Shown: positions 1 through 64,000 of the stretch, one piece after another
Layout: each line of letters opens with the position of its first letter
Numbering within the stretch: the stretch's first letter is position 1
Source of the DNA: Branchiostoma floridae
Lineage: Eukaryota; Chordata; Leptocardii; Amphioxiformes; Branchiostomatidae
DNA: 64,000 nt
NCBI RefSeq assembly: GCF_000003815.2
Contig: NC_049980.1
Location: 32,300,044-32,364,043 of the forward strand
Direction of reading: 5' to 3'
Notes under the pieces: generated by a model
Databases searched by the model: none
The model's input: the letters and a program-made list of their open reading frames with translations, nothing else
Told to the model about the DNA's origin: nothing
Made by a program: the position numbers and the translations under genes

Positions 1-39
1 ACGTACGGGTGTGAGATGTGATGTTCTTACTCTTTAACT

Positions 40-315
40 GTCCTGAGCTGGGTTGTACAGGGCGTGAGATGTGCTGTCCGAACTAGGCTGTCCATGAGCT
101 GGGTTGTACAGGGCATGAGATGTGCTGTCCTTACTCAAGCTGCTGTCCATGAGCTGGGTTGTACAGGGCATGAGGTGTGCTGTCCAAACTGGGCTGTCCA
201 TTAGCTGGGTTGTACAGGGCGTGAGATGTGCCCTCAAGCTGTCCATGAGCTTTATTGTACAGGGTGTGAGATGTGCTCTCCTTACTCTCAGGCTGTCCAT
301 GAGCTGGGTTCTGCT
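40..315. repeat. 45-55 bp minisatellite just downstream of the LRR receptor gene
   Basis: Six head-to-tail units begin with GTCCATGAGCTGGGTTGTAC (or close variants) at about 40, 90, 145, 196, 241 and 295. Spacings are 50, 55, 51, 45 and 54 bp. The three spacings nearest the gene are multiples of three and keep a minus-strand frame open, so part of the array may be, or may once have been, coding. The far units have lost that register. Confidence 0.9.
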
Positions 316-388
316 CTTCTGACTTAGTGGGCTTCGATCCATTGTCGTAGATCCTGCTTACGCTTGAAGTCTCATTTTCTTCACCCAC
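131..388 (-). other. Open frame with SHALYNPAHGQ-type repeats, possible lost or alternative C-terminus of the LRR receptor
   Basis: In a different frame from the annotated receptor end, the minus strand stays open from the region around 388 to a stop at 131. It reads through GVGEENETSSVSRIYDNG and then three repeats resembling TSHALYNPAHGQ. The low-complexity but orderly composition resembles a cytoplasmic tail more than random 3'UTR. To join the receptor it needs a frame change between about 375 and 430, either a small indel (assembly error, allele, pseudogenisation) or an unrecognised splice. Coding status is unproven. Confidence 0.4.
251..256 (-). terminator. Candidate poly(A) signal AATAAA
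   Basis: One minisatellite unit has diverged from TACAACCCAGC to TACAATAAAGC, which makes an AATAAA on the minus strand about 100 nt past the receptor stop codon. It is the only such hexamer in the array. Confidence 0.4.
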
Positions 389-1703
389 TCCATACGGACC
401 TTTCCCTCCACTTCTCTCAGAATGCCGTTTCCTACTTCTGCATCCTCATATTCATGATCAGTCTCTGCGTCGTCTTCTTCAGGCAGCAGTTGGCCAACTG
501 GTTGTTTGACGCTTGTTGCCTGTTGGTCAGTGCCATTGCCCAGTGGTGTAGAATCTGCCTCAGTATTTCCTCCTGTGGTATCTTGTGGTGTGTCGGGACA
601 GCCTTCTCCATACAGGGGGATTCTAAAGGCATCGATTTGCCCAAGATCATCCTTGTAGGCCACTGCATATGGCTTGATCTCTGGCCCTTCGTCTTCGTCA
701 TAGGCAACTGCATACGGCTTGATGTTTGGCCCGTCATCTTCCTCATAGGCCACTGCATATGGCTGGATAGTGTTGTAGTCTCCTGATGCCTGGTTTAGGG
801 CAGGGTTCGGTCGGCTGTCTGTTGCTGAGTTGTCAGGTGCTTGCCCTTCAGCGGAGTCAGAGTACACCACTGCATACGGCTCGATCTTCTGGCTTCCCTC
901 TGTTTCGGAGGAGGCGGGATCATCATCTGTGCCGGTTGGTTGGTCATGATTTGCCGCACCAGTCTCATGCCAGCGCTTGTAGATGAAGAGGACACCTACT
1001 GTTGCTAACATGAGGAGGAGGGGCCCAACAACAGCACCGGCCATGGCCAGGATGTAGGTGCTGTTTTTGTTGGTGATCGGGTCTCCCCCAACGACAATGA
1101 TGTAGTCTTCTTCGGTTGTTTGTTGAGAGACTGGCATGTCATTTGTGGAGGACAACTCCATGTAGACCTCAGTGGGAATGGTATTGTTGTAGTTGATGGT
1201 TTTAGGAACTGCCGTGTTCTTCTTTGAAGCCATGAACTCAGTTCCCTCTTGTGGCCTGTCAGTGGCTGTTTGGCAGACATCTTTGCTGATGGAGAAAAGG
1301 GAAGTTCCTTTGACTTTGGCTGGTGATGCACACCTCAGGCGGTAGGGATCGTTGATGAACTTGAGGTGTGGTAGGTTGCAGATGAACCACGTTAGATTCT
1401 CGTCGCATTGCAGCTTGTTTGATGTGATTGACAGGCTGAAAGGTCCCTTTATCTCTGAGTCAGTCTCGAGACGTGTGACATCGATGTCGATAGTAGTGAT
1501 GCGATTGTTTCGTAGGTCGGTAAAGGTCAATGCTGTAGGCTGTAGAAGCGCATCGACTGGTACGGATGTCAGTTGGTTGTAGCGTAAGTGCAGCTTGTCC
1601 AGCTCATGTAGCCCACGGAAGGCATGCTTTGATACGGCCGAGATCTCGTTCTTGTTGATGAACAAGTGCGTAAGTCTTTCGAGCCCAAGAAAAACATCAG
1701 AAT
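358..1703 (-). CDS. LRR receptor exon 2 (LRRs, LRRCT, membrane segment, tail)
   Basis: The acceptor CCCTGCAG is followed by DSDVFLGLERLTHL, which continues the repeat broken at the exon 1 donor. It holds the remaining LRRs, the cysteine cap, the stalk, the membrane segment and the cytoplasmic tail to the stop at 358-360. Confidence 0.82.
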
Positions 1704-3358
1704 CTGCAGGGAAAGGAAGATGGTTTATGACTATGAGTAACTGTTAGAATAGTAGGAATTATTACAGGTCTAGGGGCAAACTTCTAAAATGCATTGTATC
1801 AATGATTTTGTCATTCATGTTGACTTATTTGGAGATGGTTTTGAATGATTATTACATTTTTGACAGATTGGAATGGAAACATGGAAGGAAAGATTGTCAG
1901 GACCTCCCAAAAAACCAAAGATGGTTCATAATTATAAGTTTTGTAGTTTTTCCTGTAACCAAGGCGACTAAACCTGTTGCTCCAAAACTAATTATACTCC
2001 CACTCATAGTTGTTGATATTCATGTTAAAGTAAATTGTGTTCAGACAAATCAAGTCACATTGCACATCACATGCAGGAAGTGATCGTGACTCCAGTTCCA
2101 AGTAATATTCATCAATATACATCTCTTTTAGCAGTACAAGAGAGAGGAAAAAAATTTTCAAAAACACTCATCCTAAACCTTAGTGCTGGTAGATCTTTAA
2201 ACATCTTCTTCTGAAGAAGAACTCGCACCATGACCTGTTGCACCTATTTTGGCAGGCTTGTTGAAACCGGTTTTGTTTCCAGGCTTTCATTTGAGCCAAA
2301 AATGTCATGTTTTTTTTCATAGAATCTTTTGAAAGCCTACATGGATATTGCTTCGAGAATAATTTTTCAATAGACCGTTCCCACTTCCCATAGACTTTCC
2401 CATCAAGTTAAAGTGCAAACAAATGAAATTTTTGAAAGTGAGAAAAATGTTGTATGATCACAAACTGAGCCTGGGTCTTTCTCCAAATAGTGACATGCAT
2501 TATGTTTATGACGACGGTAAGACATCCAGGTAAAACAATGTTCAAATAAAATTCAATCTCTACAACTAGATAAAAAACGGAGATTTACTTTCATTCTAGA
2601 CGTTTCAAGTGACATCCATCACTCTTCTAGTGACGCTGCAGAAGAGTGATGGATGTCACTTGAAACATCCGGAAGTAAATTCTCCGTTTTATCCAGTTGT
2701 AGAGGTTGAATTGTATTTGAATAGTGACATGCATATTTTGTACAAAATCTAGTTGTCTTGTTGCCCTAAAAAATAAGGGCTGTCTTAGGTCCTTGTTGGC
2801 AGTTTTTGTTTCTGTCACAGCCTACTCAAGAAAAATGCTACAACATATCGTAATTGTGCCACAGCCTAGTACAAGGAATGCAACCACACCATTACCTAGA
2901 CTTGAGATTCGGTTGTCGCACAGTCTGAGCATCGTCACTGATGATAGACCCTGGAATGCCCCGGGCTGGATGGTGGAAACGTTCGACCTTTCGATCTGTA
3001 GGTTTCGTAGACTTGGGACGTTTGGGAAAGACCGCTCCAGGAGAGTAGAGGAGCGGAGATGGTTGATGTAGATTACTTGAGTGTCTTTGGAGAAGCCAGT
3101 TGGTATGGCATCAAGACACACTTTGAAGCTGTACACAAGTCCTCCATGCCCAATCCAGGTACAGGGGGAGCCCTTCCCATGGTCAAGATGGGGACAGGTA
3201 CAACTAGAACTTTTCCCTTGGCTTGTCAAAAATAATAGATCGAATATTGGGACGTTGGGACCGCCGCAGCTGACAGGGCACCTTACAGCGGCTACTGGCT
3301 CAGAAAGTAGGAGCCCGAAGGCCAGCAGAAACAAAACCAGCGGCTTGGTCGGTGGCAT
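358..3358 (-). CDS. LRR type I transmembrane receptor-like protein (two coding exons)
   Basis: The coding exons are 3358-2896 and 1703-358. The donor is AG|GTAATG and the acceptor CCCTGCAG, and the phase-1 join gives about 602 residues. In order: a signal peptide (LVLFLLAFGLLLSEPVAA), a cysteine-containing N-terminal region, several leucine-rich repeats (LRNLQIERSNVSTIQPGAF, LTHLFINKNEISAVSKHAF, LDKLHLRYNQLTSVP), an LRR C-terminal cap with conserved cysteines (NKLQCDENLTWFIC to SKDVC), a Thr/Ser-rich stalk, one membrane segment (ILAMAGAVVGPLLLMLATVG) followed by KRW, and an acidic tail with four PYAVxY motifs. It is probably a cell-surface recognition or adhesion receptor; ligand and pathway cannot be read from the sequence. 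I do not recognise a vertebrate orthologue. The last residues (about KVRMEWVKKMRLQA) may be out of frame with the true tail. Confidence 0.82.
2488..2734. repeat. Fold-back element in the LRR receptor intron
   Basis: A near-perfect palindrome (about 2543-2722) pairs arms containing CAAGTGACATCCATCACTCT. It is flanked by a direct repeat AATAGTGACATGCAT at 2488-2502 and 2720-2734. A single arm of the same family recurs at about 40596-40670 in PDE8. This fits a non-autonomous DNA element. I see nothing else in the intron (1704-2895). Confidence 0.75.
2896..3358 (-). CDS. LRR receptor exon 1
   Basis: Begins MPPTKP followed by a hydrophobic signal sequence. It encodes the cysteine-containing N-terminal part and the first LRRs and ends ...NRISSL in phase 1 at AG|GTAATG. 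The next frame continues into the intron only briefly. Confidence 0.82.
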
Positions 3359-3429
3359 CTTCAGAAGTGATCAGTGTGTCTCACTGAATTTCTTTATGCA
3401 TTACAACACCTGCTCTGTCTGTCATACAG

Positions 3430-3690
3430 ACATTACTATTTATGAGGAAAAAGAAATGTTGTAATTTCCTGTTTCCCTACCTACGAAAGAAAACCCTGCC
3501 GAAATCTTTATTCAGCCTGCTTCCTGTTGAAGTAAAAACACTACTTGTCCATTCTAAAGAAGCAGAAATGTATGATAATCTATTACATGTATGCACAAAC
3601 TTAAAGTTTGGCTTTGAAAGACAAGTCTCCTCATGCATTTCAATTTACGTTGTTCAACTGTATTTCCAGCCTAAAAAGATTAAAGGATTT
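3430..3690 (+). repeat. Arm of a dispersed DNA-transposon-like repeat
   Basis: The stretch around TTCAGCCTGCTTCCTGTTGA recurs as the right arm of the satellite-bearing element at about 33360-33520 and, inverted, at about 53955-54295. It contains no gene. The following 3690-4020 shows nothing recognisable. Confidence 0.6.
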
Positions 3691-4019
3691 TTGAAAGGAT
3701 GGGGTAAAAAAAATTTGTTCCCAACAAGCAAATAATCCCGGGACGAGGAACAGGTCTTGAGCTTGGATGATATGCCATTGGCCTTTATTTTGCAGGTACA
3801 CATGTACAATAATCTCTTATTGTTGTTGCTTTGGATGAAAGATTCACTGTATTTGTTGACACCTATGCTCCCAGCTGCCTTTTTCGAAATTTGTAACTCA
3901 GAATTGACAATCAGATTATTTTGTAAAGTCATGCTGACTCACGTTGCCTAACACGAAAGGAATTTGATTCTGCCTGGCAAAGTGTAAACATGTAATTTGA
4001 TACTCGAGTGACATGAGTA

Positions 4020-4285
4020 GTAATAATAATAATAATCACCAGGTGTATTTTGCCAGCCAGTAGGTACCCAAATTATGAGTAATGAGGCTGATTAACGTGG
4101 TCGAGGCACCTCCTCGAGCACGGGACCCCCATTTTACGTCCCTCCCGGAAGACGATTTCGTGGAAAGCTTCGTGAGGCTACAGCAATCCGGACGTCCTTG
4201 GTTGGTCTCCCATCCAAGCACTGTCCGGACCGCGCGTTGCTTAACTTCCGAGATCGAGTGTAGCACAGCCCCTCGCAAGCTGATA
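4020..4285 (-). repeat. 5S rRNA-derived SINE
   Basis: Minus strand from about 4275: GATCTCGGAAGTTAAGCA, then CTTGGATGGGAGACC, then TGCTGTAGCCTC, in the order of the 3' two-thirds of 5S rRNA including the internal promoter region. A non-5S body follows and ends in an (ATT)n run near 4020. The unrelated body and simple-repeat tail argue for a SINE with a 5S head rather than a 5S gene. Confidence 0.75.
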
Positions 4286-4416
4286 CGTTATCATCTCCGT
4301 GTTGTAAACCGTATTCATTTACAAGAAATGAATTTCACAGGGAAAGGGGACATTGGCAGCAGCAGCCCTGCTGGAAAATAAAAATATAATAATGCAAATA
4401 TCTGAGGACAGCAGCC

Positions 4417-4732
4417 NNNNNNNNNNNNNNNNNNNNNNNNNNNNNNNNNNNNNNNNNNNNNNNNNNNNNNNNNNNNNNNNNNNNNNNNNNNNNNNNNNNN
4501 NNNNNNNNNNNNNNNNNNNNNNNNNNNNNNNNNNNNNNNNNNNNNNNNNNNNNNNNNNNNNNNNNNNNNNNNNNNNNNNNNNNNNNNNNNNNNNNNNNNN
4601 NNNNNNNNNNNNNNNNNNNNNNNNNNNNNNNNNNNNNNNNNNNNNNNNNNNNNNNNNNNNNNNNNNNNNNNNNNNNNNNNNNNNNNNNNNNNNNNNNNNN
4701 NNNNNNNNNNNNNNNNNNNNNNNNNNNNNNNN
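4417..4732. other. Assembly gap (Ns)
   Basis: 316 undetermined bases directly upstream of the first recognisable WDR41 exon. The true gap may be larger than the N run, because several WDR41 N-terminal exons are missing. Confidence 0.99.
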
Positions 4733-4818
4733 CGATTCTGTAGTACGTGGATCCCAGTGTCATTTTTGATGACCTTTTGCTCATCCTTGAAGTTTGAAAC
4801 TGAACACTTCCTTGACAG

Positions 4819-4888
4819 AACTCAGATGTGGAATGTGAACACTGGCCAGTGCCTTCAGACCATCACTGAACTCCACTCCAGTGTGAAG
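4819..4888 (+). CDS. WDR41: WDR41 exon (first one visible)
   Basis: Reads RTQMWNVNTGQCLQTI...SSVK, the end of one WD blade. The acceptor is CTTCCTTGACAG and the donor is AAG|GTGCAG. The start is the least certain border, because the open frame continues upstream with a DRT-like match. Confidence 0.8.
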
Positions 4889-7800
4889 GTGCAGCTTTCA
4901 TTTGTTTCTAAGTTTCAAACACTCACTCACTCAGTCCCGTAACTTGTAGTAGCCAAACCACCGCAGCTTCTTCCTTGTTTCAAACAACAGGGATACAATT
5001 AATAGATGGTCCAAGCAAAAACTACTCCACAAATTTCATGGACATTAGGTTCTGAAGAAGGCGACAGTGTTAGTTGAAAATTTGATCCGTGCTTACTTTG
5101 GTGTTGGAAGAAAGTTTAGCTTTGTACGTTGTACTATGCTCACAGTGTATGGTGGAATTGAGACATGGGATGTGGTGTTCCGGAGGTCATGACCTGAGCC
5201 TGTGGAGTCACCAGGGAGAGCTGCTGCACAGGCTGGACAGGGTCACGGCAGAAAGTGAGTAGACTGGACGGCATGTTTATAATAACCACTTGTTAGCTTT
5301 CCACATAAATCCAACATGGTACAGTCAAGAAGTAGGCCTTTTATTTTCAACTTGACTTATGACTTAAAAAATGTGTCAAGGTCTGTCACTAAGATTCAAA
5401 GATTTAGAATCATATACCAGGTATACAGGACTTTCACTCCTTAATGATCTGCATTCATTCAGTGTATACAGTGTTGTCAGTCTCTATAACCACCTAGGCC
5501 AGTGTACTGTAAACCAGTCAGTATAGCCCTGACGAAGGTGACAGATGGTCATCAAAACGTTGGAACATGGTTGTGCATAAAGAACTTTGTGATTAACCAC
5601 CTAGGTCTGTTTTGCTTCGCTCACTCAGTGATTTATTCAGTTACTGTAGATATAGGAGCTGACCATGCTTTATGACACCATTGGTCAATGAAGCCAGTAA
5701 CGGTTGTTCATCCATCGTTGATATCATATATCAGATTTAAGTTGACTCTCCAACCTGTTTTTGTTCCAGCCGACATTTCCCTTGTGCTGAGCATCCCCAA
5801 TGAGAAGTTGGTTGCAGTGTCAGACAAAACATTAAGTAAGTATGGATAAAGATATTCCTCTAGAGTTGTTTCACATGCCAACACCCTTAAAACTGTTTAA
5901 CAAGCTACTCAATTCTGGCTGGGTCTTCTGTCCTGTTTGTGTTTCGGTCATTGTAATTGAGGGTCCAGTAAGGCTGTAAATTCATTTTATTTTAATTTTT
6001 TGATAGAAGAGAAAGGAGTTTTCTGCATGTTTTAAGTTAAACTTTGCAGTGCCAACCAGGTACCTTTCGGAAACGAAAAATAGTATATAAAAGGCAACAA
6101 AACACACAGAACGTTAAAAAATCTAGTCATGAGCATGGTTTGTGCATATTCTTTGATAGACACTTTTAGTTTTCATTTCTGCAAACATTCTGGCCTGGCC
6201 CCAGTTTGGAAATGAGACTTATAAGACCAACACAGAGTCCATTTCTTTATATATGGATGAACCTTCTTTAATGCAGTGGTGTTTAAAGTGACCAGCCCCA
6301 TGGAAACTGGAGGGACCTATCAGCTGGAGGAGTACGGACATCCACATGTGCAGCACAGGGAGGCCATACAGAGTCTGGTCAACGTTTCTGGTCAGTTTGT
6401 ATTAATTGGGTTGTCCTTTCCGCAAATCTATTGAAATTATTTATTTTTATTTGTTGGTTTGGCTGCACCGAACACACAGCCAGGGCTGCCCAACTAGCCT
6501 ATGGCTATTACAAAGGGCTAGCCCTGAAAAATCTATTGAAATTGATACTAATAGCTATAATAGAGATAGGTAAATGATGCAAATAAGTATCCATCTGTAT
6601 CATACTTGTGCATGTAGCTGCCGAGACTCTTTTGTCTCCTCCACAAATAGGACAATGAAAGATTCTCGACAGTTGAAATAGGAATTGGTATGTACATTGT
6701 ACAATTATGTAAAACGTTATATGTTGCAAATGGGTATCTAAGCCACCCCCTTTTCTAGCTGCAGTGTCTCTTTTATCCTCTCTACAAATCTATGAAAATG
6801 GAAACATACTCGTACAACCAGAGAATGGAACAAACAACTCCCTGCAGAGGTTGCACCTTCTTCAACCCCCAAAATTTTTTGAAACAAATTTTAAGTCTAA
6901 CTATGTATAAGTCACTAGACAAGACCCCCCCCACTTAATGCAATGAAGACCGTTGTATGTTATAAAAGAAGAAGACTCATTGAGGCTTCCTATCACCACT
7001 ATTGTGTCCACACAGACAGTGTTTTTGCGACGGGTTCCCTGGATGGAACCATCGTGCTGTGGGCGTCCGCACACTCCGTCAACTTCACCCGCAAGCTGAG
7101 TAGCAGCGCGCGCTCCCCCCAGGGCATCAACCACCTGTACCCCTGGAGCATACAGTGTGTAGTTCCTGTAGAGGAGGTGAGGCTTTGTGTGTTTGTGTGT
7201 GTGTGTACATTTGTGTGTGTGTGTTTGTGTGTGTATGTTTGTGTGTGGTGTAGTGTGTGTATGTGTGTGTGTGAGTGAGTGTGTGTTTATGTGTGTGTGA
7301 GTGTTCATTCTAGTATGTCTTTGTACTGCAGTGTATTTGTATTCGGTACGTTATTGTATATGTGTGTAGTAGTAAGTGTAGTAGTACATGATGTAGTAGT
7401 TGTTTAGCATTTGCTATAATGCTGCAGGATGTGTGCGTGTCTATTTTTCTGTGGATTTGACTTCCAGTAAAAGTTGGTTTTCGGGGTCCCATAGCCCTAC
7501 CCACCTCTGTAAACCATAGAAATGCAAAATAAAACATAATAATTTAAAACCAGAGAGATTAACCTTGGTTTGACAAACTTGTGGCCACTCTTGCATTGGT
7601 CAGACGACTAATTGCCACGCTATCTGTGCTTCAACTGCTAATTGTGATGTACAGTTAGGATCAGTCTACCATAGACTAACATATCCGTGTTGTTACCTTG
7701 TTCCAGCGCTACCTGTTTGCAGCCATTGGTGCCGGGTTCTGGCTGTACGACGTGGTGACGGGCAAGTGTCTGGCCAAGAAGGTTGCCGCCCACTTCTCCA

Positions 7801-10342
7801 AGATACAGCACATGGTGCTGCTGGCAGGAGGGTAAGTCATTTATAATTACATCATCATCATCATCGGTCGACGTGATCACACATGTTCGCACATATTTAC
7901 ACACGACGGGGTTATACCGCCCCTTACGGGGTGACATACCCTTTCGCTGGCTGATTACAAGACGGGGATGCGCCAGGTCTCCCGTCTCCCGTCCGGGTGA
8001 ATGATGTAAATCACCATGTGGCTGATACAAGATAGAGATTCGCTGGACCTCAAACTTAATGTCTCTAATCGAATAAAACTAGTTGTTTCACCTCTGTCAC
8101 ATGAGGAAACCAGGTGTAAATTCACAAAATCAATTTGAGTTAGAAATTTGAACCCAGAAACTTTAAATTCTAAGTCAACATTAACCCTAGCCACAGAACA
8201 ACCTTGCCACCTTGAAGAGAGTAATCAGTGAGTAGAAACTGATGGTCATGTGTTTCTACTCATTGAGTCAGTGTACTGGATATACATAACAAACAAAGTC
8301 TGCCCTTCTGTAGGTCATTCCTGGCCACCTGTTCTGCTGATGGGACCATCAGGCTGTGGGGGTCACCTGGGGTCACCGCCCTGAAGGCAGAGGAGACACC
8401 AGAGGAACAGAAGCCCAGATACTCCAGGCAGATCGATAGGTTCATGGGAATCAGGTAATGTCATGACAAGTGAACTTTGTTTTTCTGTAGTTTTACATTT
8501 TTTCACTAACATTTTAACCTTTAAACTTTTGGCTTGGCCTGTACATGTCTGTGCGTGTGTGTGTCTGTTGGTCTGTCTGTGAGTCTGTTGTATGCTGGTC
8601 TAAGAGGTCTTCCTTATGAATGAAAGGACCTAGTGTTATGAATGTGAGACAATTACCCTGTATTTTGACACATGAATGACGTAGACAGGCAAAAAAAGGA
8701 ATGCCATGGAATACCAATTATTTTCACGTTTCAAATACAGAGCACACAAATTGTGTAACCTGGTAATTGATGTACTGGTATAAGCCTAATATCTTCTGCC
8801 TACAGTCCGAGGAAAGAAGACACGAAAGGGAAGAGCAAGAGCATGGAGCAGCTGCAGTTCCAACCTGCTCTGCTAGGGGAGCTGCTAGGTCATGCTGGCA
8901 CTGTGCAGGTGTGTTAACAACTTTCTTTTTGGGCAGATCATGTGTCAAAAATGGAATGATCATTTTTACTTTAAATCTTTGAAGCTGGTAGGGAGGAAGG
9001 AAAATGAAAACTAACAGAAGAACAAAATAATGCATCTATTCTTGGCCTAAAATTTGAAGTATCAAGTTTCTGGATCTTTTCAAAGAAACATTTTGAATAA
9101 GTAAATACATTTTTCAAGTATGTACACTTTGTAACTACACATTACCAATGACATACTTAATTCATTTTTGAGGAATATTCTACATTTCTCTGAAATACCG
9201 TAGACATGTTTGTTATTATACGATAGTTGCACTGAACATACTTACCCGGTATGTAACGTTTCACAGGGGCTTACTCATGTTCCTACCTAATATGTTCATA
9301 CCTAGATGTTCTAGGCTTGATGTTCTAGGCACTGAGTGTGGGAGGCACAGAAAACTAAGTAAGATGGCACCCAGGATACGTATTCAGTTTATATTTACGT
9401 GAAGTTAAATGGAAATATTGGCAAGACAAGACAAATCAGTTGTGGCCGTTTTTGTTGTGTACCAGATGTTGCTGGACTGTGGAGGGGATGGGCTGGCATC
9501 CTGTGGCACCGATGGACTGGTCATTCTGTGGAAGGTTGGTTTGTTTTATTCAGATGTCCATTAGTGTATACATGAATTCTGCAACACTATTCTTCCTGGA
9601 GTCCATTTACATGTAAGTTACAAATAATGAAATTTAAAACTTCTACAACAATGCAGAGGATAAAATGAAACGAACATTAAGGAACAATACTGTAACAGAA
9701 ATTAAACATAATCTGGGTTGGTGTCCTGTTGGACTGGTAATTATTTACTGTGGAAGGTTGGTTTGGTTACTCTCCTTACTGGTGAACTGTCACAGCAATA
9801 ATAGTAGTAACGTATCTCTGTCCTTGGTGCTGACAAGCCATCACGCAATTGCTTTTTTGCAGTGCACATCATGAATGCATGAACTTATCATGTAAGCCTT
9901 CAGAACGATATATATAACTCCACACCTCCAAATGTAATCATACATATTCTCTCCAGTACATGGGACTGTACCTTGCCATCACCCAAGGGACAGTAACAGG
10001 ATTTACATATCAGTGATTTACATACGCTGATTACAAGTATTGTGACATAAAAAAGACAAGTGATGGAAACATCCAGACTCTGATAATCTCTGCATGTATC
10101 TTCCCCAGTTCTAGACATTTTGAATTGTCTACAAAGATTGCGTACTTGGATGTCTACACCCAAAATAGTCGAGTATGTTGTTAAACATAATCGAGACCTT
10201 GTACTTATAAGGATTAATGTATAAAAAGTCATCCTTTTCTTTTTCTGGGTAACTAATGCAGTTATGTTTCCAGGACGGTGCAGCCCAGTCGGAGCGTAGG
10301 AACGAGTTCATCAGAGAGATGCTTCAACTTGGGGCCAGCTGA
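4819..10342 (+). CDS. WDR41: WDR41, WD40-repeat protein (5'-truncated by the assembly gap)
   Basis: Ten exons (4819-4888, 5146-5254, 5770-5835, 6277-6390, 7016-7176, 7707-7831, 8314-8454, 8806-8908, 9466-9534, 10274-10342) have GT/AG borders and matching phases. They encode about 341 residues to the stop TGA, matching human WDR41 (459 residues) from roughly residue 115 on. Blade motifs include GGHDLSLW, GSLDGTIVLW, ATCSADGTIRLW and CGTDGLVILWK, and the C-terminal tail after the last blade has the WDR41 spacing. WDR41 is known as the third subunit of the C9orf72-SMCR8 complex and recruits it to lysosomes; I infer the same role here. The first exons, including the start, are not visible. Its 3' end faces PDE8 tail to tail. 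Confidence 0.95.
5146..5254 (+). CDS. WDR41: WDR41 exon
   Basis: Starts CMVELRHGMW and carries the blade motif SGGHDLSLW. The donor AAA|GTGAGT is in phase 1. It joins in frame to the previous exon at V-K|C, which matches human WDR41. Confidence 0.9.
5515..5605 (+). repeat. Retroelement 3' tail fragment (CTGACGAAGGTGACAG type)
   Basis: The motif is 'ctgaCGAAGGTGACAG ... AAACGTTGGAACATGG'. Related copies lie at about 17130-17260, 17645-17735 and 29035-29260. Such tails are common at the 3' ends of Penelope-like and similar retroelements; this class assignment is inference. Confidence 0.45.
5770..5835 (+). CDS. WDR41: WDR41 exon
   Basis: Reads DISLVLSIPNEKLVAVSDKTL between TTCCAG and A|GTAAGT (phase 1 on both sides). 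It corresponds to the short strand segment before the IFRL region of human WDR41. Confidence 0.9.
6277..6390 (+). CDS. WDR41: WDR41 exon
   Basis: Reads VFKVTSPMETGGTYQLEEYG through SLVNVS, the conserved helical linker between blades in WDR41. Acceptor ATGCAG, donor G|GTCAGT, phases 1 and 1. Confidence 0.9.
7016..7176 (+). CDS. WDR41: WDR41 exon
   Basis: Holds the blade motif FATGSLDGTIVLW and a linker ending VPVEE. The donor GAG|GTGAGG is followed within ten bases by a long TG tract. Confidence 0.93.
7183..7310 (+). repeat. TG-rich microsatellite beside a WDR41 donor site
   Basis: About 130 bp of TGTG with occasional T or A interruptions, starting just inside the intron after the donor at 7177. 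Confidence 0.9.
7707..7831 (+). CDS. WDR41: WDR41 exon
   Basis: Reads RYLFAAIGAGFWLYDVVTGK through MVLLAG, one full blade. Acceptor GTTCCAG, donor GG|GTAAGT (phase 2). Confidence 0.95.
8314..8454 (+). CDS. WDR41: WDR41 exon
   Basis: Reads SFLATCSADGTIRLWGSPG and then a charged loop (RYSRQIDRFMGI). Acceptor CTGTAG, donor AG|GTAATG (phase 2). The loop corresponds to the variable insert of human WDR41. Confidence 0.95.
8806..8908 (+). CDS. WDR41: WDR41 exon
   Basis: Lys/Ser-rich loop (KEDTKGKSKSMEQ) followed by LGELLGHAGTVQ, the start of the last blade. Donor CAG|GTGTGT, phase 0. Confidence 0.93.
9466..9534 (+). CDS. WDR41: WDR41 exon (last blade)
   Basis: Reads MLLDCGGDGLASCGTDGLVI and LWK, with donor AAG|GTTGGT. 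It matches the human blade that ends LIILWK. A decayed copy of its 3' end and donor lies downstream at about 9717-9765. Confidence 0.95.
9717..9765 (+). repeat. Decayed duplicate of a WDR41 exon end plus its donor
   Basis: GTGTCCTGTTGGACTGGTAA followed by TTACTGTGGAAGGTTGGTTTG repeats, with substitutions, the last 30 bases of the exon at 9466-9534 and its donor GAAGGTTGGTTTG, about 220 bp downstream. Confidence 0.75.
10274..10342 (+). CDS. WDR41: WDR41 terminal exon
   Basis: Reads DGAAQSERRNEFIREMLQLG-AS and stop. Acceptor TTTCCAG, phase 0. It matches the position and character of the human C-terminus after LWK. Confidence 0.92.
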   Translation, partial: DGAAQSERRNEFIREMLQLGAS

Positions 10343-10375
10343 ACACTTTCATCCAAACACGCATGTGGCAGCAAA

Positions 10376-10775
10376 TCTCCAAATCACAATTACCAGGCAG
10401 CAGAGGTTGTGGTAGACAAAGGAAATCTTGGAGTGTGTTTAACTATAAGGACATTGATGTGTGCAACCTCCTGGGTTCATACTGGCAAGGTGCAGGTGGC
10501 ATGGACGCCTTGAACAAGCCAGTGGCTTCATCAACACTCACTATCCATTGTTTGACTATGCTGCTGCTGGGATCCCTGATGCAGGGGTAGGCAGCAGTCG
10601 GCTAACACCATCTCCAAATCAGTTACCAGGCAGCAGAGGTCGTGGTAGACAAAGGAAATTTTGGAAGGATGTGTTAGGAAGGACAAATTGTATGTATGTA
10701 GCCTTGCCAGTGTGACCCTGCTGGACAGAGCCACTTGGAAGCGCGGTGTGAAGACCGTGTCAGGGACCCACGCAG
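10376..10775 (+). repeat. Two LINE-like reverse-transcriptase tail fragments in the WDR41 3' flank
   Basis: Two direct copies (about 10376-10435 and 10612-10775) encode GSRG(C/R)GRQRK(S/F)W. The second continues towards LLDRATWKRGVKT. This basic RGRxRKxW motif followed by a W-R pattern is typical of the C-terminal end of non-LTR retroelement ORFs. A third copy is at about 19830-19945. All are broken. Confidence 0.55.
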
Positions 10776-11208
10776 CAGTATAATCAAATACTGGGTACCA
10801 CTATCTACTATACTGGGTACTATACTATACTTAACTATGTGGTGGCATGGTGGTTAGGGCCATCATTTTGCTAAGAGCCTAGGGCTAAATGAACATTCCA
10901 AACAGTGCAGACACACTTTCTACTCTCCAAGCAGATCTTTCAGGTGGCAAGACAGTATCCACAGGCAAAAACAGGTTGCCATTGGTTGGTCCTGCAGTTA
11001 TCATGCTTCTTTGTACATTATGTCAGTGTGAAAAATTTTCTAAGGGGTCCTTATGTATAGAGGTGATCACTTGATTGTATGTAATTTCTATAAAATATTT
11101 CATGTTTTGTACTTCTTGTGAAAAAAACTCTAACATCAGGCCTGTTTCTATTTCCTGATTTGTCCACCTGATTAGTCCTTTGTTTACTGCGGTCGTAAGT
11201 TTCATGTG

Positions 11209-11382
11209 CAGTAGAAGCCAATTAATTGCACAACGGATTAACACACACTTCTGTTAACTGCACGGAATCCTAAAATCCCAAACCGGTGCGGTCCAGCTGG
11301 ATAACTTCGCATTATTGCACCAGCCTGATAATTGCACGAAATACGCTGGCAAATAAACTGTGCAATTCAACGGCTTCTACTG
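11209..11382. mobile_element. pogo/Tigger-like MITE
   Basis: Terminal inverted repeats CAGTAGAAGCCAATTAATTG and its complement at 11360-11382 enclose repeated 'ATTGCAC/AACTGCAC' motifs. About 174 bp, with no coding capacity. Confidence 0.7.
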
Positions 11383-13110
11383 TGTATTACCTTCTAAAAA
11401 GAATTAATCAAAGTCACTTGAGTGATTTTATTATTTGGGGAACATTGGCACTGGTACAAGATAACAATACATTTCATAAAACTGACATTCACAAGATTTC
11501 CACATGTTAAAAGATATGTATATAGATAATATAGATATATAAATATTTTCGCAGGAATACTAGATAATAAAGATATGTTCATATATATATGTTTGGGAAT
11601 GGAAAATGTTCATTTTTTTTTTAGAATTGGTCATTCTTTGGCTGACAGGTTCTTTCCAGTATAAATACAGATGACTGAGCTTAAAAGTTTCACCACACAA
11701 CTCTATTGTTATGTATGAAGTAGTGCATGGAATGTTGTCTGATGATGAAAAATGCCTAAAGCCAACATCAGGAATGTCTCATATTATCGTCCGAAATCAT
11801 CTCTGGTCCGCATTCTCTGATACAAAGAGCATCTGTGTGTTCGACCCAACGTATACACACACATCACCGTTGTACAAAAATACATCTCACCGCATATTAT
11901 AGACACACGGTTAGCCATGTTCACATGATTTCCAATTATACATGTACCTAAAAAAATCTCTTGTCCACAACGCATACATATACTGTTAGCCTACCTGACT
12001 GAGCAGGCCTTTTTCTGTGTGGTTGGAGCAAAAACGGGGTCTGCCCCAGGAGGCTAGCAAGCAGCTGGCATTACAACAATTATCAGGAAGGCATGCAAAC
12101 TTTACATGTAGGAAAAATAGCTTGGACTATCATCACTTACACGCTTCGCTTGCAATCATTTTACACCTGGTAGGTCTGTATACCCGGGTCGTCGACCATT
12201 TAAAAATCTGAAGCAACTCTGTCTGTGGCATCGACAAAAAAAACTGCTTTAAAAATACTGACTTTTGCACAACATGTTATACATATAGACAATATAAATA
12301 TGTACACTGCTTAATATTATTAATTCATCAACAAAACAACCTGCCTGGCAAACATCTTCTGGAATCAGTCTATGGACACTGACAATTTCACTGGCACTTT
12401 CTGGAGTATCTTACCGAGGAGTAAAACCTCCTTGGTCTTACACAAATACTGTGGTTCTTTTTCTAGTGACCTGCATTCCTCTGTGGCAGATATGACAAGT
12501 AGAGACAAGTGTAGCTAGCGTATACTGTATCGTCAAGGCACCCGATCGTAAAAGATCTCTTCACATTTGGCTTGCTTGCTTGCAGCAGTAAGACCAAGAG
12601 TACAACCTTTAGTTATCATTTCTGAACTGTGTAGAAAGCACATCAGATTGTACAATGAACTGCCCCATTCCTCATGACAATGTGAACTGTTATGAAAGCC
12701 TTTAGGAAACCTTCTCCACTCAGCTGGCTGTATGAACATCCCTTCCACAAGAAGCCCACAGTCTCTGGTACTGTATTATAGTTATGTATGTACAAGGTTT
12801 CATCTACAAGGTGTATAACAGGTTTGACAAACAAGACAAGTACACTGTACAGCAACATTGTACACACTGTGGAGACTTTTGAAGATGTACAATTTCCTCA
12901 CATTATGTATGATTACAGATATGATTTTTACCATTGATAATAGTTTTTGATATTTGGCACAACAACTATAGGTTCCACAGAAGAGCTACATGTGATGTAG
13001 CCCATCCAATATTTGACCATCAACTCAGCTTTTGAAGCTCACTTTTCTTGCACTAGACTCTTTATCTTGCACTTGACCTTAGTGGAACTCGAAAGAGGTA
13101 CTGCTACTTG
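11383..13110. other. Intergenic or 3'UTR sequence without recognisable gene
   Basis: AT-rich sequence between the converging WDR41 and PDE8 ends. It probably includes the PDE8 3'UTR; minus-strand AATAAA-type signals occur, for example near 11425. No conserved frame or RNA gene is seen. Confidence 0.6.
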
Positions 13111-13317
13111 TGTTCACCTTTATCCGTGGGGGTAACCTAACTCTGTTGTTCTTTAAAACGGTATTTAGGGACATCCAGTTGACAGATGATGCTTTCAAAC
13201 TGGAATACTCTGAACATATTTCAATAAGAAAATGACGTACGTCGAGCTAATATTCCCAAATAACAACAATCATTAAAGACGATGAATATAGGTTACCCCC
13301 ACAGATAAAGGTGAACT
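13111..13317. mobile_element. MITE, 'GTTCACCTTTATCC' family, copy 1
   Basis: About 207 bp with long inverted ends GTTCACCTTTATCCGTGGGG and GATAAAGGTGAAC. Other family members are at 26198, 31385 (half), 33552, 42194 and 63067. Confidence 0.8.
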
Positions 13318-13769
13318 TATAGCTTTACTGAAGCCTACCCATTTTTTTGCACATGTCACTGGTTTGGTTACGGTTACAACAAACCACAAACAAAAACTAA
13401 CACTGGAATGTGTGAGGTTTATATTTTCATTGTTTAACTGTAGTTACAACTGTACATAAAACACTGTATATTATATTATAGGAATCTGTGTTTCTTCTCG
13501 AACATTGGTCCCTGTTCAAAACAAGACGGTCTCTCCCATCTTCAATCTTATTCGTAAGTTATACATGTACATAGTTCAAGGACTAAATTCCACAATGGCT
13601 GATATCTTGGGTTTCACAAACCACATTTACAATAAGGGTATACATGTACACCACATCTGTATGTCTTCACATTTGTTCAAGCTGAAAAATGGCATATAGT
13701 TACAAGTATCATAAACTCTTCATATGCATACTTTTTTCTAATACTCTCAGCCTACGTGTATAAAAAAAA

Positions 13770-13925
13770 AGCAGGCTGCGATTGATGGTTGATAGTAGCT
13801 TATGAAGTTTTTTGTGTATTTTCCGACGGCTGACGACCGTCACTCAACGTCAGACTGCAATAGATGGGTGATGATTGGTTATGGAGGTTTTTCGAATTTT
13901 CCACGGCGGTTACTCGACGTCCTCG
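13770..13925 (-). repeat. 75-bp duplication spanning the PDE8 stop codon
   Basis: 13852-13925 contains the end of the coding sequence, the stop and the first 3'UTR bases. 13770-13852 is a diverged copy of it (shared pattern GACGT(C/T)GAGT-A...GGAAAAT...AAAAAACTTCATAA). It shows that the junction-duplication habit also affects the CDS/3'UTR border. Confidence 0.65.
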
Positions 13926-14031
13926 AGGCGTGTGACACTCTCGCCGCGCCGCTCTGCCTCCTCTGCCTGCTGCTTCCAGTACTTGTAGTTCCTGGTGAGG
14001 TGCGTGATCAGGGACGGGGTGTCCACAAACG
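13910..14031 (-). CDS. PDE8: PDE8 exon 25 (terminal)
   Basis: Completes Ala after DAWD and reads [18 protein letters not shown], then [21 protein letters not shown] and stop TAA (13910-13912). It is the last helix of the catalytic domain plus a charged tail. Six further copies of this exon lie upstream. Confidence 0.88.
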
Positions 14032-17000
14032 CTGCGGGGATGATTAAAGAATTAATGATTAACGAGTGATATGATTAACGAGTTAACGAGGCCTCTTCTG
14101 CCTGCTGTTTCCAGTACTTGTAGTTCCTGGTGAGGTGAGTGATCAGGGACGGGGTGTCCACAAACGCTGCGGGGATGATTAAAGAATTATATGATTAACG
14201 AGTTATATGATTAACGAGGCTTCCTCTGCCTGCTGTTTCCTGTAGTTCCTGGTGAGGTGGGTGATCAGGGACGGGGTGTCGACGAATGCTGCAGGGATGA
14301 TTAAAGAGTTATATGATTAACGAGTTATAATATGATTAATGAGTTAACGAGGCCTCCTCCGCCTGCTGTTTCCAGTACTTGTAGTTCCTGGTGAGGTGGG
14401 TGATCAGGGACGGGGTGTCCACAAACGCTGTGGGGATGATTAAAGAATTATATGATTAACGAGTTATATGATTAACGAGTTATATGATTAACTAGTTAAC
14501 GAGGCCTCCTCTGCCTGCTGCTTCCAGTACTTGTAGTTCCTGGTGAGGTGCGTGATCAGGGACGGGGTGTCCACAAACGCTGCAGGGATGATTAAAGAAT
14601 TATATGATTAACTAGTTTTATGATTAACAAGTTATATGATTAACTAGTTAACGAGGCCTCCTCTGCCTGCTGCTTCCAGTACTTGTAGTTCCTGGTGAGG
14701 TGCGTGATCAGGGACGGGGTGTCCACAAACCCTGTGGGGATGATTAAAGAGTTATGTGATTAACGAGTTTTATGATTAACGAGTTAACGAGGCTTTCTCT
14801 GCCTGCTTTTTCCAGTACTTGTAGTTCCTGGTGAGGTGGGTGATCAGGGACGGGGTGTCCACAAACACTGTGGGAAGGATTAAAGAGTTAAGTAACGTGT
14901 TATATGATTAATGAGTTGTGTGATTAATGCTGCACCTCCTCCATCTGCATGACATACCTACAGAAAGTTTGCACACTATGGACAAGAACTAGAACTAGAT
15001 CTCGAACTAGAACTAGAATGTATGCAGTACAGTCAAATACTGGATACTACTGCTACCACTACAACTACTACTAACTCACCGTCCCAAGCATCGAACATGT
15101 CTGTGAGGAAGTAGTCGATGAAGGATATCTGAGACTTGGGGATGCTGCAAGAGGCTCTGTCGAACACCGGCATGACCACGGGGAGGCCACGGTCCTTCTC
15201 CTCATCAGTCTGTACGGGACAGAAGGTCACAGGTCAGACATAGGTCATAGTTCAGACATGGAAGGTCACAGGTCAGACATAGAAGGTCACAGATTAGACA
15301 TAGAAGGTCACAGGTCAGACAGAAGGTCACAGGTCAGACATAGGTCATAGGTCAGGCATGGAAGGTCACAGGTCAGACATAAAAGGTCACAGGTCAGACA
15401 TAGAAGGTCACGTCAGTTGTTTCTAGGATCTGAAGTCTCATGCAGAAAAAGAAGCGTGATAGATAAAAGGCGGCATGCAGGCCCGATTTGAGCTTTCATG
15501 AATAAACAAAGGCTCAAACAAACTGATCCTGACTGTCCACCACAATTAGCAGAGCAATGAGATTGTGTGCCCTTGGGAAAGGCACTTTACATGACTTCAC
15601 AATTCAGCCCCTGGCTGCGAAGAGAAAGTGGTCGGCTCACAAAATAACAGCAATGATAAAGAAATTTTATTGCAAGTTCTTGCCTGAGGGCTAATTGCAA
15701 GTGACAAAAAGTGACAGACAAACAGTGGTAAACAGTATACATTAGTAAGCGACTAACTCAAGTGATAAATTTGACTAAACTAAACAAAGCAAAAAACTTA
15801 GCCATTGGGTTTGACTTCTTTTTCGTAGACAGTGGAAGATGAAAGATCCCACCTTTTCGATAATGTGTGGGTTTTGTGATGTAGTTTTTTTTTGGTCTGT
15901 AAATGTACATTGGGAGATAAGGTGATAAGGTTGGGCTTTGGTGGACTCTTGATGACCCTACCTGCTGGCAGTACTCTTCAGCAATCCTCTTGGCCCACTC
16001 CACGCACAGGTCCAGGGGTCGGGCCGGGTTAGCGATGTCGGCACACTTGATCAGCATGCGGGTGATCAGCGTCCGGTTCTCAAGGGTTCGCAGAGTGTCG
16101 TGCTCCGGTGTGGCCACGCCGCCGCTGTGCTGTGGGGGGAAGATTGACAGGTGTCAGTCAAATGATTAATCTTATTTTCGGATTCTCCTGTTGAACAGAT
16201 GAGCAGGCAAATAGTCCCTTGCCGGTGGGTTCGGCGACCTGTTTGCCTGACCTGCACATAACTTTTTGATTAAAAACGCGCCATGGCTGTAGCCCCTAAT
16301 TAAGTACTCCAAGAAGTAGATAAATAGAATTCACCTGTCTTTAAGTGGAATTGAAGGGATGCATCTGCTGGGGCCATCTCACATGTGGGACTATGAGCAG
16401 CAGTAGACGAGAGCCGTAAAAAGACCTTAAAAGGTCTTTAAATTTAAGATCTTAAAATTTAAGGTCTTTTTACGGCTACAGCCATGGCGCGTTGATACAC
16501 CCAATCCCTTGATCTTGGAAGTTAAGCAACGTGTAGTCGGGTCAGGAAGAGTATGGAAGCTAAACACTCTACACTACCAGTGGACTAGCCTCCTGATGTA
16601 GTGCTTGCTCAGTGTGGCTTAGTGCTTTAAAGCAGAGATGGGTGCCAGGCCCGATACATCGTCTGATCAGGGGGGTTGACCCCCTTGTTCTGATGTATGG
16701 GCAACTTAAGTTTTTGGAGTACTAACCGAGGAGAGGCGGTCTTCCTCGACCCGCGCAGAGGCACCCATCTTGGAGATGCTGTTGGCAAATTTGGACAGGT
16801 GCTCGAAGTGCCGCGTCATCTCGGTGGCCAGGATCATGTCGATGATCTGCTGTCGGAGCATGCGGTAATCATCCCTGGGGAAAGTAAAAAGTAGACTCCG
16901 TGAATATACTGTAAATGCAGAAATGCTCGCGGTGGATGAATGTTCGCAGTTTTCGCGGTGACCACTTCACCGCGAACTTAAAACCACCGCGAACATTTTT

Positions 17001-20000
17001 CTATTATTGTATTAGACTGCAGTCTATGGTGTTACCGCGAAATTAAATCCACCTTTTACCCGCTACCGCAAAATTAAATCCCCGCAAACTTAAATGCATT
17101 TACAGTAATAGTTCCATCAGGCTGGTACGGCACTGACTCTTTCTACACAAACAACCATTGCTTTATTCTCACCGATGTTTTGGTGACCGTCTGTCTGCAC
17201 AGGTGCTACTGCACACAGTTCGCGTATACTTCACGTATTGTGACCACATCTCAACTGTGAGCAGCGCAGGGCTCTAGCCAGCGTCCGTTTTTCAGTCAAT
17301 TGACGGAAATTTGCTGCGTGTGACGGAAAATTTTTAAAACCAATCCGTCAACCTTGACGGACAAATATCCTTGGTGGAAGCTACAGGCGGCTTGGGAACG
17401 CCGTCCACGGCCGCAAAAGCCACACCCTGTTTGTTTTGCTATAATTGTTATTATTGTTGACGAAGTGTGTCGGCGCCCTTTCGCATACGATTATCCATTA
17501 AAACCCGTTTTTCAAGGTCTCAGTTCAGTCTTTCGTGACAATGGGAGTTCAGGTTTTCGCGACAGTGGGAATTGGCTGACGGAAAAAAAATTCGAGCTGG
17601 CTAGAGCCCTGGAGCAGCGACACCTGTCCTGCAGTACAATGTGAACCAGTCAGAATTGCTCTGAAGAAGGTGACAGGCGGTTACCAAAACGATGGTGAGA
17701 ATATAGCAATGGTTGTGTAAAAAAAGAGTTTCGTTGTTCAAGAAATAGTACACTTCCTTGTGAAAAGGCAAAAGCGACCTCGAACCAGTTTAAGCTGAAT
17801 GAACTCAATGATTCAGAAGCCAAATTGTTCTCTCTATGCTCTAATTTTTGGGCTAGCTAGCTGTGCACATGCCTCAAAAATAACGAACCCTACCTGGACA
17901 AGAAAGTAAAAAATCAAACATAGCCAAAAAAAAGCAGAGGCACAGCACAGACGTACCTGCTAAGATTCTTAAAGATGTTGCAGCGGTCGTCTCGCCAGGT
18001 GAGCTGGAAGGTCAGGGCGGAATGGTGGCTCTCCAACACAGCCCTGTGGACAAATGTGAAAACTGGGTAAACTTTGTGTTTTACATCTGGTTCAATTAAT
18101 CAATCAATATCCAAAGTCTATTTCAATGGGAATACCCTGTCAGCCTAGCCTTGGCCACTCTTCCCAGATGCTCTGGTATGGGAGGTGGTGGGTGTGGGTG
18201 GACAAGGTAAACTTTTTGTTTGAATAAATAACTTGTTACAAAAACCATGCAAAATGGTTATGTTTAAATTTGTTTTACATCAGGTTCAGTCAATATCGGC
18301 TAAAGAGCTACTCATTCAAAGCAACTGGATATGACTTTGGAAATGGTCAGATGTTTCAAGTAGCAACCACTACCTAGTAACGCTGAGGAAAGGTCCAAAA
18401 TCATATCCATTTGCTTGAGTATGTATTATCTGGTGTATCTGCCTCTGGATATGGTAAGCAGTCACGTGGTTGTGTGGGGTCCATATGACTAACTAAAATA
18501 GTTGACAGATCAACAATCATATAACAATACAGAGGATGACAAATGAAAGTAGGGTAATAGGTGACTGTCATGACTGTATTTGCCAATTCAATTCAGGCGT
18601 TTTAGCCTCCAAAGTGGTGTAATAAGTAAAGTTGAAAGTCCTATACGAGAATGACAGTCCAGGCCACATAGGGCACATCTGTAGGCTGACTCAGGTCTGT
18701 TGCAGAGTTCTATCAGGGTAATATCAGCTGGTTAAGAGGGTGACATCTGTACTCACACGTCGTTGTAGAGGATGGCGAGTTCGCTGCCTGCGTTACACAG
18801 GAAGGAGTTGGTCCTACCGGGGTGGTCCACATCGTGGGACACGGCCGCCAGCAGTGCCGCCACCTTGTTCATGTTGTCCAGGATGCCCTGTGCGGGGAGA
18901 TAGTTCACATTATTGACCAAAGTCAAGATTATTTCCACACCACCATCTCTATTTCTTTAGCCCTTGGGCCTAACAGCATTGTTTCAGGGCCAAACACCAT
19001 TGTACTCTGGACTGCCACCTTGTTCATGTTATCCAGGATGCCCTGCGCAGGGAGATACATGTAGTTCACATTAATCAAAATTAGGTTAAGGTTATTTCCA
19101 CACCATTTGTGGTGTGGCACCCATCTCCAATTTTTTAGCCCTTGGGCCAAACACCATTATGATTGTACTCTGGGCTGCCACCTTGTTCATGTTGTCCAGG
19201 ATACCCTGTGCAGGGAGATAGGTCACATTATTAACCAAAAGTCAAGATTATTTTCACACCATTTGTGGTGAAGCATCCATCTCCATTTCTTTAGCCCTTG
19301 GGCTGCCACCTTGTTCATGTTGTCCAGGATGCCCTGCGCAGGGAGATAGTTTACATCAGTCAAGGGTCCATGGTGTGTATGGCGGCGCCCATCTCCAATT
19401 TTTTTAGCCCTTGGGCCACACAATTTTGTGCAATCACTACAGCAGGAGGCTAGTCCACTGGTAGTGCTATGTGTTCAACTACTCTTTCCCATACGCTAAG
19501 TGCTAAGCAGGGAAAGCAGTTTTGGAACTGTGCACTTAATTTTTGACTGAAGATGCACCTGGCAAGTGTACATGGCAAGTACACAGCCCTACACAACCCT
19601 TTAAGTATACATTGTATACTTAAAAGGTACGTACACTTGTCAAGTACACAATATATACTGTTGACATTTAAGTGCCAGAAAAAGTGATATTACATTGCTG
19701 TATTCCCTGTTCAAAATTTAAAGGTTTACTAACAGAATTTCAGATTTAAGTTCTGAGGAGAGACAGTTACATGTAGGTTAACAATTAGGTTTTGCTGAAT
19801 CAACACCATCACCTATTGTTGGTTGCCATGCATGCAACAGAGGTCAGGTAGACCAAGGAAATCTTGGATTGAGTGCAATAAGGACAACACAATGTGGACC
19901 CGCTGGGCAGATATGCTTGGAAACGGGGTGTAAAGACCAGAAGGCTGCTAATCTGTAACAAACAGCTCGGAAGACGTACCGATATCCTGTCCTTGTCGAG

Positions 20001-23000
20001 GAAGTACGCCGTGGCGTGTATTTTGCACACAGTTGTGTGGCCCGAGGGCCTTAATTAGGAGATAGTTGCTACCGTGTGGTGCGGGAAGGATTGACTGGAC
20101 TAACATACAGCTCAGAAGACTTACCGATATCCTGTCCTTGTCGAGGAAGTATGCCGTGGCATGCAGCACGTCGGCCGCGTGGGTGGAGTTGTGGTAGGCG
20201 TTGATCTGGTGGTAGTTCCACTCTAATGGTAGGGTCACTGAGCTAACTTTAACTATAACAAACAGCTGAGAAGACTTACCGATATCCTGTCCTTGTCCAG
20301 GAAGTATGCTGTAGCGTGCAGCACGTCGGCCGCGTGTGTGGAGTTGTGGTAGGCGTTGATCTGGTGATAGTTCCGCTCTAATGGTAGGGTCACTAAGCTA
20401 ACTTTAACTATAACTATAACATACAGCTAAGAAGACTTACCGATATCCTGTCCTTGTCGAGGAAGTACAATGTATGCTGTAGCGTGCAGCACGTCGGCCG
20501 CGTGTGTGGAGTTGTGGTAGGCATTGATCTGGTGATAGTTCCGCTCTAATGGTAGGGTCACTAAGCTAACTTTAACTATAACATACAACAGAAGACGTAC
20601 CGATATCCTGTCCTTGTCGAGGAAGTATGCTGTGGCGTGCAGCACGTCGGCTGCGTGTGTGGAGTTGTGGTAGGCGTTGATCTGGTGGTAGTTCCTCTCC
20701 ACCAGCTGCAGCCAGAGTCTCAGCGTCACCTCCGAGCAGTTCAGCACCTCGCACACGCCGAACCGCGAGAAGATCTTCATACCCAGGTACAGCAGTGGCC
20801 TAAGGGGAGAAGAGACATTGACATGATACAACTGTAAATGCATTTAAGTTTGCGGGGATTTGATTTTGCAGTAGTGGGAAAAAGGACCTTTCGCAGTGGT
20901 TATAAGCTTGCGGTAAATCTGGTAGTTCTACACATTGGTAATGTTAGTTTGCTTGTCAATGAGTTTCTCAGTGATCGTCCGTGTTTCAGAGGCAAACTTG
21001 AAACGCAGATTACTAGTAAGAGTATGTGGGAAACGACAACCTGAAGCAGAGCAATGCTTACCGGCGAAGTCAATCCATTGAGAGAGATCAGTAGAGTATG
21101 TGGGGAAGGACTACCTCAAGCCGACAGCCTGAATAAAAGTTTAAAACTTGAACTATGCCGCTCCAGATGTCTTTCTCTGAGGGACAACTGCAGTGTGTAG
21201 GATGTTGGTAGCTGGAGGGATTAAACTACTGTACTATATACTTGACACACAGATTACCTTTTGTTGGTGACTCTCTCCAGCTCGATGATGTCGAAGTCCC
21301 ACTGCGGCTCCTTGTCCAGGATGGCCTGCACGTCGGGCGGGATGTCCGGCAGGTGGGAGTGGGGGCTGCTGGGAACAAACTGGGGCACTGCAGCGGCACA
21401 CCAAGGGCAAGACAAGGTCAAAGTCAATGTCAAACTATACAGACCATGAAAGTTCATCTGCTTTCACTTGGTAAAAGTAAAAATAAATTGCACTACAGAA
21501 AAACAAATAACCAAACAGGTGGTCTTCATGTATCTCCTTTTACTCACGTACATTTGCAAATTTTCAGAAGAGGAGATAAAGGGTTAGGTTGTAAGTAAGT
21601 AAGTTTCTTTTGATGCAAGTAACCTTTGGCTCAATGTTTTTTGAACAGTGTTGGTTATGAAAAGTTACAAGCATACAAAAAATGACTCCATTCAAGGCCC
21701 TTACAACACTTACAGACATTCTTGGATAGCGCGATGTCTGACGAGTATCTTCTTCGGCTCCCAGACTGTGATAAAGATAAGAAAAAAATAATTCAAGACA
21801 ATCATGATAAAAATTTGTCTTTTTGCTTAAAACCAGACTGGATTTAAGAACAGATTGAAAAAAGTACATAAAACACTGTTTTCCAGTTTAGGATATTATT
21901 TTCTTTAATCCGAGAACCAACAGATCAAATTGATGTGACTTAAACAGGTTCTACAAAAAAATTTAAGAAATCTCCATGGCAACAGCAACAACGATCTCAA
22001 ACTCACGGTCATCAGCCCCTCCACCAGGTCAGAGGTCACGGGGTCGTTGTCCTTGGGCGTGGCGGTGAGCTGCGGGGAGTAGAGCTCGGCGGAGCGAAGG
22101 ATCTCCAGCACCTTGTCCAATGCCTGCACCACGTTGATGGGGCAGTTTTCCTGAGCAGCGTTGATGATGTTGATCACCTGTGAAAAAAGTGTAAGAGAGA
22201 AGAATTCATAGTTATATCATACCTGGGCTGTATTTACGTTCAATATCGGTGATATACTGACTGATCTGTGTTCTGACCAATCCGTATTTGACAGTGCGGC
22301 CCAGACCTCCATACTTTGATTCAAATGATTGGAACTCACTTGCGTGCACCACTGTTGAAAATTCAAACAGCTGTTCAACCGTTTGCCCAAATTGATGTTT
22401 ACGTGATGTGCATTGACTCATCACGTTTTTTGCTCTTCTTACGATAAACTTGAGTTTCCTCGGGTTGGCATTATATATAGATAAGATACAACACTGGGTA
22501 TTCCATATAGCCCTCGGTCCCAGCCCTCCTTCAGGCGATCCAATGATGAACTTTATTGCACGACATTTGTACATGGTACAATGTATGGCAATGACTATTA
22601 CACAAAGTACAAAATAGGTCTATACACACAATAAGACTTAATATCCTAATTAACATAACAAGAAGGGCTAATACAAGTCTTTGATAAAGTGTTACAATCG
22701 AGTTGGGCTAATCATGAGTTTCATTATTCTTTCTAATAGCAAAGCAGTCTTTGATATATTTGCCTATCTTTACATTATGGGAGTCGTGGCATCCAAAGAT
22801 ATATGCAAATCTGTCTGTAGCATCGAATCTCTTGAAATCTGCTGTATTGGATTCGAGAAATGTGAATAGCTCATTACGTAAAATAGTGTATCTAGAACAT
22901 GTGAACAGGTGGAAGCATTACTTACCTTGGTGATCGGTGCTTCTATGGTCATGGCATGTATCCTGGCTATGGAATCTCTCCTTCTGCCTCCGGCACCTGA

Positions 23001-26000
23001 ATAAACAACAATAAACATCACAAATAAACAATGTTGCCAAATCATAAGGATGGCCATCAGATCTCCAAAAACTTTTAACATTAGTGGTGCCATACGGTCG
23101 AGGAGTAACAGGTAAGGCGTTTGACCTGAACTCAAAAAGGGTTAGGAATGCCACTGTCACTTACTCTCCAAGCGGAGGTTAGGCTCCGGCCGTTTTTAAA
23201 CATTTTTTAGTCGTTTTTATCGGGCTTCTATTTTGTCATTTTTTTTTGCTGTGTCCAACCTAACCTCTGCCGGCACTGACCTCGGGGCGGAGCAAAAATA
23301 TAAATGACCTGAAATCAAAAAGGGTTACGAATGCCACTGTCACTTTGCTCCCCGCCATTCCCCAACGAAGGCTGGTGCTGGGTTCAAAGTAGCTTGGAAT
23401 CCATCCTAATCTAGTTCCAGTTCGCTCCTCTGAAGAAGAATATGATTTTCCAGACTTTGATTTTTTTTTTAAAGCTTGTGCAGACGACTTTTAAAGACTA
23501 CATTAAGCATTCATCATATGTCATATGTCCAGGAGCATTAGCTGAGTACAAGTTTTTTTTGTGTGTGTCAGCTAATGGACAAATAAAGCATCCAAAGTAT
23601 CCAGTTTGTCAACCAACTCCCGAGACTCAACCAGACCGTGGTGTGGAGAGGGTTGGGAGCCCATGGCCAGCTACCTGTGACAGGGGGCTTACACCGGGGT
23701 TGGTGATTGCTGCTCTGATTTATTGGATTAATGACACTACAAGACATACAATGTACAATGTGCACGACCACAACATCTAGACAACAGAAGGTACATCACT
23801 AACCCTCGAAGCAAGAGTTTCCGGAATGAGTAGACTTAATATCCAGCGAGCTTTTTCGAGTGTTAAACTCATTCGACCCCTTACGCCTACAGCAGTCTAC
23901 AAACGTGGGCCAACAGGCATGAACAAACAGACAGAGAGAGAAAACCATTAGAGGGACAACAGTGCAACACCGGTGGAAACAATCAATCAAACACACACTG
24001 GATGTTGGAATAGATTTAAGGCATCAACAATAAGCTGCACCACAGTCTGAACTGCACATGCACTGGGTCATAGGTGAAGGCCCCTAACATGTAAACAGTT
24101 CTAGTTTAGACCATGCTTGATACATGTCTAGAATGTGTTATGTTTATGTCTAATAAAGGGCTTTCAACTTTGACAACACAATGTGCATGCTGAGTTCAAA
24201 CTGTGAACGAGCTTAGTGTAATTAGCTTCAAGCCTTACTCAACTTGTTATCATCATTATGAATCAAGTTTACTCTCTGATAATGTGAGGGAGTGAAATGT
24301 TGTACAAGATTTAACACATTGGAAGATTATTGGAGCCCTAAATAAGAGGACAAGAACATAGGGATGACCATTCTCCTGCACAGAGCCTATTAAGATACAA
24401 TATAGCCTGGGGAGGCCCTGCTAAACTGGACTGATGTTTCCACTTTTATGGGCATGGCCTCTAACCAACTCTCAGCCAATCAAAGAATGCCTACTATAAT
24501 GTTTTCCTTAGGAAGAGCCAATTCTCTCATTGGTTGAAAGTTAGTTAGAGGTAGTGCATGGTCGTGTGTAAATGACTTAGTCATCCCTCATTCACACAAC
24601 AGTTTGCACAAGATATTGGGACATTGATATAATAAAAATTCAGAGTTATAACTCAAAAAGACATAGCCTGGGTACCATCTTGGTAGTAGTTCACTCCTAT
24701 TATGTGTTCGCCTCTGCTACCCATCTGGGGGTTCAGCACATTCAAACCGTTTGGTGCTAACGTCAGGTAATGAGCGAATTAAGGAATGGGCTCTGAAGCG
24801 CTTGTTCCATGACAATAGGCCCTTCCGCCAGCGGACGTAGGGTGTTTTGGGTGTTGGAACGCCTGTTCGAGCAAGCATTTGAACCCATTCCTTAATTTGC
24901 TCATGTGCATGGATCACAGACGTTAATGTGGTCAAGGATCCCAGATGGAACAGCAGAAAAGCGACTGTATATTATAAGTGTTTGATAAATGTCAGAGCGA
25001 GAAGCAACTGTATATAGCATATAATAAACGCCCGAGCAAACATTTCTGGATGGCAACATCCATTGGCATAATACCGGTCGGTTTACTGCAATTTCTCAAG
25101 CAATGCTAATTTGGCGAATGATCAACGCATCATTTTCTCCAGTTACATGTTGCTGTTACAGCTTACCTTTGCCACTTCTTCTGTGTAAATTATTTTGTCT
25201 CTCTGGTCCTGCTAAAAACATAATATCGTAATTGAAACACACCGCGGAATTGCACGGAGAACGGGCGCGTGGTTGGAAGGGGGTGCACTATACCGGTCGA
25301 ACGAACACGGCACAATTAACTGCCGCTATGTACCTTTATACATCCTCTGTTGTTCCTTTCTTTCCTGTTAGTAGTTGCACAAAACAAAAATCTGCATGAG
25401 CATACAAAAAGTCATGAGAAAATGGGTGTATACTGACAAGAATTTTCATTTAATTCTGGTCCGTCACAACCGCTATGACGTAAAACTTTACTGCTGGCCG
25501 TAGCATCAAAAATGGCGGGAAAATGGCGGCGTACGTTCAATTTGACCCATTCAGCCGTAGATCCGGGCGATAATGCAACGGTTCCTCACACTTTTACACG
25601 AGTTGTAGGTCACCAAAAGAAATTCAAGATTGCTGTTGAATCATGCTCGTCTTGTGCCGTGAGCACATGTGATTATTATCTACAAATCTGGCGATGAACG
25701 TGATAGTGTGTTTGTCCCACGACGAGCTCGCCTGCCCCGAAAATGACCTGAAAACTTTTGGCCTTGTTGTCTTCGAATGCATTGTTATCGATGCTTTGTA
25801 AATTATGTATTGGACACCTAGATGTCTGAAGTGTGCATACCTCAGAAATAACTATTGTTGCATGTGTAGATCTCTTTAAGTTCCACTATTTTTAATCGAC
25901 CGGTATAAGGCTTATGACCGGTATTATGCCAATGCATGTTACCCAAGCTAAAAAAAGACATGAAACAGAATTAGTGAAACAATCCACAACCTGCAACTTC

Positions 26001-29000
26001 CACTCACCTGACTGCAAATGTAGATCTGAATCTGTCTTCAATTTCTCAATACACTGAAAAGAAGAAGTCCAAGAAAAAAATTAGTACAAGATACAACAAG
26101 AAACCTCAGACTTGAACTAGAAAAAAAAATTATAACTTAAGTCAAACTTCAAGCTGGGGACAGCTTCTATCTATACTTCTATCTGTACATATTGTAATGC
26201 TAGTTCACTTTTATCCAAGGGGTAACCTGTATACATGATTGTATATTGTTTTTAGATGCAGGGTATTTAGGAATTTCAAGTCAACGGTTTTGTTTATTTG
26301 TTTATTGAACTTTCCATCACAAAGATGGAGGGTGAGACAAAACAGGTGATGGGTCACCTCTACAAGTTGTCTCCTCAAAACAAACAAAAAACACAGTCAA
26401 GTAAATAATAAGAATTGCAATCATGTTTTCAAAATACTGCAGTTTAAAACCACCGTTCGTCGACATGATATCCCCAACTGATACTGTTCTTAAAAACAAC
26501 GGATATAGGTTATGGATAAAGGTGAACTAGAGCGCTCAACACATTCTCGACACACGTTTGCTAGTACCTTGATGAGGACCCTGACAATGAAGTAGACCTT
26601 CTCACAGACATCCAGATAAGAACCACCAGCTAAGGAGGACTTCTCTGTTCCCTCATCCTTCTCCTGACTGTCTGCCTCTTGTTTATCCCCATCTACATCC
26701 TTCTCTTTCCCTTCCTCCAACTGATCACTGCCTGCTAGTTCCTGACTGGTGACTTTCTCGCTACCTGTCGCAGCCTTCTCTGCCACTGCCTGCTCTTTCT
26801 CATCCTTACTACTTCTGTCTACTGCATCCTTCTCTTTGCCTTCCGCCAACTGACTGACTGCTTCCTGACTGGCTGCCTTCTTGCTACCACCTGACCCGTC
26901 CTTCTCTACCTCTGCCAGCTCTTTCTTTTTATCATCACTATTGGCTTTCTTGCTACCATCGGACTCAGCTCTCTCTACTTCTGTCTGCTCCTTCTTTTCA
27001 CCATCGCTACTGGCTTTCTTGCTACCATCGGACTCAGCTCTCTCTACTTCTGCCTGCTCCTTTCTTCCATCCCTTCTAGTTTCTTCTCCATCTTTCTTGC
27101 TACCACCTGACTCAGTCTTCCCTACTTCTGGCAGCTCCTTCTTTTCTTCCTTACTACTTGCTCTTACTCCACCCTTTGCTGCCTCTTTTTCCCTGTCCCC
27201 TGACTGCGCCTTCTTGTCATCACCCTCGGTAGCTACCATCGCTTTTCCCACGCTGTCAAACTGCTCTAGCCTCTCTGTGACGGCCGCGACCGCCGCGTAG
27301 TGGGCGACCCCAGCTAGCTCCTCTTTCGTGCACTTCCTGTGCACTGTGCCAGGTGGCGCCGGCCCCCCTTCCACCTTATCTATCAAGGCCTGCAGGGCGT
27401 CTGCGTCGACTTTTGGGATCATGGAGCTGCGCGTCCACATGCCTATCACGCTCTCGTCGAAGGACGAGTCCCTACGGGACTTGGGGACGCCGTAATCCTG
27501 ACTCACGCGCGACCTCCTCCTAGCGTCTTTTGTGGGGACATTTTGTTTGCCCTGGACCTGCGCCTGATCCTACACAGCACAACAACACTTTCTAACTGCC
27601 TCCATCACAATCTACAGATAAAACATTTCAGGTGAAACGACCATCTTCAATGCTACCCACAATGTAACTTTGGGTATAATCCCACAACCATATTAAAGAT
27701 TGATATCACTATTAGACTGACTGAGAGAGAGAGACTATTAGTATTCTCAAACCAGCCCAGGGGCACACCCGAGGCAGCCACCAACACAAACTGCAACCCA
27801 TACTGGCCAGGACAGACACATAGAAGTACTTTTCATTTTTCCCCATGAACAATGCCTTTGTCGTGACAGCCCCACACAGTTGAGCCCTTGAACGTGCCAA
27901 GCTGGAAGCCTCATGCCCGCCTATGCCTATCCCCCCCAACCCCCTAAACTTTGCCCCTGATGGGGTTACACAGATGTACAGCGTCTAGTCAACAGGTCCC
28001 AGGATGATCTTAACTCCAAGCTAAAAGAATTCCGGGGCCCGAAAATAGCCTGGTGGGCCCCAGCGCTATACCACGTAGGGGTCTCGCCCAAAGCCTGTTA
28101 TCTACCAGGAAAGTGACCACCAACCCTCAGGTCACGTTACCCTTCAGAGCTGAAGAAACCATGGCAGATGCCAGGTGAATGCTTCTCACTACAAGCATTT
28201 TTCGTTGTGAGTACCAGATTAGTTTAATCTTTAGATTCCTACCCAGAGGGGGCTTTTCTTCCACTAGTTACCGAGACGTAACCCATACCTGTAGATATGA
28301 GGTCCTAACCCTAACCCTAACCCAAGCCTTTTCTCCCACTTGTGACAGAAGCATTACCCGTACCTGTAGAGGTCCTGAGGTGTGGGTCTGCCCAGCCGAT
28401 CTCCTCAGGGTCACGTAGTAGGTAATTTTTCTAGAAAAAAAAAGAAAAGGAAAATGTTCTAGATAGGGGTGGGTACTGGTACAGAGGATGAGGATGAACT
28501 GAACTGAACTGGTACAGAAAATTAAGGTCCAGGTACATCCAGGTCCGGACCTGAACCTGGACCTAATTATCTGTAAAAATTTGTCAATGGTCCATTTCAC
28601 TACAAAGGATTGAGTTTGAATTGAATAAATGACTGGTTTATTAGCGCCAAACAAGTGCGCATATACATGTACAGTTTGGTAGAGTATCCGACATCCAAAG
28701 CCCCAAAACACGTCAATGTCACCTTGTCACGCTGACGTCATCCATTAAATCTACTTGCTGAAGCTAACGAGAAGGCCGTGGCCTGGCTGCAGTACTGGCA
28801 CGGAACGATATGATGATGATCAAATAAACATGGTCCTAAAACAAAATACTTTGCAGTGCACAGCACAAGAAGTAGCCTTACCCCCCATGTCCCAGGACAG
28901 GGCTGATATGTATGTGCTGCTGAACGCTGTCTCCATTTTTCCGGTGGTCATAAACCGTGCCCTCCCAACTCTGCAGGAAAGTAAGAAACAACAAAACACA

Positions 29001-32000
29001 TTGTCAATCAGTTGCAGGGGCAATAAAAAAAGACACTTTTTTCACACAACCGTTACTTTATTCCACCAACGTTTTGGTAACAGTCTGTCACCTTCATCAG
29101 GGCATTTCTTGCTGGTTCACATTAAGCACTGCAGCACTTGGTGGCGCTGCTCACAGTTACAGATGCGGTGACAAACGGGTTGTATTTACGTATGTATAGT
29201 CACCGAAACGTCGGTGGAGTAAGGTAATGGTTGTGTAAAAAGACTCTTTATCCAGCCTGATGAAATTATTCATGGCAGTTGCAGGAACCTCTTTGAAGTA
29301 TTTCAAAGACCCTCACAGGCTACTCCTCAGTTTGGGTGCATGGCCCAGAACCCATAAGATCTGGGTTCCAATCCCCTGACATGCCGCCAAAGTTGTGATC
29401 TTCATCATATAAGCCCCCATTACAAATCAAGAAAAGAGCTCAGCCGACGTCCTGGCGATTATGCAAGCTACAGGCAACGGCTGACATTCGTGGGTTATTG
29501 AAAGCTGTGTTAGAATTCAGCGATGCCTCAGAGACGATTTTTTAAAGCTTCTTGTGAGATTTTGCATTGGTCTATCACAAGATTATACAACATCACATTG
29601 CACAGCCACACACAGCTACACTAAGGTATAAAGCAGCACATACATTTGAAGACCAATATTTGTAGTGTTTTGTGAAAATCCATGGTATCTTACTTTCTTA
29701 GGCCAGGAAGCATCTTAGGGCGGCCCCCGTTACAACTTCACATTGCCCAGCCACACACAGCTACAATAAGATCTAAAAAGGCACCCACCTTGCCCTTCTT
29801 GATCTGCGTGTTGATGGCGTCGTGCAGATCCGGGCTGTTCTTGTCGCTCTTGGGAAGGCCCTTCTCCTTCCCGATAACCTCCTGCGATGTGAAGCCCGTC
29901 AGCCGCTCGTACCCTGGGTTGACATACTGGAGGAGGAAACAGTGATTAGACAATGAAATACCTTTATTGTACATTCATGCCTCGACGGGCTAGGTACCTG
30001 TCACTGATAACAGACATAACAGACATATGCAGAGACAACAAGATACAATTTAACTAATTGAAGGTACTAGGCTAACAGGATGGTCGACATCTTCTCGCTT
30101 CTTTGTACAGGTGTAAATATAAGAACAGATAATGTTTGATATACAGAGTTTATCTAGGCGCATCAAAAATAGAAATTTATCCGTTGCATTAAAATGTTTA
30201 AAATATGGGAACTCTTTTCTGAAATGTTCATAAAGCGCAATTCGTTCCTTATGGTACAATTAGACAATGAACTATGGCATCCAGAACTTCCAACAAAAGG
30301 AAAGGAAAAGTGATCTTTATCCAGTTTTAACTCACTGAAGAGCTAGTCTTCCACTGGTCGTGACAGAGAGGACAGACACTATGTACAGTATCAAATTACA
30401 GGTACATTGTACCGGGGAAATTCCCCTAGCACTTTTCGACAAGTACAATGAACAGTGGACCACGGGTTAACGTTCTTTCTTAAGGACTGCAACCCTTTCC
30501 GGTAGCATGCTTGTCGATTGAGCAACACAGACAGAATCAAACTCACAACTTCTAGTTCCAGAGGCAGGGCCGATAACCCCTGGACTAGGCAGGCTACTAA
30601 CAAGACTTTATATCCTTTTTCAAAGTTTGCGACTTCAGCGTCCCCTGCAGTTCAAAAGATAGCTGCTAGAGGGCCCAAACTTATGTCCCTTTTGTTCCCG
30701 ACCACAATAGCTATCTACCAACCAGAAACGGCGATCACAGATTGTTCAGAACATGAGATATCAAAACTGGAAGTTTCGATGCAGTACCGTAGAAAGTGGC
30801 TAGGGGGCTCATAAAAATAATATACCTTCCTTTTGCCAATCTCTACCAACATACCAAAATAATACTATTAAGATCATTTAGAATTTCTGGAGTTTTCCTG
30901 CAAAGATTATCTTTTAATTCGATTCACTCGTGATGTCATCACGCTTCCGGATTCCAGAAAGTCAGCATAGCGAATCGGTCATCTGATGAAGGTCAGTGAG
31001 GTCGACCAAATATTCACGAAATTTCCTTTTTGTTGAAACAAAGCTCAAGACATACAACTATGGATTCTAACAGTTTAAATGAATAAAATCTATCAACTAT
31101 TTTGTGGACTGGAAGAATCTTCCTTTAACCTCTTGGCACAATTTTGTGCTGTTGTATTCTGCAAATCTGGGCCAGTGACTGATAACAAAGGGGCATCCTT
31201 CATTTATAAATGAAGCTACTTTTCTTGCATTACAGTAACAGCAATTTAATCTCCATGGCTTAGCCCCAGCTCAGGCCCACAGTAATCTGGGGATTACGTA
31301 AAACCCTTGCAGTAATACAGGAAATATTACACACACTTAATAATAGGATTGCAGTCTCTTACCTACTTATACAAGTAGGGCAATGCTAGTTCACCTTTAT
31401 CCATGGGGTGACCTACAGGGTAACTGTACATCATTCTGTTGTTTTAAAGAACAGGGTATTTAGGGATGTCATGTCTGAAGGTGGTTTTAAACTGCAATAT
31501 TCTAAATATTTTCTATATATATTTTCTATATATATTGAAAATACTGCAGTACACACACAAATACAACACACACACACATTACACACACACACACACACAA
31601 ATGCACACACATGCACAAACACACACACAAACACACACATTACACACAAACACAACACACACACACACACACAAACACATTACATACACAAACACACAAA
31701 CACAACACACACATACACACACTACACACACAAACACATTACACACACACAAACACACATGCACACAACACACACACACACACACATGCACAAACACACA
31801 CACACACATGCACAAACACACACACACACACACACACTCACTCACCATAAGTTGGTGATCCTGGTTACAGATCTCAATGGCTTCAGAAACATTCTCAATG
31901 GCAGTGAACAGGGCATGGCAGGCTCTGGAAGGACAATGCATAAAATCGCGATCAACCGTTGAATACATGTATATAGATTATGTAAACATATTTGTGAACA

Positions 32001-35000
32001 CATCATTCTGTACGTCCCTGTTTCCTGTTTCCCTACTTACCCTACAAAAACCTGCCGACCCTAGACTTTTTTGGGGGTGGGCAGTGGAGTCACATACAAG
32101 TAGCTTCTAGTTATATTGCAATCCATACATAGTATGGATGCAATATACTGTTTTTCCTTTGTTTCTCCTGTCAAATCTTCAAATGGGATTGATTTTTTCA
32201 TTTTTTGGCCAAATGAGCTGAAATTTGGCAGGGTGGTAGAAATAGCAAATACCCCCAGGCGTTTTTTTCACTTTCTTGATAGAGGCCTTAGAATTTATGA
32301 TATTTAGGGTTTATACTGTTTTTCCTTTGTTTCTCCTGTCAAATCTTCAAATGGGATTGATTTTTTCATTTTTTGGCCAAATGAGCTGAAATTTGGCAGG
32401 GTGGTAGAAATAGCAAATACCCCCAGGCGTTTTTTTCACTTTCTTGATAGAGGCCTTAGAATTTATGATATTTAGGGTTTTTGGTCATTTTTAGACAAAA
32501 TATGTATATTTTGGGCCCCTGTGCCCTGGTATTACAGGCTAATGACATGAAATTTGGTAGAGAGGTGCATTGGACATATGAGCACAGAAAACCATCAACA
32601 CTTTGTTCATAGATTACTTAAAAAATGAGTTATTTTAGGGTTTTGGCCATTTTTGACTAAAAATGTATATTTTTGGCTCCTGTACCCTTGTATTAAAACC
32701 AAATGACCTGAAATTTGGTACATAGGTGAGTTTGACATATGACCACAGAACCCCATCAACGCTTTATTCATTGTTTACTCCAAAAATGAGTTATTTTAGG
32801 GTTTTTGGCCATTTTTTACTAAAAATGTATATTTTTGCTCCTATGCCCTTGTATGAAAACCAAATGACCTGAAATTTGGTACAGAGGTGCATTGAACATA
32901 TGCTCACAGGACTCCATTGACACTTTCTTCATAGATCACTTCAAAAATTAGTGATTTTGGGGTTTTCAGTCATTTTTGACTAAAAATGTATATTTTTGGC
33001 TTCTATGCCCTTGTATGTAAACCAAATGACCTGAAAGTTGGTACAAAGGTAAATTGGACATATGACAACAGGACCCCATCAACACTTTCTTCATAGAGCA
33101 CTTATAAAATGAGTTGTTTTGGGATTTTTAGCCATTTTTAACTAAAAAATGTATATTTTTGGCTCCTATGCCCTTATATTGAAACCAAATGACCTACAAT
33201 TCGGCATGAAGGTGTGTAGGACAAGTGCCCACAGTACTTCATTTTTCCTTTGAGCAAAAATTACTTCAAATTGTTGAATTTTGGGATTTTTTCAAGGATG
33301 AAGATGGATTGCAATATGTTGTATTTGCTCCTAAGCAAATGTCGGCCTTTCTAGTTAGAATTGTTATTCAGCCTGCTTCCTATTGAAGTAAAAACACTGC
33401 TTGTCCTATCTAGTGAAGGATAGATGTACATGTATCTATTATGCACAACATTAAAGTTTGACATTGAAAGACACCTAGTGTCTTTTAAATTTGAATTTCA
33501 GTTTACTTTGTACAATTGTGGTCCTCTCAGATCCTCGCACCTTTTTTTGCCTAACGCTAGTTCACCTTTATCCGTAGGGTAACCTTTATCCGTTCTTTTT
33601 AAGAACAATGTGTTTAGGGATATCAAGAGAACATTATGATGGTTTCAAACTGCAATATTTTGAAAATAGTACAATTTGAAACTACCGTCCGTCAACTTGA
33701 TATCCCTGGATACCCTGTTTAGCAACACAACGGATATACCCCGCGGATAAAGGTGAACTAGCGTTACATTTTCTATACTGTGAAAGGGTCAACACCCCCC
33801 ATGCACACCATACCCCCAATTGATCACTTCACTACCTCGCCATCACTATTACAGTAAAATCCTGGCTAGCACCCAGCGTAAGTGCTTTGCAATTCAGCCA
33901 AAAGGTCATCGAACCCACGCAGGCAGGGAAACAACATAATCCATCCCAGTGTGGAGGGATAAAGGTTACCGGCGGTCGTGTGGAGTTTGGGCCTTCCAAC
34001 ACACACTAGCTATAAACCTTAGTTGGTTTTCAGTTATAATACATTACATTTTGTATTAGTCAAACTATATAACTGACCAATATTTCCAATCTGTCTTGAC
34101 TGATCAAATATGAAAAATGCTGATGACTAGTGGTGCGTACCTAAAGCCCGGACTTGGAATTGGACCTAAAAGTGTTTAGGTCCAAGTCCCAAAAAAACCT
34201 AAATGTCTGGAGCCAAGTCTGGACTTGCAAAAAGCAATCTGTCACTTATATTCCCTTTTTTTTGTTCTAAATCTAAAACCTTCCATAGACAGTGAAATTT
34301 GCACTGGAAAAAGACAAAAAAAACAGGTCGACCTGAACCTGAGCTGCTGGACCTGAATCCGGACCTGAACCTGAAATTGAGTTTAGGTACGCACCACTAC
34401 TGATGACCCTTCAAAACTGACTCAAACATCCTTCCAATTACATGTGGTATAAAAAGAATGAATTCTACTCATAGACCCCTCAGATTCCCAACTTTTTACA
34501 CTACATTTTCAAAATATCCTCATCATAAAAGGACCAAAACCCCCACTTGCACACCATTCCTTCCCAATTGAGCAGGCAGGGAAACAACATAATCCATCCC
34601 AGTATGAAGGGATAAAGGTTACTGGCGGTCGTGTGGAGTTTGGGCCTTCCAACACACACGTGTACTTTATGCTATAAACCTTCAGTTGGTTTTCAGTTAT
34701 AATCAGGGCTGTCTCCAGTTTTAATCATTTTTTTCTGTCCCACTCAGTTTTGGGAGCTGTTGATGTTCAGGGCTCGAAATACTGGGTGCATGTGCACCCA
34801 GGTGCACCCAAAATTGGAACTGTGCACCCAATTTTTTTCATAGGTTTATGTATGGAAAGATATCAAGTATGCTAGTATACATGATATTCTTGACATCTAA
34901 GTGTTAGAAAGATGATGAAAATGTCTGTCATGTTACTTGTATAAGAATTTGGTAGCTTGTAACTAAGTTTTGTTATCAGGTTTTCTTGACATTCTACTTA

Positions 35001-38000
35001 AATTTAAGTGGTGCACCCAAAAATTTTTTGGTGCACCCAATTTGTTAAGCTGGGTGCACCAGTGCACCTAATCCCCAAAATGAATTCCGTGCCCTGATGT
35101 TGATTTCAGTTTTTCATTTTCATCTATTTCAGATTTTACGGACATGATGGGTGAAATTTCTGTCCGTCCCAACTAGCAGACTTCCATCCCAGGATGGAAA
35201 GATTATGATTATAATATTAGACAATCTTTTTATAACTAACTACATTCAAACCTGTATTAGGGGCCACCTCTACAGAGGGGCCACCTGTCCATAGTGGCCA
35301 CTTTTTGTCAGTCCCTTGGGTATTTTATCTACAAGTTTCCACCTCTATACAGAGGCCACCTGTCTATAGTGGCCAAATTTGTCCGGTCCCTTGAGTGGCC
35401 GCTATAGACAGGTTTGACTGTACCTAATCTGTCTTTACTTCAATGTTGAACTATAAGTATGAGACTGAATCTTTTATCTACATGACATATCTGCTTAAGT
35501 TGACTTCTCAAGTCAAGATGTCAGAACTTGCAAGGCATTTTTTCTAAGAGACATACTTAACTTTGAGGTATATGGAGTATACTAAAGTAAGCTTCTCAAT
35601 TCTGGGTTTTGCTCCCTTAGATGTGAAACAAACAATCATGTCCTCACTTTAACTTGTTCCTGGCACTAATACGTAAAATAAGTGAGACCATTACTTTGGA
35701 GTATATGTTGCACAATATAGTCTGGGTCACAATTTTGCCCTGCACTATATGACGGACTTATATAAAACAAGTGAGAACTTCACGTGAGGCTATATTCAAT
35801 AGAGTATTAGCAAGCTTCTCAATTTTAAGTTTTGCTCCCTTAAATGTGAATCAAACAATCATGACTGTCCTCACTTTAACTTGTTTCTGGCGCGGACTTC
35901 ACAGTGGTCCAGCATCAGCAGCTCATTCATACAGGCACCCAGGTTGGTGCTCTCTGTGTAGCGCTGAAGAAAACAGGAACAGAGAAGTTAGTTAAAGACT
36001 ATCGTTCATACAGGCACCCAAGTTGGTGCTCTCTGTGTAGCGCTGGAGAAAACAGGAACAGAGAAGTTAGTTAAAGACTATCGTTCATACAGGCACCCAG
36101 GTTGGTGCTCTCTGTGTAGCGCTGGAGAAAACACAGAGGAACAGAGAAGTTAGATAAAGACTATCGTTCATACAGGCACCCAGGTTGGTGCTCTCTGTGT
36201 AGCGCTGGAGAAAACACTCAGGAACAGAGAAGTTAGTTAAAGACTATCGTCCATGCAGGCACCCAGGTTGGTGCTCTCTGTGTAGCGCTGGAGAAAACAC
36301 AGAAGAACAGAGAAATTAGTTAAAGACTATCGTTCATACAGGCACCCAGGTTGGTGCTCTCTGTGTAGCGCTGGAGAAAACACTCAGGAACAGAGAAGTT
36401 AGTTAAAGACTATCGTCCATGCAGGCACCCAGGTTGGTACTCTCTGTGTAGCGCTGGAGAAAACAGGAACAGAGAGAAGTTAGTTAAAGACTATCGTTCG
36501 TACAGGCACCCAGGTTGGTGCTCTCTGTGTAGCGCTAGAGAAAACAGGAACAGAGAAGTTAGTTAAAGACTATCGTTCATACAGAAGTTAGTTAAAGACT
36601 ATCGTCCATACAGGCACCCAGGTTGGTGCTCTCTGTGTAGCGCTACAGAAAACAGGAACAGAGAAGTTAGTTAAAGACTATCGTCCATACAGGCACCCAG
36701 GTTGGTGCTCTCTGTGTAGCGCTAGAGAAAACAGGAACAGAGAAGTTAGTTAAAGACTATCGTTCATACAGAAGTTAGTTAAAGACTATCGTTCGTACAG
36801 GCACCCAGGTTGGTGCTCTCTGTGTAGCGCTACAGAAAACAGGAACAGAGAAGTTAGTTAAAGACTATCGTCCATACAGGAACCCAGGTTGGTGCTCTCT
36901 GTGTAGCGCTACAGAAAACAGGAACAGAGAAGTTAGTTAAAGACTATCGTTCATACAGGCACCCAGGTTGGTGCTCTCTGTGTAGCGCTACAGAAAACAG
37001 GAACAGTGAGAAATTAGTTAAAGACTATCGTTCATACAGGAACCCAGGTTGGTGCTCTCTGTGTAGCGCTGGAGAAAACAGGAACAGAGAAATTAGTTAA
37101 AGACAATCATTCATACAGGCACCCAAGTTGGTGCTCTCTGTGTAGCGCTGGAGAAAACAGGAACAGAGAAGTTAGTTAAAGACTATCGTTCATACAGGCA
37201 CCCAGGTTGGTGCTCTCTGTGTAGCGCTACAGAAAACACAGAGGAACAGAGAAGTTAGTTAAAGACTATCGTTCATACAGGCACCCAGGTTGGTGCTCTC
37301 TGTGTAGCGCTGGAGAAAACAGGAACAGAGAAGTTAGTTAAAGACTATCGTTCATACAGGCACCCAGGTTGGTGCTCTCTGTGTAGCGCTACAGAAAACA
37401 CAGAGGAACAGAGAAGTTAGTTAAAGACTATCGTTCATACAGGCACCCAGGTTGGTGCTCTCTGTGTAGCACTGGAGAAAACAGGAACAGAGAAGTTAGT
37501 TAAAGACTATCGTTCATACAGGCACCCAGGTTGGTGCTCTCTGTGTAGCGCTACAGAAAACAGGAACAGAGAAGTTAGTTAAAGACTATCGTTCATACAG
37601 GCACCCAGGTTGGTGCTCTCTGTGTAGCGCTGGAGAAAACACAGAGGAACAGAGAAGTTAGTTAAAGACTATCGTTCATACAGGCACCCAGGTTGGTGCT
37701 CTCTGTGTAGCGCTGGAGAAAACACACAGGAACAGAGAAGTTAGTTAAAGACTATCGTTCATACAGGCACCCAGGTTGGTGCTCTCTGTGTAGCGCTACA
37801 GAAAACAGGAACAGAGAAGTTAGTTAAAGACTATCGTTCATACAGGCACCCAGGTTGGTGCTCTCTGTGTAGCGCTGGAGAAAACACAGAGGAACAGAGA
37901 AGTTAGTTAAAGACTATCGTTCATACAGGCACCCAGGTTGGTGCTCTCTGTGTAGCGCTGGAGAAAACACACAGGAACAGAGAAGTTAGTTAAAGACTAT

Positions 38001-41000
38001 CGTTCATACAGGCACCCAGGTTGGTGCTCTCTGTGTAGCGCTACAGAAAACAGGAACAGAGAAGTTAGTTAAAGACTATCGTTCATACAGGCACCCAGGT
38101 TGGTGCTCTCTGTGTAGCGCTGAAGAACATCAAAGGGAAATGGAGAAATTAGCAAAATGTCCAGACAATATGCACAATGAACAAAATAATGAAATAAAAA
38201 TGAATGCCCCAGCTCAGGCCCACAGGAATCTGAGAACTTTTTGAAACCCTAAGCTTGCAGTAATACAGGAAATATTACACACAGAGATGTTGAGCCAGTA
38301 TATATGTCACAGTAGAGATCACGATCCAGTAGAATTGCGATCGGGATCTGCCCTAGGACAAACTCTGATCCAAACTCAAATGATATAAATTATGATATGA
38401 TATTATGTACACTTAATAGCTATACATCTCAAAGTATTTACATGTTGCAGATAGCAGCCATCACCTATACTCTTGAGTCAATTTGGTTTGAAGTCTTTTG
38501 AACCACCTGTATCTACCTTAAATTTTATTTTAAATTATAGGATTGCACTTACCCTGTTAAAGCCAGCATTCAGTAGGGGCAGAATGCTCGGCTCTTCTTT
38601 CTCATTGGGTCTGTGGACATAAATCATTTCAAGTTGACCAAGAAACTCAAGAAAAACAAGAAGTCTTTAAAGGATCAACAGTACTAGTAATTCTTCAAAC
38701 TCAGTCAATTCAATGTTTTGGTCAATCATTAGTTGATTGCCTGTAGTGACCTGACACTACAGTGAACATGGTAACCACTTCATATTTCTCACATACTGGT
38801 ACATGTAGATGCATGTGGTAATGGAAAGATAGTGATTTTTGTTTACATATTAATTAGAAAACATTGTAATTTGTTGTCATATGGTCATTGCAATTTGTTG
38901 TCATATGGTCGTTAGAAATAAAAGTATTCGGAACACTGGGCCGAAAACCAGCCATACAAAAGGAAGGCCGTGACTCTGCAGCAAGTGCCTGCAGTATGGC
39001 GAAAAGGTTGCCACTGCCTGTGGGACCTGGAGAATCTCTTAGGGAACATGATTAGACATTGTAATTTGGTGTCATACATGTACATGGTCTTTAAAATTAG
39101 TATTTTGAACACTGGGCTGACAACCAGCCATACAAAAGGAAGGAGACTCTGCATCCAGATCCTTGCTTCAGGGACCAATTTGGTGCCAATGTGTGGATGA
39201 TACTCAGATTCAGATATTTGTTATTGTAATTTCATGTCAAATGGTCTTTAAAAATTGAGGCATTTTAAACATTGGGCCAAAAATCCAGCCATGCGAAAAC
39301 TAGACAACTTTGCAGCAAGTGGCTGCAGTATGGTGAAAAGGTTGCCACTGCCTGGGGACCTGGAGAATCTCTTAGGAAACCTGCCCAAAACCAGATTGCA
39401 TAACGTTTCCCAGACAGGCCTGACCCAGGTTCAAGGTTGTCACGCAGGCAGTGCTGTCACAACTGGGAGCAGGCAAGGTCTCTACTAGACTGGATCCCAG
39501 GCTGTTTTGAGGGCCTGAACAGTTTACTTCCTCAACTCCAGGGCCAACATGCCGCCAAGGAAATCTTACTACAGTCCAATTCCAATTAGATTCTGAGTCA
39601 GACTGTTTCTAAGGCCTATATACACAGGCCAACTTCTGGGCTCTAGGGACAACATGCCCCCATGGAATTTTCATTACAGACCTCTCTTGAGCCAGACTGT
39701 TTCCAGGGCCTACACAGACCAGCTCCTCTCCCAAGGTAGTTTTTCCACAGCTCCCCTCATGTTGTTCAGGAATAATTAAGGGAGGGTTGTGGTCAAACTT
39801 CCTTAATTTGGGGAGCATGTTGGTCCTAGAGCCAAGGAGCCGGCCTGTGTAGACCCTGGAATTCTAACTCAGAGGGGACTGTAATAAAATGTAACTGGGG
39901 GCATGCTGGCCCTAGAGCCGAGGAGCTGGCCTATGTTGGTCCAGGCTGGGAACAGTCTAGCTCCGATGCAGAGTTTAACTCAGGGGGCTATAGCAAGATT
40001 TCCTTGGGGCATGTTGGCTCTGGAGCCAAGGAACTGTTTCCAGGGAACAGTCTGGGTTCAAGTCTAAGTCTTCCCTGCTCTGACTTTGAGTAGAGTTTGC
40101 AAACATGTGGAAAACAGCACACGTACAAGTCATGGATATTACATAAACAGCAGTCCGCAAGACTTCTCAGTGGAGTATACGTTGGGTTGATTGTAAAGCT
40201 TAATAGGCAACAGGTTTTGCTTGGTATCAATGTTACATGGAGCCTTTGGAAAACATTCAATGAGTTCAGTGGTTCAACAGGTATTCTGTTTCCATTTACT
40301 ACTTACTGTGTAGTACATTTAAGAAGGTTATCCATCCAGGTAAACAATACTTGAAGGCAAATCAAACTCTATGTGATGAAGGTTAGACATCCTGGTAATG
40401 AAATAGCCCAAAAGTTGTTACTCATATCAAGCAACTGGATATGATTTGGGAAACAGTCAGGCAATTAAGTAGCATCCACTAGTTTAAACTAGCATCCAAA
40501 ACTAGTGGATGCTAGACTAATTCAAAACGTCTGATCTTTTCCAAAATCATATCCAGTTGCTTGAGTAACTGCTTTTTGGCCAAATCAATCTCTACAAAAC
40601 ATCTTTGGATAAAATTCTGAGATTTACTTCCAGACACTTCCAGTGACATCCATCACTCTTTAAGAATGAACTGGCAGTCTAAATGTACAATATTACAAGT
40701 TTAAGTTAAAAGACAGATCATTATGTGAAACTCACGACTTTCTGGTCACTGCGACGACTACTGCATGCTCACAGGACTTTATTGCACGAATTGATCTGTA
40801 ATGAGAGATAATTACACCATAATTAGTACATGACTGCATGTTGTAAGGTACTGCATTCATCATTTAGGATGGTAATGCAATGTCACTGGCCATGGCGTTA
40901 AACCCCTACACATAAAAGAACCCTACTACACACTTTTCTAAAAGAGTACGGCTAAAAATGCATTAACCAAAGTGAAGCTGCATGGTATTAGTAACAGTAC

Positions 41001-44000
41001 GTATGGGAAAAAAAAATCCTGCAATATACATGTATATAAGTATTTGGCTTGTAATTCGGGCATAAATTTGCAATAAAGAAAGTTGTAATGTAAAAAAATT
41101 GACACCATAATATTAACATGGTCTATGTGTACTAGCTTCATTCTCCATGGATTTTTATTGAATGAAAAATTGCGATTACATAGATTGTGTATAAGACAAT
41201 GAAGTTCATATCTCTATAATCTATTGGTTGTATCAAGCTGTATTCTAATGCAAAACATTGTTCATCTTCTACTCTATGTTCGTTCCCAGCAGCATTTCTT
41301 CCCAACAGCCCAGAAGCTCTGGCACCATCTGGATTCGATATCCAGGCAGCAGCCTTGACAAGATGGGAGCAGTGCGCAGGCTCCCAGTCCTGACGTCAAC
41401 ATGCACTCACCCCTGGCGTCACCCCTGGCAGGGGGCAGGCCAAACGGCATTGAACTCTAAAATAAATCTTGGAAATCTCCGGCACACCAAACGGCATTGA
41501 ACTCTACTGTATTTTCTCGAATAAAGTACGCACCCCAATTCAAGTACTGTAAATGCATTTAAGTTCTTGGGTGATTTGATTTCGCTGTAGCGGGAAAGGG
41601 GACTTTTCGCATTGGATTTAAGTTTGCGGTAACACCATAGGCAGTCTAATACCATAATAGAAAAATGTTCGCGGTGGTTTTAAGTTCGGGATGAAGTGGT
41701 CACCGCGAAAACCTCGAACATTAATCCACCGTGAACATTTCTATATTTACAGTAACATTTCTGATTTGGGGCTAGTCTCAGACAGATCTGTGGGACTGAA
41801 AGGTAACATAGCGAAAACTCAAAAAAAGTATGCACCCCTTCTCCACCAATTTTGAACAGGCCTTGAACTGGATAAATTCAAATTTATGATATCTTACCCA
41901 GGTTATTTTGAATATGGCCCTACTGTCATTGTCCCTACACACTTGTGAATTTCCTGCTGCCCCCCAACTTTGGCAACAACTTGCAGCACTTTTCAATTTT
42001 GAAAAGTTTAAAAAGTGTGTACTTTATTCGAGAAAATACGGTAGAATACATCTTGAAAGCTCCTGCCCGTCACTCATATGCCAAACCATGTACGTGCCAG
42101 CTTTCACCCTGTTATACGTGTTTTTAGTGATAACATGTACATGTTTGTGTAAAGATATCATTCCATGTTTTTGGATTTGCATGGACTTCATGGTAACGCT
42201 CGTTCACCTTTATCCACGGGGTAACCTATATGCGTTGTTTTTCTAAACAAGGTAATTTGTCAGACAAAGCAGACAGGTTGTAGTTTTAAACTGCAATATA
42301 TTGGAAATATTGCAATTTGAAACCAACATCCGTCAACATGATATCCCCCAAATACCTTCTTTTTAAAAGCAACAGATATAGGTTACCCAACGGATAAAGG
42401 TGAACTAGTGTTATATATTGGTATCCCTATTTAACGTCCCATCTGAAAAACAGATGCAGCCTAAAGGGACTTGAACCAGACTCTCCAAGTTACCAGCTTA
42501 TTGGAAGCAGGCGCTCAACTGTGAGGCTACTACCAGTCGAGTTGTATTACCTAGCTAACGTTAACAGAGCTACAGGGATCTGGCAGAGGGCTGCAATTAA
42601 CTTGTTGAATTTATTTAATACTCTTCGATAAAAACTTTGTTATTTTTGTCCGCACTGTATATCTGACCTTGGACTCTTGAGTCTTGTGTGCGATGAACAA
42701 AGTTTAAGTGACATGACAAGAAACAGATCAATGGAAAGGTTACCGTAAGTCATTGACATCGAAGTTCCTTGACATCAGGTTCAAACCAAGAATTGAAATC
42801 AATAAACAGACAAAGGTTTCAGTCCTTTGCTGACATTCAAAGTTCACTGACATCAGCCGGTCCAAAGGGTAACCACTCGCATGTAAACCATAGGGCAACG
42901 AACTCTGGAACGTTATGTAATGTGGCTCTATGTGGTGCTTTGGCAGATAAACTAGGTAATGAAGAGTAAGCCAAGCCCCGTATCCACCGCAACAGTTTCA
43001 GTCTGCAACCCACTGACAACATCTGGCATTGCCTCCTCTTGGAGACAGTTCAGAAGTCAACAATACAAGACTGTTAGCTGTGGGAAAATGTATGGAGAGC
43101 TGTATCTGATAATTCTAGAACAAGATGACTAACGGGAGGGGGCCATACTTCGACAGCCGTTCTAAGTGGATGCGCATGGCTTTTGTAAATGTACATTTTA
43201 CAGTGAACTCATCAAAAACAAGTTAAGATCTTGTATGCATCCATATAACTGTTATTGAAGCTGTACAGATATATTTTTCATTTAACGGTAGCGTTCCGCA
43301 CTGTACTTTGACAGCGCACGAAACTTACGGCAGGTTTTCGGCTTGCGTCCTAGCAGAACGTTCCAACACAGAAAAGGGGTCCAAACTCCGACATAGTAAC
43401 AACCAGACCATCGCCGTGCATTTTTTAACAACTTATGCAAATAGAATAGCACTAAAAGTCTTCATTATCATTTTTTTGTACCAAATATGGGTCATTTTTT
43501 GTATTACGCGACTTATTCAAATACGGTGTGTTGAAATGTTTACCTCTCATGGTGAGACCAACTTGCCGCAAAACGGCAGCGCATCGTTTACGTTGGACTG
43601 TGGTGGCATTTTCGCTTTTCGGCTTCCTTGATTGCCTTTTCATCCTGTCTTTAGGCAACAGCAATGGCTACAGGATTTTTTAGTCGGTAGGGATAGATTT
43701 TTCTTGAATGTTTGTCGCTCTACGGACGGGTTGACTGAGTTCAACGTGTTGAGCATCGCTCGGCCGCCGGCGTGCGTGATAGTAAAATGGCGGGGCCCCG
43801 ACTGCGTGAACATTGTGGCATCATTTTAGCTCCGTTTATCCAACCCAATTAAAGGCAAAACAGAACACAGGTATTATTTTTCGTAAGGCTAATAAACATC
43901 ATTTCTATGAGTGGTGGTATTTTTTCACATGTCGTATTTTGCGAAGAATAATTCAAGAGTTTCCCGGGCCATGGTCTCGATACGTTCGCTCGTCAACTTG

Positions 44001-47000
44001 CACGGAAGGCGTTAAACTTGTGCAAGTTTTTCAATCGTTATCTGTGGGACTTGCTAACTTCTACACATACCCCGCCTTTGTAGTTATTTACAACAAGGTT
44101 TAGTCTACAGCAGCGTTCCCGCCAGGTTCTTGAAAGTATGCGTCCAAATATTTGGGAGGGGCGTAATGAGCGCCGGAGGCGCGAGACGAGCGCCGCAGGC
44201 GCTCGCATTCTAGGGGGGTCCGGGGGCATGCTCCCCCTGGAAAATTTGAATTTTCAAACCCTCTAGAACACAATTTCCTGCAATTTGAGAGGATAATCAT
44301 GCACTTGAGATTGGACGTCGGTTGCCTCTTTTACTCCCATTTTCAGTTATCGACGACCACCCTCTACCAATTTTTTTCCGTCATTGACTAAAAAAATGTC
44401 TACCTCCTGCGATCGATGTTGCGCCCTCCCGCATCAAATACAGTAGTTTTCCGAGACGATAAAATAACGGCGCCATCACACTTTGTGTTTTTTTCTATTT
44501 TGCCCGATGATTTTACTCTAATTTTTCGAATCGGTGGGGTTTTACAAGGCCGCGCCGTCATTTTCTACGAGCGTGCTTTTGTTTCCTGCGACCTCAGGTA
44601 ACCCCGTTTTCGGAGTGAAATCTTTGGTTGGATTTCTTTTTAAATAGACCAAGGACGTTATACATTACTCGAAGGAGGACGATCTGTTGCCTCTTTGGCA
44701 GTGATCAGTGCCGGTGTAGCCTTGAAGGAGTAGCCAGAAAGACGTCCCAGCGTGCTGGGCGCTGCGATCGACGATCCATCTGGGGAGGGGGGCGTGCCGC
44801 GCCATGTGCCACGGAGGCCAATGCTAGTGCACAACCGACTCGATCGACAATATTGCGGCCCCTTTTCTGCCGCAAATTTTGTCTTTTTGAAACAAAAGAA
44901 ATTTTGTAAATAAGAAATAAAGTGTATAGTTTTGAATTCTTCACTTATTTACCGCGCACGTTTTTTAACTTGGATAAATGGGGAAACTTTAATAGTAAAT
45001 TGTTAGCAGCTAGGGAAGAAACACAAGTTGCCAGACGACACGGGCGGCTACCAATATCACGTGCGCTAATAGTCAGCAACTTTTTTTCCCGGTGACCAAA
45101 TGACAGAGTGTAACATTACATTTATCGAATGCTGATTGGTTATTAAGATGATTGGATTTGGACCTGGTGGCCAATCTGGACTGCATGGCGCCGGCGGCCT
45201 GTTGTCAAAAATACCGACTGCCAATCATCTGCCCACAGCGTGAGAACTTTTGTTGAGATGTGCAGCACTCGCGCAGAACAGTTTGTTCGTTCAATACTTG
45301 TATTGCCCACAAATCTTTAACAAATACGTGAAAATTAGGACAAGTTAGTATTATGTTGATATCAGAATATAAAATCTGCATAAGATTTCTTCGAGTGTTA
45401 AAGAATGCTGACTGTCAGATGTATTTCACGGACTACAAAAAATTACATTGCGCAACGGACGGCTCAGACTGGCGCGTGGCAGGGTGTGTTGCACATGGAT
45501 TCGCTAGTTGTAAAACGTGCCGCCCTCCGCCCCATGCTCAGACTACTGGGATGACCGGAAAGTGAAGAATTTGAAGTATAAATTGTAAAGGTAGGATTCC
45601 TTCTTATAAAGACAGATTTTTTAAAAAGATTCCAGATACATTTTGTACACTGGTGGTACAGGTCAGCCTTTCTTTCAGAATTTTTTATGGACGCATTCAG
45701 CTGAGCCGAGTGCGTCTTTCCAGAAAAAGATGCATCCAAAGACGTAAAGACGTATGCCTGGCGGGAACGCTGGTCTACAGCTAGTTGTACTTCTTATGTG
45801 CAGGCATCCATGCATTTCTCCGCAACAATGATTTTTAAAACCTGACGAAGTTTGGACCCCTGTCGAAGTATGGCCCCCTCCCGTTACCCTAATTAATTAT
45901 AATATACAAGTTGTAAGTGCAGAAATGGTCGCGGATTTCACAGTGGCCAGTTCACCATGAACTGGCCCATTAACACTTTAACTCATCAGATCTTTGCATC
46001 TTCTATTAGTCTGACTAAAATTGCGTTCCAAGTGGTGGGCCCTACAACCCCAGCCAGCAAGAGATTGTGTAAACACAGGCTACATCTTCTATTCCCTGTA
46101 CTACACAAAATTCAAAACAAAGAAAACTTCCCCTTTACCTGCAAAGCGCCTCGGCATCGAAGTTTCGGGAGTGTCGGTGGTCGATGATGACCAGGTCGTG
46201 ATGCTTCTGGAGGAATGCCTCCAGCGCGCTCTCGGAGTTACGCGCCAGCTCACAGCGGTAGCCAAGACGCTCGCAGGCCCACCAGAACGTGTCGCTTTGG
46301 CTGTCTTCTTTGGCAAACACCATCAAGATCTGGAGGAGAAAATGCAAAGGGATGGAAAATTTTAGCTGCACTACTCCGAATTTAGGAAGTATGGATCATG
46401 CTAAAATTGTTCAGGAACCATTGCTATTTTTTCTTTCATACTGTATAGGTGGTAACTGTCAATGCAGCTAATAACAAATTCCATATACACCTACATTTTA
46501 TGTATGAATAACCCAGTACATGGACCAGTGCAGGTTACCTGCACAGCTCCAATTTTACCTGCACTAACCTGCATATTATGCAGGTGATATTTCGAGTCCT
46601 GGCTTGACAACATGTGTGCGGCCACCAGGCCACCCACGGAATTGAATACTCACGATACACAGGGCCCATATCATGATACCGGTAGCTGCCGACAAAAGCT
46701 TGAAGTGATGCTTCTTCCGTGTTCAGCGAAAATGTTAATATCAAACACATTCTTTGTTAACGGACGAGCATGACAACATTACGGTTGGTGAGTAAAATCC
46801 CCCCAATGACGAAAGCAGTTTGCGTGGTTCAAAGGGGTCTAATTGGAAGGATGTAATTGTTGGCCACATCCTGCTTATATAACTTATGCACTGGAAATCG
46901 CATTTTGCGTTTGAATCTCGCCCACTTAACCCTTAAACTGCCAAATCCGGATATATCCGGCACATATACATGCACTGTGTGCCGCATCCGGATATATCCG

Positions 47001-50000
47001 GGATAGCGTATTCCCCTGAAGTAGCAGCTTTGCGCGCATGAAGCGCACGAACCCTGAAAGTTAGGGACTTTGGCCTTGTTCAGGGGTTTCTTTTTGGAGG
47101 TCAGCTGCCCACCCTGGCACTGATAGCATATTATAGGGCTGAAACTCTGGCAGTTTAAGGGTTAAACAAAATTCTATGGGGAAATATGTTTCCCTCCGGA
47201 AAATAGTTTCATCAGGTTGGAAGAATAGAGGATACAGGAGAATGCTTTTTACACAACCAGCAGGTACTTACATTGTATGTATCACTAGAGTGTGTTTGGC
47301 CAGCCTAAAAAAATTACAAAAAAAAAAGATCCTACCCTACCTATCCTACCTATATTTTTCTGGACTGAAACAGGAAACACAGCTAGGCCTAATAGGACAG
47401 AATTTGTCAAATTTTAATTGAAGCTGTTGTCTTCAAAGACACCTGTGCACCATTGCAAAATACTGTTATGTAATTCGAGCCGAGAATGATATGTCTGAGT
47501 TACATGATATTGTTTTGTGCCAAAGAGAAGGCTTTTTGTCAGTCACTTTTCGGGTCTTGCTAAATTCTTGCTTCATATTAGCATCATTGGTAGGGTCATT
47601 GACCCAGAACCCAGAGGTCCTTGGTTCGAATCCCCTTACATGCCATCTTACAGGCCTTTTCTCACTCCACCCAGGTGTAAAAAATGGGTTCCTGACTTCG
47701 GGTTGGGAGGTAAAATGTGGTTGGGGGAGGGGGATGGGCTCTGCCTTCCAATGTCATGCCCTAGACACAACAAGCTACTGCCCCTACAGCCTCAAAAAGG
47801 CTATGGCACTACCTTTAGTTTTCATCTCTTATACACGTGACAATTAAGCAAAAAACAATGGTGTGTAATTCCATGTAAAATCATTCAGACCCTGACTCGC
47901 GATTGTCAACAAGAAAATTCACGAAGAACACCAGTCTGACATTATGTGGGCATTATAACCAAAGTCATGCATTTAGGCCGTTCTTTCCTTTTCGGTAAAA
48001 ATGGGTACCTGACTTCGGGTTGGGAGGTAAAATGTGGTGGGGGGGAGGGGGATGGGCTCTGCCTTCCAATGCCATGCCCTAGACACAGTTACTGTAGATA
48101 ACAAGCTACTGCCCCATTGTGCCTCCAAAAGGCTATGGCACTACCTTTTATAATTAGTTTCCATCTCTTATAAGTTATACGTGACAATTGAGCAAAAAAC
48201 AATGGTTTGTAATTCCATGTAAAATCATTCAGACCCTGACTCGCGATTGTCAACAAGAAAATTCATGAAGAGCACCAGTTGAGATTCTGTGGGCATACCA
48301 AAGTCATGTTTCCTTTTGGTAAAATGGGTACCTGACTTCGGGTTGGGAGGTAAAAGGTGGTGGGAGGAGAGGGATGGGCTTTGCCTTCCAGTAACGTGCC
48401 CTAGACACAACAAGCTACTGTCCCTACAGCCTCAAAAAGGCTATGGCACTACCTTTAGTTTTCATCTCTTATACGTGACAATTGAGCAAAAAACAATGGT
48501 GTGTAATTCCATGTAAAATCATTCAGACCCTGACTCGCGATTGTCAACAAGAAAATTCATGAAGAGCACCAGTTGAGATTCTGTGGGCATACCAAAGTCA
48601 TGTTTCCTTTTGGTAAAAATGGGTACCTGACTTCGGGTTGGGGAGGTAAAAGGTGGTGGGGGGAGAGGGATGGGCTTAACCTTCCAATGCCGTGCCCTAG
48701 ACACGTACAGTGGATAACAACCTGTGGCCCCTACAGCCTCCAAAAGGCTATGGCACTACCTTTAGTTTTCATCTCTTATATGTGACAATTGAGCAAAAAA
48801 CAATGGTGTGTAATTCCATGTAAAATCATTCAGACCCTGACTCGCGATAGTCAACAAGAAAATTCAGGATGAACATCAGTCTGACATTATGTGGGCATAC
48901 CAAAGGCATGCAAAGGCCGTTCTTTCCTTTTGGTAAGAATGGGTACCTGACTTCGGGTTGGGGAGGTAAAAGGTGGTGGGAGGAGAAGGATGGGTTTTCC
49001 CTTCCAGTACCATGCCCTAGACACAGTGGATAACAACCCACTGCCCCTATGGCCACAAAAAGGCTATAAGAGTATCTTTAGCTTTCATCCATTTTGTGAC
49101 CTTTTTCCAGTTATGGAGGCCATGTTGGATTCCCCGAGGTCATCTGGGATCATGCACCAAAATGAGGCTGAAGTTGGGTATTCTCCTATGTAGCATGTAT
49201 TGCTGACGTAAAGAAATCCAACATGGGGGCTGTAACTGGAAAGAGGTCTATTAGAGCAAATAAATGACGTAATAGTTTGCAATTCAATGAGGTAGAAATC
49301 ATTATTTCAAGACCCTGACTCACGATTGTCAACAAGAAATTTTCATGGATAGCACCAGTCTGACATTCTGTGGGCATACCAAAGTCATGCGAAGGTCGCC
49401 TTTTCCTATTGAAAAGAATATTCTGCGCTGTGTGGGAGTGCATCTCCATTCCAATTAGATTACAAGGTATTACTGTACACCGAATGTGGCCATGCATGAC
49501 AAACACACTTCTTGGAATAACGCCGGTAAAATAGAGATATAAAATTCATTTCATCAATCAGGAACATGCCATGAATGATAATCGTCACATATCGGGGCAG
49601 TCTCCAGGACCCGTCCCTCTGTTCAAGGATCAGGAAATTTGTTCCTTGGGAAGTAAAAAAAATCACCTGCTGCAGCGTGCAAAATAACCACTTGCACATT
49701 GCAACCACTTTTTGCTTGGTGCAACTTCAGCGTGCAAAATACCCACTTGCACACTTGCACATTGCAACCACTTTTTGCTTGGTGCAACTTACTTCTAAAC
49801 TCAGGTTGCACAGGGTGCAACTTAGATTTTGAGCCTCAGAACTCGATTTTGTTGTCAATTTATATTACTTGGAAGAAATAAATTGGCCGAGGCAGCTCCA
49901 TTTTATATCAGCCAAACATGTCAGTAATTGCTGATTCCTCAGCAGATGGACATTATCAGAAGAACAGAACAGCAGCAATCACGCATGCTTATAAGTAATA

Positions 50001-53000
50001 TGATAGTAAAAATTTATGTATCTATGTATGTATTGTACTTTTTTTTCAGAAATTCGTGAATTGCAGGTGGTGCAACTTGAACTTCAATTGTGCAACCTAG
50101 TTTTTGCGCCAGGTAGCACTAAAGTATTTTGTACACTGCCTGCTGTCAAAAATTTGATATTTGTGACATGAAATCAATAAAACTGTACTTTTGCAAGCTG
50201 GAAGAGATTATGATTATCATACGATCCCAACAATGAGTGGGATGGAATCAATACAGAGCTGGAGACAACGTATTAACGTTACATCCACAGGGCTAGACAA
50301 CCTTCCACAGACTCCATGGCCCTATTCAGCAAATGTATTAATCTCCAAGCAGATCCTACAATGGCATAAAATAGTACCAAACTGGCCAAGGAGTGTAGTC
50401 AGCCGAGAGGTGTCCATTAGCCATGTAGCCTAGCCCCGGTAGCCAAACACACTCCTAGGCCGACTTCACTCCTCTGCCAGCTTTTGATACTATCTTATGC
50501 TACCGTAGGATCTGTTTGGAGATTACAAATGTATGTCTGTATTGATCATTTCCTCCCGCCAGAACCAACTTTTCTGTGCCCAAAAATGTAGAAAACATAT
50601 TTCTATGCATTTTGGCCTGTAGTAGGAAAGAAATCATTTTCTCTTTCAGTAATAATAGAGCACTACAGTTTAAAACAATGTTTCAACTACAAGATACCAT
50701 GATATTTTTCTCCATCTGGAAATTTTGACAACTTAGTTATTATTCTCAAAATATTGTATCATTATCCTGGCTTCACAAGCCAAATGCTTGAGGTATTGTG
50801 TACATAAGAACAATGCTGTTCAAAAGACACGCAGCGTCACACATAAAAAAAAGGCACACGTGCAAAGATTGAGGAAATAATGTCCCAGGTACTGTGTACA
50901 TTGCAGCAAATAAGCAAACACACATTCATGTAATGGCCTAAACTACACAATAGTGGCTGGGCATACGATAGTGTTTCATGTCCAATTTCTTGACAGTATT
51001 TGTCTTGTAAAGAGAGAAATTCAATACTGTTCCATATGTTCATGAAAAAGAAACAAATGCATTTTAAAAATGATCTTGTATACTGATCACAATGCAAAGA
51101 GAGATATTCAATATAATTGTTCTATAATGTCCATCAAAAAGAGAAAAATAAAACAGTTGAAAAATCCTTATATTTGGCCTTATTTTGATTGAAAATCAGG
51201 ATAAAAATATAATTTCTTTGCCAAACTTCAGGCCTTGAGAAATGACACCATGATATGTTTTGATAGGTACGTGTATTGACTTAAGTTTCTGTTGCAATAG
51301 GATTGTTTCTATCAGGCCCCCTTTCAAGTACAAAGGAGGTACGCAATCTTCAATTTCATCCAGGGACTATCATAGAAAATGTAAAAGTGTGACTGAAAAG
51401 TCAGCAAAAATGACAAACCATTCGTTTTTTTCTACACAATTGGTTGAACGATCTGTCAAATTTTAGGTCGCAGAAAGAGCGCAGCAAGAGCGCCATCCTA
51501 GTGGTAAGGAGGGCATCAGCAATCTATTCGGTTAATTGAGGCATATTGACACACATTACACAATGCCAGTTCCACATTTTTAGCTGGTTGCTTATATATA
51601 ACATGCTCCCTATAACAGAACACATTTTGCATAACTCAGCAAAAATTATAATTGTTTTGTGATCTTAGAATTAAATGGACTCCAGGAAGGATAGATTTCG
51701 TGATTGTAAAGTCTAATGGAGATCAATATAAACAAACAAACAAACAAACAAACGTTGTCCTTGACCTACCCGAAGTGCTGGCTTCTTGACCTTCATCGGT
51801 CCCAGCATGTCTTCCGTCTGACTGGGCAGTCCAGTCTGCTCCTGGGGGAAGAAAACACCTGAAGTTCAGTTTTGAATAGACGTAGAGCTTCATCTAGAAC
51901 GTGTCTTGGCATAAAAAAACATTTTATTTGAAAACAACCCCATACCATCTGCTCCTGGGGAAGAAGACAACATGAGTTAAGTTTTGAACAGACATAGAGG
52001 TGACTAGGGGTGGGTACAGGTACAGTCCAGGTCCAGAGGATCACAAGTTTTCATAGACAATATATAAGGTCCAGGTTAAGGTCCAGACCTGGACCTTATT
52101 GTCTGTGAAAACTTGTGGACAATTATACTAAAAACAATGGACCATTTTATGCCCAAAAGTTAGTTACTCAAGCAACTGGATATGGTTTTGGAGAAGATCA
52201 TTTTGCTACAAAGTGGTCCATTCAAAATGGTCCATTTTGCTACAAAGGATTGTCTTCAGTGAAGAATCCGCTAGAGTACCGTTACCGACCCCTAGACTAG
52301 AGGTGACAGTTTTCCATCTAGAGGTTTGAAAGTGTCTGGGCATTAAAAAAAAAACATTTTATTTGAAAACAAAAGAGCCTGGCAAACCAATACCAAGCAA
52401 TAATGGTGGTAACTACGGAAATCATCTGATCTGCATGATATATGATATGATATAATAGATTACATAACTTTATTGAAAATTCGCAATGGGACCTGGCCTC
52501 AACTGAATTGAATTGAATTACAGACTTGCACTTAATCTGTTACGCACAATAATGAATGAATGAAGACCTTTATTGTACAATCATACCCACTGGGTTCAGT
52601 ACAGCTCACAAATAATGAAATAGTCATTTATTCCGGGGCTAAACTAAAGATATACCAAATTTCAATTCTTTTCTATCCATAGTTTCTGAAGCTAAATATG
52701 TTGCAAAACCATTGCAAATAATGTTATGCCCGTCCATCATCAAGACTCTAAACAGAACCTCCATTTTCACGGAGGTGATACAGGGCTCGAAATATTGGGT
52801 GCATGTGCACCCAGGTGCACCCAAAATTGGAGCTGTGCACCCAATTATTTTCTTTGGGTGCACAAGGTGCACTCAAATATTTTCTTAGGTTTATGTATGT
52901 AAAGATATCAAAGTATACTAGTATACAACATATTTTTGACATCTAAGTTAGAAAGATGATGGAAATGTCTGTTATGGTACTTGTTTAAGAATTTGATAGC

Positions 53001-56000
53001 TTGTAACTAAGTTTTATTATTAGGTTATTACTTAAATTTAAGTGGTGCACACAAAATTTTTTTAGTGCACCCAATTTTTTAAGCTGGGTGCACCAGTGCA
53101 CCTAATCCCCAAATGAATTTCGAGCCCTGTAATAACTCATGTGCTGACAGGTCCCGACATGTTACAGTGTGTTGACTGACTCCATATCAACATGTTGGTG
53201 GCTAACCCCTCATGTTTACCCTTGGTAACCCCAAACAGTCCGGTAACCAGTGGAAGTAGGTTGACATGTAAACTGGAACTACTCAGGGCTGTCGGGTTAT
53301 GAACCGAGAAGTAGAGCAAAGGTCACATTGTAAACATGCTGATACCTCCATTATACAAAAGGATGGAGGCATCTCCCCCCCCCCCCCCAAAATAATAATA
53401 ATAAGTCACGATTGTTTTCTGGGGAGGGACACTCAGTTGTAGCTGCATACTCGTTTTGGGAGGTAAAACGGGGCCTCGTCTTTCCAGAGGGATTTAAAAT
53501 GGGGACCCAAACTGTGCGTTCCTTCTGAAACACAGAAGCCCCCTGCTGTAGTGGCTTGCACAAATGTGTGGCCCAAGGGCTACAGTAATGGAGATGGGCG
53601 CCACCCCTAAGCACCTTTTACAGATGTATGGACAACTTTAACTATCACCAAAAAAAATTGACAAAAACAAATTTTCCTAGGCTTAAAATTACCGATTCAA
53701 AGAAGCAAATTAACAACATGGGCTCCGAAACAAGTGGAACAGAAAAATAATCTAAACCTGAAGACAGCGCACTGCTTTGGATGGTAGCAAAGTGTTTCTA
53801 GTCAAAAGTCAACAAGTGGTTGGTGGAAGGTCAACATGTCAGCATGTTGTTAAATGTCAATGAAGTAGGTTTAATGGCAACAGCTAGCATCGTAAATCAC
53901 GTGTACACGTTAGCGTGTTGTTAAGGCCTAGGAAAAAACTGTTGTCTTTCCAGTTTCAGTCCTGAAAGAATTAGGGTCGGTAGTTAGGGATTATCTCTTT
54001 TATTTCTTGTGATCTATTTTAGTCTGACATATTGCAATACTGTTGAACAAAGTAAACTGAAATACATGAGGACACCAAGTCAAGTGTCTTTCAATGCCAA
54101 ACTTGAATGTTGTGCATAATAGAAACATTTATCCTTCATTAGATAGGACAAGCAGTGTTTTTACTCCAATAGGAAGCAGGCTAAATAAGAATTCTAACTG
54201 GAAGCTATTTGATTTGACTCCACTGCCCACCCAAATAAAAGTCGGGAGGTTTTTCTAGGGTAGGTAGGGAAACAGCAAACACATATTTTTTTTCCTAGGC
54301 CTATATATCAATAAAAGTAGGTTTTATAGCAATAGCCACATGTAGTATGGTAAGTCACTTGTACATGTTAGAGTGTTGAACATTTTAATTTTAATTTTTT
54401 TTAATTTAAAAATGTCGATAAAGTAGATTTATGGCAACACCTACCACAGCAAATCACGTGTCCAGACAAGCGTCTAGCTTTAGGCCAAATTACTCAGTGA
54501 AAATCTCATTTCCCCATCTATTACAAATCTAAGTCCCTGCTAAAATAAACCAGCAGTATACCAATCAAATCTAAAAATCAGTTCCTAACCTCCTTGGTTA
54601 TATGCAGTGCTACTGTGCAGAAGCTCCCGAACGATCATGCAACAATAACAGCAAATCTTTCCTTACCCCACGACAGCAAGATCATATTACCTAGTCATAG
54701 CAAACAGTATTAGGTATACACAATGGTCCTATCAACAAAACACATCACATAAGCATGACACAGATTAGCCTACAACTACTTCCCAACAACAAGACCTCCT
54801 TTTCCATAGAGTGCTAGACTAGGGTGACTGAATAACGATAATGAGACGTGTGGTATTGTTGCTGATAGCTTGTAACTCCTCCCCCATCATTAATAGCAGA
54901 CAGGCTGCTTTTGTTGCACCTGTTACTTACAAAGTCCTTTGTGTCGACTAGACGGTTGACAAATGGGTCCCATTTGCTGCCAACCAGGATAATTTCACCC
55001 AACATACAGCCACGAAACCACAGGTGAAATGTAAGACAGGGAAAGGCCGAGATCCTAATGGCATGGTGGTTGTTGGTTTATGCTTAGGGCCTAGAAAAAA
55101 GAATGTTTTGGTTTCTGGTTGTCCAACAATCCCTAGCAAAAACCTGCCGATCCTAACGTTTACCACTGACAAGAGACATCAAACGCTGAAGCTTGATCTC
55201 ACATTTGAGTCATCAAATTAAATTTTCAGAAGATTTCATGTAAGAATGGGTGATAAACATAGTACCTCTTTGTGCAGTTAATTTTTTTTTATTGATAATG
55301 ATATACTTGTTCCTCTTGTTCAATGTATATCTGAATAATTACAATACGATGTTGAAAACACCAGTGTTCTGACGCATTTTGCATTTTCCTGGATCACTTT
55401 GGCAAGCACCCAAAAGAGAGAGAGAGAGAGTTCCTACCTACATGTATACTGATAGTGATAACAATTTTTCATTACCGTAAACAGAAACAGAAGATTAATT
55501 TTCCTCGGCCTTACACGTGAGAGAGGCCTCACCTGCTTGGCGCACCATGTTGACACGAATTCCATCCCAATGTTTTCAGACAGAAAAAAAAACACACCTA
55601 GCACATGCACCTCCACATGCCCTCCTTATGCAGGGCTTGAAATACCACCTGCATATGCAGGTTAGTGCAGGTAAAATTGGAGCTGTGCAGGTATTTTTTG
55701 GTGTCTACCTGCACCTAACCTGCACTGGTCCATGTACTGGGATTTTTTTAATACATAAATGTTCTATGATGTATGATGTATGTGAATTGTTATTAGCTGC
55801 ATTGACTGTTACCACCTATTATTAGGTATAAAAGAAAACATAGCAATGGTTCCTGAACAATTTTAGTATGATCCATACTTCCTAAATTCAGAGTGGTGCA
55901 AGTAAAATTTGTCTGGTGCAGGTAATTTTCAACATTACCTGCACCAGTGCAGGTGTGCAGAAAAAGTATTTCGAGCCCTGTTATGAAAGGAGACCCACAC

Positions 56001-58325
56001 CCCAGGTGTAATAGCCAGCTTAATAACCCTCAATCAAGATAATTGCTTCAATCCAGACGTGTTACATACGAGCTGCTGTATAACATGCCTCACTCCATGT
56101 GAGAAATGATGGGCCTGTCATCAGGAGTTAGACACCCTTACTGTGCAGCTCATTAATACCAACAGTGCACAAAATTGCGCGGAGGCTGAGACTGAATGAC
56201 TGATGCGACAGGAAGAAGCTGCCAGCGTTCAATAATTTTTCACGTCACCACTTTGAATTTAAAGGCTTTGTTGTCTGCCAGCCATTTCCCAGAAGACTCA
56301 AATGATGAATATTTAGTGTTTTTTTCACTTTCATCTTTTTTGGGGGGAGGGGAGGGGCTAATTTGACTAATTTGTTGAGTTGTAAGATTTAAGCACCAAG
56401 CACATCCCAAGTGCCTTCCTTTTTTTTCAACATTTAGAATTCTTTTCTGGTGTTGTATTTCTTTAATGTTTAAATTCTAATATTTGTCTGTTCCAATAGT
56501 ACTAGAAAAGAGTACAGCAAAATACAGACAAATCTCCAAATCCTTACATATGCTTGTAGATTACTTAAAAAGTAACTAGGGCAAAGGAAAACAATTATGC
56601 ATCCATAGAAATTGCTCTGTTTGATATTAATGCGACTTGATAAATACCTCGTTGCTAATCACTGCTAATTCACAACAGTGACCCCCTTACTAATCCGAGG
56701 GCTAAGCCTACATGTCACTAATCCAAAACCATTCAATATGTACCTTCCAATACCTAGCCAGAGATACAGTTACAAGCATGATAATCCAATCTGACAAGAT
56801 TTGAAAACAAGGCAGGCCCTTAGGTGCAAAAGAGTGCATTGATGCAATAAATACAATGTAGATCTGTGCAACTTGAAATCTCACAAAACACGCAAGGGTT
56901 ATACTTATAGAAAACAAAAGCATCTGGGCTTCTTTGTAAGCAATATTTCGTATTTAATATTGGCTGTAGCTACATCAAAGAACATCTCCTCCATTTTTTT
57001 TCCTCCATAGCAAATGGTGGTTTGTCATGAAGTGACTATGATACTGATAGCTCAGTTGGTATTTGCACACTGGCTAGGCCCGTTCGGTAAAGAACTTAAC
57101 TCTCATCAACACGTTTATGGCAAATGAACACAGATCAGCCTCAAAATGAAAATACTAAATATGTTGCAAAGAAATGCAGAATATATGCAAAACATGCCAT
57201 AATATCATACCCCTTAATTTTGAGTCACATCGTACGAATACCAATATGTTATCATATGTTGTGCAATATTGAATTCCACTTCAATGCTATCTAAATGCTA
57301 TTATGTATTGCATAACATACAATTTTTGGTGGGCCCCAGAAGTACTGTTCTGTTCAAAAGGCAATGGGTTTTGGAAGCAATTAAGAAACGTACATCTCAA
57401 AACATTGTTCCTTTTTCATAGTAGCATTTTCTGAAGAAAAAATCAAACAGGTTGTATCAAAGAACTTCCGAATGCAAATTAAAGTCACTCTCTCTCTTGT
57501 GGCTAGGTTTGGCTTTTAAGATATTAATCTTTAAAAGTGAATATCAATTTTTGGATTCAATGTTTTCTGGCATTTTTTGTCCTTTGCAGAATTGATTTTA
57601 AACACTCAATTCATCAACATAAAATCAAGATGAAAATAACTGTCATGATGTCAAATCAGTCATTTATCATCCAAGCTTTCTTACCATTATGTTTTACTAT
57701 TAATGCAATTTTTATTATCATACATCAAACAAATTTGCTGTCAACACTGTGACTGTTTTCCAAGTAAACAAAGAGTCAGACCATGCTGTGAGCTCTGGGG
57801 GAACTGATCTGGGATAAAATACGGTATGGAATCAAAGGATGCACCGTGTGGTAATTCAAGAAGGAGCTTAAATTTCAAAGCTACTTGTGCAAAACTAAAC
57901 CTTCGTTTATAATGTTACATAAAGCAAAATTTGAATGAATCATCTTGAAATTTGATAAATCAAGGAATGGGCCATGGTATGATATGCAAGATGTGCTAAA
58001 TGTTTGTTGTTGTTTGTTTTTGTTTTTCTGAAGAAAATAAAGATGTGCGCCCTACCTTCATATTGGTCCGACTTGTTTGTGTCTCGGCCTCGAAGGTTAT
58101 GGTGCCCCTTCTCTCTTTCTTCACGGCGAGAGTCTGCACCAGGGTGGGGGGATCGCCGTCTGTGGCCTCAGTCTTGATGCTGATGGGTCCCACGGCCCCG
58201 TGGTGGATGTGAGTGTGGTAGGATCGGGAGAAGCCTGAGGGGTGGGGGGAGTTGGAGCCGCCGTCGGAGTCTCTACAGTACACCACTCCGCTCTGAGACA
58301 CATGGATGCTGGGCGCGCACCCCAT
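13910..58325 (-). CDS. PDE8: Phosphodiesterase 8 (PDE8A/B-type cAMP phosphodiesterase), complete, 25 exons
   Basis: Twenty-five exons with GT/AG borders join in one frame to 1,234 codons plus stop. Order: MGCAPS N-terminus (Gly2/Cys3, predicted acylation), receiver-like domain ([15 protein letters not shown] to NRYTES), PAS domain ([14 protein letters not shown] to VTLRR), a 334-residue charged insert (exon 11), the linker MARIH-type motif [15 protein letters not shown], and the HD catalytic domain with [38 protein letters not shown] and the invariant Gln in [13 protein letters not shown]. All metal and substrate residues I can check are present. Without exon 11 it is 900 residues, close to human PDE8B (885). 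PDE8 enzymes are high-affinity cAMP hydrolases; here one gene stands where vertebrates have PDE8A and PDE8B. Many exon borders carry tandem duplications. The start has a strong context (GTCGCCATGG). Confidence 0.97.
14085..14935 (-). repeat. PDE8: Array of six extra copies of the PDE8 terminal exon
   Basis: Copies with acceptors at 14166, 14288, 14427, 14579, 14731 and 14867 repeat at 122-152 bp spacing. Most keep an acceptor AG, the phase-1 entry, [18 protein letters not shown] and an in-frame stop a few residues past the helix; readings include [11 protein letters not shown]-stop and [10 protein letters not shown]-stop. The separating sequence is rich in GATTAACGAGTTA motifs. Any of them could replace exon 25 with only a tail change, so they are candidate alternative terminal exons as well as a minisatellite. 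Confidence 0.85.
15080..15209 (-). CDS. PDE8: PDE8 exon 24 (catalytic, invariant glutamine)
   Basis: Reads [18 protein letters not shown], then [22 protein letters not shown], the substrate-purine clamp region with the invariant Gln. Acceptor GTACAG, donor G|GTGAGT (phase 1). Confidence 0.96.
15218..15412. repeat. 22-bp minisatellite beside PDE8 exon 24
   Basis: About nine units of GAAGGTCACAGGTCAGACAT with variants, starting about ten bases upstream of the exon 24 acceptor in transcript terms. The array replaces a normal polypyrimidine-rich intron end. Confidence 0.85.
15962..16129 (-). CDS. PDE8: PDE8 exon 23 (catalytic, CADIANP)
   Basis: Reads [20 protein letters not shown], then [20 protein letters not shown] and [11 protein letters not shown]. 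It contains the conserved Asp of the metal site. Acceptor CCCACAG, donor CAG|GTAGGG, phases 0 and 0. Confidence 0.96.
16275..16503. mobile_element. MITE with CGCGCCATGGCTGTAGCC ends and an inner hairpin
   Basis: The ends at about 16277 and 16503 are inverted copies. Near the right end a second inverted repeat (AGCCGTAAAAAGACCTT and its complement) forms a tight hairpin. About 229 bp, non-coding. Confidence 0.7.
16496..16700 (+). repeat. 5S-like SINE, second copy
   Basis: GATCTTGGAAGTTAAGCAAC matches the same 5S segment as the element at 4020-4285. A different body ending near GATGTATGGGCAACTT follows. A relative of the body lies inverted at about 19440-19560 (shared AGGCTAGTCCACTGGTAGTG). 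Confidence 0.6.
16727..16874 (-). CDS. PDE8: PDE8 exon 22 (catalytic)
   Basis: Reads [20 protein letters not shown], then [17 protein letters not shown] and a charged end [10 protein letters not shown]. It is the helix carrying the ATEMTRHF signature. Acceptor CCCCAG, donor TCG|GTTAGT. Confidence 0.95.
16908..17106. mobile_element. Palindromic MITE, ACTGTAAATGCA ends, copy 1
   Basis: Ends ACTGTAAATGCA and its complement enclose CG-rich arms with repeated TTCGCGGTG and CACCGCGAA. Other copies: 41546-41753 (full), 20830-20915 and 45909-45960 (partial). About 200 bp, non-coding. Confidence 0.8.
17130..17260 (-). repeat. Retroelement 3' tail fragment
   Basis: Minus-strand relative of the 'AAACGTTGG' tail at 5515-5605. 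It is interrupted on its right by the hAT element at 17267; the other part of the tail continues at 17620-17735. Confidence 0.5.
17267..17611. mobile_element. Non-autonomous hAT element with perfect 8-bp target duplication
   Basis: Inverted ends CAGGGCTCTAGCCAGC and GCTGGCTAGAGCCCTG, flanked by GAGCAGCG at 17259-17266 and 17612-17619. The 345-bp interior repeats TTGACGGA motifs and has no transposase. It interrupts an older retroelement tail. Confidence 0.92.
17957..18043 (-). CDS. PDE8: PDE8 exon 21 (catalytic)
   Basis: Reads [20 protein letters not shown], then CNIFKNLS, the conserved ESHH helix. Acceptor CCACAG, donor AG|GTACGT. Confidence 0.95.
18308..18421. mobile_element. Fold-back MITE, 'GCAACTGGATATGA' family
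   Basis: Inverted ends TTCAAAGCAACTGGATATGA and its diverged complement. The same family forms the larger palindrome at 40418-40580 and a single end at about 52160-52200. Confidence 0.7.
18757..18887 (-). CDS. PDE8: PDE8 exon 20 (catalytic, HDVDHPG)
   Basis: Reads [20 protein letters not shown], then [20 protein letters not shown] and YND. It contains the HD metal-binding pair. Acceptor CGCACAG, donor GT|GTGAGT (phase 2). Confidence 0.96.
19016..19360 (-). repeat. PDE8: Three truncated copies of the start of PDE8 exon 20
   Basis: Acceptor-plus-exon fragments at 19042, 19205 and 19333 each read [10 protein letters not shown] after a CAG and then run into copied intron sequence (…CCCAAGGGCTAAA…). 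None has the rest of the exon or a donor. Spacings are 155, 163 and 128 bp from the real acceptor outwards. Confidence 0.88.
19440..19560 (-). repeat. SINE fragment related to the 16.5-kb 5S-like SINE
   Basis: Shares AGGAGGCTAGTCCACTGGTA and the neighbouring CATACxCTAAGTGCTAA-type stretch, in inverted orientation. Confidence 0.55.
19830..19945 (+). repeat. LINE-like C-terminal fragment
   Basis: Encodes [15 protein letters not shown]-like sequence, then a W-x-R-A motif and a GVKT end, parallel to the two fragments in the WDR41 3' flank. Confidence 0.5.
19975..20560 (-). repeat. PDE8: Four copies of the 3' half of PDE8 exon 19 with donor sites
   Basis: Copies end at 20441, 20280, 20125 and 19980. 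The fuller ones re-encode [20 protein letters not shown] and DKDRIS followed by a donor. The nearest three donors read GTAAGT, a better consensus than the GTACGT of the real exon. A TTAG just upstream of each fuller copy could serve as an acceptor. Confidence 0.88.
20601..20799 (-). CDS. PDE8: PDE8 exon 19 (catalytic, HNSTHAADV)
   Basis: Reads [20 protein letters not shown], then [20 protein letters not shown] and ends DKDRIS. It holds the proton-donor His and the first metal-site His. Acceptor CCTTAG, donor TCG|GTACGT (phase 0). Confidence 0.96.
20830..20915. mobile_element. Partial ACTGTAAATGCA-family MITE
   Basis: Left end and part of the arm only (ACTGTAAATGCATTTAAGTT). The rest is missing. 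Confidence 0.65.
21258..21387 (-). CDS. PDE8: PDE8 exon 18
   Basis: Reads [20 protein letters not shown], then [15 protein letters not shown], the N-terminal edge of the catalytic domain. Acceptor CTGCAG, donor AG|GTAATC. Confidence 0.95.
21714..21765 (-). CDS. PDE8: PDE8 exon 17
   Basis: 52-nt exon reading [17 protein letters not shown], matching the RRLSGNEYVFTKNV segment of human PDE8B. Acceptor CACAG, donor T|GTAAGT (phase 1). Confidence 0.9.
22007..22177 (-). CDS. PDE8: PDE8 exon 16
   Basis: Reads [20 protein letters not shown], then [17 protein letters not shown] and DLVEGLMT. It is the regulatory helix region conserved in all PDE8 proteins. Acceptor TTCACAG, donor ACC|GTGAGT. Confidence 0.96.
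22548..22912 (-). mobile_element. LINE 3' end (CR1/L2-like), truncated
   Basis: Minus-strand frame [20 protein letters not shown], then [12 protein letters not shown], has the pattern of the C-terminal end of CR1/L2-type reverse-transcriptase ORFs. A short 3'UTR with TGTACAATAAAG-like motifs follows. Only the tail is present. Confidence 0.7.
22926..22996 (-). CDS. PDE8: PDE8 exon 15
   Basis: Reads [23 protein letters not shown]. The basic RRRDS motif and the [14 protein letters not shown] block are hallmarks of PDE8. The RRRDS serine is a plausible PKA site (inference). Acceptor TTCAG, donor AAG|GTAAG. Confidence 0.95.
23123..23345. repeat. 39-bp direct repeats flanking an intron insertion
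   Basis: GACCTGAACTCAAAAAGGGT... at 23123-23161 returns as GACCTGAAATCAAAAAGGGT... at 23307-23345. The enclosed sequence has T-rich and CCGGC motifs. It may be a tandem duplication or a mobile element with long flanks. Confidence 0.6.
23804..23896 (-). CDS. PDE8: PDE8 exon 14
   Basis: Reads [20 protein letters not shown], then [11 protein letters not shown]. It aligns with the [20 protein letters not shown] linker of human PDE8B. The acceptor TTTGTAG at 23897 is the one that keeps the frame; a nearer CTGTAG would break it. Confidence 0.9.
24000..24710. other. Intron sequence with one imperfect inverted repeat
   Basis: At about 24449-24555, CCTCTAACCAACTCTCAGCC pairs imperfectly with a later GGTTGAAAGTTAGTTAGAGG, a probable decayed MITE. 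Nothing else is recognisable. Confidence 0.5.
24711..24957. mobile_element. Fold-back MITE
   Basis: Outer arms CTGCTACCCATCTGGGGG and CCCAGATGGAACAGCAG are inverted. Inner arms around GCGAATTAAGGAATGGG and CCCATTCCTTAATTTGC also pair. About 247 bp. Confidence 0.7.
25052..25943. mobile_element. Putative DNA element with 28-bp inverted ends around PDE8 exon 13
   Basis: ACATCCATTGGCATAATACC (within 25052-25079) is matched by the complement at 25916-25943 with two mismatches over 28 bp. The 892-bp span includes PDE8 exon 13 (25167-25208) and a CpG-richer stretch near 25440-25560 with TGACGTAA and AAAATGGCGG motifs. No target duplication was found, so two independent elements flanking the exon remain possible. 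Confidence 0.5.
25167..25208 (-). CDS. PDE8: PDE8 exon 13 (42 nt)
   Basis: Reads [13 protein letters not shown] across a phase 1 to phase 1 exon. The acceptor is a TAGCAG tandem (NAGNAG), so a three-base variant is possible; the donor is AAAG|GTAAGC. Its length is a multiple of three, so skipping keeps the frame. It lies in a poorly conserved linker. It is the least secure of the 25 exons. Confidence 0.75.
26008..26053 (-). CDS. PDE8: PDE8 exon 12
   Basis: Reads [15 protein letters not shown] between TTTTCAG and CAG|GTGAGT, phases 0 and 1. It continues the amphipathic end of exon 11 (…VRVLIK). Confidence 0.85.
26198..26530. mobile_element. GTTCACCTTTATCC-family MITE, copy 2, split by a LINE tail
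   Basis: The left end (TAGTTCACTTTTATCC) and right end (GGATAAAGGTGAACTAG) belong to one element. About 26290-26405 is an inserted minus-strand retroelement tail (TTATTTGTTTATTGAACTTT). The right end lies only 38 bp from the exon 11 donor. Confidence 0.75.
26568..27569 (-). CDS. PDE8: PDE8 exon 11, 334-codon charged insert
   Basis: A 1,002-nt exon, phase 0 on both sides, opening [20 protein letters not shown]. The first third looks globular ([20 protein letters not shown], then [20 protein letters not shown]). The middle is a Lys/Glu/Ser-rich run with about four imperfect repeats around ESDGSKK, then more degenerate KEKD/DEKE units. It ends [17 protein letters not shown], a hydrophobic helix. 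Human PDE8A and PDE8B have nothing comparable between the PAS domain and the ARIH motif. The acceptor TGTGTAG and donor AAG|GTACTA keep the frame, and the exon can be skipped without a frameshift. Confidence 0.88.
28248..28378 (-). repeat. PDE8: Duplication of the PDE8 exon 10 donor junction
   Basis: 28322-28378 holds the exon 10 end CTCTACAG|GTACGG. 28248-28310 is a copy with CATATCTACAG|GTATGGG and the same flanks. Between the two is a short (AACCCT)3 run. The decoy donor is downstream of the real one. Confidence 0.8.
28364..28430 (-). CDS. PDE8: PDE8 exon 10 (end of PAS domain)
   Basis: Reads [22 protein letters not shown], the last PAS strand and linker (human GGKIRHFVSLKK). Acceptor TTCTAG, donor CAG|GTACGG. 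Confidence 0.92.
28882..28970 (-). CDS. PDE8: PDE8 exon 9 (PAS)
   Basis: Reads [20 protein letters not shown], then HISPVLGHG, the PAS strand pair equivalent to human [20 protein letters not shown]. Acceptor CTGCAG, donor GG|GTAAGG. Confidence 0.95.
29035..29260. repeat. Retroelement tail in inverted arrangement
   Basis: CCAACGTTTTGGTAACAGTC near 29068 and its partner ACCGAAACGTCGG near 29203 belong to the same tail family as 5515-5605 and 17645-17735. Confidence 0.5.
29584..29790 (-). repeat. PDE8: Decayed duplicate of the PDE8 exon 8 donor side
   Basis: CACAGCCACACACAGCTACA at about 29600 and CCCAGCCACACACAGCTACA at about 29750 begin two copies 149 bp apart. The second continues into the exon 8 donor; the first continues into a degraded equivalent. 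Confidence 0.65.
29789..29926 (-). CDS. PDE8: PDE8 exon 8 (PAS core)
   Basis: Reads [20 protein letters not shown], then [20 protein letters not shown] and KKGK, the canonical PAS helix-loop of PDE8 (human YVNPAFERMMGY, LPKSDKN). Acceptor CTCCAG, donor AAG|GTGGGT. Confidence 0.97.
29955..30262 (-). mobile_element. LINE 3' end (CR1/L2-like), truncated
   Basis: Frame [20 protein letters not shown], then [12 protein letters not shown], resembles the tails at 22548 and 52548. A 3'UTR ends near the AATAAAGGTATTTCATTG stretch at about 29970. Confidence 0.7.
30263..31250. other. Intron sequence without recognisable features
   Basis: I see no conserved frame, RNA-like motif or clear repeat in this part of the exon 7-8 intron. 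Confidence 0.5.
31256..31332. repeat. 76-bp block shared with 38208-38285
   Basis: Both contain CCCCAGCTCAGGCCCACAG and later GCAGTAATACAGGAAATATT. The copies lie in two different PDE8 introns in the same orientation. Confidence 0.75.
31385..31510. mobile_element. GTTCACCTTTATCC-family MITE, left half (copy 3)
   Basis: Left end and first arm only; it stops where a TATA/CA-rich microsatellite begins. Confidence 0.7.
31548..31840. repeat. (CA)n microsatellite abutting the PDE8 exon 7 donor
   Basis: About 290 bp of CA with ATG and AAC interruptions. On the transcript it is a UG tract that starts within about ten bases of the donor GTGAGTGAG. Confidence 0.95.
31846..31924 (-). CDS. PDE8: PDE8 exon 7 (start of PAS)
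   Basis: Reads [20 protein letters not shown], then QDHQLM. It matches [20 protein letters not shown] of human PDE8B. Acceptor TTCCAG, donor ATG|GTGAGT. Confidence 0.95.
32000..33530. mobile_element. Transposon-like element carrying an internal ~160-175 bp satellite
   Basis: Arms at about 32015-32130 (GGGTGGGCAGTGGAGTCACA) and 33340-33520 (TTCAGCCTGCTTCCTATTGA) match single elements at 3430 and, inverted, 53955-54295. Between them about seven units share GACCTGAAATTTGGTA and AAAAATGTATATTTTTGGCT. The first two units (about 32140-32310 and 32310-32480) are nearly identical. Confidence 0.75.
33552..33766. mobile_element. GTTCACCTTTATCC-family MITE, copy 4 (complete)
   Basis: Ends TAACGCTAGTTCACCTTTAT and its complement through CTAGCGTTA. 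Inner GGTTTCAAACTGCAATATTT and its mate form a second pairing. It is the best-preserved copy in the window. Confidence 0.85.
33916..34008. repeat. 93-bp repeat, copy A
   Basis: GGGAAACAACATAATCCATC ... GTCGTGTGGAGTTTGGGCCT. A second copy at 34569-34660 lies 652 bp away in the same orientation; the two flank the hAT element at 34128. Confidence 0.8.
34128..34399. mobile_element. Non-autonomous hAT element with perfect 8-bp target duplication
   Basis: Ends TAGTGGTGCGTACCTAAA and TTTAGGTACGCACCACTA, flanked by CTGATGAC at 34120-34127 and 34400-34407. The 272-bp interior repeats GGACCTGAACCTG motifs. Related elements are at 52005-52299 and about 28460-28570. Confidence 0.92.
34569..34660. repeat. 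93-bp repeat, copy B
   Basis: Partner of 33916-34008 with a few substitutions. Confidence 0.8.
34768..35096. mobile_element. hAT-like element, CAGGGCTCGAAAT ends, 5-bp target duplication
   Basis: Begins CAGGGCTCGAAATACTGGGT and ends CCGTGCCCTG, flanked by ATGTT on both sides. The interior repeats GTGCACCCA. Relatives: 52781-53129, 55631-55980 and a partial copy at 46369-46602. Confidence 0.85.
35241..35422. mobile_element. pogo/Tigger-like MITE
   Basis: Ends TACATTCAAACCTGTATTAG and GACAGGTTTGACTGTA are inverted. The interior repeats GGCCACCTGTC(T/C)ATAGTGGCC. Confidence 0.75.
35597..35673 (-). repeat. PDE8: Duplicate of the PDE8 exon 6 donor side
   Basis: Copy of 35816-35897, about 220 bp downstream in the transcript, with the same AACAAGTTAAAGTGAGGACA junction. 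Exon 6 therefore has duplications on both sides. Confidence 0.8.
35875..35963 (-). CDS. PDE8: PDE8 exon 6 (end of receiver-like domain)
   Basis: Reads [20 protein letters not shown], then CEVRARNKL, matching the [20 protein letters not shown] segment of human PDE8B. Acceptor TTCAG, donor AA|GTGAGG (phase 2). Its first 38 bases recur 26 more times upstream. Confidence 0.95.
35970..38125 (-). repeat. PDE8: Array of 26 truncated PDE8 exon 6 copies, each with an acceptor site
   Basis: Units of about 80 bp (range about 78-108) each contain an acceptor (CTCCAG, TGTAG-type or TTCAG), the exon start [13 protein letters not shown], then a stop (…DSL-stop) and an intron piece TTAACTAACTTCTCTGTTCC. Variation is modular: GGAG or ACAG at the acceptor and AGGAACAG or ACAGAGGAACAG behind it. 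The unit farthest from the exon (38098) shares GAAG at the acceptor with the genuine exon. No unit has the exon's own donor. Confidence 0.95.
38208..38285. repeat. 76-bp block shared with 31256-31332
   Basis: Same block as in the exon 7-8 intron, here in the exon 5-6 intron. Confidence 0.75.
38553..38610 (-). CDS. PDE8: PDE8 exon 5
   Basis: Reads [19 protein letters not shown], matching EEASVLPLLHAGFNRR of human PDE8B. Acceptor CCACAG, donor AGG|GTAAGT. Confidence 0.94.
38858..39410. repeat. Three tandem copies of a ~180-bp intron segment
   Basis: Units starting near 38880, 39058 and 39221 share ATTGTAATTTG, then CACTGGGC-GA-AACCAGCCAT, then GTTGCCACTGCCTG-GGACCT. They are diverged. No exon junction is included. 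Confidence 0.75.
39480..40050. repeat. Mosaic of direct and inverted repeats
   Basis: Blocks such as ACACAGGCC-AAC-TCTGGGCTCTAGGGACAACATGCC and the inverted GGGGCATG(C/T)TGGC(C/T)CTAGAGCC(G/A)AGGA recur about four times in both orientations. The region could fold extensively. No gene is seen. Confidence 0.65.
40418..40580. mobile_element. Large fold-back element, 'GCAACTGGATATGA' family
   Basis: A nearly symmetric palindrome with outer arms TCAAGCAACTGGATATGATT and complement, and inner arms AGCATCCACTAGTTT and complement. Same family as 18308-18421. A single arm of the 2.5-kb fold-back family follows at 40596-40670. Confidence 0.8.
40736..40795 (-). CDS. PDE8: PDE8 exon 4 (receiver-like domain)
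   Basis: Reads [19 protein letters not shown], matching SIRATNPSEHTVILAVVSR in human PDE8B. Acceptor CTACAG, donor TC|GTGAGT. Confidence 0.94.
41505..42043. mobile_element. DNA element with TACTGTATTTTCTCGAATAA ends, host of a nested MITE
   Basis: Inverted ends TACTGTATTTTCTCGAATAA and its complement at 42020-42043, with GTACGCACCCC-type inner motifs on both sides. The ACTGTAAATGCA-family MITE at 41546-41753 sits inside it. Confidence 0.75.
41546..41753. mobile_element. Palindromic MITE, ACTGTAAATGCA ends, copy 2 (nested)
   Basis: Complete copy of the family at 16908-17106, inserted in the element at 41505-42043. Confidence 0.85.
42194..42413. mobile_element. GTTCACCTTTATCC-family MITE, copy 5 (complete)
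   Basis: Ends TAACGCTCGTTCACCTTTAT and CTAGTGTTA, with the family's inner pairing. Confidence 0.82.
42425..42545 (-). repeat. tRNA-derived SINE head
   Basis: On the minus strand, TAGCCTCACAGTTGAGCGCC resembles a pol III A box and GGTTCAAGTCC a B box, at tRNA-like spacing. The cloverleaf is degenerate, so it is not a tRNA gene. Confidence 0.6.
43130..45886. mobile_element. DNA transposon remnant with 27-bp inverted ends, interrupted by a hAT element
   Basis: TAACGGGAGGGGGCCATACT (43130 on) is repeated inverted, ending at 45886, exact over about 27 bp. Without the inserted hAT element (44111-45772) the host is about 1.1 kb. Its interior is CpG-rich, includes AAAATGGCGGGG near 43784 and has no recognisable transposase. 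Confidence 0.8.
44111..45772. mobile_element. 1.66-kb non-autonomous hAT element with perfect 8-bp target duplication
   Basis: Ends CAGCGTTCCCGCCAGG and CCTGGCGGGAACGCTG, flanked by GTCTACAG at 44103-44110 and 45773-45780. No intact transposase frame is visible; short open frames inside have no recognisable motif. Confidence 0.92.
45909..45960. mobile_element. Fragment of the ACTGTAAATGCA MITE family
   Basis: GCAGAAATGGTCGCGGATTT resembles the family's right arm. It is truncated. Confidence 0.5.
46139..46329 (-). CDS. PDE8: PDE8 exon 3 (receiver-like domain core)
   Basis: Reads [20 protein letters not shown], then [20 protein letters not shown] and [20 protein letters not shown]. This is the PDE8-specific receiver-like fold (human [16 protein letters not shown]). 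The DxR in IIDHR sits where response regulators have the phospho-acceptor Asp. Acceptor CTCCAG, donor AG|GTAAAG. Confidence 0.97.
46369..46602. mobile_element. Truncated hAT-like element (TGCAGGT subgroup)
   Basis: Inverted relative of 55631-55980: shares GTACATGGACCAGTGCAGGT and the end ATTTCGAGTCCTG at 46602. The other end is missing near 46369, 40 bp from exon 3. Confidence 0.75.
46930..47161. mobile_element. piggyBac-like MITE in a TTAA target
   Basis: Ends CCCTTAAACTGCC and GGCAGTTTAAGGG, flanked by TTAA at 46926-46929 and 47162-47165. The 232-bp interior has a tandem ATCCGGATATATCCGG palindrome. Confidence 0.88.
47560..49420 (+). repeat. tRNA-type SINE and a ~300-bp tandem array derived from its tail
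   Basis: The first unit starts with a pol III B box (GGTTCGAATCC near 47622). Its tail (GGTACCTGACTTCGGGTTGG ... GGCTATGGCACTACCTTTA) then repeats with CCATGTAAAATCATTCAGAC and GACTCGCGATTGTCAACAAG about every 300 bp, near 47870, 48215, 48518, 48815 and 49300. Only the first unit keeps the promoter-like head. Confidence 0.85.
49665..49805. repeat. Tandem duplication of a ~65-bp unit
   Basis: CAGCGTGCAAAATA(A/C)CCACTTGCACA ... TTTTTGCTTGGTGCAACTT occurs twice in succession. Confidence 0.8.
50338..50528. mobile_element. MITE with AATCTCCAAGCAGATCCTAC ends
   Basis: Left end AATCTCCAAGCAGATCCTAC, right end GTAGGATCTGTTTGGAGATT. A second copy is at 62290-62427. Confidence 0.8.
50529..51750. other. 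Intron sequence without recognisable features
   Basis: AT-rich. An (AAAC)n run lies at about 51730-51753 next to exon 2. No gene or clear repeat is seen. Confidence 0.5.
51770..51841 (-). CDS. PDE8: PDE8 exon 2
   Basis: Reads [20 protein letters not shown], then PALR; 72 nt, phases 0 and 0. It corresponds to the SSAEVRIGPMRLTQDP segment of human PDE8B. Acceptor CCCCAG, donor CGG|GTAGGT. Confidence 0.9.
51837..52375 (-). repeat. PDE8: Duplicated acceptor junction of PDE8 exon 2, second copy split by a MITE
   Basis: Unit 1 starts at the real acceptor (51837-51948). Unit 2 starts at 51949 with the same CTGCTCCTGGGG, is interrupted by the MITE at 52005-52299, and resumes at 52308 up to the shared ACATTTTATTTGAAAACAA. 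The duplication is therefore older than the MITE. Confidence 0.85.
52005..52299. mobile_element. Non-autonomous hAT-like element, perfect 8-bp target duplication
   Basis: Starts TAGGGGTGGGTACAGGTACA and ends near TTACCGACCCCTAGACTA, flanked by GAGGTGAC at 51997-52004 and 52300-52307. The interior has GGTCCAGGT motifs like the element at 34128. An end of the GCAACTGGATATG fold-back family lies inside. Confidence 0.82.
52548..52780 (-). mobile_element. LINE 3' end, truncated
   Basis: Frame [20 protein letters not shown], then [13 protein letters not shown], followed by a 3'UTR with AATAAAGGTCTTC. It is cut on its 5' side by the hAT-like insertion at 52781. Confidence 0.65.
52781..53129. mobile_element. 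hAT-like element, CAGGGCTCGAAAT ends
   Basis: Same family as 34768-35096. The flanks TGATA and TAATA differ by one base, consistent with a 5-bp target duplication. Confidence 0.82.
53376..53391. repeat. Poly(C) run
   Basis: About 15-16 consecutive Cs followed by (AAT)n; its length is likely variable and error-prone in assemblies. Confidence 0.8.
53955..54295. repeat. Dispersed transposon-like element (inverted relative of the satellite carrier)
   Basis: Contains GGAAGCAGGCTAAATAAGAA and GGTTTTTCTAGGGTAGGTAG, the complement of the arms around the 32-33 kb satellite. Here the arms are directly joined and no satellite is present. Confidence 0.7.
54300..55630. other. Intron sequence without recognisable gene
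   Basis: A fragment around 55070-55150 (GCTTAGGGCCTAGAAAAAAG ... AAAACCTGCCGATCC) resembles the end of the dispersed element above. Otherwise nothing is identified. Confidence 0.45.
55631..55980. mobile_element. hAT-like element, 5-bp target duplication (TGCAGGT subgroup)
   Basis: Ends CAGGGCTTGAAATAC and ATTTCGAGCCCTG, flanked by TTATG on both sides. The interior replaces the GTGCACCCA repeats of the sister group with GTGCAGGTA repeats but keeps AAAATTGGAGCTGTGCA. Confidence 0.88.
55981..58055. other. First PDE8 intron, part without recognisable features
   Basis: AT-rich. No frame, RNA motif or repeat is assigned. Confidence 0.45.
58056..58325 (-). CDS. PDE8: PDE8 exon 1 (start codon, acylation motif)
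   Basis: Reads [20 protein letters not shown], nearly identical to human PDE8B, then a His/Ser-rich linker and [13 protein letters not shown]. Gly2 and Cys3 fit N-myristoylation and palmitoylation (inference). The start has the strong context GTCGCCATGG. An out-of-frame ATG lies 16 nt upstream (58339-58341). Donor AAG|GTAGGG. Confidence 0.97.
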
Positions 58326-59014
58326 GGCGACTACACCTCATGGCAGCGCGGCGGGGCGGCCGCAGGGCGCTGAGCACTCCCACACACAAGCACCGGCACC
58401 TACACGGCACAGCAACAAGCGTCAGGTATTACAGTACGTACGTGGACTCAAGATTGGAAGTAAAAAATTTCCGCGAGCAGCCCGATCTAAATTGATTTTT
58501 GCCGGGGTCTGGATGGAGGGAGGAGGATCAGTATCGCCCGGCCCCTCTGTTACCCATCAGATCCGCCGCGCCTGCCGTCAGCCCACTATCTCGCCGGTCT
58601 CAAGCAGAACAAACTATCGATAAACGGCCATATCTATCACTCTGACCGGCTGCTGACAGAAATCGATGGCATTCGGCGGTACACCACGGCGGGCAGGCGG
58701 GCAGTATGGTGCGGGAGACAGACGCAAGCAGTGCGGCCTGAACTCACTCTCCTCCCAGCTCTAACGGGTTAAATCTCCGGCCGCGTCACAATCATAACAA
58801 GCACGGACTTTCACCCCGCGGTTACACAAAGGGAAGCTACCTACCCTAACGTTGACCAGCGACAAAACAGCCTAGGATATACAAGCAGCGACCCACAATC
58901 GGTCCTCAGAGTGGAATCTCTCTCCGGTAATTGGAGATAAATTGGCAGAAAGCAGCAGCAACAAAACCGCGCCGGGCTCGGCCGACACTTCTCTCGCAAT
59001 AACACAGACGCTGA

Positions 59015-59019
59015 CCAAT
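59015..59019 (+). promoter_or_regulatory. CCAAT box
   Basis: GACCAATCAG context, typical of NF-Y sites. A second one on the opposite strand lies at 59079-59083 (GTTCCAATCAAAC), 64 bp away, with the CRE between them. Confidence 0.55.
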
Positions 59020-59053
59020 CAGGGCGCAGGGATGGAATCACGTGATGCGAAAG

Positions 59054-59061
59054 TGACGTCA
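59054..59061. promoter_or_regulatory. Cyclic-AMP response element (TGACGTCA)
   Basis: Perfect 8-bp palindromic CRE about 730 bp upstream of the PDE8 start codon, between two CCAAT boxes. CREB/ATF binding is known for this motif; function here is inferred. Confidence 0.55.
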
Positions 59062-59583
59062 ATGGCGCAAGAAGTTTGATTGGAACAATATGATGAACAG
59101 GTGGTGGTCTTAGAAACGGGAGGGAAAATAAAACATACAGACCCGCTGGAAAACCAGACACGCCGAGAAAGCTCATTAAGATAATTGATGTCACGTATCT
59201 GTTTGGGAACTTGGCGTGTGTAAATGCCAGCTGATTGTGGACTGCTGGATTTTGTTATTTCGGTGGTTTCTGTCTACGTTGATCAAGACATATGACGTAA
59301 TGCGTTCGGTCCAGTATCAGCGCATCAGTTTGTGTCTGTTATATATTTCACTCCATCTCCTACCAAATGCAAAAATGGACGATTCCATATCAGCTTTTTG
59401 CAAATGGCCCCAAATCCCCCAATAAGTAACTTTTGAAGTGCTGTATGCAAAAAGTGTCAATGGATTCCTGTGGGTACCTATGTATCATATGATATTTCAG
59501 ATGTAATACCAGGATACAGGGGCCCAAATTAACAGACTCAAAAATACGATATACGATACATACCGAATTATTTGTCCCATCGA

Positions 59584-59593
59584 GTGTGTGTGT

Positions 59594-59641
<48 letters not shown>

Positions 59642-59900
59642 ATGTGTGGTGCGTGCATGCGTGTGTTCGTGTGTGTGGTGCGTGCGTGTGTGCGCTCGTG
59701 TGTGTGTGTATGCGTGCGTGTGAGCGTGCGTGTGTTTGTGTGTGCGCGCGTGTGTTTGTATGCGTGCGTGTGAGCGTGTGTGTTGATGTGTGATTGTACG
59801 TGTGGGCGCGTGTGTGTGTATGAGCGCGCGTGCGTGTGTGTGTGTGTGTATGAGCGTGCATGCGTGTGATTGTGATTGTACGTGTGGGTGTGTGTGTGTT
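59584..59900. repeat. (TG)n / TGTGCG microsatellite
   Basis: About 315 bp of TG with CG, AT and GAGCG interruptions. The long open frames in it are artefacts of the repeat. Confidence 0.95.
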
Positions 59901-60314
59901 TCCACTGAATAGATAATTACAGCTATTGATATTGGGGGTACTGCTTTTTGTTTTGGACCTTGAAATCCAGATCCTTTTAAATCCAGCTATGTTGTTATCT
60001 TATGGGAAAGTTTCCTCACTTTGACTCTTTGACTAGTGTTCAAAAATTCATTTTTCTTATGAGTTTTGATCAAACGACATTATACAAACACATCTCAATT
60101 GAAAGCAAGCTACATTTTTAACATTAGTAAGAAACGAGAAGAAGCCGAAGAAATGTATAAACATTAGAATAGTTTTAGAACCCATGATTTAGACTAGTCT
60201 TAGAACCATGTGTACTGTATAACGACCTTTTGTATCTAAATTATATGCCTGTACATAGCCCGATAGGGCATGAATGTGCAGTGAAGGTTATTACTATTAT
60301 CTATTAGCTTAGAT

Positions 60315-60564
60315 CAGGGTTGTAGCCAGCACCCGTCCTTCCATCCTTTGATGGAATTTTGCAGCTGCGGACGGAAAAAAAAATTGCCCATTCCGTCCTC
60401 TGTGAGCAAAATATAATACTCAAAATGCAGGAAATAGCATTTCAGAGGGTCAAGATTTCAAAATTTTCCGTGGGAGCATGTCCCCAGACCCCCCTAAGAA
60501 CGCTGCGCCAAAGCCATTCAAAATCGAGGGAATGGAAAATGATTTCGGGCTGGCTACAACCCTG
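60315..60564. mobile_element. Non-autonomous hAT element with perfect 8-bp target duplication
   Basis: Ends CAGGGTTGTAGCCAGC and GCTGGCTACAACCCTG, flanked by GCTTAGAT at 60307-60314 and 60565-60572; 250 bp. Related in its ends to 17267-17611. Just to its left (about 60150-60306) is a LINE-like 3'UTR (GAATGTGCAGTGAAGG), which it interrupts. Confidence 0.92.
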
Positions 60565-60747
60565 GCTTAGATACTCTGTTTTTGACAAATGTACTATTTG
60601 TTTTAAGAATAAAGCTTTGAAAAAAAATTAAGAAAAAAAAATGAAGGTTATTACAGTTATTTATTGGGGCCCAGACATGCCAGAAGAAACATTGGCGGTG
60701 ACAGCTTATCCCAATGACTTCACATGCCAAAACCTTGCGAGGTAATC

Positions 60748-61117
60748 TAAGGCCACACCAATTTAATTTCTTGGTTCACGGATTCGCTCGCTCCTATTTT
60801 TGGGAAAAATAAAAATAAAAATGAAAATTACCACTCAGCAAATTTTCACCATTAATGAAACCATTCACCAACTTTCTGGTGTAGCAAACATAAAAACTGA
60901 CACTACTTTTGTAATTTTCAATGGACAGGCGCTGTTACTGTACAGTAATAGTGTTTTCGCACTTTTTTCAAGCTGGAAACTTTTTATTCTTTATGTTTTA
61001 GATTAGCCCTTACCTTTACCCCAACCATTTTACAATTTTTATTTTTATTTCGCCCTCTCGCTCCATATTTTTTATGAAAAAATCCGTGAACCAAGAAATT
61101 AAATTGGTGTGGCCTAA
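60748..61117. mobile_element. MITE with long inverted ends
   Basis: AGGCCACACCAATTTAATTT through TCTTGGTTCACGGATT is repeated inverted at the right end, nearly exact over about 37 bp. The inner arms (AAAATAAAAATAAAAAT) also pair. Confidence 0.85.
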
Positions 61118-61415
61118 GCCGCATCCCCAATCACGGCAAGGTAAGAATATTCGCGTGCACGAATATGATTAACCTGACACAGCTGAACAGAAAACTGCGA
61201 GTCTGCTTTTCTCGATATTACTCATTCTAATAGCCGTAAATACTGCGGTTTATGGAAGAAAACTGCTTGCTGCCCAATGGCAATGTGTCACAAGGCAAGG
61301 GAGGATATAAGTCTAAGTAAGGAAGTGTGGTTTTTATTTGTTTTGGCATGGTTTTCGCGTGCCTTTGCGCGACGTATCAAGAGAGAGAGAAAGAGGCAGA
61401 CAGAGACAGGGTAAA

Positions 61416-61727
61416 GGTGGGATCACACCTGCGTATATATTCAAGTCCGTATGAGGCGCGCATGGGAGTATTTACCTCCACCGTGCTCCACAGGTCGTTG
61501 GAAAAATAATAGAAATTGGACAAACGTAAACAGGTAACATGTCGGACGAGTTAGCTGGGTCGCTAATCATACTTCTCGGTCAGCTAACTCATCTGGCATG
61601 TTATGTATCTATATTTGTCCACTTCGTACTGTTTTTTTCCGCAACCTGTGGAGCCTGGTAGAGACTAAGAGCGTCATACGCACCTTAAACGGACTTGAAT
61701 ATATACGCATGTGTGACCCCACCTCAG
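61416..61727. mobile_element. MITE with GGTGGGATCACACCTGCGTA ends
   Basis: Inverted partner ACGCATGTGTGACCCCACC near 61727; TATTCAAGTCCGT pairs with ACGGACTTGAATA. A fragment of one end lies at about 62503-62530. A (GA)n run follows at 61735-61815. Confidence 0.8.
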
Positions 61728-61847
61728 TAAGACAGAGAGTGAGAGAGAGAGAGTGAGGGGAAGAGAGGAGAGAGAACGGGGAGAGGGGGCAGGGCCATGC
61801 AGATAGACAGAGAGAGGGGATAGAAAGGTGGTACATGAAATAATGCC

Positions 61848-62105
61848 TTGATCTTCTTCATGTTTTTTTTTCCTTCCTGCTGTTGGATCATCTCCTTGGT
61901 TACATCAAGGAATATTGTCTTTGGTTTAGATCTTCGGCGCGAGTCTCGCGCCTGCGGCGCTTGATGGTCCCACAATTACTAAAAAGAACCACCCCAACCA
62001 AAATCCTGGCTACGGGCATGTCTTCTTCATGTGTTTTTTTTCCTTAGATCATCTCCTTCGTTTCATCAAGGGATATTGACTTTTTATTGTCCTTGGTTAG
62101 ATCTT
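61848..62105. repeat. Direct repeat interrupted by a CG-rich insert
   Basis: TTCTTCATGT(T)nCCTT ... TTGGTTAGATCTT occurs at 61851-61933 and again at 62022-62105. The segment between carries GGCGCGAGTCTCGCGCCTGC. Confidence 0.65.
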
Positions 62106-62289
62106 AGATGTGCCGATAATTATTAACTTTCCTCCAGTCAATCTAGTGTCTTGGATGGGGCAGGGGCGTAACGTTTGATGGTTTTATTCTTACTTGTCAC
62201 TCTAGACTGGACTTTCTGGGACATTTTTACTTCTTTTACACTTTTACCTTCTATGTAACCGGCCCATGCGACAGTGTTGCCTATAGGCC

Positions 62290-62427
62290 TGATCTCCAAG
62301 CAGATCCTACGGTGCTATAAGATAGTATCAAAGCTGGCTAAGGAGCGTAGCCGGCTAAGGGTGTCAAACGGGAAGTTTGATATTATACATTACGCACCGT
62401 GGATCTGGTTGGAGATTAAGTGTTGTC
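62290..62427. mobile_element. MITE with ATCTCCAAGCAGATCCTAC ends, copy 2
   Basis: Shorter relative of 50338-50528, ending GGATCTGGTTGGAGATTA. Confidence 0.75.
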
Positions 62428-62540
62428 GCCAACATGAGAAGGTGAGGTGAGGTGGGCGACTCTTTGATTCGTCTGATACGGCTCCGATGAGCTTGTTTAA
62501 CCCGGGGTCACGCGTGCGTATACATCCAAGTCAACGGGGA

Positions 62541-62840
62541 CTAATAAGAGCTGTTCAAAGAGGCCATCAAATTCCATCCAAACTTTCTCACATTCACTGA
62601 CAAAAAGAAAGCAGTTCACCTTTTAACATCACTAAACCCACACATAATAGAAAAAGTGGGATCTTTCGTCTTCCACTGCACTGTCTTCGAAAAAGGAGTC
62701 TAATCCAATAACCCAGGATCTAGAGTTAGCTTGTACTAGTTTTAGACTAGAGTAGACACTTGTGATATTGTATTTACACTGTTTGAATCTATGTTACCTG
62801 CAATTAGCCCACGGGCAAGAATTTGCAATAAACTTGATAT
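62541..62840 (+). mobile_element. LINE 3' end (CR1/L2-like), truncated
   Basis: Frame LFKEAIKFHPNFLTFTDKKK, then [20 protein letters not shown] and stop, the typical C-terminal end of such reverse-transcriptase ORFs. A 3'UTR ending at GCAATAAACTTGATATT follows. Confidence 0.75.
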
Positions 62841-63066
62841 TAAAGGGTTAATAAAACACGTCCATGGGTGATTACCTTCATATTTCAAACCGTATGATAA
62901 CAGCGGGATCGGTCGAAATAACGGATATCAAATCAACAATGAAAGTTCCCAACCAGTCTACCGAGGTATGTATCAGTATACCAAGCAGTCTTGTCATGAT
63001 AAGTCATACATTTACATGTATATGATATTGCATGTACCTACGTACGTATAGTTAGGTCAACTCATA

Positions 63067-63281
63067 TAACGCTAGTTCACCTTTATATCCGTAGGGTAAT
63101 ACCATTGTTTTTTTACTCAATACAGGGTATGTAGGGATACAAAGTCGAAGGACTGTGCTTTTAAAGATTTTGAAAATGTTGCAATTAGAAAGCACCATCC
63201 GTCGACTTGACATGCCTAGATACCCTGTTTTTAAAAACAACGGATATAAGTTACCCTACGGATAAAGGTAAACCGGCGTTA
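63067..63281. mobile_element. GTTCACCTTTATCC-family MITE, copy 6 (complete)
   Basis: Ends TAACGCTAGTTCACCTTTAT and AAACCGGCGTTA, with the family's inner pairing. Confidence 0.85.
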
Positions 63282-64000
63282 CAACTGTATACAAAAACGA
63301 GAAAATGTCATACATCCCTGACTCAACATACTGTTATCGACCTGACATTCTCCAGCATAAGTAAGCATAGTTAGTCTGTCTTTATTGTTATTCTAAAAGT
63401 AGATTAGTTCTTCAAGATCAGCAATAGATTAAATGCCGTGGATGCACACGTTGCCATACCTCTCCCTTGAATTCAAAGCACACAGCCTTGGAGTACGTGA
63501 CCTTTGGCAGACTCAAAAACACTGCATATACCATATATATAGAACTATATATAAAATCGTTCTTTACTCATAGTAAAGAAAGGTACACAGAGCCCAGGAC
63601 AATATGGTCATTGCTGACCAAACATGCAGGGGGACATAGGACATAACATAAATAGTATTGCACAATGTGGGTATTGCTTATCATTACTTTAAAAACATTA
63701 TATTTAGTTTAGTTCGGTTTTAATTTGTCTCAACTATATATTTGTCCCATCAAGACCTACTAATGTCAGTATGGGGATTAATATTCTATATCAAATCCCA
63801 TTATTGTCGTTTATTTGAGTGGAATTCGTCACGAAATCCAGATTGTCACGCCGTTAGCTCGCATCACCGCCAGGACAGGTCGGTGCTGAATTAATAAGGT
63901 AATTCCGAGAAAACGCTGGGGTCGTGACTGCCAATTTCACGGGTATGAAAGTCTCCTGACAGAAACGCGTTCGTCAGACATCGGATCGTGTTAGAACGGG
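63282..64000. other. Flanking sequence without recognisable features
   Basis: No frame, RNA or repeat is assigned up to the window edge. Confidence 0.5.

Follow-up and report, generated by a model that had tools for sequence, protein, structure and literature searches.

The question raised by a 64,000-nucleotide stretch of the Branchiostoma floridae genome (the window, G000:C2:32300044-32364043 in the 513 Mb, 431-contig genome that was searched) is whether tandem duplications straddle exon-intron junctions more often than chance placement would allow. The window contains PDE8 on the minus strand and WDR41 on the plus strand, genes that adjoin tail to tail (5155-58425), as human PDE8B and WDR41 also do. 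PDE8 exons were mapped with tblastn using a human PDE8A sequence as the query; the gene begins with the ATG of exon 1 at 58325, and its stop codon ends at 13910. Joined at their outer junctions, the final eight of the exons located, from 21387 to 13910, produced an open frame encoding a 371-residue product that matched PDE8A structures with an E value of 4.6e-160. Since the exon preceding these eight is out of frame with them, one exon is absent from the list at that place, and between exon 10 and position 22996 the list has gaps too. The exons designated c1, c2 and c7 were equated by position with, and are presumably, exons 19, 20 and 25 of an earlier sequence-only reading of this DNA. Seven plus-strand exon pieces from approximately 5155 to 9534, with partly conjectural edges for the first and third, gave a joined protein matching WDR41 over residues 34-270 of 270 (E 4.5e-24).

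The sequence-only reading had reported junction copies at PDE8 exons 2, 6 (both sides), 8, 10, 19, 20 and 25 and at one WDR41 exon, and self-alignment or pairwise alignment recovered all of them except those at exons 8 and 10. The largest array is at the acceptor of PDE8 exon 6 (35963-35875), where TRF and self-BLAST delimited 35923-38157 on the minus strand containing a 79-83 bp unit in 27 copies (two of them 108 bp long), among them the functional one. The AG is kept in all 27 copies, a CTAAC-like motif and a pyrimidine tract recur, and the functional copy is the one adjoining the remainder of the exon. The donor of the same exon has an intronic copy at 35555-35664 (minus strand, source 35777-35891) detected by self-BLAST. 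The c1 exon (20799-20601) has a donor array at 19953-20699 on the minus strand, identified by TRF, tblastn and self-BLAST, in which a unit of approximately 99 nt of exon and 46 nt of intron is followed downstream by three partial copies. At c2 (18887-18757) TRF and self-BLAST revealed an acceptor array of a unit of approximately 155 bp at 18856-19429 on the same strand. The acceptor array of c7, the last coding exon, lies at 13956-14927 (minus strand; TRF, tblastn and self-BLAST) and comprises the functional exon 14031-13910 preceded by six partial copies visible to tblastn, with a unit of about 135-152 bp. The arrays at the exon 6, c2 and c7 acceptors and at the c1 donor were recovered both by TRF and by unsupervised self-alignment, and self-alignment also recovered the copies at the exon 6 donor and the exon 2 acceptor. 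The exon 2 acceptor region (51835-52372, minus strand; acceptor at 51841) has one clear copy at 51948-51999, in which exon accounts for just some 7 nt, as well as another duplicate in the intron, both from self-BLAST. The donor of the WDR41 exon 9466-9534 has a degenerate copy at approximately 9714-9768 (region 9466-9768, plus strand) which fell below the BLAST threshold and was found by alignment with a score of 25 compared with a maximum of 17 in 500 shuffles.

The two remaining exons are of a different kind. The unit assigned to exon 8 (29731-29791) is an intronic 61-bp duplication within 29586-29791 on the minus strand that by self-BLAST reaches just 3 nt into the exon, and it was not counted as straddling. 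The array assigned to exon 10 (26693-27222, minus strand; TRF and self-BLAST) lies entirely inside the coding exon 27569-26568 and consists of in-frame coding repeats, a 69-bp unit among others. The repeats of this 1-kb exon are rich in lysine and glutamate and keep the frame open; tandem duplication within an exon is tolerated here, in a region that is probably disordered. A copy also reported at the border of the PDE8 coding sequence and 3'UTR was present as a degenerate copy just downstream of the stop ending at 13910 (13784-13936, minus strand), with the same alignment score as the WDR41 donor copy, but that border is no splice junction. Further repeats were observed in the introns. Directly after the donor of PDE8 exon 7, the last exon base being 31846, an imperfect microsatellite occupies 31551-31846; it is approximately 295 bp long, reads (TG)n in the direction of the gene and is likely unstable, and the donor sits right at its margin. 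A dispersed 85-bp repeat (20831-20916) approximately 30 nt upstream of the c1 acceptor has at least 39 other genome copies that are 86-92% identical. A 21-bp minisatellite at 15218-15411 begins 9 nt from the c6 acceptor and forms the upstream intron sequence with no exon included, and long arrays with units of about 161-168 and 317 bp (32144-33291 and 47680-49419) are intronic and tied to no annotated exon.

Boundary-spanning repeats called mirages have been described in the amphioxus Adh3, globin (BflGb6, BflGb9) and TnC genes, and repeats in PGBD5 have been compared to them (PMC3087553, PMC3902484), bearing out the resemblance pointed out in the sequence-only reading. According to these two reports, mirages are tandem duplications of a 10-160 bp unit that span a boundary on the 5' or 3' side, many but not all copies carry AG or GT, and the arrays are homogenised with distinct edge copies. 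Length polymorphism, somatic instability and an unaffected normal mRNA are further traits ascribed to mirages. Minisatellite-like duplications spanning a boundary were found here in the window and in other genes, and the splice dinucleotide was retained in 12 of 16 straddling events by a copy-by-copy projection that is imprecise through gaps. Judged from their sequence, the window arrays are mirages, that is, tandem duplications mostly of 30-160 bp straddling one exon/intron boundary. The two reports treat mirages gene by gene, whereas the present analysis found several in a single gene and tested the event rate, against uniform and GC-matched placement, in other genes; a genome-wide or rate test of amphioxus boundary arrays was not found in the open-licence literature searched. 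The arrays are real and of a known kind, and the new element is a moderately strong indication that the junction rate exceeds chance.

It had been proposed as a rule that an intact exon stays at the edge while partial copies spread outward into the intron. The pattern is seen, although it is the geometry of any straddling duplication and not a rule. When a donor is straddled, the exon body remains attached to the first copy and the intron receives the second, and at an acceptor the attached copy is the last; thus, the pattern is uninformative on mechanism, and outward spread was rejected as evidence since every straddling tandem duplication gives the same outcome. Such a duplication always leaves a complete exon with the outermost junction and sends copies of the truncated exon and splice site into the intron, and the mRNA would be unchanged provided that splicing uses the outer, exon-defined junction. 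Splicing at the outer junctions is the presumed mode, and the open frame across the last eight PDE8 exons fits it. The sequence shows that some straddling duplications were later amplified and homogenised into minisatellites.

The rate was evaluated within the genic part of the window (5000-58400), which has 49 annotated junctions and 23 non-exonic duplication events. Five of these straddle a junction by at least 8 nt compared with 1.66 expected from the unit lengths (p 0.027). With wholly exonic placements excluded the expectation was 1.56 for uniform and 1.90 for GC-matched placement (p 0.044), and at a 4-nt margin six events straddle versus 1.72 expected. The test is post hoc, the window having been chosen after the arrays were noticed. 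Base coverage in the window showed no junction excess, with 6 of 49 junctions (12%) covered compared with 17-19% of intron positions, a lower figure that is the result of multi-copy intronic arrays inflating the intron value.

A sample outside the window was obtained from two gene families. Myosin exons were defined by Pfam myosin-head matches (142 places), and their boundaries were fixed with a splice-site matrix for which the window junctions were the training set. Eleven myosin regions, covering 84 kb and 44 HMM-defined exons with 82 of 88 possible junctions passing the score filter, yielded 17 events of which 8 straddle a junction compared with 0.90 expected; all eight were inspected by eye, wholly or partly, and are real. 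All eleven regions were picked from 20 listed before any repeats outside the window were viewed; the first five were retrieved before repeats were seen and the other six after repeats had been seen in other or overlapping loci. Straddling events were 6 of 13 in the first five regions and 2 of 4 in the later six. Another 15 merged myosin loci, totalling 55 kb with 74 of 86 possible junctions, contained two events, neither straddling, bringing the myosins to 8 of 19. The chaperonin sample, likewise with HMM-defined exons, consisted of 54 of 60 places (64.5 kb, 104 of 108 junctions), the six omitted being long-open-frame or single matches, and was not significant alone, with 2 of 13 events straddling versus 0.83 expected (p 0.20).

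Over the 260 junctions of the combined outside sample, straddling events numbered 10 of 32, whereas 1.87 were expected for uniform (p 2.7e-5) and 2.16 for GC-matched placement (p 8.8e-5); at a 4-nt margin the corresponding values were p 7.5e-5 and 1.9e-4. Counted by events in this small sample, straddling duplications are about four to five times commoner than uniform placement predicts. Four of the ten straddlers are from one myosin-head gene, the richest (L041, G000:C10:21152500-21162000), and without it the count was 6 of 25 versus 1.58 expected (p 0.006). Within 9.5 kb this gene has seven arrays of local duplication; its six annotated junctions account for four of them and an exon outside the HMM list probably for a fifth, and at the acceptor of its P-loop exon a 50-bp unit is present in 22 copies, among them the functional one. 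Two candidates were left uncounted. One is the array at L041 7471, which extends over the beginning of an exon that tblastn found and the HMM list lacks. The other, at L057 3300, would include just some 6 nt of exon with the acceptor placed at 3305, a position judged from the CCT7 sequence; the matrix picked 3288 instead. The event at L044 2841 resembles a whole-exon duplication and was retained as non-straddling; in this stretch (2841-3126) and in the matching L043 4398-4683, 37 codons of a myosin exon are present twice in tandem, in the manner of mutually exclusive exons. Within these two families, with the excess concentrated in the myosins, the results are a moderately strong indication that junctions are straddled more often than chance allows.

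An excess of surviving straddlers could in principle be produced by a neutral filter alone, in which duplications are born uniformly, exonic ones are purged, and straddlers remain recognisable longer because their functional half is conserved. The geometry of straddlers, which is splicing-neutral, and the chaperonin genes, which are near expectation, are both in accord with this explanation. When neutral decay of two-copy duplications was simulated and followed with the same detector, however, the detectable lifetime of straddlers was just 1.24 times that of intronic duplications, or 1.43 times if any detection counts, compared with an event-level excess of approximately 5-fold outside the window. 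Corrected for detectability, all ten outside events gave p values from 1.5e-4 to 4.7e-4 with the 1.24-fold factor and from 1.5e-4 to 1.4e-3 in all, and p was 0.027 with GC matching and the same correction when L041 was left out. The excess also remains among the most similar copies. With the best pair at least 90% identical, 7 of 13 events straddle versus 0.62 (uniform) or 0.82 (GC-matched) expected, although in two of the seven (L041 1609 and L049) similarity of at least 90% is confined to intronic copies; requiring the junction copies themselves to be at least 90% identical left 5 of 11 events straddling, and 6 of 17 at 85%.

The counts by base are more favourable to the neutral filter, since junction coverage is not above that of introns in the window and only modestly above that of decoys in the myosins. 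Myosin junctions were covered in 8 of 156 cases, and splice-like decoy sites were covered by non-junction events in 65 of 1935, 22 of 964 and 10 of 413 cases at scores of 3, 5 and 7, so that junction coverage was about 1.5 to 2.2 times that of decoys. Against decoys covered by any event (142 of 1935, 64 of 964 and 42 of 413 at the same scores) the myosin junctions were covered no more often. In the window, 5 of 49 junctions compare with 159 of 1751, 75 of 810 and 24 of 333 decoys covered by non-junction events at these scores, and 225 of 810 decoys with a score of 5 or more were covered by any event. Sliding the myosin junction positions 50-1500 nt into the intron gave 3-8 hits compared with 8 at zero shift. 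Base-level counts weigh copies and not events, and many of the hits are copies of junction arrays. Since the base-level tests show no clear excess, the excess depends on the counting of events, which is the modelling choice of the author. The link to splice junctions beyond chance that had been suggested is supported by events (10 of 32 versus approximately 2 expected outside the window) and not by covered bases, which show little or no excess; the genome-wide enrichment test proposed with it was run here on a small two-family sample. With the evidence on both sides, we consider a neutral filter alone to be unlikely, though a serious contender.

The event-level excess at junctions is also what would be anticipated if mutation were specific to the junction, as by R-loops, spliceosome- or lariat-linked breaks, or replication stalling at the exon edge. 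At a 6-nt margin with the window included, the affected junctions are nine donors and seven acceptors, and the straddling unit varies freely in composition, with 7-99 nt from the exon and 8-117 nt from the intron. The scattered breakpoints have no anchor at the splice signal, and the absence of a fixed breakpoint or of a donor or acceptor preference argues against a splice-signal-specific mechanism such as the R-loops suggested in the sequence-only reading, rendering this explanation improbable.

The arrays could instead be kept for a benefit, such as a supply of spare splice sites or of sequence on which gene conversion can draw, an explanation to which the AG in all 27 exon 6 copies and the recurrence of branch-like and pyrimidine motifs lend some appeal. 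However, turnover homogenises copies and is alone enough to preserve motifs, other copies such as that of WDR41 are degenerate, and read-through past a copy runs into stops in the frames examined. Searches of the read-through frames against the PDB gave no matches, and one further search gave only weak WD40 matches. Retention for a benefit is accordingly regarded as very improbable. Equally remote is an assembly artefact in which haplotypes sharing conserved exons were mis-joined. Amphioxus is highly polymorphic and the two-copy cases could originate in this way, but the arrays of 27 and 22 copies would be left unexplained and the only N run in the window (4417-4732) is distant from the arrays. 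Moreover, re-examination of Sanger data together with new Illumina data confirmed the similar repeats in PGBD5 (PMC3902484).

The explanation that we hold to be probable, with some reserve, is a bias of duplication towards exons and their immediate surroundings, combined with selection that retains those duplications which leave one intact junction. Births would favour exons or exon-adjacent sites, and wholly exonic duplications would mostly be removed by selection, leaving the straddlers as survivors. Non-straddling events within 60 bp of a junction were only mildly enriched (7 of 39 versus 3.6 expected), a weak hint of an exon-centred gradient that points to a birth bias no more than indirectly. 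Since one assembly was analysed, birth bias and survival bias are inseparable in these data. As a tentative extension, to which we give somewhat less than an even chance, exons and their edges may be mutational hotspots for tandem duplication of 30-160 bp, and a few per cent of junctions (10 of 260 sampled) may carry decoy copies.

Related duplications have been reported in other organisms. In a report on potato that concerns intron gain by tandem duplication, duplication of an intron-exon boundary likewise carries splice signals (PMC4974935), although here the copies lie within an existing intron, the PDE8 frame is kept and no new intron is proposed. Variable internal tandem repeats of human duplicated genes are also found at exon-intron boundaries, but there they occur in recent segmental duplications and are linked to altered splicing (PMC2812944), whereas the amphioxus genes are conserved and presumably spliced normally.

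Should the excess hold genome-wide, amphioxus would provide a natural test of exon recognition in the face of as many as 26 nearly identical decoy acceptors upstream of the real one, and also of the places at which new tandem duplications originate. A measurable supply rate would then be available for models in which introns and alternative exons derive from boundary duplications. If exons and their edges are indeed hotspots, duplication at them would continually supply the whole amphioxus genome with cryptic splice sites, shifted boundaries and new intron sequence.
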